From Nocardioides pocheonensis (GTDB taxonomy: Bacteria > Actinomycetota > Actinomycetes > Propionibacteriales > Nocardioidaceae): a stretch of 64,000 nucleotides of DNA. The translations under genes and the position numbers were made by a program. The notes beneath the pieces are model-generated. The model was not told where the DNA came from. It did no database searches and was given only the letters and a program-made list of their open reading frames with translations. Each line of letters starts with the position of its first letter. Position 1 is the first letter of the stretch. Location of the stretch: contig NZ_RJSF01000036.1 of assembly GCF_003725535.1 (NCBI RefSeq), forward strand, positions 62,001 to 126,000. The letters are read 5' to 3'. This document shows positions 1 through 64,000 of the stretch, piece by piece.

Positions 1-97
1 TGTCCCAGGTGTTTCCACAACGCCCTGATCGGCACTCCGGTCCACAGCCGACCGACCCCGCATCGCACGGGGCCGGCATCGTGGCCACAGTCGGAGC

Positions 98-1141
98 ATG
101 CGTCCCGCACTCCAGGCTCGTGCCAGTGCCCAAGGCGGCCTCGTCACCCGCGCCCAGGCCAAGGCAGCCGGGTACACCGAGCGCGAGCTGCGCACCCTGA
201 CGGCGGTCCGGGGCCCTTGGGTCACGGTCCGGCGCGGAGCGTACGTCGAGCGCACGCTGTGGGACAGCCTCGACGTGCATGACGGGCGAGCGCGACTGCG
301 CGACCTGGCTGCCCACCTGACCATGACGACGGAGCACTTGATGAGCCACGACTCAGCGGCACGCACCCTCCGGCTCCCCATGCTGCGACCGAAGGAGGAG
401 CTCGTGCACATCACTCGGTACGGCGTGGGCGGCACCCGCACCGAGCACGGCGTGAAGCACCACATGACCCGGCTCGGCCTGCTCAACACCCGGCTGATCG
501 ACGGGATGCGCATCACGGGTCTGGCCCGCACTGCGGTCGACATCGCCCGGGAGCACGGGTTCACCAGTGGCACGGTCGCGTGCGACGCCGCTCTGGAGCG
601 CGGGCTGGTCATCGAGGATCTCGAGGCCGAGCTGGTGCCGATGTGGTGCTGGCCCGAGGTGACTCAGGCCCGCGCCGCAGTTGCCCACGCCCGGGCGGGC
701 GCCGAGACTCCCGGCGAGACGCTGCTGCGACTGCTCGTCGTGGAGCTGGAGATCGGCGAGCCAGAGACGCAGTTCCCGGTCCGCGTCGGCGAGAGCACAG
801 CCTGGACCGACCTCCGCGTCGGTTGTCACGTCTTCGAGTTCGACGGCCGGATCAAGTACCGCGGCACGGACGAGGGCGGCCTCGCGGACCGCCCCGTCAA
901 CGACATCCTGTGGGACGAGCGGACCCGGGAGCGCATGATCTGTGCCGAGGGTCTCGGCATGTCGCGGGTGACCTGGGACGAGTTGCTCGGCGTACGGAGA
1001 GAGCGCACCAAGGCGCGACTGCGCGCCGAGTACGACGTCACGACGCGCCGGTTCGGGGATGCGCTTCCCGGCCACTTGGCCGTGGCCGCCGCACGCATCC
1101 GAGCGACCAACCCTCGCGTGCGCCCCCGAGCCGCGCTGTGA
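98..1141 (+). CDS. AbiEi-type antitoxin-like protein with DUF559-like C-terminus
   Basis: A 347-residue protein. The first 60 or so residues (GGLVTRAQAKAAGYTERELR, then GAYVE) look like the winged-helix N-terminus of type IV toxin-antitoxin AbiEi proteins. The C-terminal half (a PGETLLR segment, then FEFDGRIKY followed by DERTRERMI) resembles the DUF559/Vsr-like nuclease fold common in actinobacterial stand-alone AbiEi proteins. No AbiEii nucleotidyltransferase toxin lies beside it in the window. The ATG is the first plausible start; the 97 upstream bases hold no other gene. Family assignment rests on recalled motif patterns, and the function (regulator or orphan antitoxin) is inference. Confidence 0.6.
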   Translation: MRPALQARASAQGGLVTRAQAKAAGYTERELRTLTAVRGPWVTVRRGAYVERTLWDSLDVHDGRARLRDLAAHLTMTTEHLMSHDSAARTLRLPMLRPKEELVHITRYGVGGTRTEHGVKHHMTRLGLLNTRLIDGMRITGLARTAVDIAREHGFTSGTVACDAALERGLVIEDLEAELVPMWCWPEVTQARAAVAHARAGAETPGETLLRLLVVELEIGEPETQFPVRVGESTAWTDLRVGCHVFEFDGRIKYRGTDEGGLADRPVNDILWDERTRERMICAEGLGMSRVTWDELLGVRRERTKARLRAEYDVTTRRFGDALPGHLAVAAARIRATNPRVRPRAAL

Positions 1142-1237
1142 CGCGGGGTTCCTGACGCTGAGTGACCGTCCTGGGGCTTGTCCAGCGTCGACAACCCCGC
1201 GTTACAGCGGAGGCCGGTGCGGTCTCGCAGGCCGAGC

Positions 1238-2269
1238 TCAGCCGATCGAGTGCCCGGTCGCGCGAAGGTTCTCGCAGGCCTCGACGACGCGGGCGGCCAT
1301 GCCGGCCTCGCCGGCCTTGCCCCAGGCACGGGGGTCGTAGGCCTTCTTGTTGCCGACCTCGCCGTCGACCTTGAGCACGCCGTCGTAGTTGCTGAACATG
1401 TGCGCCGCGACCGGCCGGGTGAAGGCGTACTGGGTGTCGGTGTCGACGTTCATCTTCACCACGCCGTAGTCGACCGCCGCGCCGATCTCGTCGGCCGTCG
1501 AGCCGGAGCCACCGTGGAAGACCAGGTCGAACGGCTTGGAGCCGGCGTCGAGGCCGAGCTTCGCGACCACGGCCTCCTGGGCCGCCTTGAGGATCTCGGG
1601 GCGCAGCTTGACGTTGCCCGGCTTGTAGACGCCGTGCACGTTGCCGAAGGTCAGCGCCGTCATGTAGCGGCCGTTCTCGCCGGTGCCGAGGGCCTCGACG
1701 GTCGCGAGGGCGTCCTCGGGGGTGGTGTAGAGCTTCTCGTCGATCGCGCCGACGATGCCGTCCTCCTCACCGCCGACGACGCCGACCTCGATCTCGAGGA
1801 TCACGTGTGCCGCAGCGGCCTTGGCCAGCAGCTCGCGCGCGATCTCGAGGTTCTCCGTCAGCGGCACCGCGGAGCCGTCCCACATGTGCGACTGGAACAG
1901 CGGCGCCTCGCCCCGCGCCACGCGCTCGGCGGAGATCTCCAGCAGCGGGCGCACGAAGCCGTCGAGCTTGTCCTTCGGGCAGTGGTCGGTGTGCAGCGCG
2001 ATGTTCACGGGGTAGCTCTTCGCGACCTCGGCCGCGTACGCCGCGAAGGCGAGCGAGCCGGTGACCATGTTCTTCACGTTCGGCCCGGAGAGGTACTCGG
2101 CGCCGCCGGTCGAGATCTGGATGATGCCGTCGCTGCCCGCGTCGGCGAAGCCCTGGAGCGCGGCGTTCAGGGTCTGCGACGACGAGACGTTGATCGCCGG
2201 GAACGCGAACGACTTCGCCTTGGCGGTGTCGAGCATCTCGGCGTACTTCTCGGGGGTGGCGATGGGCAT
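1238..2269 (-). CDS. fba: Class II fructose-bisphosphate aldolase
   Basis: Cytosolic zinc-dependent aldolase of glycolysis and gluconeogenesis, cleaving fructose-1,6-bisphosphate to dihydroxyacetone phosphate and glyceraldehyde-3-phosphate. The protein has 343 residues, normal for the long class II type. Visible landmarks are the zinc-binding HTDHCPK segment (about residues 93-99), a Glu-rich EIEVGVVGGEEDG loop and the phosphate-binding FHGGSGS loop. The start chosen is the ATG at 2269, giving MPIATPEKYAEM, because AGGAG stands just upstream; an in-frame start at 2305 would add 12 non-conserved residues. The gene is monocistronic and divergent from a small membrane protein. A TAGGGT hexamer about 40 bases upstream is a possible -10. 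Confidence 0.95.
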   Translation of the reverse strand: MPIATPEKYAEMLDTAKAKSFAFPAINVSSSQTLNAALQGFADAGSDGIIQISTGGAEYLSGPNVKNMVTGSLAFAAYAAEVAKSYPVNIALHTDHCPKDKLDGFVRPLLEISAERVARGEAPLFQSHMWDGSAVPLTENLEIARELLAKAAAAHVILEIEVGVVGGEEDGIVGAIDEKLYTTPEDALATVEALGTGENGRYMTALTFGNVHGVYKPGNVKLRPEILKAAQEAVVAKLGLDAGSKPFDLVFHGGSGSTADEIGAAVDYGVVKMNVDTDTQYAFTRPVAAHMFSNYDGVLKVDGEVGNKKAYDPRAWGKAGEAGMAARVVEACENLRATGHSIG

Positions 2270-2336
2270 GCGAATACTCCTGACGAACGGACCGGATGTG
2301 CCCAACCCTAGACGACCTGGAAGTTACCGTTCGGTC

Positions 2337-2696
2337 ATGATCACGCTGACACCGCAGGCCCGGGCGATCGCCGCATTCGCCGTGTCGTTCGCCCTCGTCG
2401 CCGGGTACCTGAACCGGATCAGCTTCGGCCTGACGCTGCTCTTCGCGAACGGCCTGCCGTCGGGCCGGGGCGGCACGTTGATCGCCGGACTGTTCACGAT
2501 CGCCGTCGCCGCGGTGGTGCTCTGGTTCACCACTGCGGTGGCGAAGCAGGAGACCACGGGGTGGGAGCGGCACCTGTCCCAGGCGGCCGTCGTGCTCGCC
2601 GTGCTCGGCACTGCGATCGCCGTCTTCGTCACGATCGGCGCGGTCGCGCACGGCGACGCCTCCGTGTCCGGCTCGTACTTCCCGTACGCCGGCTGA
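2337..2696 (+). CDS. Small membrane protein, three transmembrane segments
   Basis: A 119-residue hydrophobic protein with predicted membrane helices near residues 8-25, 38-56 and 80-98. I recognise no family and no catalytic motif. The ATG at 2337 is preferred because longer in-frame versions run into the fba promoter and coding region. It is transcribed divergently from fba. Its stop codon (TGA 2694-2696) directly abuts the reverse stop of the convergent MFS gene (2697-2699), leaving no room for a dedicated terminator. Confidence 0.6.
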   Translation: MITLTPQARAIAAFAVSFALVAGYLNRISFGLTLLFANGLPSGRGGTLIAGLFTIAVAAVVLWFTTAVAKQETTGWERHLSQAAVVLAVLGTAIAVFVTIGAVAHGDASVSGSYFPYAG

Positions 2697-4217
2697 TCAC
2701 GCGGCGGCGGCACGACCGGCCCGCCACGCGGCCAGGGCCGCACCGACGAGCACGACCGCTCCGGCGACCGCTGCGACGTGCAGACCGTGCACATACGCCG
2801 CGCGTGCGGCCGCGAGCACGGCCTCGCCCGTCGAGCCCGGCAGCCGGGCGGCCGTCGCGACGGCTCCGGCGAGCGACTCCGCGGCCGGACCGTGCGTGTA
2901 CGCCGCCGGGAGGCCGTGGCCCGCGTCCGACCGGTACGCCGCCGCGCCGATGCTGCCGAGCAGCGCGATGCCCAGCGCGCCACCGAGCTCGCTCGCGGCC
3001 TCCGACAGGGCGGCACCCGCACCGGCTTCCTCCGGTCGCAGGGCCGCCAGGACGACCTCCGAGCAGATCGTCATCGTGAGCACGAGCCCGGCCGCGAGGA
3101 CGCCGCCGCCGACGAGCGTCAGGACCAGCGAGTCGGTGCCCACGGTGGTGAGCAGCACGAAGCCGGCGGCACCCAGGACCATGCCTGCGCCCGCGGCCCG
3201 CCCGCGGCCGATCCGCCGGCCCAGGGTCGAGGCGAACGGTGCCGTGAGGCTCACCCCGAGCGTCGGGACCAGGCTCCACAACGCAGCCTCGAGGGCGTCG
3301 TACCCGAGGACCAGCTGGAGGTAGCTGGTCATGAAGACGGCGTTGCCGATGAGGGCGAACGCGCAGACCACGTTGCCGGCGAGGGCGCCGCGGTAGGACC
3401 GGTTCGCCACCAGCGACGGAGCGACCATCGGGTCGGGGTGCCGGCGCTGCCGCCGCACGAACGCGGTGGCGAACAGCGCTCCGACGGCGATGCAGGCGAT
3501 CCAGCGCGAGTCGGCACCGTGGGCCGCCCACTCCTTGATGCCGTAGACCGCGGGGATCACCGCGCCGAGGGACAGCAGCGAGCTGGTCAGGTCGAACCGG
3601 CGCCCCGGCCAGGTCTCGCCGCGCGGCAGCAGCAGCGGTCCGAGGACCAGGAGCAGGACCATCGCAGGGAGGTTCACCAGGAAGACCGATCCCCACCAGA
3701 AGTGCTGGAGCAGGACGCCGCTCAGGACGGGGCCGAGCCCGACCCCTCCGGTCATCACGCCGGTCCACGCGCCGATGGCCTTTCCACGCTGCCGCTCGTC
3801 TCGGAACAGCGTGCGGATCATCGACAGCGTCGAGGGCATCAACGTGGCGCCCGCGACGCCGAGCAGCGCGCGGGCCGCGATCAGCTGTCCCGGCGATCCG
3901 GCGTACGCGGCGGCCAGGGACGTCGCCGAGAAGGCGAAGGCCCCGACCAGCAGCAGCCGGCGCGCGCCGATCCGGTCGGCGACCGCGCCCATCGTGATCA
4001 GCAGGCCGGCCAGCACGAAGCCGTAGACGTCGAAGATCCAGAGCTGCTGGGTCGGCGAGGCGTGCAGGTCCCTGCTGATCTGCGGCACGGCGAAGTACAG
4101 GATCGAGACGTCCATCGAGACCAGCAGCAGCGGGAGCGCCAGGACGACGAACGCCGTCCACTCCTTGCGGCCGGCCCGGCCGGTGCCGAGCCCGGGCAGT
4201 TGTTCGGTGGCGGTCAT
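2697..4217 (-). CDS. MFS drug-exporter, DHA2 (QacA/SmvA-like) type
   Basis: Inner-membrane proton-driven multidrug exporter of the 14-helix DHA2 class: 506 residues, almost entirely hydrophobic helices. Signature features are DVSILYFAVPQISRDL in helix 1 (the D and P expected of motif D1), the loop-2 to helix-3 motif A region GAVADRIGARR, and the helix-5 motif C region TGGVGLGPVLSG. It lies divergent from a TetR-family regulator 105 bases away, the classic arrangement of a repressor-controlled efflux gene. The substrate cannot be read from sequence. ATG start with a nearby GGAGGACCCC ribosome-binding region. Confidence 0.88.
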   Translation of the reverse strand: MTATEQLPGLGTGRAGRKEWTAFVVLALPLLLVSMDVSILYFAVPQISRDLHASPTQQLWIFDVYGFVLAGLLITMGAVADRIGARRLLLVGAFAFSATSLAAAYAGSPGQLIAARALLGVAGATLMPSTLSMIRTLFRDERQRGKAIGAWTGVMTGGVGLGPVLSGVLLQHFWWGSVFLVNLPAMVLLLVLGPLLLPRGETWPGRRFDLTSSLLSLGAVIPAVYGIKEWAAHGADSRWIACIAVGALFATAFVRRQRRHPDPMVAPSLVANRSYRGALAGNVVCAFALIGNAVFMTSYLQLVLGYDALEAALWSLVPTLGVSLTAPFASTLGRRIGRGRAAGAGMVLGAAGFVLLTTVGTDSLVLTLVGGGVLAAGLVLTMTICSEVVLAALRPEEAGAGAALSEAASELGGALGIALLGSIGAAAYRSDAGHGLPAAYTHGPAAESLAGAVATAARLPGSTGEAVLAAARAAYVHGLHVAAVAGAVVLVGAALAAWRAGRAAAA

Positions 4218-4237
4218 GACGGGGTCCTCCTACAACT

Positions 4238-4294
4238 GTGTGCGATGCATACTGTTTATGTTGCACACGGAAGATAGAGCGTCTCTGTGTATCT
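4238..4294. promoter_or_regulatory. Candidate TetR operators between exporter and regulator
   Basis: Two imperfect inverted repeats lie in the 105-base divergent space. One has arms GTGTGC (4238-4243) and GCACAC (4263-4268). The other spans 4272-4294 with ends AGATA and TATCT and partial symmetry inside. The region is AT-richer than its surroundings. Assigning these as the binding sites of the adjacent TetR protein is inference from position and symmetry. Confidence 0.4.
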
Positions 4295-4322
4295 TGTAAA
4301 GAGTTGATCGAGGAGGACGCCC

Positions 4323-5039
4323 GTGACCGAGGAGACGACCGAGCTCCCCCGCTCGGTGCGCGAGCTGTGGGGGCTCACCGACCACGGCCGCCGGGGGCCG
4401 AAGCCGGCCATGTCCGTGCAGGCGATCGCCGGCGCAGCCGTGGAGCTCGCCGACAGCGACGGACTCGACGCAGTGACCATGGCGGCGGTCGCGAAGCGCC
4501 TGGGGTTCACCACGATGTCGCTCTACCGGTACGTCGAGTCGCGGCAGGAGCTCCTCATGGCGATGGTCGACGAGGCGCTGGGGCCCCCGCCCGCGCTCAA
4601 CCGCCGGCGCGGCTGGCGCGGCCAGGTCGAGGAGTGGGCCCGCGCCGAGGCCGTCCAGCTCCTCACCCATCCCTGGGTCGTCGAGGTGCGCACCGCCACG
4701 CCGCCGATCGGGCCGCACACGATCGCGTGGATGGAGGTCGGCTTCGCCGCGCTGATGAAGTCAGGGCTGGCCCCGGACAAGGCCGCGAGCTCGCTCCTGA
4801 TCGTCGACGGCTACGCGCGCAGCCACGTGCGGCTCGCCCTGCAGTACGCGGCCCCCGGTGCCACCGAGGCCTGGCCGGCACAGCTGCGAGCGCTCCTCGA
4901 CCCGGCCCGGTTCCCGGCGGTGCACGCGGTGCTCGAGTCGGGGGCGTTCGAGGACGGGGGCGACGACTTCCCCTCGGAGGAGTTCGAGTTCGGGTTGCGG
5001 CTGCTGCTCGAGGGCATCGAGCGGCTCGCCCGCTCCTGA
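4323..5039 (+). CDS. TetR/AcrR-family transcriptional repressor
   Basis: A 238-residue regulator. The N-terminal helix-turn-helix (about residues 34-80) contains AVTMAAVAKRLGFTTMSLYR followed by YVESRQELL, the typical TetR recognition-helix pattern. The C-terminal ligand-binding part resembles the TetR_C class found next to drug pumps. The GTG start at 4323 sits seven bases after AGGAGG. Divergent from the DHA2 exporter, it probably represses both genes until a ligand binds. The ligand is unknown. Confidence 0.85.
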   Translation: MTEETTELPRSVRELWGLTDHGRRGPKPAMSVQAIAGAAVELADSDGLDAVTMAAVAKRLGFTTMSLYRYVESRQELLMAMVDEALGPPPALNRRRGWRGQVEEWARAEAVQLLTHPWVVEVRTATPPIGPHTIAWMEVGFAALMKSGLAPDKAASSLLIVDGYARSHVRLALQYAAPGATEAWPAQLRALLDPARFPAVHAVLESGAFEDGGDDFPSEEFEFGLRLLLEGIERLARS

Positions 5040-5061
5040 CCCGAGGCTGTCGCACGGCGAT

Positions 5062-5093
5062 ACCTAGAAGTATGATGCATTGAGCTTCTAGGT
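5062..5093. promoter_or_regulatory. Perfect 9-bp inverted repeat, probable PadR operator
   Basis: ACCTAGAAG (5062-5070) and CTTCTAGGT (5085-5093) are exact reverse complements separated by 14 bases. The repeat ends 13 bases before the padR-type start codon, so bound protein would cover the promoter or initiation region. Autoregulation by the PadR protein is inferred from position; spacing of this kind fits a dimeric winged-helix regulator. Confidence 0.6.
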
Positions 5094-5106
5094 GAGGAGG
5101 CCGCTC

Positions 5107-5472
5107 ATGCGGATCGGCAAGGACCTGGTCGCCGCCTCGACCACGCCGCTGGTGCTGGGCATCCTGGCCGAGGGGGAGAGCTACGGCTACGCGATCCTCA
5201 AGCAGGTCGGTGAGCTCTCCGGCGGCCGCCTGGAGTGGACCGACGGCCTGCTCTACCCCCTGCTGCACCGGCTCGAGCGACTCGGACACGTCGAGTCGGT
5301 GTGGCGACACCCCGACGGCGGCCGACGCCGGAAGTACTACCGGATCACGCGGCAGGGACGCGCAGAGCTGGCCGAGCAGCACCGCCAGTGGTCGACCGTG
5401 GTCGAGGCGCTGCGCGGCATCTGGGACGACGCCCAGGTCGCCGTCCTCCCTCGACCGGTGCCGGCGGACTGA
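5107..5472 (+). CDS. PadR-family transcriptional regulator
   Basis: A 121-residue winged-helix protein with the PadR hallmarks ESYGYAILKQV, a GLLYPLLHRLERLG recognition segment and the wing RRRKYYRITRQGR, followed by a short dimerisation helix. The ATG at 5107 is preferred over an in-frame GTG at 5092 because GAGGAGG precedes it and the earlier start would fall inside the upstream palindrome. The next gene starts four bases after the stop, so the two are an operon. PadR regulators paired with 'permease prefix' membrane proteins are a common actinobacterial arrangement; the signal sensed is unknown. Confidence 0.87.
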   Translation: MRIGKDLVAASTTPLVLGILAEGESYGYAILKQVGELSGGRLEWTDGLLYPLLHRLERLGHVESVWRHPDGGRRRKYYRITRQGRAELAEQHRQWSTVVEALRGIWDDAQVAVLPRPVPAD

Positions 5473-5475
5473 GCC

Positions 5476-6837
5476 GTGGACGCTGCGAGGGAGACCGTCG
5501 AGGCCCAGATCGGCGAGTGGCTGGCGTTCATGCACCGGCGCCGCGAGCTCAGCGACGCCGACGCCGCGGAGCTGGAGGACCACCTCCGGGCGCGGATGGA
5601 CGACCTGGTCTCGTTCGGCCTCGAGCCCGACGAGGCGTTCCTGGTCGCGGTCAAGCGGCTCGGCAGCCTGGACGCGCTGACCCGGGAGTTCGCCCGCGAG
5701 CACTCCGACCGGCTCTGGCGTCAGCTCGTGCTCGACGGCGGTGGTCAGGGCGAGCCGGCAGGCTCGACGCGCGCCCTCCTGGTCGTCGTGGCGTGGGCGG
5801 TGGCCGCCGCGGTGCTCGTCAAGGTGCCGGCCCTGTTCGGGCTCGGGCTCGACGACCACCCCGCCTTCTACGCGCGCAACGCAGGCGTCTTCGGGCTGGT
5901 TCCGCTGGTGGCGTACTTCGCGTGGCGCCGAGCGGTCTCGCGGCCCACGGCCCTCGGCCTCGCCCTGACCTGCGCCGTGGGCGTCGCCGCGGCGAACGCC
6001 TACCCGTTGCACGACGACGCGCCGGTCACCGTGCTGACCGCGCTCCACCTGCCCCTCGCGCTCTGGCTGACCGTCGGCGTCGCGTACGTCGGCGGCGACT
6101 GGCGCTCGGCGTCACGCCGGATGGACTTCATCAGGTTCACCGGCGAGTGGGTCGTCTACTACGCCCTGATCGCGCTGGGCGGCGGCGTGCTCACCGTCCT
6201 CACCGCCGGGGCGTTCAAGGCGATCGGTGTCCGGCCGGACGTGTTCGTGGGCTCCTGGCTGCTCCCCTGCGGGGCCGCCGGTGCCGTCGTCGTGGCGGCC
6301 TGGCTGGTCGAGGCGAAGCAGAGTGTCGTGGAGAACATCGCCCCCGTGCTGACGAAGGTCTTCACCCCGCTCTTCGTGGCGACCCTGGCCGCGTTCCTCG
6401 GCGGCGTGCTGTGGACCCGCACCGGGATCGACGTCGACCGCGACGCCCTGATCCTCTTCGACCTCGTGCTCGCCGTCGTCGTGGGCCTGGTGCTCTACGC
6501 CCTCTCCGCCCGCGAGCCGGCGGCCGGTCCCGACCGGTTCGACCTCCTCCAGCTGGCGCTGGTGGTCGCCGCCCTCCTCGTCGACGTGCTCGTCCTGGTC
6601 GCGCTGGCCCACCGGATCGGCGAGTTCGGGTTCAGCGCCAACAAGACGGCGGCCCTCGGCGAGAACCTGCTGCTGCTCACGAACCTCGGCGTCTCGGCGT
6701 ACCTGCTGACCGCGTTCGTACGGCATCGCGCGCCCGTGGTCCGGCTGGAGCGCTGGCAGACCGGCTACCTCGCCGTGTACGCCGCGTGGACCTGGACCGT
6801 CGTGCTGGTCTTCCCGCCCGTGTTCGGCTTCTCCTGA
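5476..6837 (+). CDS. Permease-prefix-domain membrane protein
   Basis: A 453-residue membrane protein. Residues 1-80 form a soluble helical prefix (LSDADAAELEDHLRARMDDL, then GLEPDEAFLVAVKRLG) matching the 'permease prefix domain 1' found in proteins paired with PadR regulators. The rest is about eleven hydrophobic helices with no obvious transporter signature, broadly like DUF4153-type proteins. GTG start three bases after the padR stop, so probably translationally coupled and PadR-controlled. Role unknown. Confidence 0.7.
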   Translation: MDAARETVEAQIGEWLAFMHRRRELSDADAAELEDHLRARMDDLVSFGLEPDEAFLVAVKRLGSLDALTREFAREHSDRLWRQLVLDGGGQGEPAGSTRALLVVVAWAVAAAVLVKVPALFGLGLDDHPAFYARNAGVFGLVPLVAYFAWRRAVSRPTALGLALTCAVGVAAANAYPLHDDAPVTVLTALHLPLALWLTVGVAYVGGDWRSASRRMDFIRFTGEWVVYYALIALGGGVLTVLTAGAFKAIGVRPDVFVGSWLLPCGAAGAVVVAAWLVEAKQSVVENIAPVLTKVFTPLFVATLAAFLGGVLWTRTGIDVDRDALILFDLVLAVVVGLVLYALSAREPAAGPDRFDLLQLALVVAALLVDVLVLVALAHRIGEFGFSANKTAALGENLLLLTNLGVSAYLLTAFVRHRAPVVRLERWQTGYLAVYAAWTWTVVLVFPPVFGFS

Positions 6838-6854
6838 GCCCGGTCAGTCCCCGG

Positions 6855-7565
6855 TCAGCCCCGCCAGGCCGCGTCGCCGCCGAGGTCGGCGTACGCGCGG
6901 ATCCAGGAGTGCATGGCGATCGCCGCCGCAGCGGAGGCGTTGATCGAGCGGGTCGACCCGAACTGCGCGATCGAGAACGTGCCGTCGCACGCCTCCCGCG
7001 CACCCTCGGACAGGCCGGGGCCCTCCTGGCCGAAGAGGAAGCACACCCGGCGCGGCACCGTCATCGTCTCCAGGTGCTCGGACCCGGGCAGGTTGTCGAT
7101 GCCCAGCAATCGCACCGGCTCGGGCCGGTCGTGGAGGTGGGCGGCCAGGTCGGCGACCGTCGCGTGGTGGCGCACGTGCTGGTAGCGGTCGGTCACCATC
7201 GCCCCGCGGCGGTTCCAGCGGCGGTTGCCCACGATGTGCACCTCGGCGGCCAGGAAGGCGTTCGCGGTGCGCACGATCGTCCCGATGTTGAAGTCGTGCT
7301 GCCAGTTCTCGATCGCCACGTGGAAGTCGTGGCGGCGGGTGTCCAGGTCGGCGACGATCGCCTCGACCGTCCAGTAGCGGTAGCGGTCGACGACGTTGCG
7401 CCGGTCGCCCTCGGCCAGCAGCCGCGCGTCGTACTGCGGACCGGTCGGCCACGGACCGACCCAGGGTCCGACCCCCACCTCCGCCGGGCCGTGCGGCATC
7501 GGGTCGTACGGCGCTCGCTCCTGGGCCCGCTCCTGGGCTCGCTCCTGGGCCCGCTCCTCGTCCAC
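6855..7565 (-). CDS. TrmH/SpoU-family RNA methyltransferase
   Basis: SPOUT-class enzyme transferring methyl from S-adenosylmethionine to a ribose 2'-OH in tRNA or rRNA. Motif 1 is the NIGTIVRTANAF segment; motifs 2 and 3 are FLFGQEGPGLS and FGSTRSINASAAAAIAM, forming the trefoil-knot cofactor site. Length is 236 residues, usual for the family apart from a charged N-terminal tail carrying an AQER repeat encoded by four 12-bp units. The exact RNA target cannot be assigned. The preceding gene on the opposite strand ends 17 bases away (convergent). Confidence 0.88.
   Translation of the reverse strand: MDEERAQERAQERAQERAPYDPMPHGPAEVGVGPWVGPWPTGPQYDARLLAEGDRRNVVDRYRYWTVEAIVADLDTRRHDFHVAIENWQHDFNIGTIVRTANAFLAAEVHIVGNRRWNRRGAMVTDRYQHVRHHATVADLAAHLHDRPEPVRLLGIDNLPGSEHLETMTVPRRVCFLFGQEGPGLSEGAREACDGTFSIAQFGSTRSINASAAAAIAMHSWIRAYADLGGDAAWRG
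7513..7560. repeat. Four tandem 12-bp repeats in methyltransferase N-terminus
   Basis: Units at 7513, 7525, 7537 and 7549 alternate between GCTCGCTCCTGG and GCCCGCTCCTGG; the last ends CTCG. They encode an ERAQ repeat on the reverse strand. Because the period is a multiple of three, copy-number change would keep frame. Confidence 0.85.
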
Positions 7566-7629
7566 CGGTTCACCCTAGATCCGGCGATACGTCAGCCGGA
7601 GTTCAGGCTTCGCCGGGTAGTCTCTGCGG

Positions 7630-8358
7630 GTGATCCTCGACGTCATCCACCTCATGGGCGCCAGCTGGATGGACCCCCAGTGGTGGCTGGACCACTTCGG
7701 CCAGCAGTTCTTCTGGGTCAGCGCCGGGATCATCTTCGCCGAGTGCGGGCTGTTCTTCCCGTTCCTGCCCGGCGACACCCTGCTCTTCGCCCTCGGGCTG
7801 TTCATCTCGGGCGGCAAGCTCGACGTCGTCCCGGGCGGCCACGGCGTCGACCTGGTCGCCGCGCTGGTGATCCTGTCGATCGCGGCCTTCCTCGGCAACG
7901 TCGTGGGCTACGAGATCGGCCGCAAGCTCGGACCCCCGCTGTTCGAGCGTGACGGGCGGATCCTCAAGAAGAAGTACCTCACCCAGACGCACGCGTTCTT
8001 CGAGAAGTACGGCAACGCCGCGCTGGTGATCGGCCGCTTCGTGCCGTTCGTGCGCACCTACGTCACCGTGGTCGCCGGCATCGGGCAGATGCAGCGACGC
8101 CGGTTCCTGATCTGGAGCGGCGTCGGCGCGGGACTGTGGGTCCTCGTCGTCACGCTGCTGGGCTACTTCCTGGGCTCGGCGTTCCCCGGCCTCGGCAGCA
8201 ACATCGACAAGGCCACGATCGCGATCCTCGCGTTCTCGGTGATCCCGGTCGTCTACGAGTGGTGGAAGCACCGCCGCCACCGCGCGGCGGCGCGTCGGGC
8301 CGGGCCCCACGTCGCCGTCGGCCAGGACAGCGGCATCGACTCAGATGTCGAGGTCTGA
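7630..8358 (+). CDS. DedA-family membrane protein
   Basis: A 242-residue integral membrane protein of the DedA/SNARE-associated (PF09335) family, members of which act as lipid-carrier flippases such as undecaprenyl-phosphate translocases. Typical segments are AECGLFFPFLPGDTLLF near the N-terminus, GYEIGRKLGP, and the GRFVPFVRTYVTVVAGIG motif with the family's essential Arg residues. GTG start at 7630; a TAGTCT hexamer just upstream may be the -10 of a nearly leaderless transcript. The 3' end overlaps the convergent pyrE by 18 bases. Confidence 0.9.
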   Translation: MILDVIHLMGASWMDPQWWLDHFGQQFFWVSAGIIFAECGLFFPFLPGDTLLFALGLFISGGKLDVVPGGHGVDLVAALVILSIAAFLGNVVGYEIGRKLGPPLFERDGRILKKKYLTQTHAFFEKYGNAALVIGRFVPFVRTYVTVVAGIGQMQRRRFLIWSGVGAGLWVLVVTLLGYFLGSAFPGLGSNIDKATIAILAFSVIPVVYEWWKHRRHRAAARRAGPHVAVGQDSGIDSDVEV

Positions 8359-8880
8359 GATCCCCACCGCGTAGCGGTACTCCAGGCCCTCGGCCTCGAC
8401 GGCCTGCCGGGCGCCCGTGTCGCGGTCGACGACGACCGCGACGGCGACCACCTCGGCGCCTGCCTCGCGCAGCGCCTTGACCGCCTCGAGCACGGACCCA
8501 CCGGTCGTCGAGGTGTCCTCGACCGCCAGCACGCGCCGACCCTCGACCTCCGGGCCCTCGATCAGCTTCTGCAGCCCGTGCACCTTCTGGGACTTGCGGA
8601 TCACGAACGCGTCGAGCCGGCGGCCCGCGGCGGCGGCCTGGTGCATCATCGCGGCGGCGACCGGGTCGGCTCCGAGCGTGAGGCCCCCGACCGCGTCGTA
8701 CTCCAGGTCGGCGGTGAGCTCGAGCATGACCCTGCCGATCGCGGGCGCTGCCTCGGCGTCGAGGGTGACCCGGCGCATGTCGACGTAGTAGTCGGCCTCG
8801 CGGCCCGACGCGAGCGTCACCCTGCCGCGGACGACCGCCTTGGCGTTGACCTGCTCGAGGAGGATCTCGCGATCAGACAT
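8341..8880 (-). CDS. pyrE: Orotate phosphoribosyltransferase
   Basis: Pyrimidine biosynthesis enzyme joining orotate and PRPP to give orotidine 5'-phosphate. The PRPP-binding loop VLAVEDTSTTGGS is at about residues 118-130 and the flexible catalytic loop around IRKSQKVHG at about 94-102. The protein is 179 residues, typical of actinobacterial PyrE. No other pyr gene is nearby, so it is a stand-alone locus as in many actinobacteria. Convergent overlap of 18 bases with the DedA gene. ATG start at 8880. Confidence 0.93.
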   Translation of the reverse strand: MSDREILLEQVNAKAVVRGRVTLASGREADYYVDMRRVTLDAEAAPAIGRVMLELTADLEYDAVGGLTLGADPVAAAMMHQAAAAGRRLDAFVIRKSQKVHGLQKLIEGPEVEGRRVLAVEDTSTTGGSVLEAVKALREAGAEVVAVAVVVDRDTGARQAVEAEGLEYRYAVGISDLDI

Positions 8881-8902
8881 GACCGGAAGGCTAGCGGTCC
8901 GC

Positions 8903-9754
8903 CTACGTCGTCGAGGGAGTGGCTGTCGTCACCGTCTTCTTCTGGACGCCGACCAGGTGGCCGAAGGCGATCATCCGGTTGTCGGTGTGGAAGATCTCCG
9001 AGCAGGTGGTCAAGGTGATCAGCCGCTGGCCCGGCTCCTGCGCGGGCTCGGGGCCGCCCGGGTTGGGGTTGTGCGGCAGCGGGTCGAGCACCCACACGCC
9101 GGTGAAGGGGATCACCAGCTGGTTGGGGTTCGTGTCCAGCACGTAGGTGAAGGTCGCCCTGCGCGTCTCGACGATGACCTTGTCGCCCGGTCGGAGGTCG
9201 GGCATGTGCCGCAACGGCTCACCGTGGGTGACCCGGTGCGCGGCGAGTGCGAAGTTGCCGACCTGACCGGCCTGGGCGGTGTTCGTGAAGTGACCGAACG
9301 CGCCCTTGTCGAGCACGGTCGCCTTGTCGGTGCCCTCGAGGAGCGGGACGACGTACTGGGGGCCGAACTTCGGGATCCGGATCAGCGCGATCGTGGCGCC
9401 CTTCGGGCAGAACTTGTCGCAGCCCTTGCCGGTCGTCCACTCCTGCTGGATCTGGCTGGTGAGCTCGCGCTGGTGCTTCTTCGCGACCCAGTTCGTGCCC
9501 CAGAACTGCCACGCGACGTAGCCGAGCAGGCCGAGGCCGCCCAGGATCAGCCCGATGCCGATCCAGAAGGTGATCCGGCGACCCGTGCCCGACGATCCCT
9601 TCGCCTCCGGGTCGGCGACGTCCTCGACCGGGTCGTCCGCGATGTCCACATCGTCCTCAACGACGCCGCGCGCCGATTCGTCACGGTGGGCCCCGCCGCG
9701 GCCGGCGGGTCGGGGCTCCTCGACCGGGGAACCCGGCTCGTCGGCGTCGGTCAC
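8903..9754 (-). CDS. Class E sortase
   Basis: Membrane-anchored cysteine transpeptidase that attaches LPXTG/LAXTG-type surface proteins to peptidoglycan. An acidic cytoplasmic N-terminus is followed by one membrane helix (ITFWIGIGLILGGLGLLGYV) and the sortase beta-barrel. The catalytic His lies in LAAHRV, the Cys in TLTTCSE and the Arg in TDNRMIAFG; the TLTTC signature is standard. The start is uncertain. The GTG at 9754 leaves a usable divergent promoter region, whereas an earlier in-frame GTG at 9814 would sit only 16 bases from the divergent aminotransferase start. No sortase substrate is visible nearby. Confidence 0.85.
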   Translation of the reverse strand: MTDADEPGSPVEEPRPAGRGGAHRDESARGVVEDDVDIADDPVEDVADPEAKGSSGTGRRITFWIGIGLILGGLGLLGYVAWQFWGTNWVAKKHQRELTSQIQQEWTTGKGCDKFCPKGATIALIRIPKFGPQYVVPLLEGTDKATVLDKGAFGHFTNTAQAGQVGNFALAAHRVTHGEPLRHMPDLRPGDKVIVETRRATFTYVLDTNPNQLVIPFTGVWVLDPLPHNPNPGGPEPAQEPGQRLITLTTCSEIFHTDNRMIAFGHLVGVQKKTVTTATPSTT

Positions 9755-9830
9755 CCGCACATTGTGGACCACCGCCTGCGTCGGCCCGCGCCTCGCCGTG
9801 CTGCGCTGGACCACGGCCTAGGCTCGATCC

Positions 9831-10991
9831 ATGCGTGAACCGGCACAGCGCCTCACCGGCGTCGGCAGCACGATCTTCGCCGAGATGTCCGCCCTGGCCG
9901 TGCGCACCGGCTCGGTCAACCTGGGCCAGGGCTTCCCCGACGAGGACGGACCCGCGGAGGTGATCGAGGCCGCGGTCGCCGCCCTGCGGGGAGGCCGCAA
10001 CCAGTACCCGCCCGGTCACGGGACTCCCGAGCTGCTGGACGCGGTCGTCGCCCACCAGCGCCGGCACTACGGCCTGGAGCTCGACCGGAGCCAGGTGGTC
10101 GCGACCACGGGTGCCACCGAGGCGATCGCCGCGGCGCTGCTGGGCCTGGTCGACCCCGGTGACGAGGTCGTGGTGCTGGAGCCGTACTACGACTCGTACG
10201 TCGCGATGATCCAGTTCGCCGGCGCCGTACGCCGCCCGGTGACCCTGCGTGCCCCCGACTTCCGGCTCGACGCGGCCGAGCTGGCTGCGGCGGTCACCGA
10301 CCGCACCCGGCTGATCCTGCTGAACACCCCGCACAACCCGACCGGCACCGTGCTGACCCGCTCCGAGCTCGAGGCCGTCGCCGCAGTGGCGATCGAGCAC
10401 GACCTCGTCGTCGTGACCGACGAGGTCTACGAGCACCTGACCTACGACCACGAGCACGTGCCGTTGGCGACCCTTCCGGGCATGTTCGAGCGCACGGTCA
10501 CGATCTCCAGCGCCGGCAAGACGTTCTCGGTGACCGGGTGGAAGGTGGGCTGGGCGAGTGGTCCCGCGGACCTGGTCGCCTCGGTCGAGGGCGCGAAGAA
10601 CTGGCTGAGCTACGCCTCGGGTGCACCGCTCCAGCCGGCGGTGGCGGTCGCGCTGAACGAGCACGACGCCTTCCACCAGGCGCTCGCGAAGGACCTGCGC
10701 GAGAAGCGCGACCGGCTCTGCGCCGGCCTGTCGACGCTGGGCATGCAGGTCTACGAGCCGGCCGGCACCTACTTCGTGACCACCGACGTCTCCGCCCTCG
10801 GCCACGCCGACGGACGTGCGTTCTGCGCCGCGCTGCCCGAGCTGGCCGGCGTCGTGGCGATTCCGTCGCAGGTCTTCTACGACGACCTCGACGAGGGCCG
10901 CCACCTGGTGCGGTGGGCGTTCTGCAAGCAGCGCGAGGTCATCGACGAGGGCCTGCGGCGACTCGGCGCCGCCGACCTGCGCGCCCGCTGA
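9831..10991 (+). CDS. Class I/II PLP aminotransferase (DapC-like)
   Basis: A 386-residue fold-type I aminotransferase. The PLP lysine is in SSAGKTFSVTGWKVGW; other markers are NTPHNPTGTV and VTDEVYEHL. The overall pattern (GQGFPDEDGP near the N-terminus) resembles Rv0858c-type N-succinyldiaminopimelate aminotransferases and kynurenine/methionine aminotransferases, so lysine biosynthesis is possible but not proven. A TAGGCT hexamer seven bases before the ATG suggests a leaderless transcript. Divergent from the sortase gene. Confidence 0.85.
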   Translation: MREPAQRLTGVGSTIFAEMSALAVRTGSVNLGQGFPDEDGPAEVIEAAVAALRGGRNQYPPGHGTPELLDAVVAHQRRHYGLELDRSQVVATTGATEAIAAALLGLVDPGDEVVVLEPYYDSYVAMIQFAGAVRRPVTLRAPDFRLDAAELAAAVTDRTRLILLNTPHNPTGTVLTRSELEAVAAVAIEHDLVVVTDEVYEHLTYDHEHVPLATLPGMFERTVTISSAGKTFSVTGWKVGWASGPADLVASVEGAKNWLSYASGAPLQPAVAVALNEHDAFHQALAKDLREKRDRLCAGLSTLGMQVYEPAGTYFVTTDVSALGHADGRAFCAALPELAGVVAIPSQVFYDDLDEGRHLVRWAFCKQREVIDEGLRRLGAADLRAR

Positions 10992-11088
10992 GGAGCGGGG
11001 CGCTCACGCCGGGGCCCTTCGACCCTGACCGCGGAGAGGGCGCACGGTGACACTGGAGGGAGAGGGGACTCCAGAAGGAGGCACTGCC

Positions 11089-11457
11089 ATGCAGTGGGAT
11101 CTGGGACTTCAGGGACTGGCCCTGCTCGGTGCCATGTCGCTCGGCTTCGGCGTGGTGGCCGGGGTGCTCGTCGGGAGGGATCTGGCGCACCGTCTCTGGG
11201 CGGTGGCCATCACGACGGTCGCGTGCGTCGGGGCCGGCGTGCTCACCAGCGAGTGGTTGTTCGGCTGGGCGACCGAGGAGGACCTCCAGCCCAACGTGGA
11301 CGGGTTGTCCCGTGACGAGGTGCTCCTGTCGAGCGTGCTCACCACGGTTCTGATCGTCGTGGTCGTGCGCCGTCTCGCCCACAGGACGGAGGGCACGGCT
11401 CGCGGCGGCAGGCACCTGTCCGGATGGCATCGCGGACAACACGCCGGCCACGCCTGA
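11089..11457 (+). CDS. Small membrane protein of unknown function
   Basis: A 122-residue protein with three hydrophobic segments (about residues 5-25, 33-52 and 73-90) and a basic, His-rich cytoplasmic tail. The ATG at 11089 is chosen over an in-frame GTG at 11047 because AGAAGGAGG lies a proper distance upstream. No family recognised. It follows the aminotransferase by about 100 bases and may be cotranscribed. Confidence 0.6.
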   Translation: MQWDLGLQGLALLGAMSLGFGVVAGVLVGRDLAHRLWAVAITTVACVGAGVLTSEWLFGWATEEDLQPNVDGLSRDEVLLSSVLTTVLIVVVVRRLAHRTEGTARGGRHLSGWHRGQHAGHA

Positions 11458-11481
11458 GCCTTCGCGCGCACCGCGCGACCC

Positions 11482-12717
11482 CTACCAGACCGGTGGCTTG
11501 CCGGCCGGCCGGTCGGAGGGTTCGTCGCGGGGCGGCTGGGCCCCGGGGTCCGGGGGCGCTGCGGGCTGGTCCTTCGGCGCACCGGACGGGGGTGCCCATC
11601 CCGGCGGCGGCGTCCACCTCGGCGGAGGTGGCGGCCCGGGCCGGCCGGCACCCCGGAACCACGCGCGCGACACCGGCCTGAGCAGCATCCGGAACGCGAT
11701 GACCGCGGCAGCGAGGTGCAGCAGGGTGTAGGGGAAGCCGACCAGCTCGACCGAGAAGGCGACCGCGATGGAGACCATCAGCAGGGTGCGGGCCCACGCG
11801 TGTCGCCGCCACACCAGCGCGGCGAGCACGCCGGCGGCCAGGCACCAGAGCACGACGAGCACGCCGACGGTGACGATCGCGGCGACCAGCTGGTCGTCGG
11901 TGAGCTTCGTGTCGCGGACCGTGGGGTTGTCCTTGAGCAGCTTGAGCATTCCCCCGCGGTCGGCGAGCAGCGCCACCGAGATCAGGAGGTAGAGCCCGCC
12001 GGTGAGCGCGCTGAAGACCCAGGTGAGGATGCAGGCGACCCGCACCTGGGTCGGGACGTCCCGCGTGCCGGGTGCGGGCGCCGGCGCGGTCACGTACGCC
12101 GGCGGCCACGACGCAGGCTGGGCGGATTGACGACCCCACCCCGGAGTGGGGGCCGGCGCGGATCCGGGCGAGGCGCTCGGCCTCGGAGGGGCGATCGTCG
12201 GTGGCGGCCACGCCGACTCGGGCCGGCGTACGGGAGGCTGGGGCGCGGGCTGTACCGGGACGGACCCGACCTCCGGCCGCGTCGGCGGCCGGCCCGCGAA
12301 CCAGTCCCGCGCGGGCCGCGACCAGAGCAGGGCGGTGCCCCCACCGACCAGGATCGCCAGGAAGCCGCCCGAGAAGGGTGCGGTCAGCACGACGGGCACG
12401 GCCGCGATCGTGAGCACGATCCGGGCCGCGGTGTGCCGCTGGAGCACGAAGATGCCGAGGACACCTGTCACCGCCGCCGCCGCGCCGGCGACGAAGAGGG
12501 CAGCGCGGAAGACTCCGAGCGCGTCGGCCACGCTGATGCCGAGGTCCCGTGTCGACCCGGTGGTGAGCACCCGGGTGAGCTCGTCACGCGTGTCGACCGT
12601 GTGCAGCCGGGCCATCGTGTCGAAGACGGTCACGACGAGCATCGCCGAGGCGATCGCCACCAGCCAGCCACCGATGGTGACCTGGCGGGGCCGCGGGCCC
12701 GGCGCGTCGCTGCTCAT
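11482..12717 (-). CDS. Proline-rich multi-pass membrane protein
   Basis: About 411 residues from the ATG at 12717 (a second ATG at 12726 is in frame). Four hydrophobic helices in the first 140 residues are followed by a Pro/Ala-rich linker, a second block of four helices and a Pro-rich C-terminal tail. No enzymatic motif is apparent. Two membrane blocks joined by a low-complexity linker suggest a duplicated DUF-type module, but I cannot name it. It lies downstream of clpB on the same strand, separated from it by a strong terminator hairpin. Confidence 0.65.
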   Translation of the reverse strand: MSSDAPGPRPRQVTIGGWLVAIASAMLVVTVFDTMARLHTVDTRDELTRVLTTGSTRDLGISVADALGVFRAALFVAGAAAAVTGVLGIFVLQRHTAARIVLTIAAVPVVLTAPFSGGFLAILVGGGTALLWSRPARDWFAGRPPTRPEVGSVPVQPAPQPPVRRPESAWPPPTIAPPRPSASPGSAPAPTPGWGRQSAQPASWPPAYVTAPAPAPGTRDVPTQVRVACILTWVFSALTGGLYLLISVALLADRGGMLKLLKDNPTVRDTKLTDDQLVAAIVTVGVLVVLWCLAAGVLAALVWRRHAWARTLLMVSIAVAFSVELVGFPYTLLHLAAAVIAFRMLLRPVSRAWFRGAGRPGPPPPPRWTPPPGWAPPSGAPKDQPAAPPDPGAQPPRDEPSDRPAGKPPVW

Positions 12718-12742
12718 GGCGTTCATTCAACCAAGCGCACCA

Positions 12743-12776
12743 CGCGGGCCCCGGACCAGTGGGTCCGGGGCCCGCG
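12743..12776 (-). terminator. Terminator hairpin after clpB
   Basis: Perfect 15-bp inverted repeat: CGCGGGCCCCGGACC (12743-12757) and GGTCCGGGGCCCGCG (12762-12776) with a four-base loop. It begins 21 bases beyond the clpB stop, in the space before the next leftward gene. There is no strong U-tract, as usual in GC-rich actinobacteria. Confidence 0.85.
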
Positions 12777-12796
12777 ACGGAGGTCGGCGCAGCCGG

Positions 12797-15376
12797 TCAG
12801 TCCTGCACGCGCAGGGCGAGGCCCTCACCCTCGGTGTCGACCACCACGTGCTGGCCGTCGAGCACCTGGCCGGCGATCAGCATCCGGGCCAGCGGGTCGC
12901 CGATCGCGGTCTGCACGAGCCGGCGCAGCGGCCGGGCGCCGTACGCCGGGTCGTAGCCGTGGTCGGTCAGCCAGGCCCGGGCGCCCGCGGTGACCTCGAC
13001 GGTGATCCGCCGGGACGCCAGCCGCTGGTCGAACGCCTTGAGCTGCAGGTCGACGATGTGGGCGAGCTCGTCCTTGCCGAGCGCCTCGAACAGCACGATC
13101 TCGTCGAGCCGGTTCAGGAACTCCGGCTTGAACGCCTGCCGCACCGTCGTCATCACCGACGCGCGCTTCGCCTCCTCGTCCAGCAACGGGTCGACGAGGT
13201 ACTGCGAGCCGAGGTTGCTCGTGAGGATCAGCACCGTGTTGCGGAAGTCCACGGTGCGTCCCTGCCCGTCGGTCAGCCGGCCGTCGTCGAGCACCTGCAG
13301 CAGGATGTCGAAGACCTCGGGGTGCGCCTTCTCCACCTCGTCGAGCAGCACGATCGAGTAGGGCCGGCGACGGACCGCCTCGGTGAGCTGACCGCCCTCC
13401 TCGTAGCCGACGTAGCCCGGAGGGGCACCGACCAGGCGGGCGACCGAGTGCTTCTCGGAGTACTCGCTCATGTCGATCCGCACGATCGCGCGCTCGTCGT
13501 CGAAGAGGAAGTCGGCCAGCGACTTGGCCAGCTCTGTCTTGCCGACACCGGTCGGACCGAGGAAGAGGAAGCTGCCCGTCGGCCGGTTCGGGTCGGAGAT
13601 GCCGGCCCGCGAGCGGCGTACGGCGTCGGACACCGCGGCGACCGCGGTCTCCTGGCCGACCAGCCGCGCGCCGATGATCTCCTCCATCCGGAGCAGCTTG
13701 GCGGTCTCGCCCTCGAGCAGCCGCCCGGTCGGGATGCCGGTCCAGGCCTCGACGACCTCGGCGATCTCGGTCGGGCCGACCTTCTCGTTGACCATCGGGT
13801 CCTCGACGGCCTCGGCGGCGTCGGCGGCCTCGATCTGCTTCTCGAGCGCGGGGATGCGGCCGTAGAGGATCTCCGAGGCCTTCGCGAGGTCGCCCTCGCG
13901 CTGCAGCCGCTCGGCCTCGACCCGCAGGACGTCGATCTGCTTGCGGATCTCACCGGAGCCCTCGAGGGCGGCCTTCTCGCGCTCCCAGCGGGTCTCGAGC
14001 TCACGCAGCTGCTCCTGCTTGTCGGCCAGGTCGGCGCGCAGCCGCTCGAGGCGGTCGCGGGAGGCCTCGTCGGTCTCGCGGTCGAGCGCGAGCTCCTCCA
14101 TCTTCATCCGGTCGACCTGGCGGCGGAGCTGGTCGATCTCCACCGGGGACGACTCGATCTCCATGCGCAGCCGCGACGCGGCCTCGTCGACGAGGTCGAT
14201 CGCCTTGTCGGGCAGCTGCCGGCCGGTGATGTAGCGGTCGGAGAGCATCGCCGCCGCGACCAGCGCCGCATCGGTGATCTCGACGCCGTGGTGGGCCTGG
14301 TACTTCTCCTGCAGGCCGCGCAGGATCGCGACGGTGTCCTCGACGCTCGGCTCTCCCACGAAGACCTGCTGGAACCGGCGCTCCAGGGCGGGGTCCTTCT
14401 CGATCCGCTCGCGGAACTCGTCCAGCGTGGTCGCACCGATCAGCCGCAGCTCGCCGCGCGCCAGCATCGGCTTGAGCATGTTGCCGGCGTCCATCGCGGA
14501 GTCACCGCCGGCACCCGCGCCGACCACGGTGTGCAGCTCGTCGATGAACGTGATCACCTGGCCCTCGGCGCCCTTGATCTCCTCGAGCACGGCCTTGAGC
14601 CGCTCCTCGAACTCGCCGCGGTACTTCGCCCCGGCCAGCATCGCGGCCAGGTCGAGGCTGAGCAGCCGGCGGCCCTTGAGCGAGTCGGGGACGTCGCCGT
14701 CGACGATGCGCTGGGCCAGCCCCTCGACGACGGCGGTCTTGCCGACGCCGGGCTCCCCGATCAGGACGGGGTTGTTCTTGGTGCGGCGCGACAGCACCTG
14801 CACGACGCGGCGGATCTCGGCGTCACGGCCGATCACCGGGTCGAGCTTGCCCTCCTGGGCGCGCTCGGTCAGGTCGACGGCGTACTTCTCCAGCGCCTCG
14901 TACGACGCCTCGGCGTCCTGGCTGGTCACCCGGCGGTTGCCCCGGACAGCGGTGATCGCCTCGCGCAGCGCCGGTTCGTTGGCACCCGCGCGGACGAGCG
15001 CCTCCTTGACCGGACCGTCGACGATCGCCAGCGCCAGCAGCAAGTGCTCGGTCGCGACGAACTCGTCGCCCATGCCGGTCGCCAGCTCGAGGGCCTGGGC
15101 CAGCACGCGGGTCAGGGCGGGTGAGCTGGTCGGCGTGGACACGGTCGCGCCGGAGGCCTTGGGCAACCGGACGGCGAGCTCGTTGATCTCCGCACCGAGC
15201 TTGTCGATGTCGACGCCGGACTTCTCCAGCAGCGACCCGGTGATCCCGCCCTCCTGGCGCAGCAGCGCGAACGCGAGGTGCACCGGCTCGATCTGGGCGT
15301 TGCCGGCGGTCACCGCCGCGGTGTGGGCAGCGTTGATCACCTCGACGCTGCGCGAGGTGAACTTCGATCCGTCCAT
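12797..15376 (-). CDS. clpB: ATP-dependent disaggregase ClpB
   Basis: Hexameric AAA+ chaperone that resolubilises aggregated proteins together with DnaK/DnaJ/GrpE. It has 859 residues, full length. Order: Clp-N repeat domain (1-145), first AAA module with Walker [14 protein letters not shown], the long coiled-coil middle domain characteristic of ClpB (about 400-520), and the second AAA module with [13 protein letters not shown], plus the ClpB C-terminal domain. Upstream sequence carries both a sigma-R/SigH-type promoter and an HspR operator, so dual heat and disulfide-stress control is likely. The partner chaperone operon lies about 9 kb away in the same window. Confidence 0.97.
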
Positions 15377-15443
15377 GCGGTCCTTCTCCCCCTGGGTTTC
15401 CTGATCCGATCGTGGCGGATCTCGGCCGATCCGTCACTGGTAC

Positions 15444-15477
15444 AACGCTGCCAAAGTTGAGTGCATTCCACTCAACT
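15444..15477 (-). promoter_or_regulatory. clpB promoter: SigH/sigma-R motif overlapping HAIR operator
   Basis: Reading leftward, GGAAT (15465-15469) is followed by exactly 18 bases and then GTT (15444-15446), the sigma-R/SigH consensus spacing. The HspR operator TTGAGT-N7-ACTCAA (15457-15475) overlaps the -35. Its arms extend to 8 bp each (AGTTGAGT at 15455-15462, ACTCAACT at 15470-15477). In Mycobacterium tuberculosis clpB is known to be under both SigH and HspR, which supports the reading. Confidence 0.85.
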
Positions 15478-15507
15478 CTGGAGGATTCACGACGTTCCTG
15501 CGATGCC

Positions 15508-16296
15508 TCAGCGAGGCGACGACCCCCGCTCGACCAGCCCGGACTCGTACGCCGCGACCACGACCTGCGCGCGATCACGCAGGCCGAGCTTCCGGAGGAT
15601 GCTCGCCACGTGCGTCTTGACGGTCCACTCGCTGAGGAACAGCTCGGCGGCGATCTCCGCGTTCGACATGCCGCGCGCGATCGCGCGGGCGACCTCGACC
15701 TCGCGCGCGGTGAGCGCGGCGAGATCGGCGGGCGCGGGAGCCGAGACGGTGAGGCGGCGTTGCGCCTCGATCAGCTGCGCGGCCGCCTCGGCGAGCCGGG
15801 CCGACAGGTCTCGGTTGTCCTCGCGCACCCGGCTCAGGTCGGTCGACCGGCGCCGCACCACGAACCCCACCAGCCAGGCACCACCGAGGATGACCACGAG
15901 GAACGACCAGTCGCCGACGTTCTCCCCGATCAGGGCCGCACCGCCGACGATCACCACGGCCGCCGCGACGGCAGGACCTGTCGACGCGTGAGCGCTGGAC
16001 GAGTAGGCCGCAATCATCGCGGCCACGAGAAGGACGAGCCCCTGCGTCGGCGTGGTGAGCACCTGCTGAGCGGCCAGCGCGACGACCACGACGACGAGGA
16101 CCGCGAGCGGCCACCGCCGACGACCGACGAGCGGGAGCGTCGCCCCGAGCGCAGTCGCCGCGAGCACCGGCCGGTTCCCGGCCACCTCCCCGACGCCGGG
16201 CACCACCCGGGGCCACCAGACCTCCAGCTGGCTCGCGACGGCGAGGGCGACCGCAGTGACGCCGTCGACCGCTGCCCACTCCCGGCCTGCCCGCAT
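15508..16296 (-). CDS. Membrane-tethered LuxR-type regulator
   Basis: A 262-residue protein. Residues 1-140 form five or so membrane helices resembling the N-terminal domain of actinobacterial NarL-linked histidine kinases (DUF7134-like). A coiled-coil of about 30 residues ([20 protein letters not shown]) follows, then a C-terminal LuxR/GerE helix-turn-helix ([20 protein letters not shown], then [16 protein letters not shown]). Neither a receiver nor a kinase catalytic domain is present, so the membrane part appears fused directly to the DNA-binding part. Divergent from clpB's control region; targets unknown. Confidence 0.8.
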
Positions 16297-16440
16297 GGGC
16301 CGAACCTAGCCCTCGGGCGAGGCGTTCGGGGTCGCTCTCGGGAGCGAGATCGGCGTCTCACTCCCCAGAGCGATGTGCTGCGGGCCGTGGTGCGCCGAGC
16401 CTGAGCGAGACCGCACAACCGAACGGCCAAGGAGAGTGCG

Positions 16441-16764
16441 ATGGAACGCTTCACCTCGAACCTCGTCGTCAGCGCAGCCCTCGGACAGGTCGTCGGCCTG
16501 CTCGGCTGGATCGACCCCGTGTTCTTCCCGCTGGTGCTCCTCGGACCGGTGATCACCGGCGCCGTCGCCGCCGCCCGCCGGATCTCCTACCCGTGGATCG
16601 CGGTCCTCTGGTGCAGTGCCGGGCTGAACATGGCCTGGACCGACGGGGTCGTGAACCACGAGGACGTGCCCTTCCACCTGGCCCTCGCCGTGCTCATGCC
16701 CGTGCTCGCGGGCATCGGCTTCGGCGTCGTGCGGCTGACGTCCGTCGTGCGTCGCCCGGCCTAG
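16441..16764 (+). CDS. Small membrane protein, three transmembrane segments
   Basis: A 107-residue hydrophobic protein with helices near residues 10-30, 50-68 and 78-98. AAGGAGAG precedes the ATG. No family recognised. It is divergent from the membrane LuxR gene (about 145 bases between starts), so it is a candidate target of that regulator; this is inference from position only. Confidence 0.6.
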   Translation: MERFTSNLVVSAALGQVVGLLGWIDPVFFPLVLLGPVITGAVAAARRISYPWIAVLWCSAGLNMAWTDGVVNHEDVPFHLALAVLMPVLAGIGFGVVRLTSVVRRPA

Positions 16765-16779
16765 GACGCCGAGGCCGGC

Positions 16780-18237
16780 TCAGGCTCGCGCCTCGGCCCC
16801 GACGACCGTCCGCTCCTCCGAGTCGACCCGGGGCGGGACGGCGGGCCGGGGACGCGGGATCGCCAGGCTGAACGCCAGCGCGACCCCGGCCGCGCCGATC
16901 GAGACCAGAAGGGCCACGGTGAACCCGTGCGACGACGGCAGCGTCACCGGGCCGAGGTGCACCACCTCGTGCGCGAGCACCACGCTGACCACCGCGGAGG
17001 ACAGCGACGTGCCCATCGAGCGCATGAGGGCGTTCAGCCCGTTGGCGGCGGCCGTCTCGGTGATCGGCACGGCGCCCATGATCAGCGCCGGCATCGCGGC
17101 GTACGCGATCCCGATGCCGGCGCCGATGAAGACGGTGGCCAGGGTGATCTCCCACGGCTGGTCGCGCAGGAACAGGGCCGAGACGTAGCCGCAGCCGATC
17201 ACCACGATGCCGGTCGCGAGGCTCGTGCGCGGGCCGCGCGCCGCGGACAGGCGGGCGCCGACGCTGGAGAAGAGGTACATCACGAAGCCGCTCGGGGCGA
17301 GCAGCAGGCCGGCCTGGATCATCGAGCGCCCCATGCCGTAGCCGGTCTGCGCCGGCGCCATCAGGATCTGCATCGGGATCAGCGACATGCCGTACATCGC
17401 GAACCCGACCGCGACCGAGGAGATGTTCGTGAACAGCACCTGGGGCCGGGCGGAGACCCGGAGGTCGACGAGGGGCGCCGCGGTGCGCAGCTCCCAGGCA
17501 CCCCAGACCAGGAAGACCACGAGGGAGCCCGCAACCAGGCCCAGCGTCAGCCGGTCACCCCATCCCCAGTCACCGCCCTTCGTGATCGCGACGAGCAGCA
17601 TGAGCAGGCCGGCCGCCACGCCGACGGCGCCGAGGAGGTCGAACCGGGCGGGCGTCCTGACCGGCGACTCCGGGACCAGGACGGCGACCGCGACCACCCC
17701 GAGGAGGGCGAGGACGGCGGCCACCCAGAACAGCGTGTGCCAGCTGCCCTTCTCCGCGATCACCGCGGCGACCGGGAGGCCGACCGCGCCCCCGACGCCG
17801 AGGGTCGCGCTCACCTGCGCGACCGCGGAGCCGACCCGGTCGGCCGGCAGCTCGTCGCGCATGATGCTGATGCCGAGCGCGATCGCCCCCATCGACAGGC
17901 CCTGGAGCGCGCGTCCGGCCACCACCACCTCGAGCGCGCTCGAGACCGCGCACAGCACCGAGCCGGCCACGAGGGCGCTCAGGCTGACCAGCAGCATCAG
18001 CCGCTTGCCGACCATGTCACCCAGGCGCCCGGCGATCGGCATCGTGACGGCCGCCGCCAGCAGGGTGGCGGTGATCGCCCAGGATGCGTCGGCCGGCGAG
18101 CTGCTCAGGATCCGCGGGAGCACGGGCACGAGCGGGATGATCATCGTCTGGGTGAGGGCGACCACGATGCCGCAGTAGCAGGCCACCGCGACGACCACCG
18201 CGGGCCGGGGGTGCGGCTCGCGCACGACGTTGTCCAT
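16780..18237 (-). CDS. MFS transporter, 14-helix drug-exporter type
   Basis: About 485 residues from the ATG at 18237, which follows GAGAGGTG; an in-frame ATG at 18312 would place the start inside the operator palindrome and is rejected. Fourteen hydrophobic helices, motif A region GRLGDMVGKRLML and a motif C-like region GVGGAVGLPVAAV place it in the DHA2/EmrB group of proton-drug antiporters. Divergent from a MarR-family gene with a near-perfect operator between them, indicating MarR-repressed efflux. The second such exporter/regulator pair in the window. Confidence 0.87.
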   Translation of the reverse strand: MDNVVREPHPRPAVVVAVACYCGIVVALTQTMIIPLVPVLPRILSSSPADASWAITATLLAAAVTMPIAGRLGDMVGKRLMLLVSLSALVAGSVLCAVSSALEVVVAGRALQGLSMGAIALGISIMRDELPADRVGSAVAQVSATLGVGGAVGLPVAAVIAEKGSWHTLFWVAAVLALLGVVAVAVLVPESPVRTPARFDLLGAVGVAAGLLMLLVAITKGGDWGWGDRLTLGLVAGSLVVFLVWGAWELRTAAPLVDLRVSARPQVLFTNISSVAVGFAMYGMSLIPMQILMAPAQTGYGMGRSMIQAGLLLAPSGFVMYLFSSVGARLSAARGPRTSLATGIVVIGCGYVSALFLRDQPWEITLATVFIGAGIGIAYAAMPALIMGAVPITETAAANGLNALMRSMGTSLSSAVVSVVLAHEVVHLGPVTLPSSHGFTVALLVSIGAAGVALAFSLAIPRPRPAVPPRVDSEERTVVGAEARA

Positions 18238-18277
18238 GGACACCTCTCGGATCGAGGCGGCCGCGACGGCCGCGGAA

Positions 18278-18313
18278 TGTGCATCGTACACATTCGCGTG
18301 TGTACGATGCACA
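18278..18313. promoter_or_regulatory. Long perfect palindrome, MarR operator
   Basis: TGTGCATCGTACACA (18278-18292) and TGTGTACGATGCACA (18299-18313) are exact 15-bp reverse complements around a 6-base spacer. Each arm is itself nearly symmetric (TGTG...CACA), so the site may hold two dimers. It lies 41 bases from both divergent start codons (18237 and 18354), placing it over both promoters. Confidence 0.85.
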
Positions 18314-18353
18314 CGGTCAGGACGAGACGTGCGCCACAGAGGAGAGGACGTTC

Positions 18354-18803
18354 GTGACCGATCCGCGGATCGCCGCTCTCGAGGTCGAGCTGAGCCTGCT
18401 CGCCCGGCACCACCTGCACTCCAGCCAACACAGCCCCGACCGACTGCTGGACCGCTCCGGCTACCACCTGCTGAGCCGGCTCGAGCTCGGCCCGATGAAC
18501 CTCAAGCAGCTGGCCGAGGCCTTTCGCCTCGATCCCTCGACGGTCAACCGCCAGGTCAACGCGCTGCTGCGGGCCGGCCTCGTGGAGAAGGCCGCCGACC
18601 CCGCGGGCGCAGTCGCGCGCGTGCTCCGGCCGACCGAGGCCGGGCTGGACCTGCTGCACCGCGACCGCGCGATCCTCCAGGAGCAGGTCGGCCGCGTGCT
18701 CGAGGGCTGGGAGGCCGCGGACGTCGTGGAGCTGCGCCGGCTCCTCGAGAAGCTCAACACCTCGATCGAGGCGCTCGAGGGCCGGCCCTGGCCACGCGCC
18801 TGA
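18354..18803 (+). CDS. MarR-family transcriptional regulator
   Basis: A 149-residue winged-helix dimeric repressor. Visible are the recognition region LKQLAEAFRLDPSTVNRQVN followed by ALLRAGLVEK, and the wing RVLRPTEAGLDLL, flanked by dimerisation helices. The GTG at 18354 is chosen because GGAGAGGACG stands upstream; the in-frame ATG at 18279 lies inside the palindromic operator. It presumably represses itself and the divergent MFS exporter. Inducing ligand unknown. Confidence 0.87.
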   Translation: MTDPRIAALEVELSLLARHHLHSSQHSPDRLLDRSGYHLLSRLELGPMNLKQLAEAFRLDPSTVNRQVNALLRAGLVEKAADPAGAVARVLRPTEAGLDLLHRDRAILQEQVGRVLEGWEAADVVELRRLLEKLNTSIEALEGRPWPRA

Positions 18804-18824
18804 GCGACCGCCTGCCGACGACAC

Positions 18825-18856
18825 CGAGGCGCCCGGACCACGGTCCGGGCGCCTCG
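18825..18856. terminator. Bidirectional terminator between marR and hsp20
   Basis: CGAGGCGCCCGGACC (18825-18839) and GGTCCGGGCGCCTCG (18842-18856) form a perfect 15-bp stem with a minimal loop, followed on the plus strand by TCCTCTCTC. It sits between the ends of the two convergent genes and can serve both. Confidence 0.85.
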
Positions 18857-18909
18857 TCCTCTCTCGGGCGACGACCGGGCGGCACGGCGTACGGCGCCCG
18901 GCCGGTGGG

Positions 18910-19347
18910 TCAGGCGTTGATCGCCTTGGTGTCCTCGGGCGAGCCCATCTCGATCTTGATCTTGCGCGGCTTGGCCTGCTCGGCGACGGGGACCCGGAGG
19001 GTCAGCACGCCGTCGGTGTAGGCGGCCTGGATGTGCTCGAGGTCGAGGTTGTCGCCGAGCACCAGCTGGCGGCTGAACAGGCCGCGCGGCCGCTCGCTGG
19101 CGAGCATCTCCCAGTCGCCGTTGCGGGCGACCCGCTCGGCCTTGATGGTCAGGACGTTGCGCTCGACGTCGAGGTCGATGCTCTCCTTCGCCACGCCGGG
19201 CAGGTCGAACTCGAGCACGAACACGTCGCCCTCGCGCCACGCGTCCATCGGCATGACCGCGGGGCGGTTGATGGTGCCGGTCGTGCCCAGCAGCTGCTGG
19301 GCAAGCCGGTCGAACTCACGGAACGGATCTGCAGTGCGCAGCAACAT
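18910..19347 (-). CDS. hsp20: Small heat-shock protein (Hsp20/alpha-crystallin)
   Basis: ATP-independent holdase of 145 residues. The alpha-crystallin domain covers roughly residues 35-130, with [19 protein letters not shown] and the C-terminal [11 protein letters not shown] strand region. The ATG at 19347 follows AGAAAGGAAG; an in-frame ATG at 19410 overlaps the -10 and is rejected. It is divergent from a small HspR-like MerR gene, with a palindrome exactly in the promoter spacer. No HAIR element is present, unlike clpB and dnaK, so its control appears separate. Confidence 0.92.
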
Positions 19348-19385
19348 CGCGGACTTCCTTTCTGGGTCGTCGTGGTCGGCAGGAT

Positions 19386-19436
19386 CTGACACTGCCGATA
19401 CACTTTTCATATAACTCTCCGGAGAGAAGAATGCAA
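19386..19436. promoter_or_regulatory. Overlapping divergent promoters with central palindrome
   Basis: Leftward (hsp20): -35 TTGCAT (19431-19436), 17-base spacer, -10 TATATG (19408-19413). Rightward (merR): -35 CTGACA (19386-19391), 18-base spacer, -10 TATAAC (19410-19415). A perfect 12-bp palindrome CTCTCCGGAGAG (19415-19426) fills the hsp20 spacer and covers the merR start point. A MerR-family dimer bound here could control both promoters. Confidence 0.7.
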
Positions 19437-19463
19437 GGGCCGGACGACCCAGGAGGTGAGCCG

Positions 19464-19727
19464 ATGCGCGACCGGCGGCACGCGCTGTACGCGATCTCGG
19501 TGGCCGCCGAGCTGTCCGGCACCGCGATCCAGAACCTCCGCGTCTACGAGCGCCGTGGGCTGCTCACGCCCGACCGGACAGACGGAGGCACCCGCCGCTA
19601 CAGCGAGGAGGACGTCGAGCGCCTGGTCCGGATCCGCGAGCTGCTCGACGCCGGCCTCAACCTGGCCGGCGTCGACCGCGTGCTCGAGCTCGAGGACGAG
19701 GTCGCGCGGCTGCGCGAGCAGCAATAG
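19464..19727 (+). CDS. MerR-family regulator, short HspR paralogue
   Basis: An 87-residue protein: MerR winged helix ([20 protein letters not shown], then ERRGLLTP and [11 protein letters not shown]) ending in a short coiled coil. It aligns closely by eye with the HspR encoded at 22.1-22.5 kb but lacks that protein's C-terminal tail. The ATG at 19464 follows AGGAGGTGA; an ATG at 19431 lies in the promoter. Divergent from hsp20, its likely target. The C-terminus has no metal-binding cysteines. Confidence 0.85.
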
Positions 19728-19750
19728 CTTCCGGAGCAGCCGCTACCGGC

Positions 19751-20665
19751 TCAGTCCTGCGGCACGCCCTGCTCGGGCAGGTCGACCTGCTCCTCGGGAT
19801 CGACCAGGCACGTGCGGCAGAAGTCCACGCCGAACGGCGTCAGGTGGATGGAGCGGCGCACGACCTTCGGGAAGCGCACCGAGTGCATCGCCTCCAGCAC
19901 GTCAGGCTGGGCCTCGACCACCTGGTACTCCAGCGGGTCCTCGAGCTGCTCCCGGGAGAACCAGACCAGCCCCAGCCGGAAGAGGTTGTTGAGGTAGGCA
20001 GGGACCTCGTCGAGGTAGCGCACGCCCGCCCGCGGTCCGATCATCGTCAGCCCTCCTGCGAGCAGGCTCGAGCTCACCATCCCGACCGGGCCGCCGGTGC
20101 GGACGTCGACCGACGGCTGCGGTCCTCCGCGAAGGAGCAGCAGCAGGATCCGCGCTTCGTCCGGGGCGAGATCGTCGAGGATCCGCCCGTACGCCGGGTG
20201 CGCCTCGTCCTCGCTCCAGACGTCGCGCGACCGGCGGAGCAGGTCCTCGCCACGCTCACGCAGGCTCAGCTCGCCCCGGTTCTCGGGCTCCTCGGCGGGC
20301 ACCATCATCGACGACAACGACACGGTCGCCCTCAGCAGGGCGTTCGGCAGCGGCACGCCGTTGGAGACGGCCGTGGCGACGCTGGAGATCGCGCGCGACG
20401 CCTCCGCGACGTCCTCGGCCACGCCGCGCACCAGTTCGCCGGCCGCCATCGGGTCGGTCATGGCCCGGGCCAGGTTGCGCGCCGACCGGGCACCCGAGCC
20501 GATCGCCCAGGTCGCCGACCGCAGGGCCGCGGTGCCGGCGATGCGCGCGACGCCGGGAAGCGCCTCGGCCGCACCGTCCCAGACCGCGGGCGTGCGCTCG
20601 CGCACGGAGCGCTCGCGGCGCAGGCGCTCCCTGGCCTGCTCCAGCTCCCACTCGCTCCCGCTCAT
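19751..20665 (-). CDS. Abi-alpha (DUF4393)-like protein
   Basis: A 304-residue protein. The pattern HPAYGRILDDLAPDEARILL, then GPQPSVDVR, then LDEVPAYLNNLFRLGLV matches the Abi-alpha/DUF4393 family, named after abortive-infection proteins. FCRTCLVD near the end gives a CxxC pair. The ATG overlaps the stop of the upstream DUF445 gene (ATGA), so the two are translationally coupled. A defence role is suggested only by the family name; direct evidence is lacking. Confidence 0.7.
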   Translation of the reverse strand: MSGSEWELEQARERLRRERSVRERTPAVWDGAAEALPGVARIAGTAALRSATWAIGSGARSARNLARAMTDPMAAGELVRGVAEDVAEASRAISSVATAVSNGVPLPNALLRATVSLSSMMVPAEEPENRGELSLRERGEDLLRRSRDVWSEDEAHPAYGRILDDLAPDEARILLLLLRGGPQPSVDVRTGGPVGMVSSSLLAGGLTMIGPRAGVRYLDEVPAYLNNLFRLGLVWFSREQLEDPLEYQVVEAQPDVLEAMHSVRFPKVVRRSIHLTPFGVDFCRTCLVDPEEQVDLPEQGVPQD

Positions 20666-21981
20666 CGCCCACCCACTCCGAAGATCGCCAGGTGGATCAG
20701 GCCACCCGCGAATCCCATGATCGCGCCGTGGGCGTAGAGCATCCACTCGTCCTCCCTGATCGCGGAGCGCATCATCTCGACGAAGTCCCGAGGGGGCAGC
20801 TCCTTGGTCCGCACCGCCACCAGGGTGCGGATCTTGTCGGCCTGTCGCTTGCTGAACACGGGGTCGCGGAAGGGCGTGATCGTGCGGTCCACTGCCTCGG
20901 TCGCGACCGCGTCGCGGATGTTGTCGAACCGCTGGCGGCCGACGGCGATCCGCACGGCACCGCGCACGGGTCCGGCGGCCTGGTCGATCGCGGGCCGCAT
21001 CGCGGTGGCCAGCATCTGGCGCGTGCGGTCACCCCTGGGCCCGTCGAGCAGGAAGTCACCGATCCGCTCGAGGGTGATCACGTCGTCGGCGATGATCTGC
21101 GCGTAGACCTCGGCGGCCTCGTCCTGGCGGCGCAGGAACAAGCCGTGCACCTTGATGCCCAGGATCCGCCGCGGCTCCGGCGGCTCGAAGATCAGCCACA
21201 TGCCCAGGGCGTTCGTGGTCCAGCCGACCAGCACGCCGAGCACCGGAAGCAGCCACCACTGCCCGAACCAGTGGTCGACGATCGCCACCGGGATGCCGAG
21301 CAGGAACCCGAAGATGAAGCCGAACGCGACCATGAGGTTCAGCTCCCGCTGCCCGAAGTCGCGGAAGATCCGCACCACCAGGGCCGGGTTGGCCTGGAAG
21401 TGGTTGATCACCATCACCTTGGGGTCGAGCAGCTGGTCGATGTGGACGCCGATCTCGTCAGTGATCCCGCGTACGACGGTCGGCAGCTGCGCCTGCACCC
21501 GGGCGATGATCGCCTGGCGGGCCGGGCGCGGAAGGTCCCGCCAGAGGCTCGGGTGCTCCCGGGCCATGATGTCCTCGATCATCTTCGGCATGTCGGGTTG
21601 GAAGACCGAGACGATGTGCTCGGCGATCTGGTCCGGCTCGAGCTGCTGGTAGAACTCAGCAGGAGTGCCCAGCTTGGCGATCGCCTTGTCCACCGCGATG
21701 CTGCCCATCTTGGCCGCGCGGGCCGGCACGATCCCCTGCCAGCCGATGCCGCCCTGCAGGAAGCCGGGAACCTCCTGCACCTTGCGGGGAAGCACCCGCG
21801 AGAGCTGGCGGAGGCCGGGCACGTTGATCCCGTGGAAGCGGACCGGCGAGAACAGCATGATCAGGCCGGTCCAGTTGATCAGCCAGCCGATGACCCCGGT
21901 GAACACGGGGATCGTGGCGATGTGGATCCACCCGTGCGCGTCGACGTCGCGGAAGAACCAGTCGATCTCGAGTGCCAGCAC
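20662..21981 (-). CDS. DUF445-family membrane protein
   Basis: A 439-residue protein with membrane helices at the N-terminus (IPVFTGVIGWLINWTGLIML), in the middle (two helices around GFIFGFLLGIPVAIV and LPVLGVLVGWTTNALGMWL) and at the C-terminus. The repeated GWxxNxxG segments are typical of DUF445 (YheB-like) proteins. Function unknown. GTG start at 21981, 128 bases after hspR. It may be read through from the dnaK operon. Coupled by ATGA to the Abi-alpha gene. Confidence 0.82.
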   Translation of the reverse strand: MLALEIDWFFRDVDAHGWIHIATIPVFTGVIGWLINWTGLIMLFSPVRFHGINVPGLRQLSRVLPRKVQEVPGFLQGGIGWQGIVPARAAKMGSIAVDKAIAKLGTPAEFYQQLEPDQIAEHIVSVFQPDMPKMIEDIMAREHPSLWRDLPRPARQAIIARVQAQLPTVVRGITDEIGVHIDQLLDPKVMVINHFQANPALVVRIFRDFGQRELNLMVAFGFIFGFLLGIPVAIVDHWFGQWWLLPVLGVLVGWTTNALGMWLIFEPPEPRRILGIKVHGLFLRRQDEAAEVYAQIIADDVITLERIGDFLLDGPRGDRTRQMLATAMRPAIDQAAGPVRGAVRIAVGRQRFDNIRDAVATEAVDRTITPFRDPVFSKRQADKIRTLVAVRTKELPPRDFVEMMRSAIREDEWMLYAHGAIMGFAGGLIHLAIFGVGGR

Positions 21982-22109
21982 GCCCGATGCCCACCTCTGC
22001 CGTTGCCGCGACCCGCGTGGGTCGTCGCTGACACTAACGGCTGAACGGCGGCACGGTCACTGAGGTCCAGCCACCACCACCAGGCCCACCGCGGCGAGTG
22101 TGCGCGGGA

Positions 22110-22547
22110 TCACCCGAACGGGTGGAGCGTCCCGCGGGGTCGCAGTGCGGGCAGGTTGGGTCGTCGCTCGGCCAGCGCGGAGAGCGCGGCGTCGAGGGCG
22201 GACCTGAGCTCGCGGGTCTGGGCGGCCAGCTCGGCGTTGCGCGCCCGGAGTGCCGCGACCTGGTTCTCCAGGTCGAGGATCCGGCGCACGCCCTCGAGCC
22301 CGATGCCCGCCGCCGTGAGCTCGGCGACCACCCGCAGCATCTCGATGTCGTTGAGCGAGTAGCGCCGGCCGCCGCCACCGGTGCGACCCGGGGACACCAG
22401 TCCGGCGCGGTCGTACTGGCGCAGCGTCTGGGGGTGCAGGCCGGTGAGCTCCGCGGCGACGCTGATGACGTAGACCGGCGTGGACGGACCGGGCGTGCGC
22501 GGCTGCCGGGGCTGGCGTGGCTCACCCGACGACGGGCGCGGCATCAT
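22110..22547 (-). CDS. hspR: Heat-shock repressor HspR
   Basis: MerR-family repressor of 145 residues that binds HAIR elements with DnaK as co-repressor. N-terminal winged helix (YVISVAAELTGLHPQTLRQY, then GRRYSLNDIEMLRVV) and a C-terminal coiled coil. It ends in GTLHPFG, similar to the hydrophobic tail of other HspR proteins. The start overlaps the dnaJ stop (ATGA), so it is made with the chaperones it regulates. Likely targets here are the HAIR sites upstream of dnaK and clpB. Confidence 0.93.
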   Translation of the reverse strand: MMPRPSSGEPRQPRQPRTPGPSTPVYVISVAAELTGLHPQTLRQYDRAGLVSPGRTGGGGRRYSLNDIEMLRVVAELTAAGIGLEGVRRILDLENQVAALRARNAELAAQTRELRSALDAALSALAERRPNLPALRPRGTLHPFG

Positions 22548-23710
22548 CGGCTCCTCTCGAACAGCGCGGCCCGCGGGTCGCGGCCGGCGGTGGCCTCGCG
22601 GTACGCCGTCACGGCGGCCCGAGCGGCGTCGTCGAGCTGCGCGGGCACCTGGACCTCGACGGTCACGAGCAGGTCTCCCTTGGTGCCGTCCTTGTGGCTC
22701 ACTCCCCGCCCCCGCACGCGGAAGACCCGCCCGTTGGGCGTGCCCGCGGGGATCCGCAGGGTCACCGGGGTGCCACCGAGGGTCGGCACCTTGATCTCCG
22801 CACCGAGGGCGGCCTCGTCGAAGGTCACCGGCGCGGTCAGGGTGAGGTTGTCGCCCTTGCGGCCGAACAGCGGGTGGTGCCGCACGTGCACGGTGACGAA
22901 CAGGTCGCCGGCCGGGCCGCCGTTCTCGCCGGGCGCGCCCTTGCCCTTGAGCCGGATCCGCTGACCGCCCTTGACCCCGGCGGGGATACGGACCTGGAGG
23001 GTGCGGCTGGACCGACCACGACCGGAGCCGTGGCACGTGGGGCAGACCTCGTCGTACACGAGCTGGCGCCCGTGGCACTCGGGGCAGGTCTCGTTCATCG
23101 AGAACGCGCCGCCGAGGTTGCTCACCACCATGCCGGCGCCGTCGCACGTCGGGCAGACGTGCGGCCGGGTGCCGGGCTTGCCGCCGGTGCCCTTGCAGGT
23201 CTCGCACGGCGAGTCCGAGGACATCCGCAGCGCGACCGTGGTGCCGTCGACGGCCTCGTCGAAGTCGATGGTCGCCTCGGTCTCGAGGTCGGCGCCGCGC
23301 GCCGCCCGCCGTCCACCGGCCCGCGTGCCGCCACCACCGCCCCCTCCGAACAGGTTGCCGAAGAGGTCGGAGATGTCGAAGCCGCCCGCGGTGCCCGCGC
23401 CGCCGGAGGGACCGCCGAAGCCACCCGGGAAGCCGAAGCCGCCGCCTCCCCCGCCCGCCGGGAAGCCCCCGGCGAACATCGAGCGCATCTGGTCGTACTC
23501 CTTGCGCTTCTCCGGATCGCCGACGACGTCGTAGGCCTCGGCGACCTCCTTGAAGCGCTCCTCGGCCGCCTTGTCGCCCGGCCGCGAATCGGGGTGGTGC
23601 TCCCGTGCGAGCTTGCGGTAGGCCTTCTTGATCGTCGCTGCGTCGGCGTCCTTGGCGACGCCGAGGACCTTGTAGAAGTCCTTGTTCGCCCAGTCGGCGT
23701 TGCTGGCCAC
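22544..23710 (-). CDS. dnaJ: Co-chaperone DnaJ
   Basis: Stimulates the DnaK ATPase and delivers substrates. 388 residues: J domain with HPD at 39-41, Gly/Phe-rich linker (FPAGGGGGGFGFPGGFGG region), four zinc-binding CxxCxGxG-type repeats (CETCKGTG, CPTCDGAG, CPECHGRQ, CPTCHGSG; the third departs from the second glycine), and the C-terminal substrate domain. Third gene of dnaK-grpE-dnaJ-hspR; 67 bases separate it from grpE. Confidence 0.97.
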   Translation of the reverse strand: MASNADWANKDFYKVLGVAKDADAATIKKAYRKLAREHHPDSRPGDKAAEERFKEVAEAYDVVGDPEKRKEYDQMRSMFAGGFPAGGGGGGFGFPGGFGGPSGGAGTAGGFDISDLFGNLFGGGGGGGTRAGGRRAARGADLETEATIDFDEAVDGTTVALRMSSDSPCETCKGTGGKPGTRPHVCPTCDGAGMVVSNLGGAFSMNETCPECHGRQLVYDEVCPTCHGSGRGRSSRTLQVRIPAGVKGGQRIRLKGKGAPGENGGPAGDLFVTVHVRHHPLFGRKGDNLTLTAPVTFDEAALGAEIKVPTLGGTPVTLRIPAGTPNGRVFRVRGRGVSHKDGTKGDLLVTVEVQVPAQLDDAARAAVTAYREATAGRDPRAALFERSR

Positions 23711-23777
23711 GGGTTCCCCCCTCTCTCGGCTCGGTCAGGTGCGGCTGACTCGTCGGGTGGTCGAGCCGACCGGCACG

Positions 23778-24380
23778 TCAGTCGATCGGCTCGGGGTCGA
23801 CCACCAGCACCTGCGCCGCGCGTACGACGCGGTCGCCGATCCGGTAGCCGGCCTTCGCGATGTGCTTGCAGGTGACGACGTCGACCTCGGGGTCGACGCC
23901 GATGTGGGACAGCGCCTCGTGGTGGGTCGGGTCGAACGGGTCGCCGGGCTCGCCGAAGCGGGTCAGCCCGAGGCCGCTGACGATCCGCTCGAGCTGGTCG
24001 GCGACTCCCTTGAAGCCACCCTCCAGCTCGCCCGCCGCGCGCGCCCGGTCGATGCTGTCGAGCACGTCGAGCATCGGGCTCAGCACGGCGAAGACGGCGT
24101 TCTCGCGGACCAGGTCGCGGTCACGCTCGACCCGCCGCTTGTAGTTGAGGAACTCCGCCTGCAGCCGCTGCAGGTCGGCGGTGCGCTCGGCGAGCTGCTG
24201 GCGCAGCGCACCAACCTCGTCGACCGGCTCCCCGAAGGGCTCGTCCTCCGGCGCGGCCCCGTCGACCGGTCCGAGATCGTCTCCGAGCTCGGCCTCGGGG
24301 GCCGCAGTCTCCTGCGGCCCCTTCGGCACGTCGACCGGGACGTCCAGGTCGGGCGTCACCTCAGGGTTGTCCTGGGTCAC
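23778..24380 (-). CDS. grpE: Nucleotide-exchange factor GrpE
   Basis: Releases ADP from DnaK. 200 residues: an acidic disordered N-terminus, a long dimerisation coiled coil ([20 protein letters not shown] region) and the C-terminal beta domain with [16 protein letters not shown]. The GTG at 24380 overlaps the dnaK stop (GTGA), indicating translational coupling; longer in-frame ORF extensions lie inside dnaK and are shadows. Confidence 0.95.
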
Positions 24381-26233
24381 TTGTCCTCGCCCTCGCCCGG
24401 CTCGTCGACGATCTCGGCGTCGACCACGTCGTCGTCGGCGTTGCTCTCGGCACCGGTCTCCGCGCCTGCGGTGGCACCGGCCTCTGACTCGTTCGCCGCG
24501 TAGAGAGCGGCACCCATCTTCTGGCTGGACTCGCCGACCTTGGCGATCGCGGCCTGCAGGGCGTCCTTGTCGGCGTTCTCGTCCTCGAGCAGCTTCTTGA
24601 GGGCGTCGACGTCGGCCTGCACCTCGGTCTTGACGTCCTCGGGCAGCTTCTCGCCGTTCTCGGAGAGGAACTTCTCGGTCGTGTAGACGAGGCTGTCGGC
24701 CTGGTTGCGGGTCTCGACCGCCTCGCGGCGACGGGCGTCCTCCTCGGCGTACTGCTCGGCGTCGCGGACCATCCGGTCGATGTCGTCCTTCGACAGCGCA
24801 CTGCCGCCGGAGATCGTCATCGACTGCTCCTTGCCGGTGCCCTGGTCCTTGGCGGACACGTGCACGATGCCGTTGGCGTCGATGTCGAACGTGACCTCGA
24901 TCTTCGGCACGCCCCGGGGAGCCGGGGGCAGACCGGTCAGCTCGAAGTTGCCGAGCGGCTGGTTCTGCGCCCACATCTGGCGCTCGCCCTGGGCGACCTT
25001 GATCTCCACCGACGGCTGGTTGTCGTCGGCGGTGGTGAAGATCTCCGACCGCTTGGTGGGGATCGTGGTGTTGCGCTCGATCAGCGTGGTCATCACGCCG
25101 CCCTTGGTCTCGATGCCCAGGCTCAGCGGGGTGACGTCGAGGAGCAGCACGTCCTTGACCTCGCCCTTGAGCACGCCGGCCTGCAGCGCGGCGCCGACCG
25201 CGACGACCTCGTCGGGGTTCACGCCCTTGTTCGGCTCCTTGCCACCGGTCAGCTCGCGCACGACGTCGGCGACGGCCGGCATCCGGGTCGAGCCACCGAC
25301 GAGCACGACGTGGTCGATCTTCGCCACGTCGAGGCCGGCGTCCTTGATCACCTGGCGGAACGGCGCCTTGGTGCGCTCGAGCAGGTCGGCGGTGAGCTTC
25401 TGGAACTCCGCGCGGGTCAGCTTCTCCTCGAAGTGCAGCGGACCGGACTCACCGTGGGTGATGTACGGCAGGTGGATGGTGGTCTCGCTCGAGCTGGACA
25501 GCTCGATCTTCGCCTTCTCCGCCGCCTCCTGGAGACGCTGCAGCGCGATCTTGTCGGCGCCGAGGTCGACGCCGTTGTTGTCCTTGAACTTCTTGACCAT
25601 CCACTCGACGATCCGGAGGTCCCAGTCGTCACCACCGAGGTGGTTGTCACCGCTGGTGGCCTTGACCTCGACCACGCCCTCGCCGATCTCGAGCAGGGAC
25701 ACGTCGAACGTGCCGCCACCGAGGTCGAAGACCAGGATGGTCTGCTCGTGGTCGCCCTTGTCCAGGCCGTAGGCGAGCGCCGCCGCGGTCGGCTCGTTGA
25801 CGATCCGGCTGACGTTCAGGCCGGCGATCTCGCCGGCCTCCTTGGTGGCCTGGCGCTGCGCGTCGGAGAAGTACGCCGGCACGGTGATCACCGCGTCGGT
25901 GACCGGCTCGCCGAGGTAGGCCTCCGCGTCGCGCTTGAGCTTCTGCAGGACGAACGCGCTGATCTGCTGCGCGGTGAAGTCCTTGTCGTCGATCCGGGTC
26001 TTCCAGTCGGTGCCCATGTGACGCTTGACCGACCGGATGGTGCGGTCGACGTTCGTGACCGCCTGACGCTTCGCGACCTCGCCGACGAGGACCTCGCCGG
26101 ACTTGGCGAAGGCGACGACGGACGGCGTCGTGCGCGCACCTTCGGCGTTCGCGATGACGGTGGGCTCGCCACCCTCGAGGACGGCCACGACGGAGTTCGT
26201 CGTGCCCAGGTCGATGCCGACCGCTCGTGCCAT
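24377..26233 (-). CDS. dnaK: Hsp70 chaperone DnaK
   Basis: ATP-driven chaperone of 618 residues. The nucleotide-binding domain begins [19 protein letters not shown] and contains the phosphate loop [10 protein letters not shown]; the substrate-binding domain starts near residue 370 ([14 protein letters not shown]). The acidic C-terminal tail ends EPGEGEDK. First gene of the heat-shock operon, with an HspR operator about 108 bases upstream. It is also the expected co-repressor of HspR. Confidence 0.98.
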
Positions 26234-26340
26234 GTTGGGTTACCTCCATCTGGGCCCGGCGGCGCCGGGCGCGTGCTTCTGACTGCGGGTCTCGGGTTCG
26301 TCCGCCATCCTGCGCGGCGTCCCCGAGTGTGGCAAACAAG

Positions 26341-26360
26341 TTGAGTCGCTTCAACTCAAG
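26341..26360 (-). promoter_or_regulatory. HAIR (HspR) operator upstream of dnaK
   Basis: TTGAGT (26341-26346), seven bases, ACTCAAG (26354-26360): agrees with the HAIR consensus CTTGAGT-N7-ACTCAAG except for the first base. Reading leftward it overlaps a possible -35 (TTGAAG) spaced 17 bases from CACACT. HspR-DnaK repression of the operon is the expected consequence. Confidence 0.88.
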
Positions 26361-26495
26361 TCTTGTCACACGTCCCAACGCACATCATCGACCGGGCATT
26401 CCGGATCCGACAGAGGAATTCGGCCCGGATCAGAAGGCGCCGGCGCCGCCGGGACCGCGGGTTTCCGCGGCCGGCCACCCGGGTAGCCTGCCGCC

Positions 26496-27047
26496 ATGCC
26501 CGACACCGACGCACGGGTGGTCTACGCCCGCAAGGCCGTGTCCGCGCGCGCCTGGGCGGTGCCCTTCGTGCTGGTCGCCCTGCTGACGCTGGGCTTCGTC
26601 GTGGCCGACCTCCCGCACGTCACCGCCACCACGGTCCTCGCGCCGGTGGGGGCGTCCAGCCCGGTCCTGCTGATCTGGCTGCTCACGCTCTGGTCGCTCG
26701 ACCGCTACGGGGCGGTCACCCTGACCCGCGAGACCCTCCGGGTCGGGCGCGACCGCGTCCCGGTCGCGGACATCGAGCCGCAGTGGGTGCGGATGCTGGC
26801 CACCAGGGCCGACCCGGCGCTGGCGCAGCGCCTCGGGACCTCGGCGAGCACCGTCCAGGTGCCGGGCAGCAGGCAGGCCGACGGTGATCGCGGCCGCCTG
26901 CTCGGAGGGGCGTACGGCGCCACGCTCGGCGACGACCTCGTGACCCTCGAGCTCCGCAACAACCAGCGGGTGACCGTGCCGACCCGTGACCGCCGCGGCC
27001 TGCTGGCCGGCCTGCTCACCGTTCTCGACGAGTCCGGCAGCGCCTGA
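26496..27047 (+). CDS. Two-helix membrane protein, DUF3093-like layout
   Basis: A 183-residue protein with two adjacent membrane helices (about residues 20-37 and 43-66) followed by a soluble beta-rich domain (YGAVTLTRETLRVGRDRVPV and later VTLELRNNQRVTVPTRD). The layout recalls DUF3093 proteins, but similarity is weak and I give it as a possibility. Its end lies 11 bases from the convergent T7SS-associated gene. Confidence 0.55.
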   Translation: MPDTDARVVYARKAVSARAWAVPFVLVALLTLGFVVADLPHVTATTVLAPVGASSPVLLIWLLTLWSLDRYGAVTLTRETLRVGRDRVPVADIEPQWVRMLATRADPALAQRLGTSASTVQVPGSRQADGDRGRLLGGAYGATLGDDLVTLELRNNQRVTVPTRDRRGLLAGLLTVLDESGSA

Positions 27048-27058
27048 ACCCGAGCGCG

Positions 27059-27766
27059 CTAGCCGGTGTTGGGCTCGGGGCGCGGGACCAGGTCGATCAG
27101 CTCGCCGACCCCCTCCGCGATCCGGCTGGGGCGGTAGTCGACCAGGCTGTCCAGCCGGGCGCACGCGAGCAGCTCGGCGAGCACGACGTCGCCGAGACCG
27201 GCCGCCGGGGTCCAGGAGGTCACGTGGGTGTCGACGGTCGCGCCCCCGGTGGGGTTGCCCAGTGCTCGCCCCCGCGCCGCAGGGTGGGTGGTCACCAGCG
27301 GCTCACCGTCTCCCGGCGTGCGACCGCGGGAGAGCACCAGCCTCTCGCCGGCCGCGCGACCACCCTCGAAGTGCCACACCCAGGTCCGTCCGGCCGCCTC
27401 GACCCGCAGGAAGCGCAAGGTCCCCCGCAGCCGCGACCTCCTCGACTCGTCGGCCTGCATCAGCACCGACCCGACGGACCCGTCCAGTCGGACGACCTTC
27501 CGGTAGCCGCCCGTCGGATCGGGAGCACCCGAGAGGTCCAGCTCGGCGAGCACCGCGCCGTCGCAGCGAGCGAGTCGTCGCTGCCACCGGGCGGCCACCT
27601 CGACGGACCGTCCGGCGATCGTGGTGCCGGCGAGCTCGAGCTCGACGTCCTGGTCCTGGGCGAAGTACCGCGGCAGCGCCTCGACCGCGAGCAGCTCGGC
27701 CACCTCGACCCGGCCGCCCTCACCGATCGGCTCCCACACGCCCGGAGGGCCACCTCCCGGGCCCAC
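27059..27766 (-). CDS. Unknown protein, last gene of leftward WXG100 operon
   Basis: A 235-residue soluble beta-rich protein; no signal peptide, no membrane helix and no motif I recognise. Trp-containing stretches (TWVWHFEGG) and a C-terminal helical segment (VVLAELLACARLDSLVDY) are visible. The GTG at 27766 is one base beyond the preceding stop; a GTG at about 27742 (giving MWEPIGEGG) is an alternative. Position at the end of a WXG100 operon suggests an accessory or chaperone role, which is inference. Confidence 0.55.
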   Translation of the reverse strand: MGPGGGPPGVWEPIGEGGRVEVAELLAVEALPRYFAQDQDVELELAGTTIAGRSVEVAARWQRRLARCDGAVLAELDLSGAPDPTGGYRKVVRLDGSVGSVLMQADESRRSRLRGTLRFLRVEAAGRTWVWHFEGGRAAGERLVLSRGRTPGDGEPLVTTHPAARGRALGNPTGGATVDTHVTSWTPAAGLGDVVLAELLACARLDSLVDYRPSRIAEGVGELIDLVPRPEPNTG

Positions 27767-27767
27767 G

Positions 27768-28061
27768 TCAGCGGTACTCGGGATCGTGGTGCCGGGCCGC
27801 GGCGTTCGCAGCCGCGACCTCGTCGGCCTGCTTCGACCGGGCCTGCTGCGACACCGTCTGCGCCTCCTCGCGAATGGCCTGCGCGGCGCGGCCGGCCGCG
27901 CCCCTGAACCCGCGGATCGCCCCGCGCACCTCCGTCGCGTTGTCGCAGTCCCAGGTCGAGCCCTGGGCTGCGGTGTTCGCGGCGTCGCAGCAGACCTCGA
28001 GGTCGTCGGCCAGCGCGCGCATCAGCCGGGCCTTCTCGAAGAGCTCGTCGGAAGTCGCCAT
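27768..28061 (-). CDS. Small helical WXG100-like protein with WxC in place of WxG
   Basis: A 97-residue, almost wholly alpha-helical protein: helix, a central turn with STWDCDNATEVRG, then a second long helix. Size and helix-turn-helix plan are those of Esx/WXG100 proteins, but the turn reads W-D-C rather than W-x-G. ATG at 28061, 11 bases after the preceding gene. Could be an Esx-like partner of the 495-residue protein encoded just upstream. Confidence 0.6.
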   Translation of the reverse strand: MATSDELFEKARLMRALADDLEVCCDAANTAAQGSTWDCDNATEVRGAIRGFRGAAGRAAQAIREEAQTVSQQARSKQADEVAAANAAARHHDPEYR

Positions 28062-28072
28062 CGCCGTCCGTC

Positions 28073-29560
28073 CTAGAACCAGTTGCCCGGGTTGAGCTTG
28101 GAGTCCTTCACGGCGTCGAAGCCGTCGCTGATCGTGCCGCCGACCGCGTCGGCCGCGTCCCCCATCCTGTCGCCGGCCCAGTCCACCGCCTCGTCGGCCG
28201 CGTGGGTCACGTCGTCCCAGTGCTCGACCAGCCGGGCCCCGCCGTACACGACCCCGGTGACCGCGACGGCACCCCACGTGACCGGGTTGGGCGCGATCAT
28301 GGCGGCGGTGAGCGAGGCGTTGAACCCGACCTCGGCGAAGTCGCCGATCACCTTGGCCTTGCCGCTGGTGCCGCCGTGGGTCCAGGCGTCCTGCTCCTCG
28401 TGCGACCGGAACGAGTTGATCAGACCGACGGTGCTGTCCCCGGTGGCGAACGCGCTCCCCGCGACGCCGAGGACGCGCAGGCCGCCGGCGACCCTGCCCA
28501 TCTCGAGGAGCCCGCCGGCCCGGCCCACCGTCAGCAGGTTGGTCGCGTTGCGCGCCACCGCGATCTTCTCGGTCTGGCCCGCGGCGTTGACGATCTCGGT
28601 CTGCCAGGGTCGCCCGAAGACGTTCCCGGTGATGTTCGCGATGCGTCCCACCGCCGGGGCCTTCGCGATGTCGACCAGGCGGTCCATGTTGTCGCGGACG
28701 AACGGCTGGTTGAGGAACTGCGCCCATCGCGTGAGCTGGGCGGACTCGGCACCCGGCACGGTCGCCGACCGCGCGGCGGCCAAGGCCTCCTCGAAGGTCT
28801 GCGACTTCAGGACGTACTTGACCGCCTGCGCCCTCAGCCAGGGCATCGTCGTGCCCGGGGCGAACAGGGTGCGCTTGCCGGAGAGGTAGAAGCCGTCGAC
28901 GGCGGCGATGCCCTTGCGCAGCCACTGGGCCTGGAGCGCCAGGTCGCGACCCTCCAGGGCCGTCGCTCCGGCCTCGCCCCAGCGGCTGGTGATCTTGAAC
29001 AGCAGGCTGTAGGCCTGGGTCCTGCCGAGGTTGGCGGTCGCCAGGGAGGCCATGCCGCCCGCCTGGAGGAGGGACTGGTACTCGTCGAAGGCGTGGATCC
29101 CCCTCTGGATCAGCTCGCCCTTGTCGTCGAGCAGGGGCAGGTGCGCGAGCGCCCGGGCCTCGACCTTCTCGATCCAGTCGGAGAAGTTCTGCGAGCCGTC
29201 CCAGTCGAGGATGCCGGTCTCGCCCTGGTCGCGGGCCCGCTCGGCGGCCTCGAGCGTGTAGAGCTGCTCGTCGACCGGCATCGAGCCTCCCGCCATCTGC
29301 CGGAGCTCGTCGGGAGAGACCTTGAACGAGGTGAAGCTCGTGTCGCCGTGCTCGAGTCGCTCGACGAGCCCGATCCGGGCACGGAGGTCGACGGCGGTCT
29401 CCGAGGCCCAGGTCGGGGCCGCGCGCAGCTGCGCGACCTCGCCACCGACGCCGAGCCCGTCGGCGGCGCTGAGCAGGCCCGGCAGGTCCGCGGCGAGGTT
29501 CGTCAGCGCGTCGGCGGTGGCCTCGAGGACGTGCTTGTCGACGAAGACGGGCTTCGTCAC
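28073..29560 (-). CDS. T7SS-associated large protein, putative substrate
   Basis: A 495-residue protein. Residues 1-75 form a helical Esx-like N-terminus (ADALTNLAADLPGLLSAADG). The middle is helical. A hydrophobic segment at about 430-450 (APNPVTWGAVAVTGVVYGGA) precedes an amphipathic tail (DEAVDWAGDRMGDAADAVGG) common at the C-terminal part of WXG-type T7SS proteins. No nuclease or other toxin motif seen. The GTG overlaps the previous stop (GTGA). Membrane-active or structural substrate is a guess from layout. Confidence 0.55.
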   Translation of the reverse strand: MTKPVFVDKHVLEATADALTNLAADLPGLLSAADGLGVGGEVAQLRAAPTWASETAVDLRARIGLVERLEHGDTSFTSFKVSPDELRQMAGGSMPVDEQLYTLEAAERARDQGETGILDWDGSQNFSDWIEKVEARALAHLPLLDDKGELIQRGIHAFDEYQSLLQAGGMASLATANLGRTQAYSLLFKITSRWGEAGATALEGRDLALQAQWLRKGIAAVDGFYLSGKRTLFAPGTTMPWLRAQAVKYVLKSQTFEEALAAARSATVPGAESAQLTRWAQFLNQPFVRDNMDRLVDIAKAPAVGRIANITGNVFGRPWQTEIVNAAGQTEKIAVARNATNLLTVGRAGGLLEMGRVAGGLRVLGVAGSAFATGDSTVGLINSFRSHEEQDAWTHGGTSGKAKVIGDFAEVGFNASLTAAMIAPNPVTWGAVAVTGVVYGGARLVEHWDDVTHAADEAVDWAGDRMGDAADAVGGTISDGFDAVKDSKLNPGNWF

Positions 29561-30423
29561 ACGGCGTCACCCCCAGCGGCCGGCCGGCCGATCAGCTCGG
29601 CAGCCTCGGTGAGCTCGGCCTTCGACGGGAGCAGCTCGGCGAACGCCTTCCAGAGGTCTCCCCCGCTGATCGGCGCGAACGTCGCCTCGGCGTCCGGGGT
29701 GATCTGCTCGGGCCGGAGCGGCTCCGCGGGCGACGTACGGGCCCAGAACCCGCCGGACCCGCAGTCCCACACCGCAAGGCCTCGGGAGTGCCGCGTCTCG
29801 GGACCCCAGGCACACGTGATCCGCCACGTGCCCTCGAGCGTGGCGAGCACGGCGATCCACATCTCCCGCTGCTCCGCGGACATCTCGCCGAGGATGCCGT
29901 CCAGCCCGGCGATCGCGGCCGTGCGGACGTCGTCCCACCCGCCTCCGGACTCGGCGGAGAACGCGGCGAGCAGCGCAGCGATCGTGCGGAGCGGCGCGGT
30001 GACCGGCCGGGCGACCTCCGGCGGGGTGCTGCGCCGGAAGCCGACCAGCCGAGCGAGGACCCAGAGCAGCTGGGGCAGCTCGTCCTTGACGAACACGACC
30101 TCGTCGTCCGCGGCCCCGGGCCACGGTTCGGTGTACCAGAGGCTCTCGTCGCCGCGGACCACGACGTGGCTGACGGTCGGTCCGGCCTGGCTCATCGTCT
30201 CGACCCACAGCTCCACCAACGGCTCGGCCATCGCGACCGCGAGGTCGGCGACGAGCCGGTGCACCGAGCCCTCGGGGTCGACCAGCCCGGCTGCGGCGAG
30301 CCGGTCGAGATCAGGGTCGTCGCCCGGACCGGGCTTGATCTCACGGTTGGAGCAGAGCCGGAGCAGCTCGAGCTGGGCCTCCGTGAGGCTGATCCGGCGA
30401 CGCAGCGGGTCCAGGCGGGGCAT
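29557..30423 (-). CDS. Soluble protein in WXG100 operon, possibly EspG-like
   Basis: A 288-residue protein from the ATG at 30423, which follows CAGGAG; longer in-frame starts run through the upstream hairpin. No signal peptide. The order (helical N-terminus, beta strands such as SHVVVRGDESLWYTEP, then ELPQLLWVLARLVGF) is reminiscent of EspG-type Esx chaperones, which also sit beside WXG100 genes, but I cannot confirm homology. The stop overlaps the next start. Confidence 0.5.
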   Translation of the reverse strand: MPRLDPLRRRISLTEAQLELLRLCSNREIKPGPGDDPDLDRLAAAGLVDPEGSVHRLVADLAVAMAEPLVELWVETMSQAGPTVSHVVVRGDESLWYTEPWPGAADDEVVFVKDELPQLLWVLARLVGFRRSTPPEVARPVTAPLRTIAALLAAFSAESGGGWDDVRTAAIAGLDGILGEMSAEQREMWIAVLATLEGTWRITCAWGPETRHSRGLAVWDCGSGGFWARTSPAEPLRPEQITPDAEATFAPISGGDLWKAFAELLPSKAELTEAAELIGRPAAGGDAV

Positions 30424-30467
30424 GGGGCTCCTGAAGGGGCAGGGGTGTGGAGGTCCGGGACGAAGAA

Positions 30468-30497
30468 GGACCAGACACCGGTCGTGGTGCCTGGTCC
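30468..30497 (-). terminator. Hairpin between WXG100 gene and downstream operon
   Basis: GGACCAGACACC (30468-30479) pairs with GGTGCCTGGTCC (30486-30497) with one mismatch and a six-base loop. It lies 20 bases past the WXG100 stop, before the next gene. Probably a partial terminator or 3' stabiliser that gives more WXG100 message than downstream message. Confidence 0.65.
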
Positions 30498-30517
30498 CTC
30501 CGAGTACGTCGATGCGC

Positions 30518-30793
30518 TCAGATGGAGGCAGACTCACCCGTCGCCGCGGCGATGTTGTTGTGCTGGGTCCGGATGTCGTCCCGGCCCTCGTTCAGCGCCT
30601 GGTGGAGCTTGTCGAAGTGCGGCTTGAACTCCTCCCACGCCGAGCGGAACTTGTCGGCGTTGGCGCCCTTCCAGACGGCCTGGTTGACGTGGCCGTCGAG
30701 CGTGGTCTTGAACTCGAGCGCCTTCTGAGCGTGCTCGTCGAGCCCCTTGTGCAGGTTGCGCAGGGTCTCGAGATCGCCACCGACTTCAGCCAT
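30518..30793 (-). CDS. WXG100 (EsxA-like) secreted protein
   Basis: A 91-residue helical hairpin protein with the central W-x-G turn (QAVWKGANADKF, about residues 39-50) of the WXG100 family, which form dimers exported by FtsK-type T7SS ATPases. The ATG at 30793 follows AGAGGAAACACC; an upstream in-frame extension lacks a ribosome-binding site. Downstream of a GTTT-N16-GGGTAG promoter and followed by a hairpin. The classic C-terminal YxxxD/E export signal is not obvious. Confidence 0.87.
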   Translation of the reverse strand: MAEVGGDLETLRNLHKGLDEHAQKALEFKTTLDGHVNQAVWKGANADKFRSAWEEFKPHFDKLHQALNEGRDDIRTQHNNIAAATGESASI

Positions 30794-30875
30794 GGTGTTT
30801 CCTCTCCGAGTTGAGTTTCGTTGTGCGGCCCCGGCACCCTCCGCGGGTACGTCGTGACGAGCCAGTGGAGCCGTT

Positions 30876-30901
30876 CTACCCGTGCCCACACCCCGCTAAA
30901 C
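30876..30901 (-). promoter_or_regulatory. SigB/SigF-type promoter of the WXG100 operon
   Basis: Reading leftward: -35 GTTT (30898-30901), 16-base spacer, -10 GGGTAG (30876-30881). Identical boxes and spacing occur before the FtsK-ATPase operon and the Tad operon. Predicted transcription start near 30869, giving a leader of about 75 bases before the ATG at 30793. The GTTT...GGGTA pattern is the known preference of SigB/SigF-group sigma factors. Confidence 0.8.
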
Positions 30902-30978
30902 AAGGCCGTTTCGATGGTTGGCCCGCACCCGGACGGGGAATGCTGACGCGACTCCAGACCCCGCTCCCAGGAGGTGTC

Positions 30979-31263
30979 GTGCCGCCGAAGCTGAAGGCGA
31001 ACCCCCGCAAGCAGGAGCTGGCCGACGCCCTGAGCCGGGCCCGGACGGTGGCCGGCACGATCCCCGGCATCCTGCAGCCGGCGGCAGCGGCCATGTCGGC
31101 GAAGGCGTGGGTCGGCGGCTCGTCGCACGACTTCGAGGCCGGCCTCTCCGAGCAGGCCCCGGCCGCGAAGAAGGGGGGCACCAGCTCGGTCGAGGAGATC
31201 CAGTCGGCCTACGACCGGTGTCCCGCCGAGATCCCGGATCCCACCGCGCAGGACGCCCACTGA
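30979..31263 (+). CDS. Small WXG-type protein
   Basis: A 94-residue protein: basic N-terminus, helix (QELADALSRARTVAGTIPGI), a turn containing AWVGGSSHDF (W-x-G), then a second helix. The GTG at 30979 follows AGGAGG. Its stop overlaps the next start (TGATG). Divergent from the leftward WXG100 gene across a shared control region; a weak GGTT-N15-GGGGAA element (30916-30940) might drive it. Likely forms an Esx-type partner for the next gene product. Confidence 0.7.
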   Translation: MPPKLKANPRKQELADALSRARTVAGTIPGILQPAAAAMSAKAWVGGSSHDFEAGLSEQAPAAKKGGTSSVEEIQSAYDRCPAEIPDPTAQDAH

Positions 31264-33440
31264 TGGGTGAGGCCACGATCGACCTCGACGCGATGCAGTC
31301 GCTGGTGGACACCATGAACACCGCGGCGACCGACCTGCGGGGCGCGAGGTCCGACCTGGCCGGCATCCTCTCCGGCGTCTCGCTGGACACCTCTCCGCCG
31401 TACCCGCTCGAGACGGCCGCGTCCTGGGTGGAGGGACAGGTCCCCGGCCTGCGCCGTCGGCTGGCCCTCGCCCAGGCGATCGCGGCCTCGAGCCCCGGCT
31501 TCCACGGCGGCGCCGTGCGCATCGAGGAGGACGACCTCAGCCGGTTGTCGCCCGCCGAGGCACAGCGCAAGGGTGCGGCCGCAGCGGCAGCACTGCGGGA
31601 CGCAGCCGGCATGCCCGACCCGGCCCTCGTCGCCGAGATCACGGCGAACCAGAACGATCCCTACTACGCAGCCGCGTTCGCCAAGGTCCTCAGCCCCGAG
31701 CAGCTCGCCACGATCGTCAAGGACGCGTCGGCCAGCTGGCAGGGCGGGTTCCCAGGGCCGACCGCGAAGGGCGCGCCGGGGTTCGACGAGTGGACCAAGC
31801 ACTACAAGGACGCGCTCGCTGCGATCGGCACGACGCTGGGCACGGCGACCCGCAACACCGCACCAGACCTGGCGCTGCCCCCGGACAACGCGCAGCGATG
31901 GGTGGACCAGTTCACCGCCGACATCGAGCAGCACGGCGACTCGCTGCGCGACTCCAACCAGGGCAACGCGCTGGGGCTCAGCTACCTGCTCACGTTCGGC
32001 ACGTACTCGACGCCGTTCCTCGACAAGGTCGCCACGGACGCCTACGACTACGAGCGCAGGCACGACGACGATCCCGTGTGGGCGCCGAAGACCGGCGGCG
32101 ACTACGGCTTCCCCGTCGACCCGCGGTGGGACCGCGAGAGCGTGGCCGACCTGGACGTGATGACGAACATCATGCGGGGGCTCAGCCACAACGCCGACGC
32201 CGCGCAGCACTTCTTCAGCCAGGGCGGCGACGACAAGGTGAAGATCAACGGCCAGGACGTCGAGGTCAACGCCCGCCTGCACTACCTCCTCCAGGACCGC
32301 ACGTGGTCCTCCAGCGACACCTCCGACGAGGGCGACGCGCTCGGTGACGCGCTGCGTGCCGCGACCACCGTCTACCGCAACCGGCTGGCGACCGGCGAGA
32401 CCTCGGCGACGATCGCGTCGCAGACGATCGCGCTGCTCGGCGACAAGACCGGCGACGGGGCCCACGGAGGCCACTGGTACCTGCTCGGCGGCGGGTCGTC
32501 GGCCGGCTGGAAGATGCCGGAGGCGTTGCGCTCCGACGTCGCGGACATCCTGGCGTCCTACGTCCCCGACCTCTTCCGCGAGTACAGCGACCCGGCCAAC
32601 CGGCCGAGCGACCTCGTCCCGCCCTGGTACCAGACCACCAACCCGCAGGGCGTGGACGGCGACCCGTTCGGGATGTCGCTGAACCACGACGACCTCTCCA
32701 AGCTCGTACAGACCCTCGGCGAGGACTCCGCGAACATCACCAAGATCAGCACGGCGGTCCTCGCCTACAACCAGTACCAGCTCAACGACCTCTTCGCCGG
32801 CATCACCGACCCGCAGACCAAGGTCGACATCCTCAACGGCAAGGACTGGCCGCCGCTGACCAACGGCATGAAGGTCGGCCCGAACGTGCTGACCCACCTG
32901 TTCACCGACGCCTACACCGGTGACGACCGACAGGAGAAGATCGACCAGGCGAACAAGGAGGCTCTCGACAAGTTCATCGACCTCGCCGGGAGCCTGCCCG
33001 TCGTGAACATCACGAACAAAGCCGGCTCGTGGGCGTTCGACGCGGTCAAGGGCCAGGTGCTCGACCAGCTGAAGAAGGGCCCGGACGCCACCGCCTCGAA
33101 GCTGTGGACCGACGAGGCGAACAAGGAGACCGAGGCGCTCACCCACAACTTCCAGAACGTCATGCTCCAGAACGGCTTCTACGATGCAGACGTGATCGAC
33201 CTGCTGCTGGCTCAAGGCACCAGGGACGGCGGCTACAGCGCTCCTCCGAAGGAGGCACTGCGCTTCGACGCCGACGGCAAGGTGGCGGGTTTCGACTTCC
33301 AGTCGACGGCGTACAACGAGTGGGCCACCGGCCACTACGACAAGGACACCCACCCCACGTGGGGAGCGATGCCGGGAGGCCAGCTCAGCGAGGGGATCAA
33401 GGAAATCTACGTGACGAACTTCGGAGTCCACTTCTCATGA
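31263..33440 (+). CDS. Large T7SS-associated protein, probably DUF6571-like
   Basis: A 725-residue protein. Residues 1-90 are a helical Esx-like segment (TIDLDAMQSLVDTMNTAATD). The body contains MTNIMRGLSHNADAAQHFFS, a pattern I recall from the DUF6571 family of long actinobacterial proteins found beside WXG genes. No classical signal peptide and no recognised toxin active site. The start overlaps the preceding stop by one base and its end overlaps the following lipoprotein gene (ATGA), so the three are one unit. Putative secreted substrate; the activity is unknown. Confidence 0.65.
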   Translation: MGEATIDLDAMQSLVDTMNTAATDLRGARSDLAGILSGVSLDTSPPYPLETAASWVEGQVPGLRRRLALAQAIAASSPGFHGGAVRIEEDDLSRLSPAEAQRKGAAAAAALRDAAGMPDPALVAEITANQNDPYYAAAFAKVLSPEQLATIVKDASASWQGGFPGPTAKGAPGFDEWTKHYKDALAAIGTTLGTATRNTAPDLALPPDNAQRWVDQFTADIEQHGDSLRDSNQGNALGLSYLLTFGTYSTPFLDKVATDAYDYERRHDDDPVWAPKTGGDYGFPVDPRWDRESVADLDVMTNIMRGLSHNADAAQHFFSQGGDDKVKINGQDVEVNARLHYLLQDRTWSSSDTSDEGDALGDALRAATTVYRNRLATGETSATIASQTIALLGDKTGDGAHGGHWYLLGGGSSAGWKMPEALRSDVADILASYVPDLFREYSDPANRPSDLVPPWYQTTNPQGVDGDPFGMSLNHDDLSKLVQTLGEDSANITKISTAVLAYNQYQLNDLFAGITDPQTKVDILNGKDWPPLTNGMKVGPNVLTHLFTDAYTGDDRQEKIDQANKEALDKFIDLAGSLPVVNITNKAGSWAFDAVKGQVLDQLKKGPDATASKLWTDEANKETEALTHNFQNVMLQNGFYDADVIDLLLAQGTRDGGYSAPPKEALRFDADGKVAGFDFQSTAYNEWATGHYDKDTHPTWGAMPGGQLSEGIKEIYVTNFGVHFS

Positions 33441-34072
33441 CGCAGCGTTGGGCGACGACCGCAGGTGCGCTCCTGCTCACCCTCACCCTCACTTCGTGCG
33501 GCAGCGACGACCATGGAGGAACCGTGAAGACGACGGTCTCGGGCACCTGCGCCCTGCACCGCGACAAGTACGCACTTTCGCCGGTCTCGGCCGACCGCCT
33601 CCGGGCGGCGCTCGGGCCCGGGACGTACACGCTCACCGGCGACGTCTCCAGCGACGACCGGTCCGACGAGGACGCACACACCGCGACGGGTGGGCACCGG
33701 TGGGGGCCACCGGGCCTCCCGATCGACGGCTCCTGCGACTACGCCGACTCCTCCGGGGTCCGCCGCCTCTCGGTCGGCATCGGGCAGAAGGACCTGCCCC
33801 ACAGCGGGTACGACGACGCGCGCCGGACCCAGCAGACCGACCCCCGGGCCCAGAAGGTCGACGGAGCCGACGGCTACGTGATCACCGAGGACGTCACCGA
33901 CCACGACGGTTCCCACGCGCAGCAGGCGGTGGCCGTGCTCTTCGACGGCGACAACCGCTACGTCACCGCCAACATCCTGGTGCCGACGAAGGGTGTCGAC
34001 AGCGCGAAGGAGGCGGTCGCGATCGCCCGCGAGGCGCTCGCTGCCTTCAACTCGCGCATGCGCTCGGCGTAG
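33437..34072 (+). CDS. Lipoprotein of unknown function
   Basis: A 211-residue exported lipoprotein: basic N-terminus, hydrophobic core and a lipobox ending LTSCGS, with the lipidated Cys at about residue 21. The mature part is hydrophilic with a GSCDYAD segment. ATGA overlap with the large upstream gene implies coupled synthesis. It could be an immunity or accessory partner of that protein; this is inference from coupling alone. Ends 27 bases from the convergent ATPase gene. Confidence 0.7.
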   Translation: MTQRWATTAGALLLTLTLTSCGSDDHGGTVKTTVSGTCALHRDKYALSPVSADRLRAALGPGTYTLTGDVSSDDRSDEDAHTATGGHRWGPPGLPIDGSCDYADSSGVRRLSVGIGQKDLPHSGYDDARRTQQTDPRAQKVDGADGYVITEDVTDHDGSHAQQAVAVLFDGDNRYVTANILVPTKGVDSAKEAVAIAREALAAFNSRMRSA

Positions 34073-34099
34073 GCACGCCCCTCAGCGCGCCAGGAGGCG

Positions 34100-37000
34100 T
34101 CACTCCGGCCAGATCACCTGCACCCGCTCCGGCGGAAGACCGGAGCGCATCAGGTAGCCGCCGCCCGGCGGGAGGGACTGGCCGAGCAGCGACCGGGCCA
34201 TCGAGGCGCCGAACATGTCGGGATCGGCCGAGCTCTGCGGCGTCAGCATCAGGCCGGAACCGGAACGCTTGAGGGCGACCACCGGTCCACGGTAGATCCC
34301 ACCCATCTCCGCGGGCGTGCCGGCCGCGGCCAGCACCGAGCCGGTGTCCCGCATGCGCTCGACGAGGTCGCCGAGCAGCGTCGGGAGCCAGCCGTCGGCG
34401 CCCAGCAGCTCGACGTCGTCGACGAGCGTGAGCAGCGGGGCGTCGGCCGCGAGGAGGTCGTCGACGAGGGCCTTCACCTCCGTCTCGTCACTGGTGGCGT
34501 CGAAGGGTCCGTGCACGCCCGGCTGCCCGACGAGGTCGCGCAGCGGACTGATCCGCGGCGTCACCACGACCACCTGCCAGCCACAGCGGAGGGCGAACGT
34601 CGCCATGGTCCGCAGCACCGTCGAGCGCCCCGAACGGCGTGGACCGGTGACGAGCAGGGCGGGCCCGTGGTGGAGGGCGTCCAGGGTGCGCACGGCGAGG
34701 GTGTCGCCTCCGACCGCGAGGGCCAGCTCGGTCGGCGGGAGCGGCTCGGCGAGCAGGTCGGCGGCCTGGTCGAGGCCGATCCGCATCGGCAGCACGTCGA
34801 GCCGGAACGGCCGCTGGTCGCGCGGCACGTCGGCGTACGTCGCGGCAGCCTCGCGGCCGATCGCCTGCAGCGCACCGACCTGCACCGTGCCGGAGGGGTC
34901 GTCGGCGAGCAGCGCCACCTGCGTCTCGCGCAGGCCCTCGGCGCGGAAGCCGCGTCCGTCGGGGATCACCGTGGGCACCTGCTTCGAGGTCATGCCGATG
35001 GTGCCGAAGTCCGACGGGTCGACCATCCGCAGCATCAGCTTGTCGTCGAACAGCGTCGACATCCGCCCGATCGTGAGGGTGCGGTCGCCGGTCATGACCA
35101 CCTTGATCCCGACCGCGGCGCCCTCCTGCATGATCTGCTGCCAGGCGGTGACCAGGCGCCCGCCGTCGATGCCGTCGTAGGCCTGGAAGAACCCCTCCCA
35201 GCGGTCGAACAGCACGACGACGTAGGGCAGCCGCTCGGGCGGCGGCACGTGGGCGCGCTGCTCGGTGACGTCGGCGAACCCGCCCAGCGCGAGCTGCTGC
35301 TGCCGGTCGGAGATCACGCCGCGCAGGCGCGCGACGAGCCGGTCCATCCGGTCGGTCTGGTCGCGGGTGACGATGGCGCCGACGTGCGGCAGCCCGACCA
35401 GCGGCAGCAGCGCGTTGTTGCCGCAGTCGACGCCGTAGAGATGGACGTCGGCCGGGCTGCACCACCGACCGACGGCGCCGGCGATGGCCCGCAGCGTGGT
35501 CGACCGCCCCGCGCGCGGTGCCGAGACGACGGCCAGGTGGCCACCGCCCGCGATGTCGAAGGTGGCCACGTCGCGGCGCTGCTCGGACGGCACGTCGACC
35601 AGGCCGAACGGGATCACCGGCGCGTCGACGGTGGGCGCGCACGCCGGGAACTGCTCGACGAGGTCGTCGAGGGTGAGCCCGTCGGCCAGGGGTGGCAGCC
35701 AGGGACTCGGCGGGGCCAGGATGCCGGACACCGCGCTGGCCTCGCGGGCCGCCTCGACGAGCGCGGCCAGGTCGGTGGGCACGGAGATGTCCTCCTCGGC
35801 CGCGACCGCGCGCTCCTCGGGGGTGCCGAGGGCACGGAACTCCACGGCCCGGAGGGTGACCTCGGCGCCGGCGTCCTCGCCGCGAGGCCTGCCGCCCACC
35901 CGCGAGGACTGGAAGGCGATCAGGCTCGAGTGGCCGAGTCGCGCGAAGCCGCGCCCCGGCGTCGACTTCGCGATCTGCGCGGCGTCGGCGGCCTCGAGCA
36001 CGTCCTGGGAGTCGCCCGCATCGGTGACCCGGAGCGCGATCCGGAGGTTGGTGTTCGACTTGATCTCGGCACTGACGACGCCGGCCGGTCGCTGGGTCGC
36101 GAGGATCAGGTGCACGCCCAGGGACCGGCCCCGGCGGGCGATGTCGACCAGGCCGGTGACGAAGTCCGGCAGCTCGGCGACCAGCGCGGCGAACTCGTCG
36201 ATCACGATCAGCAGGCGCGGCATCGGCGGGTCGTCGGGACCCTTCGCCGCCAGGTAGTCCTCGATGTCCTTGGCGTCGGCCGCGGCCAGCTGGCGCTCGC
36301 GCCGGTGGAGCTCGGCCCCCAGGCTCGCCAGCGCACGCGTCGTGAGGTGCCCGTCGAGGTCGGTGACCATCCCGACCGTGTGCGGGAGGTGGTTGCAGTC
36401 CTTGAACGCGGCGCCGCCCTTGTAGTCGACCAGCACGAAGTTCATCTCGTCCGGGCGGTTGCTCACGGCCAGCGACGCGATGATCGTCTGCAGCAGCTCG
36501 GACTTGCCGGAGCCCGTCGTACCCGCGACCAGCCCGTGCGGACCGTCGCGGCGGAGGTCGACGGCGAAGGCGCCGTCGGCGCCCTCGCCGATCACCGCCT
36601 CGGTGGTGCGGCCGATCGAGCGCCACCGGTCGAGCATGCCGTGGGGCGTCGGTGGATCGAGGTGGATCACGTCCAGCAGCCGCGATGAGGTGGGCACCGA
36701 CCCGGCTGCAGCCACGTCACTGACGTCGCGGACCGGCGCGAGCGCCCGGGCGGCGAGCTCGGCCCACGCCGTGCTCACGACGTCCGGGCGCACGCCCTCC
36801 ACGACCGGCTGCCCGGTGACCCGGACCGTGTAGTCGCCGTGGACCGCGTTGAGCACCGCCCGGCACTCCTCCGGCAGGAGGCGCTCGTCGGCGTCGAGGC
36901 AGAGGAAGTAGATCCGGACCCGCGGCCCGCCCTGCAGCAGCTCCGGTACGCCGGGCAGCAACCGCAGCCGCCGGGCACCGTCGAGCACGACGAGGACCGG

Positions 37001-38686
37001 CGCGAAGGGTCCCGCCGCCGCCCCACCGAGCGACGCGGCGTCGTCGGCGACCTGGCGCCGCTCCTGCATCATCGCGTGCAGCTCGGCGATCCGGCGTGCG
37101 GTCGACTCCTCGTCGACGCCGACGTGGGCGAGCTCGGAGTCACCGGCGTCGGAGCGCACGTGCGGCAGCCAGCGGACCCAGCTCCAGTCGGGGCCCGACT
37201 CGGCGTCGGTGAGCAGCACCATGTCGACGTCCGCCGGCGTGTGCAGCACGGCCGTCTGCCCGAGGATCCACCGAGCCAGCCCGAGCCGCTCCTCGGCGGG
37301 CCCGGCGATGCCGGTCACCCCGACCTCGGCCAGGTCGACGGTCACCGGCACGTCGGGCGCCGTCCACACCAGGGCACCCTGGTGCGCCTCACGCTGCGGG
37401 TTGTTCACGTGCACCTCGGACGGCAGGTCGGCCGTGCCGACCCGGGCCACCAGGAAGTCAGGATCGGTCTGGCGGCGCTCCCACAGCCGCGCGCGCGGGC
37501 CGACCGCGGTCATCAGCACCTCGGCGGGGTCGGCGAAGTCGCGGCGGCGGAACGTCCGCTCCTCGGCGAGCGCGTCGAGCGCCTCCTGCTGGATCCGGCT
37601 GGTGCGCTCGGCGAACTCGGCGAACTCCCGGGCGTAGCGCTGCTTGCTCTGCCGCCGGCCGGTGGTGAAGTTCCCGAGCGCCATCACGGGGGTCATGCCC
37701 ATGAAGATCAGAGAGAGCGCGTTCTTCGTGAACAGCCACATCACCGCGCCCATCACCAGAGGCGCCAGCACCATCAGCAGCGGGACCGGCGTCTTCTCCG
37801 GGCGACGGGGCTCCTGCGGGAGCGAGAACTGCGTGCGGCGTACCGGCGGGAGCAGGCGTGGGGGCCGGTTGTAGTCCAACGTGGCGCCGGCCGGGTTCGG
37901 CGACAGCGAGGCGTCCGGCGGGCTCACCGGCTGGACCGCGAGCAGGGTGTGCCCGACCGCGAGGCAGGCGCCCGGCGCCCACGCGACCCCCTCGGTGACG
38001 GCGGTGCGCTCGAGGTGCACCAGAGGTACGTCGGCCGCCGGGTCCACCGTCACGGTGCCGTCAGGCAGCGACTCCCCCGGCCGCGGCTTGCGCACGAGCT
38101 GTCGCACCTGCGTGCCGAGCACGATCGGCCCGTCGAGCCGGCGGCTGCGCACCGGCGCGGGCCGGGTGCGTCCGACGACCTCGGCGGTCGGCTCGAACCA
38201 GACGTCGCCGTCGGCACGCACGGTCACGGTGGCGCAGTGGCCGGGCACCTCCGGATCGACGACCCGGAGGTCGGCCGTCGGAGCAGAACCGAGCGAGTAC
38301 TCCCCGGCGTCCAGCCGGATCACGGTGCCCGCACCCGGGCCGCTGACGAACCGCACCTCGACGAGGCCGTGCGGCTCCGCGAGCGAGGCCGGCACGGGTG
38401 CACCGACGCCCAGCACGACGCCGTGGCGGATCGCGCTCGCGGCGAGCGGCTGCTCGGGTCGGAGCGGACCGTCCGGGAAGTGCAGCACCGGTACGGAGGA
38501 ACCCGCCGGCCGGTCGGCGCCGACCACGCGGAGCTGCGGCGGACCGGGTGCGGCCGGCTGCAGCGCGGCCATGGGGAACGCCTCGGCGAGCACGGCCGCG
38601 AGGTCACCGACCCGGGCGTCGTCCTCGGCGTCGATAGCGAGATCGACCGGGTTGCCGCCGACGACGGCGGTGATCAGCAGGCGCAT
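34100..38686 (-). CDS. eccC: FHA-FtsK/SpoIIIE T7SS ATPase (EccC/EssC type)
   Basis: The motor of a type VII secretion system, 1528 residues in one chain. Order: ubiquitin-like/YukD-like start (1-90), FHA-like domain (about 109-190, GEYSLGSAPTADLRVVDPE), two membrane helices (about 300-342), then three FtsK/SpoIIIE modules. Module 1 has canonical Walker A GTTGSGKSELL (about 720) and Walker B LLIVIDEFAAL (about 824). Modules 2 (SAPRAGRSTTL, about 1052) and 3 (GPRRSGRSTVL, about 1344) have Arg in place of the Walker Lys. FHA plus a single chain resembles EssC of Firmicutes rather than mycobacterial EccC. Nine bases after the LysM/BTAD gene. Confidence 0.9.
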   Translation of the reverse strand: MRLLITAVVGGNPVDLAIDAEDDARVGDLAAVLAEAFPMAALQPAAPGPPQLRVVGADRPAGSSVPVLHFPDGPLRPEQPLAASAIRHGVVLGVGAPVPASLAEPHGLVEVRFVSGPGAGTVIRLDAGEYSLGSAPTADLRVVDPEVPGHCATVTVRADGDVWFEPTAEVVGRTRPAPVRSRRLDGPIVLGTQVRQLVRKPRPGESLPDGTVTVDPAADVPLVHLERTAVTEGVAWAPGACLAVGHTLLAVQPVSPPDASLSPNPAGATLDYNRPPRLLPPVRRTQFSLPQEPRRPEKTPVPLLMVLAPLVMGAVMWLFTKNALSLIFMGMTPVMALGNFTTGRRQSKQRYAREFAEFAERTSRIQQEALDALAEERTFRRRDFADPAEVLMTAVGPRARLWERRQTDPDFLVARVGTADLPSEVHVNNPQREAHQGALVWTAPDVPVTVDLAEVGVTGIAGPAEERLGLARWILGQTAVLHTPADVDMVLLTDAESGPDWSWVRWLPHVRSDAGDSELAHVGVDEESTARRIAELHAMMQERRQVADDAASLGGAAAGPFAPVLVVLDGARRLRLLPGVPELLQGGPRVRIYFLCLDADERLLPEECRAVLNAVHGDYTVRVTGQPVVEGVRPDVVSTAWAELAARALAPVRDVSDVAAAGSVPTSSRLLDVIHLDPPTPHGMLDRWRSIGRTTEAVIGEGADGAFAVDLRRDGPHGLVAGTTGSGKSELLQTIIASLAVSNRPDEMNFVLVDYKGGAAFKDCNHLPHTVGMVTDLDGHLTTRALASLGAELHRRERQLAAADAKDIEDYLAAKGPDDPPMPRLLIVIDEFAALVAELPDFVTGLVDIARRGRSLGVHLILATQRPAGVVSAEIKSNTNLRIALRVTDAGDSQDVLEAADAAQIAKSTPGRGFARLGHSSLIAFQSSRVGGRPRGEDAGAEVTLRAVEFRALGTPEERAVAAEEDISVPTDLAALVEAAREASAVSGILAPPSPWLPPLADGLTLDDLVEQFPACAPTVDAPVIPFGLVDVPSEQRRDVATFDIAGGGHLAVVSAPRAGRSTTLRAIAGAVGRWCSPADVHLYGVDCGNNALLPLVGLPHVGAIVTRDQTDRMDRLVARLRGVISDRQQQLALGGFADVTEQRAHVPPPERLPYVVVLFDRWEGFFQAYDGIDGGRLVTAWQQIMQEGAAVGIKVVMTGDRTLTIGRMSTLFDDKLMLRMVDPSDFGTIGMTSKQVPTVIPDGRGFRAEGLRETQVALLADDPSGTVQVGALQAIGREAAATYADVPRDQRPFRLDVLPMRIGLDQAADLLAEPLPPTELALAVGGDTLAVRTLDALHHGPALLVTGPRRSGRSTVLRTMATFALRCGWQVVVVTPRISPLRDLVGQPGVHGPFDATSDETEVKALVDDLLAADAPLLTLVDDVELLGADGWLPTLLGDLVERMRDTGSVLAAAGTPAEMGGIYRGPVVALKRSGSGLMLTPQSSADPDMFGASMARSLLGQSLPPGGGYLMRSGLPPERVQVIWPE

Positions 38687-38695
38687 GCTCCGGGC

Positions 38696-41401
38696 TCAGG
38701 ACCCGTCCGCGCGCCGGTCGCCGAGGTGCGCCGGCGCGACCGTCGCGACCAGCGCCTCGGTCTCGCCCTCGTAGGCCTCGGCGCCGAGGACCCGCCCCAT
38801 CTGCGCGACCACCTCGGCGACGACGGCCTGGTTGCCGGCGTGCAGCCGGATCAGGTCGCGCCACAGCATCTCGGCGGCCGGCACGAGGGCGAGGCCGTGC
38901 CGCAGCACGGCGTCCGCGCCGGCACGGTCGCCGGCCGCCGCGAGCAAGGCGGCGGCGCGGCTCGCCATGCTCGCCACCAGCGCCCGGGTGTCCCGGGCGG
39001 CGCGGTGGAACGCGAGCCAGGTGTAGCGACCGGCGGGGACCCCGGAGAACGCCTCGCCGCGCGCGAGCGCGACGCCTCGGGCCAGGGAGGCCGCCTGGCC
39101 GGGACCGTCCACCAGTGCGGCGACCTGGAGGTCGGCCCAGTCGACGTACACGTCGCTGCCCAGGCGCCACAGGCCGTCCTCGGCGCGGACGAGGCGCGGC
39201 GTGCCGGCGACGTCCGTGCCGAGCCAGGCCTGGGTCTCGACGATCGTGCGCCGGACGACGTCGTCGCTCACTCCGCGGGGCCAGAGGCCCGAGGTCAGCA
39301 CGGCCTCGTGCAGGCCGGCCGGGTGCAGCGCGGCCATGACGACCAGCTCGGTCAGCAGGTCGCGGCGCTCGTCGGCGATCGGGCCGGGAGCAGCGACCGA
39401 CACCGGGCCGAGCAGCGAGACCACGACGGCCGCGTCGCGCCCGGCCGCCGGCGGCTTGTCGACCTGCTCCGTGGTGAGGCTCGCAGGCGCGGCTTCGCGG
39501 ACGACCAGCGTCCGCTCGTCGGCGTCGGCAGCCGCCTGCGCGAGCAGCGCGCGGAGCTGGGCGTGGGCGTCGACGGTGTAGCGGCGAGCGTCACCGCTGA
39601 TCCCGAGCACGCCGAGGTCGACGTGACCGGTGCGGTCCGCGGCGAAGCGCCAGCGCGCACCGGGGGCATCACCGACGCACAGGGCCGCGAACGCGGTGCG
39701 GCCGCCGGCCGAGATCGACCTGATCCGCTGGGTCTGCTCGGCCGTGGGCGGAGCCGAGGCGACCAGCACGCGAGGGGTCAGCTCGGGGTGGCGTGCGGTC
39801 CCGCGGCCGTTGAGGACGCCCTCGACCCCGAGCCGGGCGAGCAGGCCGGACGCCTGGCCCATCCGGGCCTCCACGCGGTCCAGTGCCTCGTCGAGGTCGG
39901 TCGCCGAGCGCACCCGATCCGGGGCGATCTCCGACAGGTCGTCGCCGAAGCCGACCATGGTCACCTCGACGTGGTCCGACCACGGGTGGGTGACGAGGTC
40001 GACCACGGTGGACATCACGATCTCCCGCCCGACGGTCGCGTCACCGCCGACCGCGATCAGCCCCGAGGCGTACTCGAGGTCGATCAGCACGTCGAAGCCG
40101 TGCGAGGTGGCGACGTTGACCAGGGCGGGGTACGGCGCGGGGGCGGTCGCCGCCAGGCCGGCGAGGTCGGCCGCCCGAACGGTCCAGGAACGGCCGTCGG
40201 CTCCGGCGACCCAGGGGTGCGCAGGAGCGGCGGCGTCGCCGACCACGTGGGCGATCACCTGCTCGTCGTCGACGTACACGACGGAGAGGTCGGGCATGGG
40301 AAGCGCCTGCGCGACGCGGGACTCGGCCAGGACGCGCAGGGAGCGGTCGAGGAACGACGCGCGGCCAGGGTTCGCCGCCAGCCGGAGCGCACCCTCGTCG
40401 TCGCCCGGCGTGCCGAACGGTCCGCGCCGCGCGGTGAGCGCGGTGACGACGCCGGCGAGCACCAGCCCACCGCCGAGCAGCAGGGCGTCGAGGCCGCTGC
40501 CTGCCTGGTCGGTTGCCGGCTGCGCGGTGCGGGCGGTCGCGCCGGTGTCCGCCGCGCCGGTGGTGTCGTGGGCGGCTCCGCCGCGCGAGCCCGTGGAGGC
40601 GCCAGGCGCGGAGCCGGGCGTCGTGGCGAGCACCCGGACGTCAGGCCCGTGCGCATCGGCCGGCAGGACCAGCTGCCAGCCCGGCCGGATCAGGTCGGCA
40701 TCGGTGAGGTGGGCACCGTCGGGCTGGACCCGGTCCTTGTTGAGCGCGTAGATCTCGCTGTAGCGGAACGGGTCGCCGAGCGTGCGCTCGGCGATGCCCC
40801 AGAGGGTGTCGTGGTGCCGGCCCTCGGGCACCTTCACGGTGGTGAGCTTGAGCTGGCGGTGAGCCGACCGCTGCTCGGCGGCGGCCTCGTGCCGCGCGGC
40901 GCGCTCCTCCGCCTGCTGCGCGGCGGCGTCCTGGGCGTGGGCGGTCACGGTCGGCGCCGGTGCGGGTGCGGCGTACGCCTGGGAGAGGCCGGTGGCGAGC
41001 GCGGCACCGCCGGCGAGCAGCAGCACGCCGGCCACGAGCTGACGAGCGAGCACCTGGGAGCCGCCGCCGAGGAGCACCCGGGCGGGCATCCGACCCGCCC
41101 GGACGGCCCTCCACTCGGTGAGGAAGCAGACCACGAAGTGCACCCAGACGACCCAGACCAGCACGGCGAGCACGTTGATCACGAGGTCGCCGGTCACCTC
41201 GGCGGTCAGCCAGTCGCGCGAGGGCGCGGTGGTGGGCAGCGGGTTGCCGACCAGCAGCACGAGGGCGACCGGTACGCCGATCAGGAGGGCCAGCGCGCCG
41301 AGGAGAGCGGCCAACCCCTTTGCCACGCGGTGCTGCGTCGCGGCGCCCCGGCTGGGCAGCTTCACGACGGTCGGTCGGGGCGGTGTCTTGGTCGCGGGCA
41401 T
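38696..41401 (-). CDS. Membrane protein with LysM and BTAD domains
   Basis: A 901-residue protein. Three membrane helices in the first 135 residues and another near 300-322; a LysM-like domain at about 190-255 (HDTLWGIAERTLGDPFRYSE, then IRPGWQLVLPAD); an extended middle region; and a C-terminal segment (about 660-890) resembling the winged-helix plus bacterial transcriptional activation domain of SARP regulators (DVVRRTIVETQAWLG, LAFHRAARDTRALVASMASR). Such LysM/BTAD proteins accompany Tad or T7SS loci in actinobacteria. It lies nine bases before the ATPase gene, so it may be a structural or signalling partner of the secretion machine. Confidence 0.75.
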   Translation of the reverse strand: MPATKTPPRPTVVKLPSRGAATQHRVAKGLAALLGALALLIGVPVALVLLVGNPLPTTAPSRDWLTAEVTGDLVINVLAVLVWVVWVHFVVCFLTEWRAVRAGRMPARVLLGGGSQVLARQLVAGVLLLAGGAALATGLSQAYAAPAPAPTVTAHAQDAAAQQAEERAARHEAAAEQRSAHRQLKLTTVKVPEGRHHDTLWGIAERTLGDPFRYSEIYALNKDRVQPDGAHLTDADLIRPGWQLVLPADAHGPDVRVLATTPGSAPGASTGSRGGAAHDTTGAADTGATARTAQPATDQAGSGLDALLLGGGLVLAGVVTALTARRGPFGTPGDDEGALRLAANPGRASFLDRSLRVLAESRVAQALPMPDLSVVYVDDEQVIAHVVGDAAAPAHPWVAGADGRSWTVRAADLAGLAATAPAPYPALVNVATSHGFDVLIDLEYASGLIAVGGDATVGREIVMSTVVDLVTHPWSDHVEVTMVGFGDDLSEIAPDRVRSATDLDEALDRVEARMGQASGLLARLGVEGVLNGRGTARHPELTPRVLVASAPPTAEQTQRIRSISAGGRTAFAALCVGDAPGARWRFAADRTGHVDLGVLGISGDARRYTVDAHAQLRALLAQAAADADERTLVVREAAPASLTTEQVDKPPAAGRDAAVVVSLLGPVSVAAPGPIADERRDLLTELVVMAALHPAGLHEAVLTSGLWPRGVSDDVVRRTIVETQAWLGTDVAGTPRLVRAEDGLWRLGSDVYVDWADLQVAALVDGPGQAASLARGVALARGEAFSGVPAGRYTWLAFHRAARDTRALVASMASRAAALLAAAGDRAGADAVLRHGLALVPAAEMLWRDLIRLHAGNQAVVAEVVAQMGRVLGAEAYEGETEALVATVAPAHLGDRRADGS

Positions 41402-41425
41402 GGTGTCTCCCCCTGGAGGCTGGTG

Positions 41426-42400
41426 CTACTGGACGACGAGGGCCTGGATCTCGGTGACCGACATCGGGGTCACCGCGGACTTCGTGAAGTCGTCGAGCGG
41501 CTCGAAGGTCCCGGCCTCCCCGGTCGCGGAGATCTCCACGACCCAGTGCGAGGTGATCTGCACCTGGAACTTCTCGTCGGCCTGGCCTGCCGAGGAGTGC
41601 AGGTACTTGTACCAGCACAGGCCGTCGCCGGGCCGGGGCGTCTGGCCGGGCGTGGCGGGAGTGCCGTTGCCGGGGCAGTCGATCCTCGGCGCCGACCCCG
41701 CGCCGAGCGGCTCGACGTAGGTGTGGTCGACGTGCGCGTGGATCACGGCGCCGAGCGGGCGCACCTCCAGCTCTCCGTCGTGCCCGTTGAGGAACGCGAC
41801 GTTCAGCCCGACCCTGGGATGGTCCGACGGGGAGACGACCGCGACCGGGTCGGGCACGTTGCCCTGTTGCCTCACACCGTCGACCAGGGTCTGCTGGTTC
41901 GCGGTCAGCGTCTGCGGAGGCGTGCCGTTGGTCAGGTGGATCAGCCAAGTCTTGATCTGGATCCCGCCCGGTTCGCGGGTCTTGGTCTTCGGGTCGATCC
42001 CGCTCAGGCAGCTGTGCCAGTAGTACGTGATGCCCTCGGGACCGGCCGTGTTCGCCTTGCCCATGGCCGCCAGGTCCTCGTCGCTCACCGGGTCGTCCCA
42101 GCAGGTCGGGACCGGATCCTTGCCGAGGATCTCCTTGACGCTCCGGCCCTCCGACTTCGACCCCGCACAGACGCCACCGATGTACTCCGGGCCGGAGACG
42201 ATCGAGCAGTTGTGCCAGGTGAGGTTCTTGGCGGGCCCGTTCTGCGAGGGCGGCGCGGTGGTCGTGGCCGTCCCCGTCGGCACGACGTCCGCCATGGACG
42301 GCGGAGCGGCGCCGCGCAGGAGGAGCGCGGGAACGAGGGTGAACAGGACTGCTGCCATGCCGGCAGCGGCCACGAGCGCGAACCGGGTCGACGACCTCAC
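41426..42400 (-). CDS. Secreted or membrane-anchored protein, unknown
   Basis: A 324-residue protein with an N-terminal signal anchor (FALVAAAGMAAVLFTLVPAL) and an extracytoplasmic domain rich in Cys and Trp (TWHNCSIV, TYYWHSC, GLCWYKYL), suggesting disulfides. The GTG at 42400 overlaps the previous stop (GTGA); a longer in-frame ORF upstream is a shadow. Second gene of the ATPase operon. Placement suggests a surface component replacing the missing EccB-like part, which is speculation. Confidence 0.65.
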   Translation of the reverse strand: MRSSTRFALVAAAGMAAVLFTLVPALLLRGAAPPSMADVVPTGTATTTAPPSQNGPAKNLTWHNCSIVSGPEYIGGVCAGSKSEGRSVKEILGKDPVPTCWDDPVSDEDLAAMGKANTAGPEGITYYWHSCLSGIDPKTKTREPGGIQIKTWLIHLTNGTPPQTLTANQQTLVDGVRQQGNVPDPVAVVSPSDHPRVGLNVAFLNGHDGELEVRPLGAVIHAHVDHTYVEPLGAGSAPRIDCPGNGTPATPGQTPRPGDGLCWYKYLHSSAGQADEKFQVQITSHWVVEISATGEAGTFEPLDDFTKSAVTPMSVTEIQALVVQ

Positions 42401-43011
42401 CACCGGACCTCCTTGATCGTGACCGAGGCACAGTCGCCGGTGCCGAGAAGGATCGCGTCGACCTTCCACGTCCCGGCCACCTTCTTCAGGTCCACGAGGA
42501 TCGGCTTCACCGACCGCGCCTTGCGGCCACCGACGGTCTTGCCGGTCTTCGCGTCCACCGACCACCCCGTGCTCAGCATGCAGGTGCTGACCGTCGCCGA
42601 CCCACGGCTGCTCCGCACGGCCGTGGGCGTGAACGGCTCGGGACCGGGCCAGTGGTAGCCGTGCTCGAGATCGCCCTTGACGGCTCCGCGGGTGGACTCC
42701 AGGCCGGCGGCGGTCGCGAGCGGAGCGACCGTGCCGAGGGTGCGGTCACCCGCGTTGACGGCCTGCCCGACGGCTGCGAAGTACGCCCGCAGGGCCTGCA
42801 CCTGGGGCCGGCCCTCGAACGCGGAGAGCGGCTCCTCGCTCGGCGTGGCCGTCGGACTGGGGGTCGGGGTCGGGGCCGCGCTGGTCGACACGGTCGTGCT
42901 GGGCCCGTCGCTCGACTGCGCGTCGCTGCCACCGCACGCCGAGGCGAGCAGGGCGAGGGCAGCGAGGATGCCGCACAGGGCCGTCGCGCGTGCACGGGTC
43001 GACGACCTCAC
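42397..43011 (-). CDS. Lipoprotein, first gene of the ATPase operon
   Basis: A 204-residue protein: signal peptide (LCGILAALALLASACGG, Cys lipidation likely), a Ser/Thr/Pro-rich linker, then a domain resembling the DUF6318/NTF2-like lipoproteins of actinobacteria (VQALRAYFAAVGQAVNAGD, then TWKVDAILLGTGDC). GTG start at 43011 after CAGGAG. The SigB/SigF-type promoter lies 75 bases upstream. Its first 17 coding bases are identical to those of the next gene. Confidence 0.7.
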   Translation of the reverse strand: MRSSTRARATALCGILAALALLASACGGSDAQSSDGPSTTVSTSAAPTPTPSPTATPSEEPLSAFEGRPQVQALRAYFAAVGQAVNAGDRTLGTVAPLATAAGLESTRGAVKGDLEHGYHWPGPEPFTPTAVRSSRGSATVSTCMLSTGWSVDAKTGKTVGGRKARSVKPILVDLKKVAGTWKVDAILLGTGDCASVTIKEVRW

Positions 43012-43085
43012 CGACTGCTCCTGATTCCCGGCAGCGGCGGCGGAGGCCGAGCCCCCCGAGGACCGCGCGCGCCTGCGCGAGAGGT

Positions 43086-43111
43086 CTACCCGTCGACCGA
43101 GATCGTGAAAC
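43086..43111 (-). promoter_or_regulatory. SigB/SigF-type promoter of the FtsK-ATPase operon
   Basis: Reading leftward: GTTT (43108-43111), 16 bases, GGGTAG (43086-43091). Same boxes and spacing as at 30.9 kb and 49.65 kb. Predicted start near 43079, about 68 bases before the lipoprotein GTG. The rest of the 43012-43271 gap shows no gene. Confidence 0.8.
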
Positions 43112-43271
43112 ACGCTGCATGCCTTCCCGAGATTTCGTGCCGTCGCCACCTGGACAACGGGCGAGGTCGCCGACCGTGACGGCGTACGGCGCGACCGTGT
43201 GCGGGAACAGCCCACCAGCGGGTTCGTCGCCCGGTCAAGTCGGTCGCGCGCGACCGTCCGTGCGGGCCCGG

Positions 43272-43724
43272 TCACTTCTCGGCCTTCGTGACGCCCTCGT
43301 AGGGCCGGGCTCGCGCGGTGGCCTTCGCCGGAAGGTTGCCCGGGTGGACGATGCCGAGCAGCGACGGCTTGATGCTCAGGCTCGCCTCCGTGACCACCAC
43401 GAGCATCCTGGGGTCGTCCTTCGAGACCGGCTCGATCCGCACGAAGTGGCACTCGGCCTGGCCGAGCTGCTGGACGCGGTCGCAGTACGTGCGCACGCGA
43501 ACCTGCACGAGGGCGTCGTCGAGCTGCAGGTCGCTCGCGTCGATGTTGATGGCCTGCGCACCCGCGCGGGCCGCCTCCTCGGCGTACGCCACCGCCTCGC
43601 CGCGGGCGTTCAGCTGGCGGGAGCCGTCGATGCCGAGGCCGCCGAGCAGGAGCAGCACCAGGCCGATGATCGGGATCGCGGGTGCGATCGAGCCCCGTTC
43701 GTCGCGGATCCGGCGGCCGGTCAC
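43272..43724 (-). CDS. TadE/TadG-like pilus-associated protein
   Basis: A 150-residue protein with a short basic leader (RDERG), then SIAPAIPIIGLVLLLLGGLG, a hydrophobic helix, then an extracytoplasmic domain. This is the pseudopilin-like plan of Tad minor proteins, but the +5 Glu required for normal prepilin processing is absent. Last gene of the Tad operon; its ATG overlaps the previous stop. Three such proteins in a row are usual for actinobacterial Tad loci. Confidence 0.75.
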   Translation of the reverse strand: MTGRRIRDERGSIAPAIPIIGLVLLLLGGLGIDGSRQLNARGEAVAYAEEAARAGAQAINIDASDLQLDDALVQVRVRTYCDRVQQLGQAECHFVRIEPVSKDDPRMLVVVTEASLSIKPSLLGIVHPGNLPAKATARARPYEGVTKAEK

Positions 43725-44158
43725 TGCAGCCCCCGGTAGGGGTCGAGCATCGAGGTGAACGACGACCGGGCGGTGAGCGTGCCCGGCGCCCCGGGGAGCC
43801 CGAGGTCGGAGATGTCGTAGGTGCAGTCGGCGTCGACGGTGATCGGCCTGCCGGCCTCGTAGGGAAGCCCGACGGCGACGTGGAGCGAGTTCTGGCAGGA
43901 CTGGGGCGCGTCCTTCATCGCGTCGAGGAGCACGGCCCGGGCCCGGTCGCGGGCCTCGTCGTAGGAGCGGGCCAGGGTGACGCTGCGGGCCGCGTCGCGG
44001 GTGCCGGACTCGAGGGTGCCGTTGACCTGCGCCGCGCGTCCGTAGACGAAGATCAGCGCGAAGATCAGCAGGATGCTCGGAGCCAGCATGGCCAGCTCGA
44101 TCGCCAGCGAGCCGGACTCCGAGCGCCGGCGGGTGTGCCCCCTCACGGGATCGGTCAT
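43721..44158 (-). CDS. TadE-like pseudopilin
   Basis: A 145-residue protein with cleavage region SESG/SLAIE (Gly at -1, Glu at +5) followed by a membrane helix (LAMLAPSILLIFALIFVYG) and an outer domain. The +5 Glu fits processing by a TadV/CpaA prepilin peptidase, which is not encoded in the window. Overlaps both neighbours by four bases. Confidence 0.82.
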   Translation of the reverse strand: MTDPVRGHTRRRSESGSLAIELAMLAPSILLIFALIFVYGRAAQVNGTLESGTRDAARSVTLARSYDEARDRARAVLLDAMKDAPQSCQNSLHVAVGLPYEAGRPITVDADCTYDISDLGLPGAPGTLTARSSFTSMLDPYRGLQ

Positions 44159-44556
44159 CGGGCGCCCTCGAACCGCTCGACCGGCCCTTCGGCCTCCTCG
44201 GTGACCGTGAGGTCGAGCATCGGGATCAGGGAGATCACCCGGCCGTGCACCTTCATCCGGACCCGCCCCTGCTCGGCGTCGTACGCCGGTGTCGCGAGCG
44301 GGTCGATCAGCGCCTCGCGGCCCACCGAGGTGGCGAACTGCTCGGTGTTGGCCTTCACCCCGGCCCGGATGTCGAGGTAGGTGGCCTCATCCTGGGCCAG
44401 CCGGAGCTGGGAGACCCCTTCGCGCGCCGACTGGATCGCGACGCTGCGGCCGTAGAAGAAGAGCGCCCCCTGGATCGCGAAGAAGATCAGGAAGATCAGG
44501 GCCGGCGCGACGAACGCGAACTCGACCGCGCTGACGCCGCTCTCGTCGCGCCTCAG
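44155..44556 (-). CDS. TadE-like pseudopilin with probable CTG start
   Basis: A 133-residue protein: RRDESG/VSAVEFAFVAPAL then a hydrophobic helix and outer domain, standard TadE layout with Gly -1 and Glu +5. No ATG, GTG or TTG lies in frame at a sensible position. A CTG at 44554-44556 overlaps the flp stop as CTGA, exactly mirroring the ATGA/GTGA overlaps elsewhere in these operons, so re-initiation at CTG is proposed. The next upstream candidate (GTG inside flp) would add a non-conserved Arg-rich stretch. Confidence 0.72.
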   Translation of the reverse strand: MRRDESGVSAVEFAFVAPALIFLIFFAIQGALFFYGRSVAIQSAREGVSQLRLAQDEATYLDIRAGVKANTEQFATSVGREALIDPLATPAYDAEQGRVRMKVHGRVISLIPMLDLTVTEEAEGPVERFEGAR

Positions 44557-44777
44557 GGGCCGCAGGCGCTGCCGGCGGGCTTCGAGGCGCAGTCGTCGAG
44601 CTGGGCGCTCTTGTTGGTCACGATCTTCATCACGACGACGCCGATCACGGAGGCCGCGACCACCACGATGGCGGCGATCATGGCCCACTCGATGACCGAA
44701 GCGCCGTCCTCGCTCTGCCGGATCCGGCGGAAGCGGAAGTGTGCGTCCTGCAGCAGCAGCACTGCCAAGCTGATCAT
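44553..44777 (-). CDS. flp: Flp-type major pilin
   Basis: A 74-residue prepilin: leader of 25 residues, cleavage after Gly25 (SEDG/ASVIEW, Glu at +5), then the hydrophobic assembly helix AMIAAIVVVAASVIGVVVM and a short tail with two Cys. ATG at 44777 follows AGAAGGAG. Building block of the Tad pilus, polymerised by TadA/B/C. Confidence 0.87.
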   Translation of the reverse strand: MISLAVLLLQDAHFRFRRIRQSEDGASVIEWAMIAAIVVVAASVIGVVVMKIVTNKSAQLDDCASKPAGSACGP

Positions 44778-44828
44778 GGGTCTGGGTCTCCTTCTCGGTG
44801 GGGTCGTGCACGTCAGGGCCGCCGATCC

Positions 44829-45752
44829 TCAGGCGGCGAGGAGCTTGGACACGGCCGGGTAGGCCAGGAACAGCAGGAACGCGGTGCTGATCAGCATCTG
44901 GGCGACCAGCATCGACTGCGACTTCTCGCCCTCCTCGCCCTCGGCCTGGGTGAGCTCGCGGCGCCGCAGTGTCGCCGCCCGAGCGGAGAGGGAGGAGCGG
45001 ATCTTGGCGCCGTCGTCGGCGGCGAGCACGAGCGCACCGGAGAGCTCCTTGAGCTCCTCGACGTCGATCTCGCGACCGAGGTCGCCCAGCGCGACCCAGG
45101 GCGTGGTGCCGTACAGCCGGGCGTTCGCCAACGCCTGCCGGATCCGGACCATCGACCAGTGGTCGCCCACGCTGGCCGCGGCGAGCAGCGCCTCCGGCAG
45201 GCCGCGCCCCCCGGCCAGGTTCATCGCGACCAGGTCGAGGAAGACGCCCACGCTGCGCCGGAAGTCGCGGCGTCGCGCGGCCGCCTCCGAGCGCAGGGCC
45301 AGGTCGGGCAGGAAGAACCCGAACGCCGCGAACGCGAGCGCGGCGACCGCGGGGATCGCCGTCGGCAGGGGGGCGCCGGCGACGGTCGTCATGGTCCACA
45401 CGAACGGTGCGAGCAGGAACAGCCCGAACCCGGTGGCGACCTTCGTGGCCAGGTGGGTGCCGCGGGTGCGGCCCATCAGGGCCAGGTCGGCGCGCTGCTG
45501 GCCGAGCTCCCAGCCCCGGTCGGCCGCCAGCACCTCGAGCCGGTCCGACAGCGAGGCGAAGGCCGAGCGCGCGCGGCGGTCGAGCGCACCGCCCGACTCG
45601 TAGGCCGTCGTGGTGTGCGTCGTCATCGAGCGCTGGCCCCGGCTGATCCGGGCGAGCGCCTCCGCCACACCCGGGCGGGGCCGCAGGAACACCCGTACGA
45701 AGGCGTAGACCCCCAGCCCGGTGACGGCTCCGAAGAACAGCGCCGCGATCAT
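44829..45752 (-). CDS. tadC: Tad platform protein TadC
   Basis: Inner-membrane platform protein, 307 residues, with a GspF/T2SSF domain (about 130-270, RRDFRRSVGVFLDLVAMNLA, then GGRGLPEALLAAA) and membrane helices at both ends and in the middle. The ATG at 45752 overlaps the tadB stop (ATGA). Works with TadB and the TadA ATPase. A 51-base gap separates it from flp. Confidence 0.87.
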   Translation of the reverse strand: MIAALFFGAVTGLGVYAFVRVFLRPRPGVAEALARISRGQRSMTTHTTTAYESGGALDRRARSAFASLSDRLEVLAADRGWELGQQRADLALMGRTRGTHLATKVATGFGLFLLAPFVWTMTTVAGAPLPTAIPAVAALAFAAFGFFLPDLALRSEAAARRRDFRRSVGVFLDLVAMNLAGGRGLPEALLAAASVGDHWSMVRIRQALANARLYGTTPWVALGDLGREIDVEELKELSGALVLAADDGAKIRSSLSARAATLRRRELTQAEGEEGEKSQSMLVAQMLISTAFLLFLAYPAVSKLLAA

Positions 45753-46690
45753 CGGGCGCCCGCCCGCGCCGGTGACGAACCCTGCGACGGGCCCTGGCTC
45801 TGCGCCTGCGCCTCCACCGGTGCCCGGTCCGTCCGCGACTCTCCCTGGGGGCCGAACACCAGGAACCGGTCGGTCTTCGAGGGCGCCGAGAGGCTGCGCA
45901 GCCACAGCAGGCCCGCGGAGAACAGCCCGGCGATCACGACCAGGACGACCTGGCCGGCGATCGAGCCGTAGGGCTCGACGTAGGGGCGGTTCAGCAGGCT
46001 GAGCATGCCCATCATGCCGAGCACGATCAGCAGCACGATCCGCACGCTGCGGCGGATGCTCTTCCGGCTGGCCTCGATCCGCCGCCGCATGTCCAGCTCC
46101 TCGCGCGTGGACGTGGCGAGCGCGGTGAGGACGTCACGCAGGCCCGGCCCGCGCAGCCGGGCGTTGAGCAGAAGGGAGGCGCAGATGATGTCCGCGCTCG
46201 GGTCGTCGAGGTCCTCGGCGAAGGCGCGCAGGGCGTCGGGGAGCGGCTCGCGGATGCGCAGCCGGTCGACGAGGAGGTTCAAGGAGGGCCGGATCGGGGT
46301 GCCGGCGTTGACCGCGGTCGCCGGGATCGCCTGCTCGAGGCCGATCGCGCCCGCGATCGTGTCGCGCAGGGACTCCGTCCAGCTGGCCAGCGCGTCGAGC
46401 CGCGCGATCGCCCGCTTCTCGACCGCCGAGCTGCCGGCGATGCGGTCCCAGTAGGCGACCAGCAGGCCGATGCTGATCCCGGCCACGACCCACCGGGTGG
46501 CGAGCAGGGCCAGCAGGCCGGCCGCGATGCCGAGGACGAGGCGGCGGGTGCGCTCCTGGAGGCTGGCCCGCTGCTTGCGCGGTGTGCCGGCCGGCCGGTG
46601 GGGCACCCCGACGTACGCGACGACCATCGCGAACAGGCCGAGCCCGACGACGGCACCGCACCCGAGCGCGACCAGCAGGGACCCGGTCAT
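45749..46690 (-). CDS. tadB: Tad platform protein TadB
   Basis: About 313 residues with a GspF/T2SSF core (DTIAGAIGLEQAIPATAVNA region) and four or five membrane helices, the second platform subunit. Its ATG shares one base with the tadA stop (TGATG). The C-terminal tail after the last helix is hydrophilic and Gln/Ser-rich, unusual but not disruptive. Confidence 0.87.
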   Translation of the reverse strand: MTGSLLVALGCGAVVGLGLFAMVVAYVGVPHRPAGTPRKQRASLQERTRRLVLGIAAGLLALLATRWVVAGISIGLLVAYWDRIAGSSAVEKRAIARLDALASWTESLRDTIAGAIGLEQAIPATAVNAGTPIRPSLNLLVDRLRIREPLPDALRAFAEDLDDPSADIICASLLLNARLRGPGLRDVLTALATSTREELDMRRRIEASRKSIRRSVRIVLLIVLGMMGMLSLLNRPYVEPYGSIAGQVVLVVIAGLFSAGLLWLRSLSAPSKTDRFLVFGPQGESRTDRAPVEAQAQSQGPSQGSSPARAGAR

Positions 46691-48029
46691 CAGGTCCACC
46701 GCGCCATGGTCTCGGGCTGGTAGCCCTGGGTGAGCAGGTCGTCGAGGCAGCTGATCGGCGCGTGCGCGGCGACGTTGCCGCTGCGGTCGAGGGCGAACAC
46801 CTCGCTGGAGAGCACGCGCCCGTCGACGCCGGTGACCTCGCGGACACTCTCGACCATGCGGGTCAGCCGGCCGCCGTGGTCGTAGTCGTTGCGCTTGCGC
46901 ATGAACACCACGAAGTTGATCGAGCCCGCGATCAGCATGTGCGTGGCCTCGACCGGCAGGTGCTCCTGGGCCTGTGCAGCGCGTACGTCGCGATCCGGTT
47001 GAACACCTCCATCGAGGAGTTCGCATGGATCGTCGACAGCGAGCCGTCGTTGCCCTGGCTCATCGCGTTGAGCATGGTCACGATCTCGTCGCCGAGGACC
47101 TCGCCGACGATGACGCGGCTGGGGTTCTGACGCAGCGACCGGCGGACCAGCTCGGCCATGCTGACCCCGCCGAGGCCCTCGGAGTTCGGCAACCGCTCCT
47201 CGAAGGCCACCACGTTGGGATGGAGGTCCTCGAACTGGTCGAGGCCGAGCTCGAGGGCGCGCTCGACGGTGATCAGGCGCTCGACCGGGGGGATTTCGTT
47301 GGCGAGCGCGCGCAGCAGGGTGGTCTTGCCGGAGTTGGTCGACCCGGCGATCATCACGTTCTTGCGCGCGCGTACGGCGGCCCGCAGGAACGACGCCAGC
47401 TCGGGGGTGATCGTGCCGTTGCCGACCAGGTCCTCGAGGCCGACCCGGCCGAGCCGGGAGCGCCGGATCGACACGCTCGGCCGGGCGCAGACCGACATGA
47501 CGGCCGAGAGTCGCGAGCCGTCGGGGAGCCGCAGGTCGAGCTGCGGGTTGGCGGTGTCGAACGGCCGCGACGCCAGGCCGACGCTCGCGGCGAGGATCTG
47601 GATCAGCTCGACCAGCTCCTCGTCGCTGTCGGCGACCGGGTCGGCGAGCTCCTCGTGACCGTCGGCGTAGCCCACGAAGACGCGGTCGCAGCCGTTGATG
47701 TCGATGTTCTCGACCTCGGGGTCCTGGAGCAGGGGCTGGAGCCGGCCGACCCCGAAGAGCGCCGCGTGGATCGCGGCCGCGACCACCTCCTCCTCGTCGG
47801 CCGTCGGCGGGGTGCGGCCCAGGGTGATCTCGGCACGGGCGTGGTCCTCGAGCACCTGCACGATCAGCGACCGGGCGAACTGGCGCTCGTCCTCGGGGGA
47901 CATCGCGGCCCGGCCCAGCACCTCGTCGCTGCGCCGCTGCTGGTTCAGCCGGTCGGCGACCTGCGCCCGCAGCATGCGCACGAGCTGCGGGTCGGCACCC
48001 AGGCCGGTGACCGGCCCCGTGGTCGTCAC
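46690..48029 (-). pseudogene. tadA: Tad secretion ATPase TadA/CpaF, frameshifted
   Basis: Hexameric ATPase powering Flp pilus assembly. From the GTG at 48029 the frame encodes the N-terminal domain, Walker A (IAGSTNSGKTTLLRALANE), the Asp/Glu boxes and the His box (STIHANSS), up to FNRIATYAL. There the frame runs into a short nonsense tail ending at 46932. The homologous C-terminus (QEHLPVEATHMLIAGSINFV, ending ETMARWT) continues in another frame. The junction is at 46971-46980, where an extra CA (or one missing base) explains the break. Either a sequence error or a recent inactivating mutation; no obvious slippery site. Confidence 0.82.
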
Positions 48030-48853
48030 GACGCCCTCCTGCGGCCCCTGCGGGAGCGGGCACGGACGTCGTCGGCGACCGCGGCCGGGTCGGGTGCGGC
48101 GACGGCGCCACCGAGGTCGGCGTACAGGCGCCGGGCGAGGGTGTGCCCGCTGCGCACCAGGAGGCTGCGCTCGGGACGGAACACCTCCCCGCCCTCGTAC
48201 ATGGCGACGGTCGCGTCGTCCCGTGCGACGACGCCGTAGTCGGACACCCACGGGAGCCCCTGAGCCACGCCGGCCGCGGCGGCGGCGACGTCGCGGGACT
48301 GCGCGGTCGTCGCGACGCACACGATGCCGACCCGGACCTGGCGGTCGCGGAGCTGGTCCTCCAGGGACTCCAGCCGGCGACGGGTGTGGATCACGCTCCA
48401 GGCGCTGGGCCGGTAGACGCACAGCAGCGCGGCCGACCGCTCGACCATGGCCAGGTGGGTCGAGCGCGCGTTGACCTGGCCGATGTCGGCGAACACGTCG
48501 ATGCCCGGGACCCGCGCGAACGCCTGCGCCAGGCTCGGCCACAGCGGGGCGGCGGCGACCGCCTGCTCCGGGCCGGGGAGCCCGGCCAGCACCTGCTGGC
48601 CACCGAGCGCCGTCTGGGCGTGCGCGACGACGGTCTGCGGCTCCAGCCCGCGCCGGGCCGCCGGCAGCAGCGACATCAGGCCCTGGTTGAGGTCGAGGGG
48701 GCCGTGCTCGCCGGGAAGCTTGAGCGCGACGTCGCCGCCGAGCGGGTCGGCGTCGGCCAGGATGCTCGGGGCCGGCCAGAGGTTCGCCAGCAGCATGCTG
48801 GTCGTCGTCGCCCCGGGCGCACCCTTGGCCGACATCACCGAGATGAGTGCCAT
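48026..48853 (-). CDS. CpaE/TadZ-like MinD-family protein with altered P-loop
   Basis: A 275-residue protein of the ParA/MinD superfamily that localises Tad machinery. The deviant Walker A normally reads KGGxGKT; here it is SAKGAPGATTTS, retaining the signature Lys but having Ala where the second Lys belongs. The partner Asp regions (ILADADPLGGD, VFADIG) are recognisable. It lacks the receiver domain of classical CpaE. Its stop overlaps the tadA GTG. Confidence 0.75.
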   Translation of the reverse strand: MALISVMSAKGAPGATTTSMLLANLWPAPSILADADPLGGDVALKLPGEHGPLDLNQGLMSLLPAARRGLEPQTVVAHAQTALGGQQVLAGLPGPEQAVAAAPLWPSLAQAFARVPGIDVFADIGQVNARSTHLAMVERSAALLCVYRPSAWSVIHTRRRLESLEDQLRDRQVRVGIVCVATTAQSRDVAAAAAGVAQGLPWVSDYGVVARDDATVAMYEGGEVFRPERSLLVRSGHTLARRLYADLGGAVAAPDPAAVADDVRARSRRGRRRAS

Positions 48854-48864
48854 CGGTGGCCTGC

Positions 48865-49545
48865 CTACTGCGTCTTCCAGTCGATGGACGGCCGGGTGTC
48901 GTCGGGCAGGATCGTGACGGCGAGGTTGCCGGAGGAGGCGAAGTTCGCGAGGTCGCCGGCGACGTCGCTGCGGACCAGCACGGTGATGCTGGTCGTGCCG
49001 GCGCCGGCGCCGTGGCCGACCGAGATCACGCGCGCGGCATTGACGATCACGGGGTTGCCCGGGGCCGCCTCGGTCGAGCTGCCGCTGCCGGAGACGAAGT
49101 AGACGCGGACGACCTGGCCCGTGCGGGGGACCTGGCTGGGACGACGCGTCGGGTCCAGGACGATGCCGACGCCTTCGCCGTTGTCCGGCACGAGCGTGTC
49201 GACGCTGAACATCTTCGGGCTGAGCAGGGCGCCCTGCGGCACGGCGCTGGTGGCGCGGGTGCCGACGTACGAGCTCACGAGGCGGGCCGGGACCAGGGCG
49301 GCGCCGTCGGCGGCGACGCGGACCGTGGAGAAGTCGCTGCGGCTCATCACCTGGCCGAAGGCGATGTCGTGGCTGGCGGCCAGGACGCTCTCGCGGTCGC
49401 CGCTGCGGAACACGAGCAAGGCGCTGCCGAGCGCGCCGAGGAGGATCAGCAGCAGCGCGAGTGCCGCGAGCGCAGGACGCCGGTCGCGCGGCGCCACCGG
49501 CAACCGACCGCGCTCGAACGTCTCGCGCTCCGGTGTCGAAATCAT
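48865..49545 (-). CDS. cpaB: CpaB-like SAF-domain pilus protein
   Basis: A 226-residue protein: cytoplasmic tail, one membrane helix (ALAALALLLILLGALGSALL), then a SAF domain (VLAASHDIAFGQVMSRSDF) and a RcpC-type region, as in CpaB/RcpC proteins of Tad systems. First gene of the pilus operon, about 94 bases after the predicted transcription start. ATG at 49545. Confidence 0.82.
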   Translation of the reverse strand: MISTPERETFERGRLPVAPRDRRPALAALALLLILLGALGSALLVFRSGDRESVLAASHDIAFGQVMSRSDFSTVRVAADGAALVPARLVSSYVGTRATSAVPQGALLSPKMFSVDTLVPDNGEGVGIVLDPTRRPSQVPRTGQVVRVYFVSGSGSSTEAAPGNPVIVNAARVISVGHGAGAGTTSITVLVRSDVAGDLANFASSGNLAVTILPDDTRPSIDWKTQ

Positions 49546-49645
49546 GCAGGTGTCTCCCGAGATCGAGTAGCCGTCAACCGGTCAGGCCCGACCAAGGCTC
49601 GTGGAACGCTCCCGAGACGGAGCTCTGCGCGGTGCCGGATCAGTC

Positions 49646-49671
49646 CTACCCGTGCCGCCAGGCGGCGAAAC
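49646..49671 (-). promoter_or_regulatory. SigB/SigF-type promoter of the Tad operon
   Basis: Reading leftward: GTTT (49668-49671), 16 bases, GGGTAG (49646-49651). Identical to the boxes at 30.9 kb and 43.1 kb. Predicted start near 49639. The spacer contains a small GCCGCC/GGCGGC symmetry. Confidence 0.8.
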
Positions 49672-49755
49672 GCAGCCTACGTCGAGTCCCTGTTCCGGCG
49701 TACCTCGTCCCCGCATGTCGGGAATAGGTGGGGCGCGCCCGTTGTCGGGACCGGT

Positions 49756-50598
49756 ATGACGGTTCCCGCACTGACGCTCAACGACGGCCACTCCATCCCC
49801 CAGCTCGGCTTCGGGGTCTACCAGATCCGGCCCCAGGAGACGGAGGCGGCGGTGAGCCGGGCCCTCGAGGTGGGCTACCGGCACATCGACACCGCACAGA
49901 TGTACGGCAACGAGAAGGGTGTCGGTGACGCCGTGGCCGCCTCCGGCCTGCCGCGCGACGAGGTGTTCCTCACCTCGAAGCTCAACAACGGCTTCCACCG
50001 CCCCGACGACGCGCGACGCACCTTCGACGAGACGCTCACCAGGCTCCGCACCGACCACGTCGACCTGTTCCTGATCCACTGGCCGCTCCCCACCCGGTAC
50101 GACGGCGACTTCGTGTCCACGTGGAAGACGCTCGTCGAGTTCCAGGCCGACGGGCGCGCCCGCTCGATCGGGGTCTCGAACTTCCAGGTCGACCACCTGG
50201 CCCGGCTGGCCGAGGAGACCTCCGTCGTCCCGGCGGTGAACCAGATCGAGGTGCACCCCTACTTCGGCAACGAGGACGTGCGGGCCGCCGACGCGCAGGC
50301 CGGCATCCTCACCGAGGCCTGGTCACCGATCGCGCAGGGCGCCGTCCTCGACGACCCGGTGGTCACCGGCATCGCCGACAGCGTCGGCCGGACCCCCTCG
50401 CAGGTCGTGCTGCGCTGGCACGTGCAGCGCGGCGACATCGTCTTCCCGAAGACCACGCACGTCGAGCGGATGCAAGAGAACTTCGCGATCTTCGACTTCG
50501 AGCTGTCCGAGGACCAGGTCGCCGCGATCAGCGCGCTCGACCGCGGTGAGGCCGGCCGGCGCGGACCGAACCCGAGCACGTTCGACTGGATCCCGTAG
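49756..50598 (+). CDS. Aldo-keto reductase (AKR5-like)
   Basis: NADPH-dependent oxidoreductase, 280 residues, TIM-barrel. The catalytic tetrad is visible: Asp45 and Tyr50 in HIDTAQMYGNEKGVG, Lys75 in LTSKLNNG, His108 in LIHWPLP. The C-terminal cofactor-binding segment includes VFPKTTHVERMQENF. Resembles the 2,5-diketo-gluconate reductase-like group; the natural substrate is unknown. ATG at 49756, divergent from the Tad operon; ends 13 bases from a convergent gene. Confidence 0.92.
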   Translation: MTVPALTLNDGHSIPQLGFGVYQIRPQETEAAVSRALEVGYRHIDTAQMYGNEKGVGDAVAASGLPRDEVFLTSKLNNGFHRPDDARRTFDETLTRLRTDHVDLFLIHWPLPTRYDGDFVSTWKTLVEFQADGRARSIGVSNFQVDHLARLAEETSVVPAVNQIEVHPYFGNEDVRAADAQAGILTEAWSPIAQGAVLDDPVVTGIADSVGRTPSQVVLRWHVQRGDIVFPKTTHVERMQENFAIFDFELSEDQVAAISALDRGEAGRRGPNPSTFDWIP

Positions 50599-50611
50599 CG
50601 GCCCGTCGAGG

Positions 50612-51157
50612 TCAGCCGCCGACGGTGACCGTGACCTCGTTGGACGCCGTCTGGGTGGCGGGGTCGAAGACCCGGAAGCGCTGGTCGCCGGTGCGGCCGG
50701 TCATGACGTACGTGGAGAAGGTGCCGACGTTCACGCGCACCTGGACGCCGAAGTCGGACCAGGTGCCGTTCTCGAACCGCTGCACCATCAGGCTCTCGTT
50801 GTCCTGGCCCGGCCACTGGCCGGTGAGGTTGATCCGCTCCATCGGCCGCACCATCACCGGGGACGCGCTCAGGTAGAGCCCGGTCGACACCGCCGTCGGC
50901 GTGCTGGTCGGGACGTCGCCCGGAGACGCGGTGTCCGAGGGCACCGGGAGTGCCGTCGTCGGGAGCGGGTTGAGCGGCTGGACGTTGCCGCTGGTCGTGT
51001 CGTTGCTGCTCGAGGTCTGCAGGCCGAGCGCCTTCACCATCACCCAGGCGCCGAGGCCGATCACGAGGCCGATGACCACGGCGACGCCGAGGATCTTGGC
51101 GACGACGGCAGTGATCTCCTGCTGCCTCTCGCGCTGGTCGTCCTGGATCCCCGTCAC
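50612..51157 (-). CDS. Membrane-anchored protein with Ig-like outer domain
   Basis: A 181-residue protein: charged N-terminus, one membrane helix (ILGVAVVIGLVIGLGAWVMV), a Ser/Thr/Pro linker, and an 85-residue beta-rich domain (SPVMVRPMERINLTGQWPGQ, then QRFRVFDPATQTASNEVTVT) like a bacterial Ig-type fold. No enzymatic motif. Orientation and spacing suggest a single-gene unit. Confidence 0.65.
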   Translation of the reverse strand: MTGIQDDQRERQQEITAVVAKILGVAVVIGLVIGLGAWVMVKALGLQTSSSNDTTSGNVQPLNPLPTTALPVPSDTASPGDVPTSTPTAVSTGLYLSASPVMVRPMERINLTGQWPGQDNESLMVQRFENGTWSDFGVQVRVNVGTFSTYVMTGRTGDQRFRVFDPATQTASNEVTVTVGG

Positions 51158-51227
51158 GCCTCCAAGGATAGAGGCCGGTCCAGGTGTCTCCCACGGGTCG
51201 CGGAGGCGGAGGTGACCGGCGCCACGG

Positions 51228-51701
51228 TCAGCGCGGCTCCAGCACCACGACCGGGATGACCCGGTCGGTCCAGGACTGGTAGGAGTCGTAGTCGGCGTAC
51301 AGGTCGACCAGGCGCGGCCAGAGCGTCGCGCGCTCGGCGTCGTCCACGACGCGGGCGAGCATCGGACGCCGACGACGGCCGACCTGGACGGTCACGTCGG
51401 GGTGGGCGAGCAGGTTGAGGTACCACATCGGGTGCTCGGGGCGGCCGGCCTGCGAGGCGACGACGACGATGCGGCCGCGGTCCTCGAGGTAGACCAACGG
51501 CGTGGTCCGGAGCCTGCCGGTCTTGCGGCCGCGGTGCTCGAGCAGGCAGATCGGCACCGGGTTGCGGAAGCCGGCCCCGATCCGCCAGGTACCCCCGACC
51601 CGTCCGCCGGTGGTCCGGTAGAGCCACACGTTGCCCGTGGCCATGAGCTTGATGATCCGGCGGGTGAGGTCGGAGTCGAGACCCTTCGGTTTGGTGTCCA
51701 C
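51228..51701 (-). CDS. Ddn-type deazaflavin (F420) nitroreductase family protein
   Basis: A 157-residue split-barrel protein of PF04075 (Ddn/DUF385), members of which use F420H2. The conserved stretch LLEHRGRKTGRLRTTPLVYL and the later PMWYLNLLAHPDVTVQVG are the family hallmarks. Lies three bases after the SnoaL-like gene, so the two form an operon. Substrate unknown. Confidence 0.87.
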   Translation of the reverse strand: MDTKPKGLDSDLTRRIIKLMATGNVWLYRTTGGRVGGTWRIGAGFRNPVPICLLEHRGRKTGRLRTTPLVYLEDRGRIVVVASQAGRPEHPMWYLNLLAHPDVTVQVGRRRRPMLARVVDDAERATLWPRLVDLYADYDSYQSWTDRVIPVVVLEPR

Positions 51702-51704
51702 GAA

Positions 51705-52127
51705 TCAGAAGCCGCGCATCCAGACGTTGTCGTCGACCATGCGCCTGGAACGCCAGCCGTCCGGCGTACGCACCAGCTCGTGGTGGTAGTAGCCGCCGAC
51801 CTCGACCAGCGTCTCGCCGCCGTTCGGGCCCGGCGCCACCATCGGGTTCGTGAAGTACGCCGTTGCGCGGGCCGTGTCGCCGTCGAGCTCGATCGAGACC
51901 TGGCCGATGACGTGCTGGTACCGCAGGAAGCCGCCCAGGCCCTGCGCCACCCACGGCTTCGCGACCGGCAGCACGTCGGCCGGCCCGCCGACGGCGGAGT
52001 AGTCGAGGATCGCGTCGGCGGTGAACACCGCGTCGAGGTCGTCCCAGCTGCGGGTGTCGATCGCCCGCGTGTAGCGGGTGATCACGTCGACGATCTCCTG
52101 GCGGTCGCTCAGCTCCTGCAGGTCCAT
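51705..52127 (-). CDS. SnoaL-like/NTF2-fold protein
   Basis: A 140-residue cone-shaped alpha+beta-barrel protein: helical start (LSDRQEIVDVITRYTRAIDT, then RSWDDLDAVFTADA) and four or five strands including ATAYFTNPMVAPG and GGYYHHELVRTPDGWR. Members include ketosteroid isomerase-like and polyketide cyclase-like enzymes. Divergent from the LLM oxidoreductase across a KstR-type palindrome, hinting at steroid or lipid metabolism. Confidence 0.85.
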   Translation of the reverse strand: MDLQELSDRQEIVDVITRYTRAIDTRSWDDLDAVFTADAILDYSAVGGPADVLPVAKPWVAQGLGGFLRYQHVIGQVSIELDGDTARATAYFTNPMVAPGPNGGETLVEVGGYYHHELVRTPDGWRSRRMVDDNVWMRGF

Positions 52128-52148
52128 GGACCCACCCTAGGCAAAAAC

Positions 52149-52162
52149 TGAAACCGGTTCTA
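52149..52162. promoter_or_regulatory. KstR-type operator between divergent operons
   Basis: The 14-base TGAAACCGGTTCTA matches TnnAACnnGTTnnA, the published KstR binding pattern of actinobacterial cholesterol regulons, at every fixed position. Outer bases extend the symmetry (ACT...AGT). It lies 22 bases from the leftward ATG (52127) and 33 from the rightward ATG (52195), able to control both. Confidence 0.6.
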
Positions 52163-52194
52163 GTATTTCGGAAGGTTCAATCTCCGGAGGTCAC

Positions 52195-53073
52195 ATGCGG
52201 TTCTCGTTCGCCGAAGGCATGACGCACGCCGAGTACTACGCCCCGCTGGCCCAGGCCGCCGAGGCGGCCGGCTACACGTCCATGACGATCGCGGACTCCC
52301 TGATCTACCCCAAGGAGTCCGACTCGAAGTACCCCTACACCGACACCGGTGACCGGGAGTTCCTCGAGGGCAAGGAGTTCATCGAGACGATGATCCTCTG
52401 CGCGCACCTCTTCGCGGTGACCTCGACGCTGCGGCTCACGCCGTTCGTGCTGAAGCTGCCGATCCGGCCGCCGGTGCTCGTGGCCAAGCAGGCCTCGTCG
52501 CTGGCGTTCCTGTCCGGCAACCGGCTCGGGCTGGGCGTCGGGCTCTCCCCCTGGCCCGAGGACTTCGCCGCGCTCGGGGTGCCGTGGGAGCGACGGGGCA
52601 AGCGGATGGACGAGTGCATGGACGTCCTGCGCGGCCTGACCACCGGTGAGTACTTCGAGTACCACGGCGAGTTCTTCGACATCGAGCCGCTCAAGCAGTG
52701 CCCGGGCGCCACCGAGCCGGTCCCGCTGCTGGTGGGTGGGCACTCCGACGCGGCGCTGCGGCGCGCGGTGCTGAAGGGCGACGGGTGGATGCACGCCGGC
52801 GGTGACCCCGAGGAGCTCGACCGGCTGCTCGCGCGACTCGCGGAGATCCGCAAGGCCGAGGGCGACGACCGCGACGACTTCGAGGTGCACGTGATCTCCT
52901 ACGACGCCTACACCCTCGACGGGATCAAGCGGCTCGAGGACAAGGGCGTGACCGACGCGATCGTCGGCTTCCGGGTCCCCTACATCAAGGGCCCGGACAC
53001 CGAGCCGCTGCAGACCAAGATCGACCACCTGAACCGGTACGCCGAGGACATCATCAGCAAGGTGGCGCTGTGA
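52195..53073 (+). CDS. LLM-class F420/flavin-dependent oxidoreductase
   Basis: A 292-residue luciferase-like TIM-barrel protein. Typical segments are GLGVGLSPWPEDFAALGVPW and PVPLLVGGHSDAALRRAVLK followed by GDGWMHAG. Such proteins hydroxylate or dehydrogenate lipophilic substrates using F420 or FMN. ATG at 52195 following TCCGGAGGTC. First gene of a rightward cluster behind the KstR-like site. Confidence 0.9.
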   Translation: MRFSFAEGMTHAEYYAPLAQAAEAAGYTSMTIADSLIYPKESDSKYPYTDTGDREFLEGKEFIETMILCAHLFAVTSTLRLTPFVLKLPIRPPVLVAKQASSLAFLSGNRLGLGVGLSPWPEDFAALGVPWERRGKRMDECMDVLRGLTTGEYFEYHGEFFDIEPLKQCPGATEPVPLLVGGHSDAALRRAVLKGDGWMHAGGDPEELDRLLARLAEIRKAEGDDRDDFEVHVISYDAYTLDGIKRLEDKGVTDAIVGFRVPYIKGPDTEPLQTKIDHLNRYAEDIISKVAL

Positions 53074-53084
53074 TGGCCGGCCAC

Positions 53085-53129
53085 GGTTGGTTGAGGTGCC
53101 GAGCCCCTGGGCGAGGCCTCGAAACCACC
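53085..53129. repeat. REP-like palindromic element, copy 1
   Basis: GGTTGGTTGAGGTGCC... through ...CCTCGAAACCACC, an inverted repeat of about 45 bases between the LLM and DUF1214-like genes. The core is GGTTGAGG/CCTCGAAACC. Confidence 0.75.
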
Positions 53130-53156
53130 GGCACCGCATCGCAGCGCCGACCCGGA

Positions 53157-53192
53157 GGTTTCGAGGCTCGCTGCGCTCGCACCTCAACCACC
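53157..53192. repeat. REP-like palindromic element, copy 2 (inverted)
   Basis: Begins GGTTTCGAGGCTCGCTGCGC and ends CACCTCAACCACC. It is in the opposite orientation to copy 1, 27 bases further on, so the pair can form a larger structure. Ends 14 bases before the next start codon. Confidence 0.75.
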
Positions 53193-53206
53193 GGGAGGGT
53201 GGCGCT

Positions 53207-54367
53207 GTGAGCATCGCCGCCACCGGGGTCGCGGCCTTCGCCGAGGCGGTGCGCGAGGCCGAGAAGCTGATCGCGAACCCGCCGTTCGACGTCTCCGAGC
53301 AGGACCTCGCCGAGGGCTACGACTACCTCGCCGGCAGCATCCGGTCGTCGCTGCAGATGGCGTTCGACTACGACGTCGAGCACCCGGTGCTGATCAACCC
53401 GACGCACCAGTACGCCCGCCAGGGGCTGGACAACCCCGACGCGATCTACTTCAACGCCTACCTGGCGCCCGGGGCGTCGTACCTGGTCTCGGGGGTGCGC
53501 GGCACGACCGCGGACCTCTCCTTCCAGATCATGGACGGCACCTACTCGGCCGAGGGCGCGCCCAACACCGTCGCGGCGTTCGACGACCGCGAGCTCGAGG
53601 TGAAGGCCGACGGGTCCTTCGAGTGGCGCTTCGGGCCCGAGCTCGGGCTCGGCAAGGGCGCGACCCTGATCGTCCGCGAGGTCTACGACGACTGGAACAC
53701 CGAGGAGCGCGGCCGGCTGCGGATCCAGCGGCTCGACACCGCCGGGCAGCCGCGCGCGGCGCTGACGCCGGAGCGGGTCGCGAAGCGGTACGGCGTCGCC
53801 GCGAAGATGCTCGTCGGCCGGATCAACACCTGGTTCGCCTTCCCGGAGTGGTTCACCTACAAGGAGCCGGTCAACACGCTGACCGTGCCGAAGTCGACCC
53901 CGGGCGGGCTCGCCTCGCAGTTCAGCTCGATCGGGCACTACGCGCTCTCCGACGACGAGGCGATGGTCGTGACGGTCCCGGTGTGCGACGCCGCGCCGTA
54001 CCAGGCGATCCAGATCGGGTCGCGGTGGTACGTCTCGACCGACTACGAGCACCACCAGACGTCCCTGACGAGGGCACAGTCGCAGGCCGACCCGGACGGG
54101 AAGCTGCGCTACGTGGTCAGCGAGCGCAACCCCGGCATCGCCAACTGGCTGGAGACCACCGGCCACCCGCAGGGCGTGATGATGCTGCGCTGGCAGCGGA
54201 TCACGCGCGAGCTGACGGCCGAGGACGGCCCGACCGTCGAGGTCGTGCCGTTCGACGAGGTCGGCGCGCACCTGCCCTACCTCGAGGACAACCGGGTCAC
54301 CCCGGAGGAGTACACCGCCCGCATCGCCGCCCGCCAGGTCGGCATCGCCCGAAGGATGATCAGTTGA
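53207..54367 (+). CDS. DUF1214-like protein
   Basis: A 386-residue protein, no signal peptide. The layout (DNPDAIYFNAYLAPGASYLV, then GVRGTTADLSFQIM, then ELGLGKGATLIVREVYDDWN) follows DUF1214 proteins found in lipid and steroid degradation regions. GTG at 53207 after GGGAGGGTGG. Its stop overlaps the next gene's TTG (TTGA). Function unknown. Confidence 0.7.
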   Translation: MSIAATGVAAFAEAVREAEKLIANPPFDVSEQDLAEGYDYLAGSIRSSLQMAFDYDVEHPVLINPTHQYARQGLDNPDAIYFNAYLAPGASYLVSGVRGTTADLSFQIMDGTYSAEGAPNTVAAFDDRELEVKADGSFEWRFGPELGLGKGATLIVREVYDDWNTEERGRLRIQRLDTAGQPRAALTPERVAKRYGVAAKMLVGRINTWFAFPEWFTYKEPVNTLTVPKSTPGGLASQFSSIGHYALSDDEAMVVTVPVCDAAPYQAIQIGSRWYVSTDYEHHQTSLTRAQSQADPDGKLRYVVSERNPGIANWLETTGHPQGVMMLRWQRITRELTAEDGPTVEVVPFDEVGAHLPYLEDNRVTPEEYTARIAARQVGIARRMIS

Positions 54368-55155
54368 CGACAGAGAACCTGCTCCAGGACAAGGTGATCG
54401 TGCTCTCCGGGGTCGGCCCCGGCCTCGGCCGCTCGTTCGGCGAGGAGGCCGCGAAGATGGGCGCCGACCTCGTGCTGGTCAGCCGCACGGAGCGCCGCCT
54501 GGAGAAGATGGCCGAGACGGTCCGGTCGTTCGGCCGGCGTGCACTGGTCGTCCCGACCGACATCAACGACGAGGACGCGCGCCAGCGCCTCGTCGAGGCG
54601 GCGCTCGCGGAGTTCGGCAAGGTCGACTGCCTGATCAACAACGCGTTCGGGATCCCCCCGATGGACCCGATCACGCAGATCAAGCTCGAGGCGCTGCGTG
54701 CCGCCAACGAGACCAACGTCTTCGCGCCGCTGCGGCTCTCGGCGCTCTTCGCCGACGCTCTGGCCGAGACCAAGGGGTCGATCATCATGGTCAACTCCTG
54801 CGTGGTCTACCAGTCGCAGCCGGAGTACTCCGGCTACAAGCTGTCGAAGGGCGCCCTGAAGCACCTCGCGTCGTCGCTGGCCACCGAGCTGGGGCCGCGC
54901 GGCATCCGGGTCAACAGCATCGCGCCGTCCTACATCTACGAGGACGTCAACAAGGCCTACTTCGACTGGCTGGCCTCCGAGGCCGGTACGACGCACGAGG
55001 AGATCTACCGCCAGAAGGGGGAACCCACCTCGCTCAAGCGGCTGGCCACGCCCGACGAGGTCGCGCGTGCGGCGCTGTTCTACGCCAGCGACCTGGCCGC
55101 CTGCGTGACGGGGACCATGCTCAACGTCGACTGCGGCGAGTTCCATGACGACTGA
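54364..55155 (+). CDS. Short-chain dehydrogenase/reductase
   Basis: NAD(P)-dependent Rossmann enzyme, 263 residues. Cofactor loop GVGPGLG (16-22), catalytic Ser145, Tyr158 and Lys162 (SGYKLSK), and INNAFG in the NAG-motif position. The start is a TTG overlapping the preceding stop, the only start fitting the conserved N-terminus; this implies translational coupling. Likely acts on an alcohol or ketone produced by the preceding enzymes. Confidence 0.92.
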   Translation: MTTENLLQDKVIVLSGVGPGLGRSFGEEAAKMGADLVLVSRTERRLEKMAETVRSFGRRALVVPTDINDEDARQRLVEAALAEFGKVDCLINNAFGIPPMDPITQIKLEALRAANETNVFAPLRLSALFADALAETKGSIIMVNSCVVYQSQPEYSGYKLSKGALKHLASSLATELGPRGIRVNSIAPSYIYEDVNKAYFDWLASEAGTTHEEIYRQKGEPTSLKRLATPDEVARAALFYASDLAACVTGTMLNVDCGEFHDD

Positions 55156-55161
55156 ACGGCC

Positions 55162-55182
55162 GGTGGTTGAGGCGCGAGCGCC
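55162..55182. repeat. REP-like element, partial copy
   Basis: GGTGGTTGAGGCGCGAGCGCC: a half element with the characteristic GGTGGTTGAGG start, immediately before a fuller copy. Confidence 0.65.
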
Positions 55183-55194
55183 ACTCACCCGGCC

Positions 55195-55233
55195 GGTGGT
55201 TGAGGTCCGAGCGCCAGCGAGCCTCGAAACCAC
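55195..55233. repeat. REP-like palindromic element, copy 3
   Basis: Begins GGTGGTTGAGGTCCGAGCGC and ends GCCTCGAAACCAC, 15 bases before the sulfotransferase start. Same family as the copies near 53.1 kb. Confidence 0.75.
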
Positions 55234-55247
55234 GCTAGGGAGGCGAC

Positions 55248-56402
55248 ATGACTGACGACGTGATGCAGCGCGAGCGCGCCGACGTCGGGTCCTTCGAGGA
55301 CATCGCCGCGGCGGCCGAGCGGACCACGGGGATGAGTGACTTCGGCGACACCGCGCACGAGGAGGGCCTGCGGATCCTCGTCGAGGACCTCAACTCCGCC
55401 GAGGCGGGCCTCACCGGCAAGGGCAACTACTTCCAGCGCTCGGAGGTCAAGAGCGCGCTGGTCGGCCGGCTGCTCACCCAGGCGCAGTTCAACGCGCGGC
55501 CGGAGCACGTCGACGTACCGATCGAGCGGCCGATCTTCGTGATGGGCCTCCCCCGCACCGGCACGACGGCTCTGCACCGGCTGCTGCACGCCGACCCGAG
55601 GGCGCAGGGGCTGGAGATGTGGATCACGCAGTACCCGCAGCCGCGACCGCCCCGGGAAACCTGGGAGACCGACCCGATCTTCACCGCGATGCAGCAGGCC
55701 TTCCAGGCCCACCACGTGGCGAACCCGGAGTACCTCGGCATCCACTACATGGACGCCACCTCGGTCGAGGAGTGCTGGCGGCTGCTGCGCCAGACCGGCA
55801 AGTCGAACTCCTACGAGTCGCTGGCGAACGTGCCCCGCTACACCGAGTGGCTGGCCAAGCAGGACTGGACCGACGCCTACGCACGCCACAAGCAGAACCT
55901 GCAGCTGATCGGGCTGAACGACCAGGACAAGCGCTGGGTGCTGAAGAACCCGTCGCACATGACGGCGCTCGACGCGCTGATGACCGTCTACCCCGACGCG
56001 CTCATCGTCTACACGCATCGCGACCCGGTCACCTGCATCGCCTCGTCCTGCTCGCTGTCGGCCGAGACCACCGCCGGGCACTCCACGACCTTCGTCGGCG
56101 AGACCATCGGGCGCACCCAGCTCGACCTCTGGTCGCGCGCCTACCACGCGTTCCACGAGGCGCGACCGAAGTACGACCAGGCCCAGTTCGTCGACGTCGC
56201 GTTCTCCGACCTGGTCAAGGACCCGCTCGGCGTGACCCGCAGCATCTACGAGCGGTTCGGGCTGGACTGGACGCCGGAGGTGCAGGCCGCGATCGAGGAG
56301 ATCGACCGCGAGTCCAGACAGGGGGCCGCCAAGCCCTCCCACTCCTACCGCCTCGAGGACTACGGCCTCACCGAGGACGAGGTCCGCGCCCGCTTCCGTT
56401 GA
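55248..56402 (+). CDS. PAPS-dependent sulfotransferase family protein
   Basis: A 384-residue protein with the 5'-phosphosulfate loop PIFVMGLPRTGTTALHRLLH (about residues 95-114) and a 3'-phosphate-binding region (VYTHRDPVTCIASSCSLS). Actinobacterial members occur in lipid and steroid clusters and sulfate small molecules; some have lost activity. The catalytic His/Lys context cannot be verified by eye. Its CGT-TGA end coincides with the start of a repeat array. Confidence 0.87.
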   Translation: MTDDVMQRERADVGSFEDIAAAAERTTGMSDFGDTAHEEGLRILVEDLNSAEAGLTGKGNYFQRSEVKSALVGRLLTQAQFNARPEHVDVPIERPIFVMGLPRTGTTALHRLLHADPRAQGLEMWITQYPQPRPPRETWETDPIFTAMQQAFQAHHVANPEYLGIHYMDATSVEECWRLLRQTGKSNSYESLANVPRYTEWLAKQDWTDAYARHKQNLQLIGLNDQDKRWVLKNPSHMTALDALMTVYPDALIVYTHRDPVTCIASSCSLSAETTAGHSTTFVGETIGRTQLDLWSRAYHAFHEARPKYDQAQFVDVAFSDLVKDPLGVTRSIYERFGLDWTPEVQAAIEEIDRESRQGAAKPSHSYRLEDYGLTEDEVRARFR

Positions 56403-56484
56403 ATGGGGGGTTCGTTCCCGTCGAGTGGGGGTTCGTGCCCTGCGAGTTGGGGGTTCGTGCCCGTCGAGTTGGGGTTCGTGCCCC
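56397..56484 (+). repeat. Tandem 21-22 bp repeat array, left arm
   Basis: Four degenerate units of the form TCGAGTTGGGGGTTCGTGCC, the first beginning TTGAATGGGGGGTTCGTTCC and overlapping the sulfotransferase stop codon. The array is mirrored by an inverted array at 56703-56771. Confidence 0.85.
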
Positions 56485-56544
56485 GGCGTACGGCGCACGC
56501 CGTCGGATGAGATCCGCAGCGCTGGGTAGCACAAGCAGACCGGA

Positions 56545-56705
56545 ATGACGCCCGCGGTGGAGGCGCGCGATGCACTGGCTGCTGCGGGTGCAGGGCGTCG
56601 ACGACCTCGCGGAGGTCGCACGTCCAGATCGAAGGCGACGGTCAGCTCAGCGTCGTACGCAAGGACGGGGACCGGCCCCAGCGGGCGTGCCGGCGCGAGG
56701 CCTGA
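56545..56705 (+). pseudogene. Decayed DUF421 (YetF-type) C-terminal fragment
   Basis: Within the 56403-56765 gap, three frames read in succession give VEARDALAAAG, then GVDDLAEV, then VQIEGDGQLSVVRKDGD and a stop at 56703-56705. Joined with two frameshifts this resembles the C-terminal domain of DUF421 membrane proteins (pattern: ALREQGIxDLxEVxxAxLExDGxxSVIRKD). Only the last 50 or so residues remain; no upstream membrane part exists here. The rest of the gap is repeat arrays. Confidence 0.5.
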
Positions 56706-56771
56706 GGGACGAACACCCGACTCGACGGGCACGAACTCCCCACTCGACGGGCACGAACTCCCGATTCAACG
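56703..56771 (-). repeat. Tandem 21-22 bp repeat array, inverted right arm
   Basis: Reading leftward from the PlsC stop codon: CCGTTGAATCGGGAGTTCGT then two further units with TCGAGTGGGGAGTTCGTGCC and TCGAGTCGGGTGTTCGTCCC. It is the reverse complement of the left array in order and phase, so the two could pair as long terminal inverted repeats around the DUF421 remnant. Confidence 0.85.
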
Positions 56772-57491
56772 GGAGCGGCGGCGGAGGATCGCGTAGCCGA
56801 TGCCGAGGGCGGCGAGGGCCGCGGCGGCGGTGCCGGGCGTGGCGCGGAGGCGCTGGTACTCCTCGGTGATCGAGGGCCACAGCGTCTGCTCGAGCAGGAG
56901 GCCGGCGTGCTCCGGCGTCGGGGAGAGGTCGGTCACGGGCACGGGCTCGCCGAAGGCGATCCGGACGCGGCGCGGCAGGTGGGACCGACGTCGCTCGGTG
57001 CCGGAGATCGCGGTCGGCACGATCACGGCACCGGTCTCGATCGCCAGACGAGCCGCTCCGCGCCGAGGCAGGCCCAGGCGCTCGGGATCGGGCACCCGCG
57101 TGCCCTCGGGGAACAGCGCCAGCACGTCACCACGCTCGAGGACCGCCCGCGCGGTCTCGATCGCCTCGTCGTCCGAGGACCCACGCAGCACCGGGAAGCC
57201 GCCGAGGGCGACGAACAGCCGGGCCCGCCAGTCGGTGAACAGCTCGGCCTTGCCCATGAAGTGGAGCCGGCGCCGGCAGACCACGGCGATGAAGAACGGG
57301 TCCCAGAAGCTCTTGTGGTTGGGGATGAGCACCACCGGCCCGGTCTTCGGGATGTTCTCGGTGCCGGTGGCGGTGAGGCCGAAGACCAGCCTCATCACCG
57401 GGACGAGCAGCATCTTCGCGAGGAAGTACACCACCGGGTTGCTGCCCTTGGTCCGGGCCAGCCGGTGTGCCTCCTCGTACGGCAGGCTCAC
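56766..57491 (-). CDS. Lysophospholipid (1-acylglycerol-3-phosphate) acyltransferase
   Basis: PlsC-type membrane-associated enzyme, 241 residues. The catalytic HX4D is His59-Asp64 in NHKSFWDP, and the glycerophosphate-binding motif FPEGTR is at 127-132; LGGFPVLRG supplies the third block. Converts lysophosphatidic acid to phosphatidic acid, or acylates another lipid. It is followed at its stop codon by the inverted repeat array. One base separates its start from the upstream small membrane gene. Confidence 0.92.
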   Translation of the reverse strand: MSLPYEEAHRLARTKGSNPVVYFLAKMLLVPVMRLVFGLTATGTENIPKTGPVVLIPNHKSFWDPFFIAVVCRRRLHFMGKAELFTDWRARLFVALGGFPVLRGSSDDEAIETARAVLERGDVLALFPEGTRVPDPERLGLPRRGAARLAIETGAVIVPTAISGTERRRSHLPRRVRIAFGEPVPVTDLSPTPEHAGLLLEQTLWPSITEEYQRLRATPGTAAAALAALGIGYAILRRRSR

Positions 57492-57492
57492 C

Positions 57493-57714
57493 TCAGGACT
57501 CCTGGCGCGAGGCCTTCAGCGCCTGCCAGCCCCAGCGGCCCAGGACCGCCGCGATCAGCACGTTGACGACGATCAGCACGGAGTGGGCGACGTAGTACCC
57601 GGTCGGGCGGTCCTCCTGCGTGTCGATCAGCGCCTTGGTGAAGCGCGCGTAGGTCAGCACGTTCCAGACGGCGACGAGCAGCAGGACCACGGCGTGCTTG
57701 CGTTCGAACCTCAC
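57493..57714 (-). CDS. Small membrane protein, SCO4848-like
   Basis: A 73-residue protein with two membrane helices (HAVVLLLVAVWNVLTYARFT and VLIVVNVLIAAVLGRWGW) separated by a hydrophilic loop. Size and pattern recall the SCO4848 family of actinobacterial membrane proteins. Adjacent to the acyltransferase, probably cotranscribed. Function unknown. Confidence 0.65.
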   Translation of the reverse strand: MRFERKHAVVLLLVAVWNVLTYARFTKALIDTQEDRPTGYYVAHSVLIVVNVLIAAVLGRWGWQALKASRQES

Positions 57715-57742
57715 GCCGGAAGCCTACAAACGCCGTGGTCGT

Positions 57743-57770
57743 CCGGGTTTCGGCAGGCTCAACCACCCGG
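57743..57770. repeat. REP-like element, diverged copy
   Basis: CCGGGTTTCGGCAGGCTC followed by AACCACCCGG: an imperfect palindrome related to the GGTTTCG...CTCAACCACC family, between the small membrane gene's start side and the kinase gene's end. Confidence 0.6.
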
Positions 57771-57773
57771 CCG

Positions 57774-58958
57774 TCAGGCCAGCGGAAGGGTGAGCGTCAG
57801 GACGGCTCCGTGACCGTCCTCACGTGGTGCGGCGGACACCTTGCCGCCATGGGCTGCGGCGACGTCGGCGACGAGGGCGAGGCCGAGTCCGTAGTGCCGT
57901 CGAGGAGACGTGGCCTCCCGGGTGCTGGCGAACCGCTGGAACATCCGCGGCAGCACCTCGGCGTCGATGCCGGGCCCGTCGTCGGTGACCGCGATCTGGC
58001 ACGAGCCCCGGCCGGCCCTCACGTCGACCGTCACGGCGGTCGTGGCATGGTCCAGGGCGTTGTCGACGAGCGCGATGACGGCCCTGCGCAGCGACGACTC
58101 GGACCCGCGTACGACGGCCTCGTCCTGCCCCGTCACGGTCAGCTCCTTGCCCTGCTCGCCCGCCAGCGCCACCGCCGACTCGACGGCCTCGGCGACGACC
58201 ACGCCGACGTCGACCTCGTCGTGCGCGACCGACCTGCGGGTGTCGGCCGCGGCGAGCAGGTCGTCGAGGATCTCGCCGAGCCGGTGCGTGTCGGCGAGGA
58301 CACCGTCGATCTCCCCGGGAGCGGGGGTCTGTCCGCGACGCAGCTGGCGGCTGAGCAGCTGCACGCGGGTGCTGAGCAGGGTGAGCGGCGTGCGCAGCTC
58401 GTGGCTGGCGTCCGCGACGAAGCGGCGCTGCATCGCCAGCGACTCCGCGAGCGGCCGCAGGCTGCGCCAGGCCAGCACGACACCGGCGAGCGCCGCCAGC
58501 ACCACGCCGAGCCCGCCGGCGGAGAACAGCGCGACCTGGAGCCGGTGCCGCTCGGCCTCGTACTCCTCCTGGTCGTAGATCGCCTGGTTGACGCGGTCGC
58601 CGACGCGCTCGGTGCGCACGAGGTAGCGGTCGTGGCCCTCGCGGACGAGGTGCTCGCGCACGATCCCGTCGGCGCGCGTGGCGGCCATGTCGGCCTCGAT
58701 CGGGAAGCCCTCAGGGAGCTCGGGCGAGCTCAGCCGGTGGCCGCCGCGCTCGACGACGACGAGGACGCCTCGCGGCGCCTCCTTCGGCTTGTCCACGTTG
58801 GCACTGGCGCTTCGGACCGCCTGCCGGCCCTCGTTGGCCGCCGAGCGGTCGGCGACGACGAACACCGTGATGCCCACCAGCACGACGCAGGTGAGCACCA
58901 GCAGGGCGGTCTGCAGGCCCATCCGCCAGGCGGCGCGGCCGAGCTCCCAACCGGTCAC
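57774..58958 (-). CDS. Two-component sensor histidine kinase
   Basis: A 394-residue membrane kinase: helix 1 (TALLVLTCVVLVGITVFVVA), an extracytoplasmic domain of about 100 residues, helix 2 (about 142-164), and no clear HAMP. The H-box ADASHELRTPLT has phospho-acceptor His186. The ATPase domain has the N box (RRAVIALVDNALDHA) and G1 (VTDDGPGID); the G2 region (YGLGLALV) is present. GTG overlaps the response-regulator stop (GTGA). The signal is unknown. Confidence 0.92.
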   Translation of the reverse strand: MTGWELGRAAWRMGLQTALLVLTCVVLVGITVFVVADRSAANEGRQAVRSASANVDKPKEAPRGVLVVVERGGHRLSSPELPEGFPIEADMAATRADGIVREHLVREGHDRYLVRTERVGDRVNQAIYDQEEYEAERHRLQVALFSAGGLGVVLAALAGVVLAWRSLRPLAESLAMQRRFVADASHELRTPLTLLSTRVQLLSRQLRRGQTPAPGEIDGVLADTHRLGEILDDLLAAADTRRSVAHDEVDVGVVVAEAVESAVALAGEQGKELTVTGQDEAVVRGSESSLRRAVIALVDNALDHATTAVTVDVRAGRGSCQIAVTDDGPGIDAEVLPRMFQRFASTREATSPRRHYGLGLALVADVAAAHGGKVSAAPREDGHGAVLTLTLPLA

Positions 58959-59611
58959 AGCCGGCCCAGCCGGTAGCCGACTCCCCGGACGGTGAGCACG
59001 CTCTCGCGACCGAGCTTGCGGCGCAGGTAGTGCACGTAGGTGTCGACGAGGCCCTCGTCCTCGGCGTCGTCGAACGCGGCCTCGAGCAGCTCGTCGCGGC
59101 TGAAGACCCTCTTCGGGCTGCGCGCGAGGTGGAGGAGCACGTCGGCCTCGCGCGCCGAGAGCGAGACCACGTCGCCGTGGTCGAGGCTCACCTCGCGCGC
59201 GGCGACGTCGAAGGCGCCGCCCGGCACCCGCACCACGTCCGCGTGCTCGACGTGCCGGCGCAGCAGGCCGCGGAGCCGGGCGAGGAGCTCGTCGACGTCG
59301 AACGGCTTGGACACGTAGTCCTCGGCGCCCGCATCGAGACCCTCGACCCGGTCGGCCGGGTTGCCGCGTGCGGAGAGCACGAGCACCGGCGTGACGATGC
59401 CCTTCGAACGGAGCCGGCCGAGCAGGTCGAGGCCCTCGATCGCGGGCAGGCCGCGGTCGAGCACGATCACGTCGTAGCTGCGGGTGAGCCCGAGGTGGAG
59501 ACCCCGCTGGCCGTCGGGCGCGACCTCGACGTCGTACCCCTCCTCGCCGAGCAGCCCGTCGAGGAGACCGGCGAGCTCCCGGTCGTCCTCGACGAGCAGC
59601 AGGCGAGCCAT
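58955..59611 (-). CDS. OmpR-family response regulator
   Basis: A 218-residue regulator. Receiver domain with Asp9/Asp10, phospho-acceptor Asp52 (IVLDRGLP) and Lys102 (VSKPFD), then an OmpR/PhoB winged helix (about 125-218) with FSRDELLEAAFDDAEDEGLV and VDTYVHYLRRKLG. Upstream partner of the kinase gene, translationally coupled. No other member of the operon is visible. Targets unknown. Confidence 0.93.
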   Translation of the reverse strand: MARLLLVEDDRELAGLLDGLLGEEGYDVEVAPDGQRGLHLGLTRSYDVIVLDRGLPAIEGLDLLGRLRSKGIVTPVLVLSARGNPADRVEGLDAGAEDYVSKPFDVDELLARLRGLLRRHVEHADVVRVPGGAFDVAAREVSLDHGDVVSLSAREADVLLHLARSPKRVFSRDELLEAAFDDAEDEGLVDTYVHYLRRKLGRESVLTVRGVGYRLGRL

Positions 59612-59654
59612 GACAGAAGGCTAGGGCCAGGAGGGGGTCGGCGTACGACGACCG

Positions 59655-60158
59655 TCAGTTGCCGTCGCCGTCACGCTCGCCGCCCTGGGCCGGCTTCCTG
59701 GAGACGTCGGACCACGCCGCCTTCGCGCCGCTGTGGCCGATCAGCGCCACGTCGACCAGGGTCGCGCCGGAGAGCAGCACGGCGACCACCGAGACGGCCG
59801 CGACGAGGCCCTTGCCGGGCGTCTGGCCGCTCGCGGTGCGGCGCTGGAGCCAGTAGAGCGCGATCGCGACGAGCGCGAGCGGGATCACGAACCAGATCAG
59901 GGAGTCGGCGAGCTCGGAGTGCTCCTCGATCAGGCGGGTGTCGCCGACGCGGCTCTCGAGGGACTCGCCCGAACCTGTCGACAGCGGGACGAGGACGCAG
60001 GAGGCGAGCGCCGCCAGCACGGGGACCGGGCCGACCCAGGCGCGGAAGCGCGGGAGGACCGCTGCCAGGACGACCAGCAGGGTGGTGGTGGGGACGAGGA
60101 CAACGGTCGCGTGCACGATCAGGGGGTGCATCGGGAGGCCGAAGATGGTGTCCAGCAC
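59655..60158 (-). CDS. DUF2231-family membrane protein
   Basis: A 167-residue protein beginning MLDTIFGLPMHPLIVHATVV, the characteristic GxPxHPLxVHxxVxL start of DUF2231, with four membrane helices. The conserved His residues (HPLIVH, EEHSELAD) could bind metal or haem; function unproven. The 119-base gap on its upstream side has no gene but should hold its promoter. Confidence 0.85.
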   Translation of the reverse strand: MLDTIFGLPMHPLIVHATVVLVPTTTLLVVLAAVLPRFRAWVGPVPVLAALASCVLVPLSTGSGESLESRVGDTRLIEEHSELADSLIWFVIPLALVAIALYWLQRRTASGQTPGKGLVAAVSVVAVLLSGATLVDVALIGHSGAKAAWSDVSRKPAQGGERDGDGN

Positions 60159-60277
60159 GGTGCAGCCTTTCTCTGAGGACAGGTCGGCGCCAGTTTTCTG
60201 GGCATTTCTTGACGTCTCCTTGAAACACCCGAACCACCAGCACCTCCCGCCCCACCGTGCCGACGGCGGTCGGACCG

Positions 60278-61666
60278 CTACCGGCGGCGCACCACGACCC
60301 GGGCGCCGTGCTTCGGCACCGAGGTGATGTTGCGGACCTTGGGTTGCTCGCGGGCCCCGGGCGGCAGGCCGAGGTCGTACGCCGCGAGCACCTCGCGGAG
60401 CACCACGACCCCCTCCATGAGCGAGAAGCCGGCGCCGATGCAGCGGCGTACGCCGCCACCGAACGGGATCCAGGTGTTCGCGGCGACCTCGCCGGAGAGG
60501 AACCGCTCGGGACGGAACGCGGCGTGGTCCGGGTGGCTGGTCTCGGAGCTGTGCGCGAGGATGATCGAGGCCGCGACGTTCGCACCGGCGGGGAGGTCGA
60601 TGCCGCCGACGGTGGCCGGCGCCATCAGGTGGCGCACCACCATCGGGATCACGGGGTGCAGCCGCATCGACTCCTTCAGGACGGCCTCGAGGTGGTCGTG
60701 GTCGCCGCGGAGGGCCGCGGCCCGTGCCTTCCCCTCCTGCACCGGGTCCTTCGCGAGCTCGTGCAGCGTCCAGGCCAGTGCCGTCGCGGTGGTCTCGTGG
60801 CCGGCCAGCAGCAGGGTGACCAGCTGGTCGCGCAGTTCCTCGTCGGTGAGGCCGGTGTCCGTGGGGTCGTCCTCGTCACGGACCAGGAGCAGGCGGGACA
60901 GCACGTCGCTGCGCGACTCGAGATCGCGCGCCGTGCGGCGCTCGGCGATGAGGGCGTAGATGACCCGGTCGAGGGCGACCTGGTTCTCGAACGCGCGACG
61001 CCAGGGGCCGAGCCGCTGCAGCCGGGGGAAGCCCCAGCCGAGGAACACCGCCGGGCTCACGTTGACGGTGCGGTTCACCAGCGGCCGCAGCTCGGCGAGG
61101 CGTCCCTCGTCGGTCACCCCGAACACCACCTGCAGGATCACCTCGAGGGTCAGCGCGTTCATCCGCTCCAGCGTCCGGAACGGCCGCCCCTCGTCCCAGG
61201 AGCCGACCTCGGTCTTCGCCAGGCCCTCGACCATCGACTCGTAGCCGCGGAGTGCGTGCCCGTTGAACGCCGGCATCAGCAGCTTGCGGGCGCGCTTGTG
61301 CTGGGCGCCGTCCACGAGGAGCAGCGAGTGCTCGCCCATGACCGGGCCGAGGATCGCGTTGCCCTTGCCGGCGTGGAAGATCTCGGGGTCCCCGGCGAAG
61401 ATCTCGCGCACGTGCTCGGGCCGGTTGAACACCACCAGCCAGCGGCCCTCGGGGAGGATCCGGATGGAGAAGACGTCGCCGTACCTGCGGTGCAGGTGCG
61501 GGATCCACTGGTGGCGGAAGCGCATCAGCGCGATGCTCTGCAGGAGGCCGGGGTACTTCGGCCCGTCCGGTACGTCGGCGGGGTCGACGCGGCCGCTCAC
61601 GCCCTGGGACAGCGGGCGCATCCGCTCGAAGCGGGCCTCGGTGCGCGGGTCGGCGTCTGTGGTCAT
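60278..61666 (-). CDS. Cytochrome P450
   Basis: Haem monooxygenase of 462 residues. I-helix AGHETTATALAWTL (about 289-302), the ExxR of the K-helix in LKESMRLHPV, the PERF-like FRPERFL, and the haem-ligand loop FGGGVRRCIGAG with Cys409. The ATG at 61666 (MTTDAD) is preferred over one at 61687. Fusion partners and redox partners are not encoded nearby. Substrate unknown; a lipophilic compound is probable by family. Confidence 0.93.
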   Translation of the reverse strand: MTTDADPRTEARFERMRPLSQGVSGRVDPADVPDGPKYPGLLQSIALMRFRHQWIPHLHRRYGDVFSIRILPEGRWLVVFNRPEHVREIFAGDPEIFHAGKGNAILGPVMGEHSLLLVDGAQHKRARKLLMPAFNGHALRGYESMVEGLAKTEVGSWDEGRPFRTLERMNALTLEVILQVVFGVTDEGRLAELRPLVNRTVNVSPAVFLGWGFPRLQRLGPWRRAFENQVALDRVIYALIAERRTARDLESRSDVLSRLLLVRDEDDPTDTGLTDEELRDQLVTLLLAGHETTATALAWTLHELAKDPVQEGKARAAALRGDHDHLEAVLKESMRLHPVIPMVVRHLMAPATVGGIDLPAGANVAASIILAHSSETSHPDHAAFRPERFLSGEVAANTWIPFGGGVRRCIGAGFSLMEGVVVLREVLAAYDLGLPPGAREQPKVRNITSVPKHGARVVVRRR

Positions 61667-61950
61667 GGGTTCGATGCTACGAGCCACTCGCCGGGTCGGG
61701 ATCCGACCACGGTAGGAGTTGCAGGCATGCCAAGGGCCTGCGAGGCGATGTCCCTGGCTGGTTACCTTCTCCGGTCCAGGGTCCCGCGGTCACCGCTCGG
61801 TTTCACCGATCGTCGCGCAACGCATGCGTCCCGCTCGCCGACCCTTGCGGTTTCCTCGCCCGTCTCGCAGGCCACCGTCATCGTCACGCTCGCAGGTGCG
61901 CGCCACCAGGGTCGAAGGTCCCGGGCTGGTCCCCGGCTCGGCGTGCCCGC
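61667..61950. other. 284-base intergenic space, no gene seen
   Basis: Lies between the P450 start and the end of the large LuxR gene. It should hold the P450 promoter. A small stem GCAGGC/GCCTGC near 61725-61745 is visible; nothing else is convincing and no long ORF has coding character. Confidence 0.5.
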
Positions 61951-64000
61951 TCAGACCAGCCCGGTGCGCCGGGCGATCGCGGCCGCCTCGGTGCGCCCGC
62001 TGGCCCCGAGCTTGGCCAGGATGTTCGAGACGTGCACGCTGACCGTCTTGGTCGAGATGAACAGCTGCTTGCCGATCTCGCCGTTGCTGCGCCCGTCGGC
62101 CACGAGGCTCAGGATCTCCGCCTCGCGCGCGGTCAGTGCGTGGCCGGCCGTGCCGCCGGACGCGGCGCGGCGCGCACCCGCACCACCCATGCGGCGCAGC
62201 TCGCTGAGCAGCGGCTCGGCGCCGAGGCGCTGGGCGGTCTCGCGGGCCTGGTCGGCGAGCACTCGCGCCTCGCCCTGCTCACCGGTGGCGTGGAGCACGG
62301 CGGCCAGACGCGCCTGGCTGCGGGCGATCTCCCAGACGTGGCCGTAGTCCTCGAAGCGGCCGAGGGCGTTGCGCCAGGCCTCGATCAGGGCCGGCTCCTC
62401 CGGCGAGTCGACCCCGGCCAGCCAACGGAACCGCAGGTGCTCCGCGGAGAGCCGGGCCGCCCAGGCCATGCCCTCCGGGCCCCAGTGGGTGGCCTCCTCG
62501 GCCTGGAGCGCGAGCGTGCGACGAGCGCCCTCGAGCACGCGGGCCGCCTCCGCGGCGACACGGTCGCGCTCGGCCGTCGACATCGTGCCGACCAGGCTCG
62601 CGAGCGCACCGATCGTCACCGCGCCGAGCCGCACGCGTGCGTGGAAGAACTCGCGCCACATCACCGTCATCGCCTCGACGACCCGGTCGTGCTCGGCGAG
62701 CACCTCGTCGAGGTCGCCGGCGTCGGCATACAGCTCGATGAGGGCCGGGCCGATGGTGATCGGGATCAGACCCTCCTTGTGCCAGTGCGGGCGCACCTGC
62801 GGCACGACCGCCATCACGCTCTGGTCGCCCTGGGCTGCGCGGACCGTGATCGTGATGCCGGCCAACAGCGTCTCGGCGACCGCCGGAGGGGCCTGCCCGC
62901 TGACGTCGGCCAGGCGCAGCGCCTCGTCGAAGTCACCGGTGATCGTGGCGATCTGCGCCTGCAGCAGCCGGCTGTCGAACCCGAACGGCGCCCAGGGCTG
63001 GCCGACCTCGGCAGCCCGCGCCGCGGACTTCGCGAAGCTCTCGACGGCCGGGCCGAAGCGGGCGCGGTCCTGGTGCCAGCGGCCGAGGAGGTAGCGCGAG
63101 CGCAGCTCGGCGTTGTGCACGCCCGCCTCGGTCGCGCGCCGGACCGCCTCCTCGAGGCCGGACCGGACGTCCTCCGGGTCGCGGGCACCGAGGCTGGCGA
63201 GGGTGGTGAGCACGTCGGTCGCGATGCGTGGGAGGTCCTGGGTCTCGGCGAGGGTGAGCGCTTCGGCGCCGTACTCGCGGGCCTGCTCGACGTTGTCGTG
63301 GAACGCGTGCGCCCGGGCGTGCACCGAGAGCAGCAGGGCGCGCAGCGGCGTCGGCTGGTCGGGCACCAGCTCGAGCGCGGCGTTGGTGAACTCGAGCGGG
63401 TCGAGGCGGTTCTCGTCGACCATGACCGCGTTGGCCATCGCGATCAGCAGCCGGCCGCGCTGCTCGACCGGCCAGTCGTCGGCGAGGCCGTCGAGCAGCT
63501 CGCGCAGCACCGAGATCGCGCGCATCGCCCGGCCGGAGGCCACCAGGGCGTTGGCCGCGCGGGAGCCGAGCAGGCCGATGTCGACCGGGACCTCGGCGCG
63601 CGCTCCCGGGTCGGAGAGCAGCTCGAGCGCGGTCTGGTAGTGGTCGGCCGCCTCGTCGGGGCCGCCGACCGCCATCGCCTCGTCGCCGGCGCGGATGCTC
63701 GCGTCGACCGCGGTGACCAGGTCGCGCGCGACCCGGGCGTGCCGGGCCAGCTCGGCGGCCGTGCCGTTGGCGCGACCCGAGGCGAGCGCGTCGACGTACG
63801 CCGCGTGGAGCCGGACCCGCTCGCCGGGGAGCAGGTCGTCGTAGACGGCTTCGGCGAGGAGGGCGTGGCGGAAGCGGTAGAAGTCGTTGCTGGTCGGCAC
63901 GAGCACGTTGAGCTCGACGGCCTCGCGCAGCGCCTGGTCGAGCTCGCCCTCGCCGACGCCGGCGACCTCGGCGAGGAGCCCGTGGGAGACCCGCCGCCCT
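61951..64000 (-). CDS. Large LuxR-family (MalT/LAL-like) regulator, 5'-truncated
   Basis: At least 683 residues; the frame stays open through the window end, so the N-terminus (expected AAA/STAND ATPase domain) is missing. What is present is a long helical TPR-like region (HALLAEAVYDDLLPGERVRL onward) and a C-terminal LuxR helix-turn-helix (LTAREAEILSLVADGRSNGE, then QLFISTKTVSVHVSNILAKL). Such LAL regulators activate catabolic or secondary-metabolite genes. The P450 downstream on the same strand is a possible target. Confidence 0.85.
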   Translation of the reverse strand, partial: GRRVSHGLLAEVAGVGEGELDQALREAVELNVLVPTSNDFYRFRHALLAEAVYDDLLPGERVRLHAAYVDALASGRANGTAAELARHARVARDLVTAVDASIRAGDEAMAVGGPDEAADHYQTALELLSDPGARAEVPVDIGLLGSRAANALVASGRAMRAISVLRELLDGLADDWPVEQRGRLLIAMANAVMVDENRLDPLEFTNAALELVPDQPTPLRALLLSVHARAHAFHDNVEQAREYGAEALTLAETQDLPRIATDVLTTLASLGARDPEDVRSGLEEAVRRATEAGVHNAELRSRYLLGRWHQDRARFGPAVESFAKSAARAAEVGQPWAPFGFDSRLLQAQIATITGDFDEALRLADVSGQAPPAVAETLLAGITITVRAAQGDQSVMAVVPQVRPHWHKEGLIPITIGPALIELYADAGDLDEVLAEHDRVVEAMTVMWREFFHARVRLGAVTIGALASLVGTMSTAERDRVAAEAARVLEGARRTLALQAEEATHWGPEGMAWAARLSAEHLRFRWLAGVDSPEEPALIEAWRNALGRFEDYGHVWEIARSQARLAAVLHATGEQGEARVLADQARETAQRLGAEPLLSELRRMGGAGARRAASGGTAGHALTAREAEILSLVADGRSNGEIGKQLFISTKTVSVHVSNILAKLGASGRTEAAAIARRTGLV

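Follow-up and report, generated by a model that had tools for sequence, protein, structure and literature searches.

A candidate SigB/SigF-type promoter shared by Tad pilus, EssC-like ATPase and WXG100 operons in Nocardioides pocheonensis

Why should three leftward operons, one for a Tad pilus, one running from a lipoprotein gene to an EssC/EccC-like ATPase gene and one for a WXG100 protein, be preceded by the same short element? The initial annotation of this region of N. pocheonensis (the window, that is, the whole stretch of 64,000 nucleotides analyzed) had recorded three identical copies of GTTT-N16-GGGTAG on the minus strand, and these were recovered exactly where it had placed them (Table 1). 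Its statement that the window held no other match was overturned by a fourth exact copy, on the plus strand and 10 nt ahead of an ATG at 26496. The likely first start codon lies 83 nt past the end of GGGTA in the WXG100 operon (ATG at 30793), 75 nt past it in the lipoprotein operon (GTG at 43011, ahead of a lipoprotein-type signal) and 101 nt past it in the Tad operon (ATG at 49545). When the looser form GTTT-N15-17-GGGTA was sought in the window, 4 matches were found, whereas 100 dinucleotide shuffles averaged 0.02 and none reached 4. Duplicated upstream DNA was ruled out as the source of the four copies, since beyond the boxes the sites have in common just chance-level matches of 10-11 nt.

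Table 1. Coordinates of the predicted promoter elements and of the genes associated with them, numbered from the first nucleotide of the window
Feature	Coordinates	Strand	Basis or remark
Fourth identical element	26461..26486	+	Exact GTTT-N16-GGGTAG; precedes 183-aa ORF
183-aa ORF, hydrophobic stretches	26496..27047	+	Behind fourth element; no Pfam or NCBIfam family
WXG100 protein	30518..30793	-	Pfam WXG100 above cut-off, NCBIfam WXG100_ESAT6 below
SigF-type promoter element, predicted	30876..30901	-	Exact GTTT-N16-GGGTAG; serves WXG100 operon
EssC/EccC-like FtsK-type ATPase, 1528 aa	34100..38686	-	Pfam FtsK_SpoIIIE
Membrane protein, LysM-like segment	38696..41401	-	Weak NCBIfam LysM match, below cut-off
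Second gene of lipoprotein-to-ATPase operon	41426..42565	-	No Pfam or NCBIfam family; true start probably near 42400
Lipoprotein gene, first of operon	42397..43011	-	Signal and LLASAC lipobox-like string
SigF-type promoter element, predicted	43086..43111	-	Exact GTTT-N16-GGGTAG; serves lipoprotein-to-ATPase operon
TadE, TadE and TadG-type pseudopilins, small possible pilin ORF	43272..45399	-	Pfam TadE twice, Tad
Two TadB/TadC-type membrane proteins	44829..47026 (ORFs 45749-47026, 44829-45905)	-	Pfam T2SSF in each
CpaF (TadA) ATPase, two reading frames	46696..48029	-	Pfam T2SSE on first part
CpaE-like ATPase	48026..48853	-	By eye and position; no Pfam family
CpaB-like, SAF domain; first gene of Tad operon	48865..49545	-	Pfam SAF above cut-off
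SigF-type promoter element, predicted	49646..49671	-	Exact GTTT-N16-GGGTAG; serves Tad operon

The Tad operon holds a pilus gene set (TadA/CpaF, TadB/TadC, TadE and TadG-type) together, with cpaF in two frames, in both of which the intact protein of the relative G010 aligns, with a junction near 46974-46980; the possible pilin ORF (44553-44777) resembles DUF4244 at a score below the family cut-off. Of the 17 loci compared, 6 have a homolog of the lipoprotein that opens the second operon. The best NCBIfam matches of the 1528-aa ATPase are EssC/EccC, to which it is related along most of its length, and its scores lie below every curated cut-off (EssC 590/778 bits, EccCa 401/509, EccCb 322/347). 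The WXG100 protein is the sole one detected in the genome, in which no YukD/EccD-type ubiquitin-like protein was found by a search with PF08817; a control search did find that of B. subtilis. The earlier description of these genes as "T7SS-like secretion" is less well supported, with one WXG100 protein, one EssC/EccC-like ATPase that scores below the curated cut-offs and no YukD-type protein detected.

It is possible, if somewhat doubtful, that the co-regulated genes serve not protein secretion but a machine built around Tad, either a pilus or a device for DNA uptake, in which the EssC-like ATPase would act as translocase. The competence pilus of M. luteus needs two tad loci together (PMC4322843), and mutation of an FtsK/SpoIIIE ATPase beside tad-1 cut transformation at least 1000-fold (PMC8467076); here likewise there are two motif-bearing Tad loci, one adjoining an FtsK-type ATPase. 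Because Tad linkage is combined with the requirement for an FtsK-type ATPase for uptake in M. luteus, a pilus or DNA-uptake role may apply. Tad relatives occur in the flanks of all 12 EssC-like loci L072-L083 (the first of 80 listed), and the missing YukD-type protein also fits such a role; however, a Tad gene is detectable at just 22 of the 80 EssC-like loci, and the presence of a WXG100 protein suggests secretion. Nor was any motif found within about 3.8 kb at the comEC loci of eight out of eight genomes, so that competence genes were rejected as members of the regulon over that span, although a promoter may lie farther away.

The assignment of the elements to the SigB/SigF class, already made in the initial annotation, is well supported. 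Their boxes, GTTT (-35) and GGGTA (-10), and their spacer fall within the consensus published for M. smegmatis SigF, GTTT-N14-19-GGGTA (PMC4694148), that of B. subtilis SigB being GTTTAA-N12-14-GGG(A/T)A(A/T) (PMC8346170; PMC4694148). A CsbD gene is among the genes behind looser-form sites, the same promoter is found at SigB/SigF-type sigma genes, and the motif recurs in relatives. From their sequence, placement, match to the consensus and recurrence, the elements are probably the -35/-10 promoters of an autoregulated SigB/SigF-family regulon, at which sigma binding and transcription are predicted and which would comprise both Tad loci, the EssC-like ATPase operon and the sole detected WXG100 gene. 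That one sigma factor may switch on the pilus and WXG100/ATPase genes jointly, as originally proposed, is still the best reading of the sequence, but the genome encodes two SigB/SigF-type sigmas, G000:C34:20501 and G000:C40:947386 (the C34 and C40 sigmas).

In the proposed mechanism, a stress or developmental signal would free an alternative sigma of the SigB/SigF family, RNA polymerase carrying it would read the elements, and the Tad, lipoprotein-to-EssC-like-ATPase and WXG100 operons would start together. The C40 sigma, with a near match to the promoter before its own gene, could supply positive feedback. In the same response csbD and other general-stress genes would come on, as would the second Tad locus. 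The resulting proteins would form or equip a surface apparatus that the cell makes solely in that state.

Against the SigBFG profile (cut-off 234 bits), the C34 sigma scores 301 bits and the C40 sigma 227, just below the cut-off; the C34 gene adjoins a gene for an RsbW-like anti-sigma factor. Ahead of the C40 sigma gene in this genome the motif agrees at 8 of 9 box positions, and it precedes the gene in three orthologs; GTTT is missing at the closest ortholog (G001). Among the matches listed, 30 SigB/SigF-type sigma loci were counted (52 genomes had a match), of which 5 carry a perfect motif and 25 do not, against 0/30 for reversed boxes. The C40 sigma is the likelier regulator because in its orthologs this promoter also precedes the sigma gene itself. 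That the promoters are real but read by the C34 sigma, or by both, which would make these operons part of a broad stress response with no dedicated switch, we regard as unlikely. The higher profile score of the C34 sigma and its adjoining anti-sigma gene speak for such a reading, as does the finding that Streptomyces SigB homologues recognize one another's promoters (PMC8346170), but it has to contend with the motif before C40-type sigma genes and with the rsbW-sigF operons, none of which has a perfect motif in 21 loci. One near match was found there, and reversed boxes likewise gave 0 and 1 (L272, with short upstream DNA, was left out), so that autoregulation of the rsbW-sigF operon was rejected. 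The missing motif close to rsbW-sigF is itself no proof, because sigF of M. smegmatis can have a SigF promoter more than 1000 bp upstream (PMC4694148).

Across the 4.92 Mb draft genome the exact form occurs 4 times, always inside the window. The looser form occurs 20 times and the reversed pattern 3 times, but permuting the letters gives a pattern with 30 matches, whose reverse has 48, which means that the raw count is no evidence by itself, and genome-wide enrichment by count was dropped despite the lower reversed control. Placement was scored as a site lying between genes, with the start of the following gene, on the same strand, no more than 200 nt away. This was found for 15 of 18 sites once two matches that are rRNA-like by eye (L019 and L020) had been set aside, versus 4 of 30 permuted-control sites (Fisher 2e-6); the difference persists when the four window sites are removed (11/14 vs 4/30; 4.5e-5) and when the rRNA-like matches are kept (15/20; 1.6e-5). 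A post hoc Poisson calculation gives a probability of 1e-4 for 4 of the 18 sites falling in a single 64 kb stretch. Thus, the genome-wide search suggested in the initial annotation upheld placement upstream of genes, but not a count above that of the permuted control.

Recurrence was seen at several of the same genes. The motif upstream of the WXG100 gene is perfect in G014 and matches at 8/9 positions in G010; none was found upstream of the G013 gene. The N. mangrovicus lipoprotein gene has a perfect motif with an N15 spacer, and the homolog of the operon's second gene has a perfect motif of its own. Upstream of the cpaB of G010, and of L032, the sole close cpaB ortholog, no motif was found. 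Both Tad loci of the present genome carry the motif, and at the second it is perfect in 6 of 14 cpaF orthologs, within one mismatch in 10 and lacking in 4, with 0/14 at cpaF paralogs (L245 and L246, matches lacking the N-terminus, were left out). The second Tad locus also has a conserved DnaA-box-like site, which in most cases lies 21-25 nt ahead of the -35 box. Among the 80 EssC-like loci the strict motif is present at L072 (N. mangrovicus) only, the other 79, outside Nocardioides, being without it; the 1.75 Mb of these loci hold 2 strict matches, fewer than the 5 for the reversed pattern, and conservation in other genera was accordingly rejected. The permuted counts and the orthologs lacking the motif might suggest that the matches are due to chance and that the operons use other promoters, but the placement of the sites, their clustering and the return of the motif at equivalent genes of relatives with differing flanks make this very improbable.

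A shared SigF-type promoter would point to a candidate regulator, to stress or development as the class of signal and to a small set of partner genes, and it would tie a WXG100 protein and an EssC-like ATPase, encoded in separate operons, into one regulated unit with a pilus. Several Nocardioides genomes retain this promoter ahead of sigma genes and at the second Tad locus. In the titles and abstract openings among the literature matches listed, no SigB/SigF-type sigma is linked to Tad pili in Actinobacteria, and no description of how Tad pili and Tad-linked EssC/WXG100 genes are switched on there was found among those matches. More speculatively, and with little expectation that all of it holds, a self-amplifying SigF-type sigma might unite the two Tad loci, the EssC-like ATPase and the sole detected WXG100 protein in one envelope machine, possibly for DNA uptake, with the DnaA-box-like site at the second Tad locus giving the replication initiator control over that promoter as well and thereby tying pilus formation to replication state.

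The proposed regulon resembles several known systems in part. The boxes and spacer range are those of the M. smegmatis SigF regulon; unlike in that paper, whose main text has no mention of pili/Flp/Tad, secretion/ESX/type VII or WXG (PMC4694148), the sites here cover both Tad loci as well as the WXG100 gene and the operon of the EssC-like ATPase. A GTTT -35 box in sporulation-type promoters and a GGGTA-like -10 box are likewise described for the SigB homologues of S. coelicolor, although pili and type VII are absent from that main text (PMC8346170). With type VII secretion, this locus has in common an EssC/EccC-related ATPase and, in a nearby operon, a WXG100 protein, and it differs in the sub-threshold ATPase scores and the undetected YukD-type protein. 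For the M. luteus competence pilus, "sigma" is absent from the text of PMC4322843 and the sigma passages of PMC8467076 have no link to tad; in its architecture, that pilus, with tad-1 and tad-2 and an FtsK-type ATPase beside one of them, has the same arrangement as is found here.

The initial annotation had reported three identical SigB/SigF-type elements of the form GTTT-N16-GGGTAG, and all three (GTTTAGCGGGGTGTGGGCACGGGTAG, GTTTCACGATCTCGGTCGACGGGTAG and GTTTCGCCGCCTGGCGGCACGGGTAG, before the WXG100, lipoprotein and cpaB-like genes, respectively) were read in the sequence; its statement that the window held no further match proved wrong, an exact copy on the plus strand having been overlooked (see table). 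The Tad, lipoprotein and WXG100 operons share the same orientation, and their switching on via these elements is predicted from sequence. Automatic gene calling put the lipoprotein start 195 nt from its element; the nearer GTG was preferred on account of the lipoprotein-type signal that comes after it. A DUF6571 protein gene (30981-33440, +) lies between the WXG100 and ATPase genes, divergent from the former, and dnaK is found close to the WXG100 gene in this genome (24377-26233, -) as well as in the related genome G014 (L183, 5498-7387, -).

Predicted promoter elements, operons and associated features (window positions unless stated)
Feature	Position	Strand	Remark
Element of WXG100 gene	30876-30901	-	83 nt upstream of ATG
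Element of lipoprotein gene	43086-43111	-	75 nt upstream of GTG
Element of CpaB-like gene	49646-49671	-	101 nt upstream of ATG
Fourth exact copy	26461-26486	+	10 nt upstream of an ATG
Near match 8/9	33289	+	perfect GTTT, -10 = GCGTA
Near match 8/9	52154	-	perfect GTTT, -10 = GGGTC
Near match 8/9	1989	+	-35 = GTGT
Near match 8/9	2382	+	-35 = GTGT
Near match 8/9	56014	-	-35 = GTGT
Tad operon	49545 to 43272	-	
Lipoprotein operon	43011 to 34100	-	
WXG100 operon	30793 leftward	-	
DnaA-box-like element	L232-L244, L255; own genome, contig C40 near 146600		upstream of second-Tad cpaF

Dinucleotide shuffles of the window argue against chance for the window matches, but the count in the 4.92 Mb draft genome (50 contigs, the window being positions 62001-126000 of contig C35) is more sober. 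GTTT-N15-17-GGGTA matches 20 times there and its reverse 3 times; since a permuted pattern (30) and its reverse (48) outnumber it, the number of matches is no argument, whereas their placement is one. A single script was used to call genes at each of the 20 motif sites and each of the 30 sites of the permuted control, and two rRNA-like matches were left out. Intergenic positions were found for 17/18 motif sites versus 6/30 control sites (Fisher 4e-7), and a co-directional next gene within 200 nt for 15/18 versus 4/30 (Fisher 2e-6). With the four window sites removed, these became 13/14 versus 6/30 (Fisher 6e-6) and 11/14 versus 4/30 (Fisher 4.5e-5). In the genome-wide search, of the kind that the initial annotation had proposed, placement before genes exceeded the permuted control; the count did not. 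The exact GTTT-N16-GGGTAG form is confined to the four window places (0/16 among the other genomic sites), and the post hoc Poisson probability of 4/18 sites falling inside 64 kb is 1e-4.

One genomic site (L018) precedes a CsbD gene (Pfam 3e-14); CsbD is a stress protein under SigB control in B. subtilis. Further sites lie upstream of FolB, SGNH hydrolase, LysM/transglycosylase, alpha/beta hydrolase, B12-binding and glycosyltransferase genes. At seven sites in this genome (L001, L003, L005, L006, L013, L015 and L017) an ATG or GTG occurs 9-12 nt after the -10 box, which suggests near-leaderless messages, although automatic calling picked later starts at two of the seven (L015 and L017). In the relatives G010 (L190) and G014 (L194), the motif stands before genes with translations that seem similar on visual inspection, the former encoding a transglycosylase SLT_2 domain; at L191 (G010) it stands 10 nt upstream of an ORF of 114 aa that has no Pfam family and by eye resembles WXG100-type helical proteins. 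Published work gives the SigF consensus of M. smegmatis as GTTT-N14-19-GGGTA (PMC4694148) and the SigB consensus of B. subtilis as GTTTAA-N12-14-GGG(A/T)A(A/T), with GTTT more conserved in Streptomyces promoters for SigF, SigH and SigN, the sigmas of sporulation (PMC8346170).

Three WXG100 orthologs (71-77% identity) were compared: in G014 a perfect motif sits 91 nt before the gene, amid DNA that is otherwise dissimilar; G010 has GTTT-N16-TGGTA at 61 nt; and the upstream DNA of the G013 ortholog yielded no motif. N. mangrovicus carries a perfect N15 motif at the lipoprotein gene and another at the next gene, two of only six matches in its genome; both are present even though the ATPase gene is inverted relative to the window. 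The only close cpaB ortholog (L032, 51%) lacks the motif upstream. Other genera lack it too, 79/80 EssC-like loci giving no strict match. Summed over eight same-genus genomes the motif exceeds its reverse, the only control, by 89 to 28, with the excess unclear in some single genomes (6 versus 5 in G015); this excess was given no weight because the permuted pattern outnumbered the motif in the own genome.

The second Tad locus, on C40, has GTTT-N17-GGGTAG upstream of its own cpaF (Pfam T2SSE). In 14 orthologs with the N-terminus covered, own copy included, the motif was perfect in 6 and within one mismatch in 10, versus 0/14 within one mismatch in paralogs of 38-42% identity, whose extrapolated starts are less sure (Fisher 0.016 and 1.5e-4, a guide only, as orthologs share descent). 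A DnaA-box-like string, TT(A/G)TCCACA, occurs upstream of this promoter within one mismatch in 12/14 orthologs (8 exact), always pointing one way; it was found in 0/14 paralogs, and its background rate in the window is 0.008-0.011 per 180 nt. A string containing TCCACA starts 21-25 nt upstream of the -35 box in 12/14 orthologs. The copy in this genome deviates by a single base (TCGTCCACA) and is present twice. The string is absent up to 70 nt upstream of the -35 box at all three reported window promoters. TTGTCCACA is given in the literature as the high-affinity DnaA box of M. tuberculosis and S. coelicolor (PMC4285127).

Two SigB/SigF/SigG-type sigma factors are encoded in this genome, one on contig C34, which at 301 bits exceeds the cut-off of 234 bits, and one on C40, which at 227 bits falls just short of it; NCBIfam SigF is the best family for both, under its cut-off. 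The C40 sigma gene has GTTT-N15-TGGTAG some 70 nt upstream. A perfect GTTT-N17-GGGTAG lies 79-82 nt before its orthologs in G007, G019 and G018 (57-69% identity); in G001, which has the closest ortholog (85%), GGGTAG is retained but GTTT is not. Two more distant sigma genes, in G014 and G021, have the perfect motif, and G014 has it upstream of an RsbW-like ATPase-domain gene (L199, HATPase_c_2) as well. Among 30 listed sigma loci, 5 were perfect and 8 within one mismatch (reversed boxes, 0 and 2), and 21 rsbW-sigF operon loci gave no perfect motif and one near match. These counts, with the near-absence at rsbW-sigF operons, favor a C40-type sigma as the predicted reader of the motif, a preference tempered by the ability of SigB/SigF-type sigmas to share promoters (PMC8346170). 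Downstream of a C40-type sigma gene is one for a GAF-ANTAR protein (L187, 3650-4510, +).

The window cpaF (46696-48029, -) reads in two frames meeting near 46974-46980, owing either to a mistake in the draft sequence or to a disrupted gene, and for this reason the first Tad locus may be non-functional in this strain. The ATPase of the lipoprotein operon is nearest to EssC/EccC, with scores under their cut-offs; its closest named relative is N. mangrovicus L072 (73% identity, in a search that may omit own and very near genomes). One WXG100 gene was detected in the genome, and a search there for a YukD-type protein found none. Relatives of CpaF, TadB, TadC, LysM-type and WXG100 proteins flank all of the first 12 EssC-like loci listed (L072-L083); of the full set of 80 loci, which come mostly from Streptomyces, 22 had a detectable Tad gene. 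According to two published reports, two tad loci jointly make the competence pilus of M. luteus (PMC4322843), and mutation of an FtsK/SpoIIIE ATPase adjoining tad-1 lowers transformation at least 1000-fold (PMC8467076). Given the EssC-like/Tad linkage, the lack of a detected YukD-type protein and, by analogy, the genetics of M. luteus, a pilus or DNA-uptake role for the putatively co-regulated genes is as much a candidate as protein secretion.
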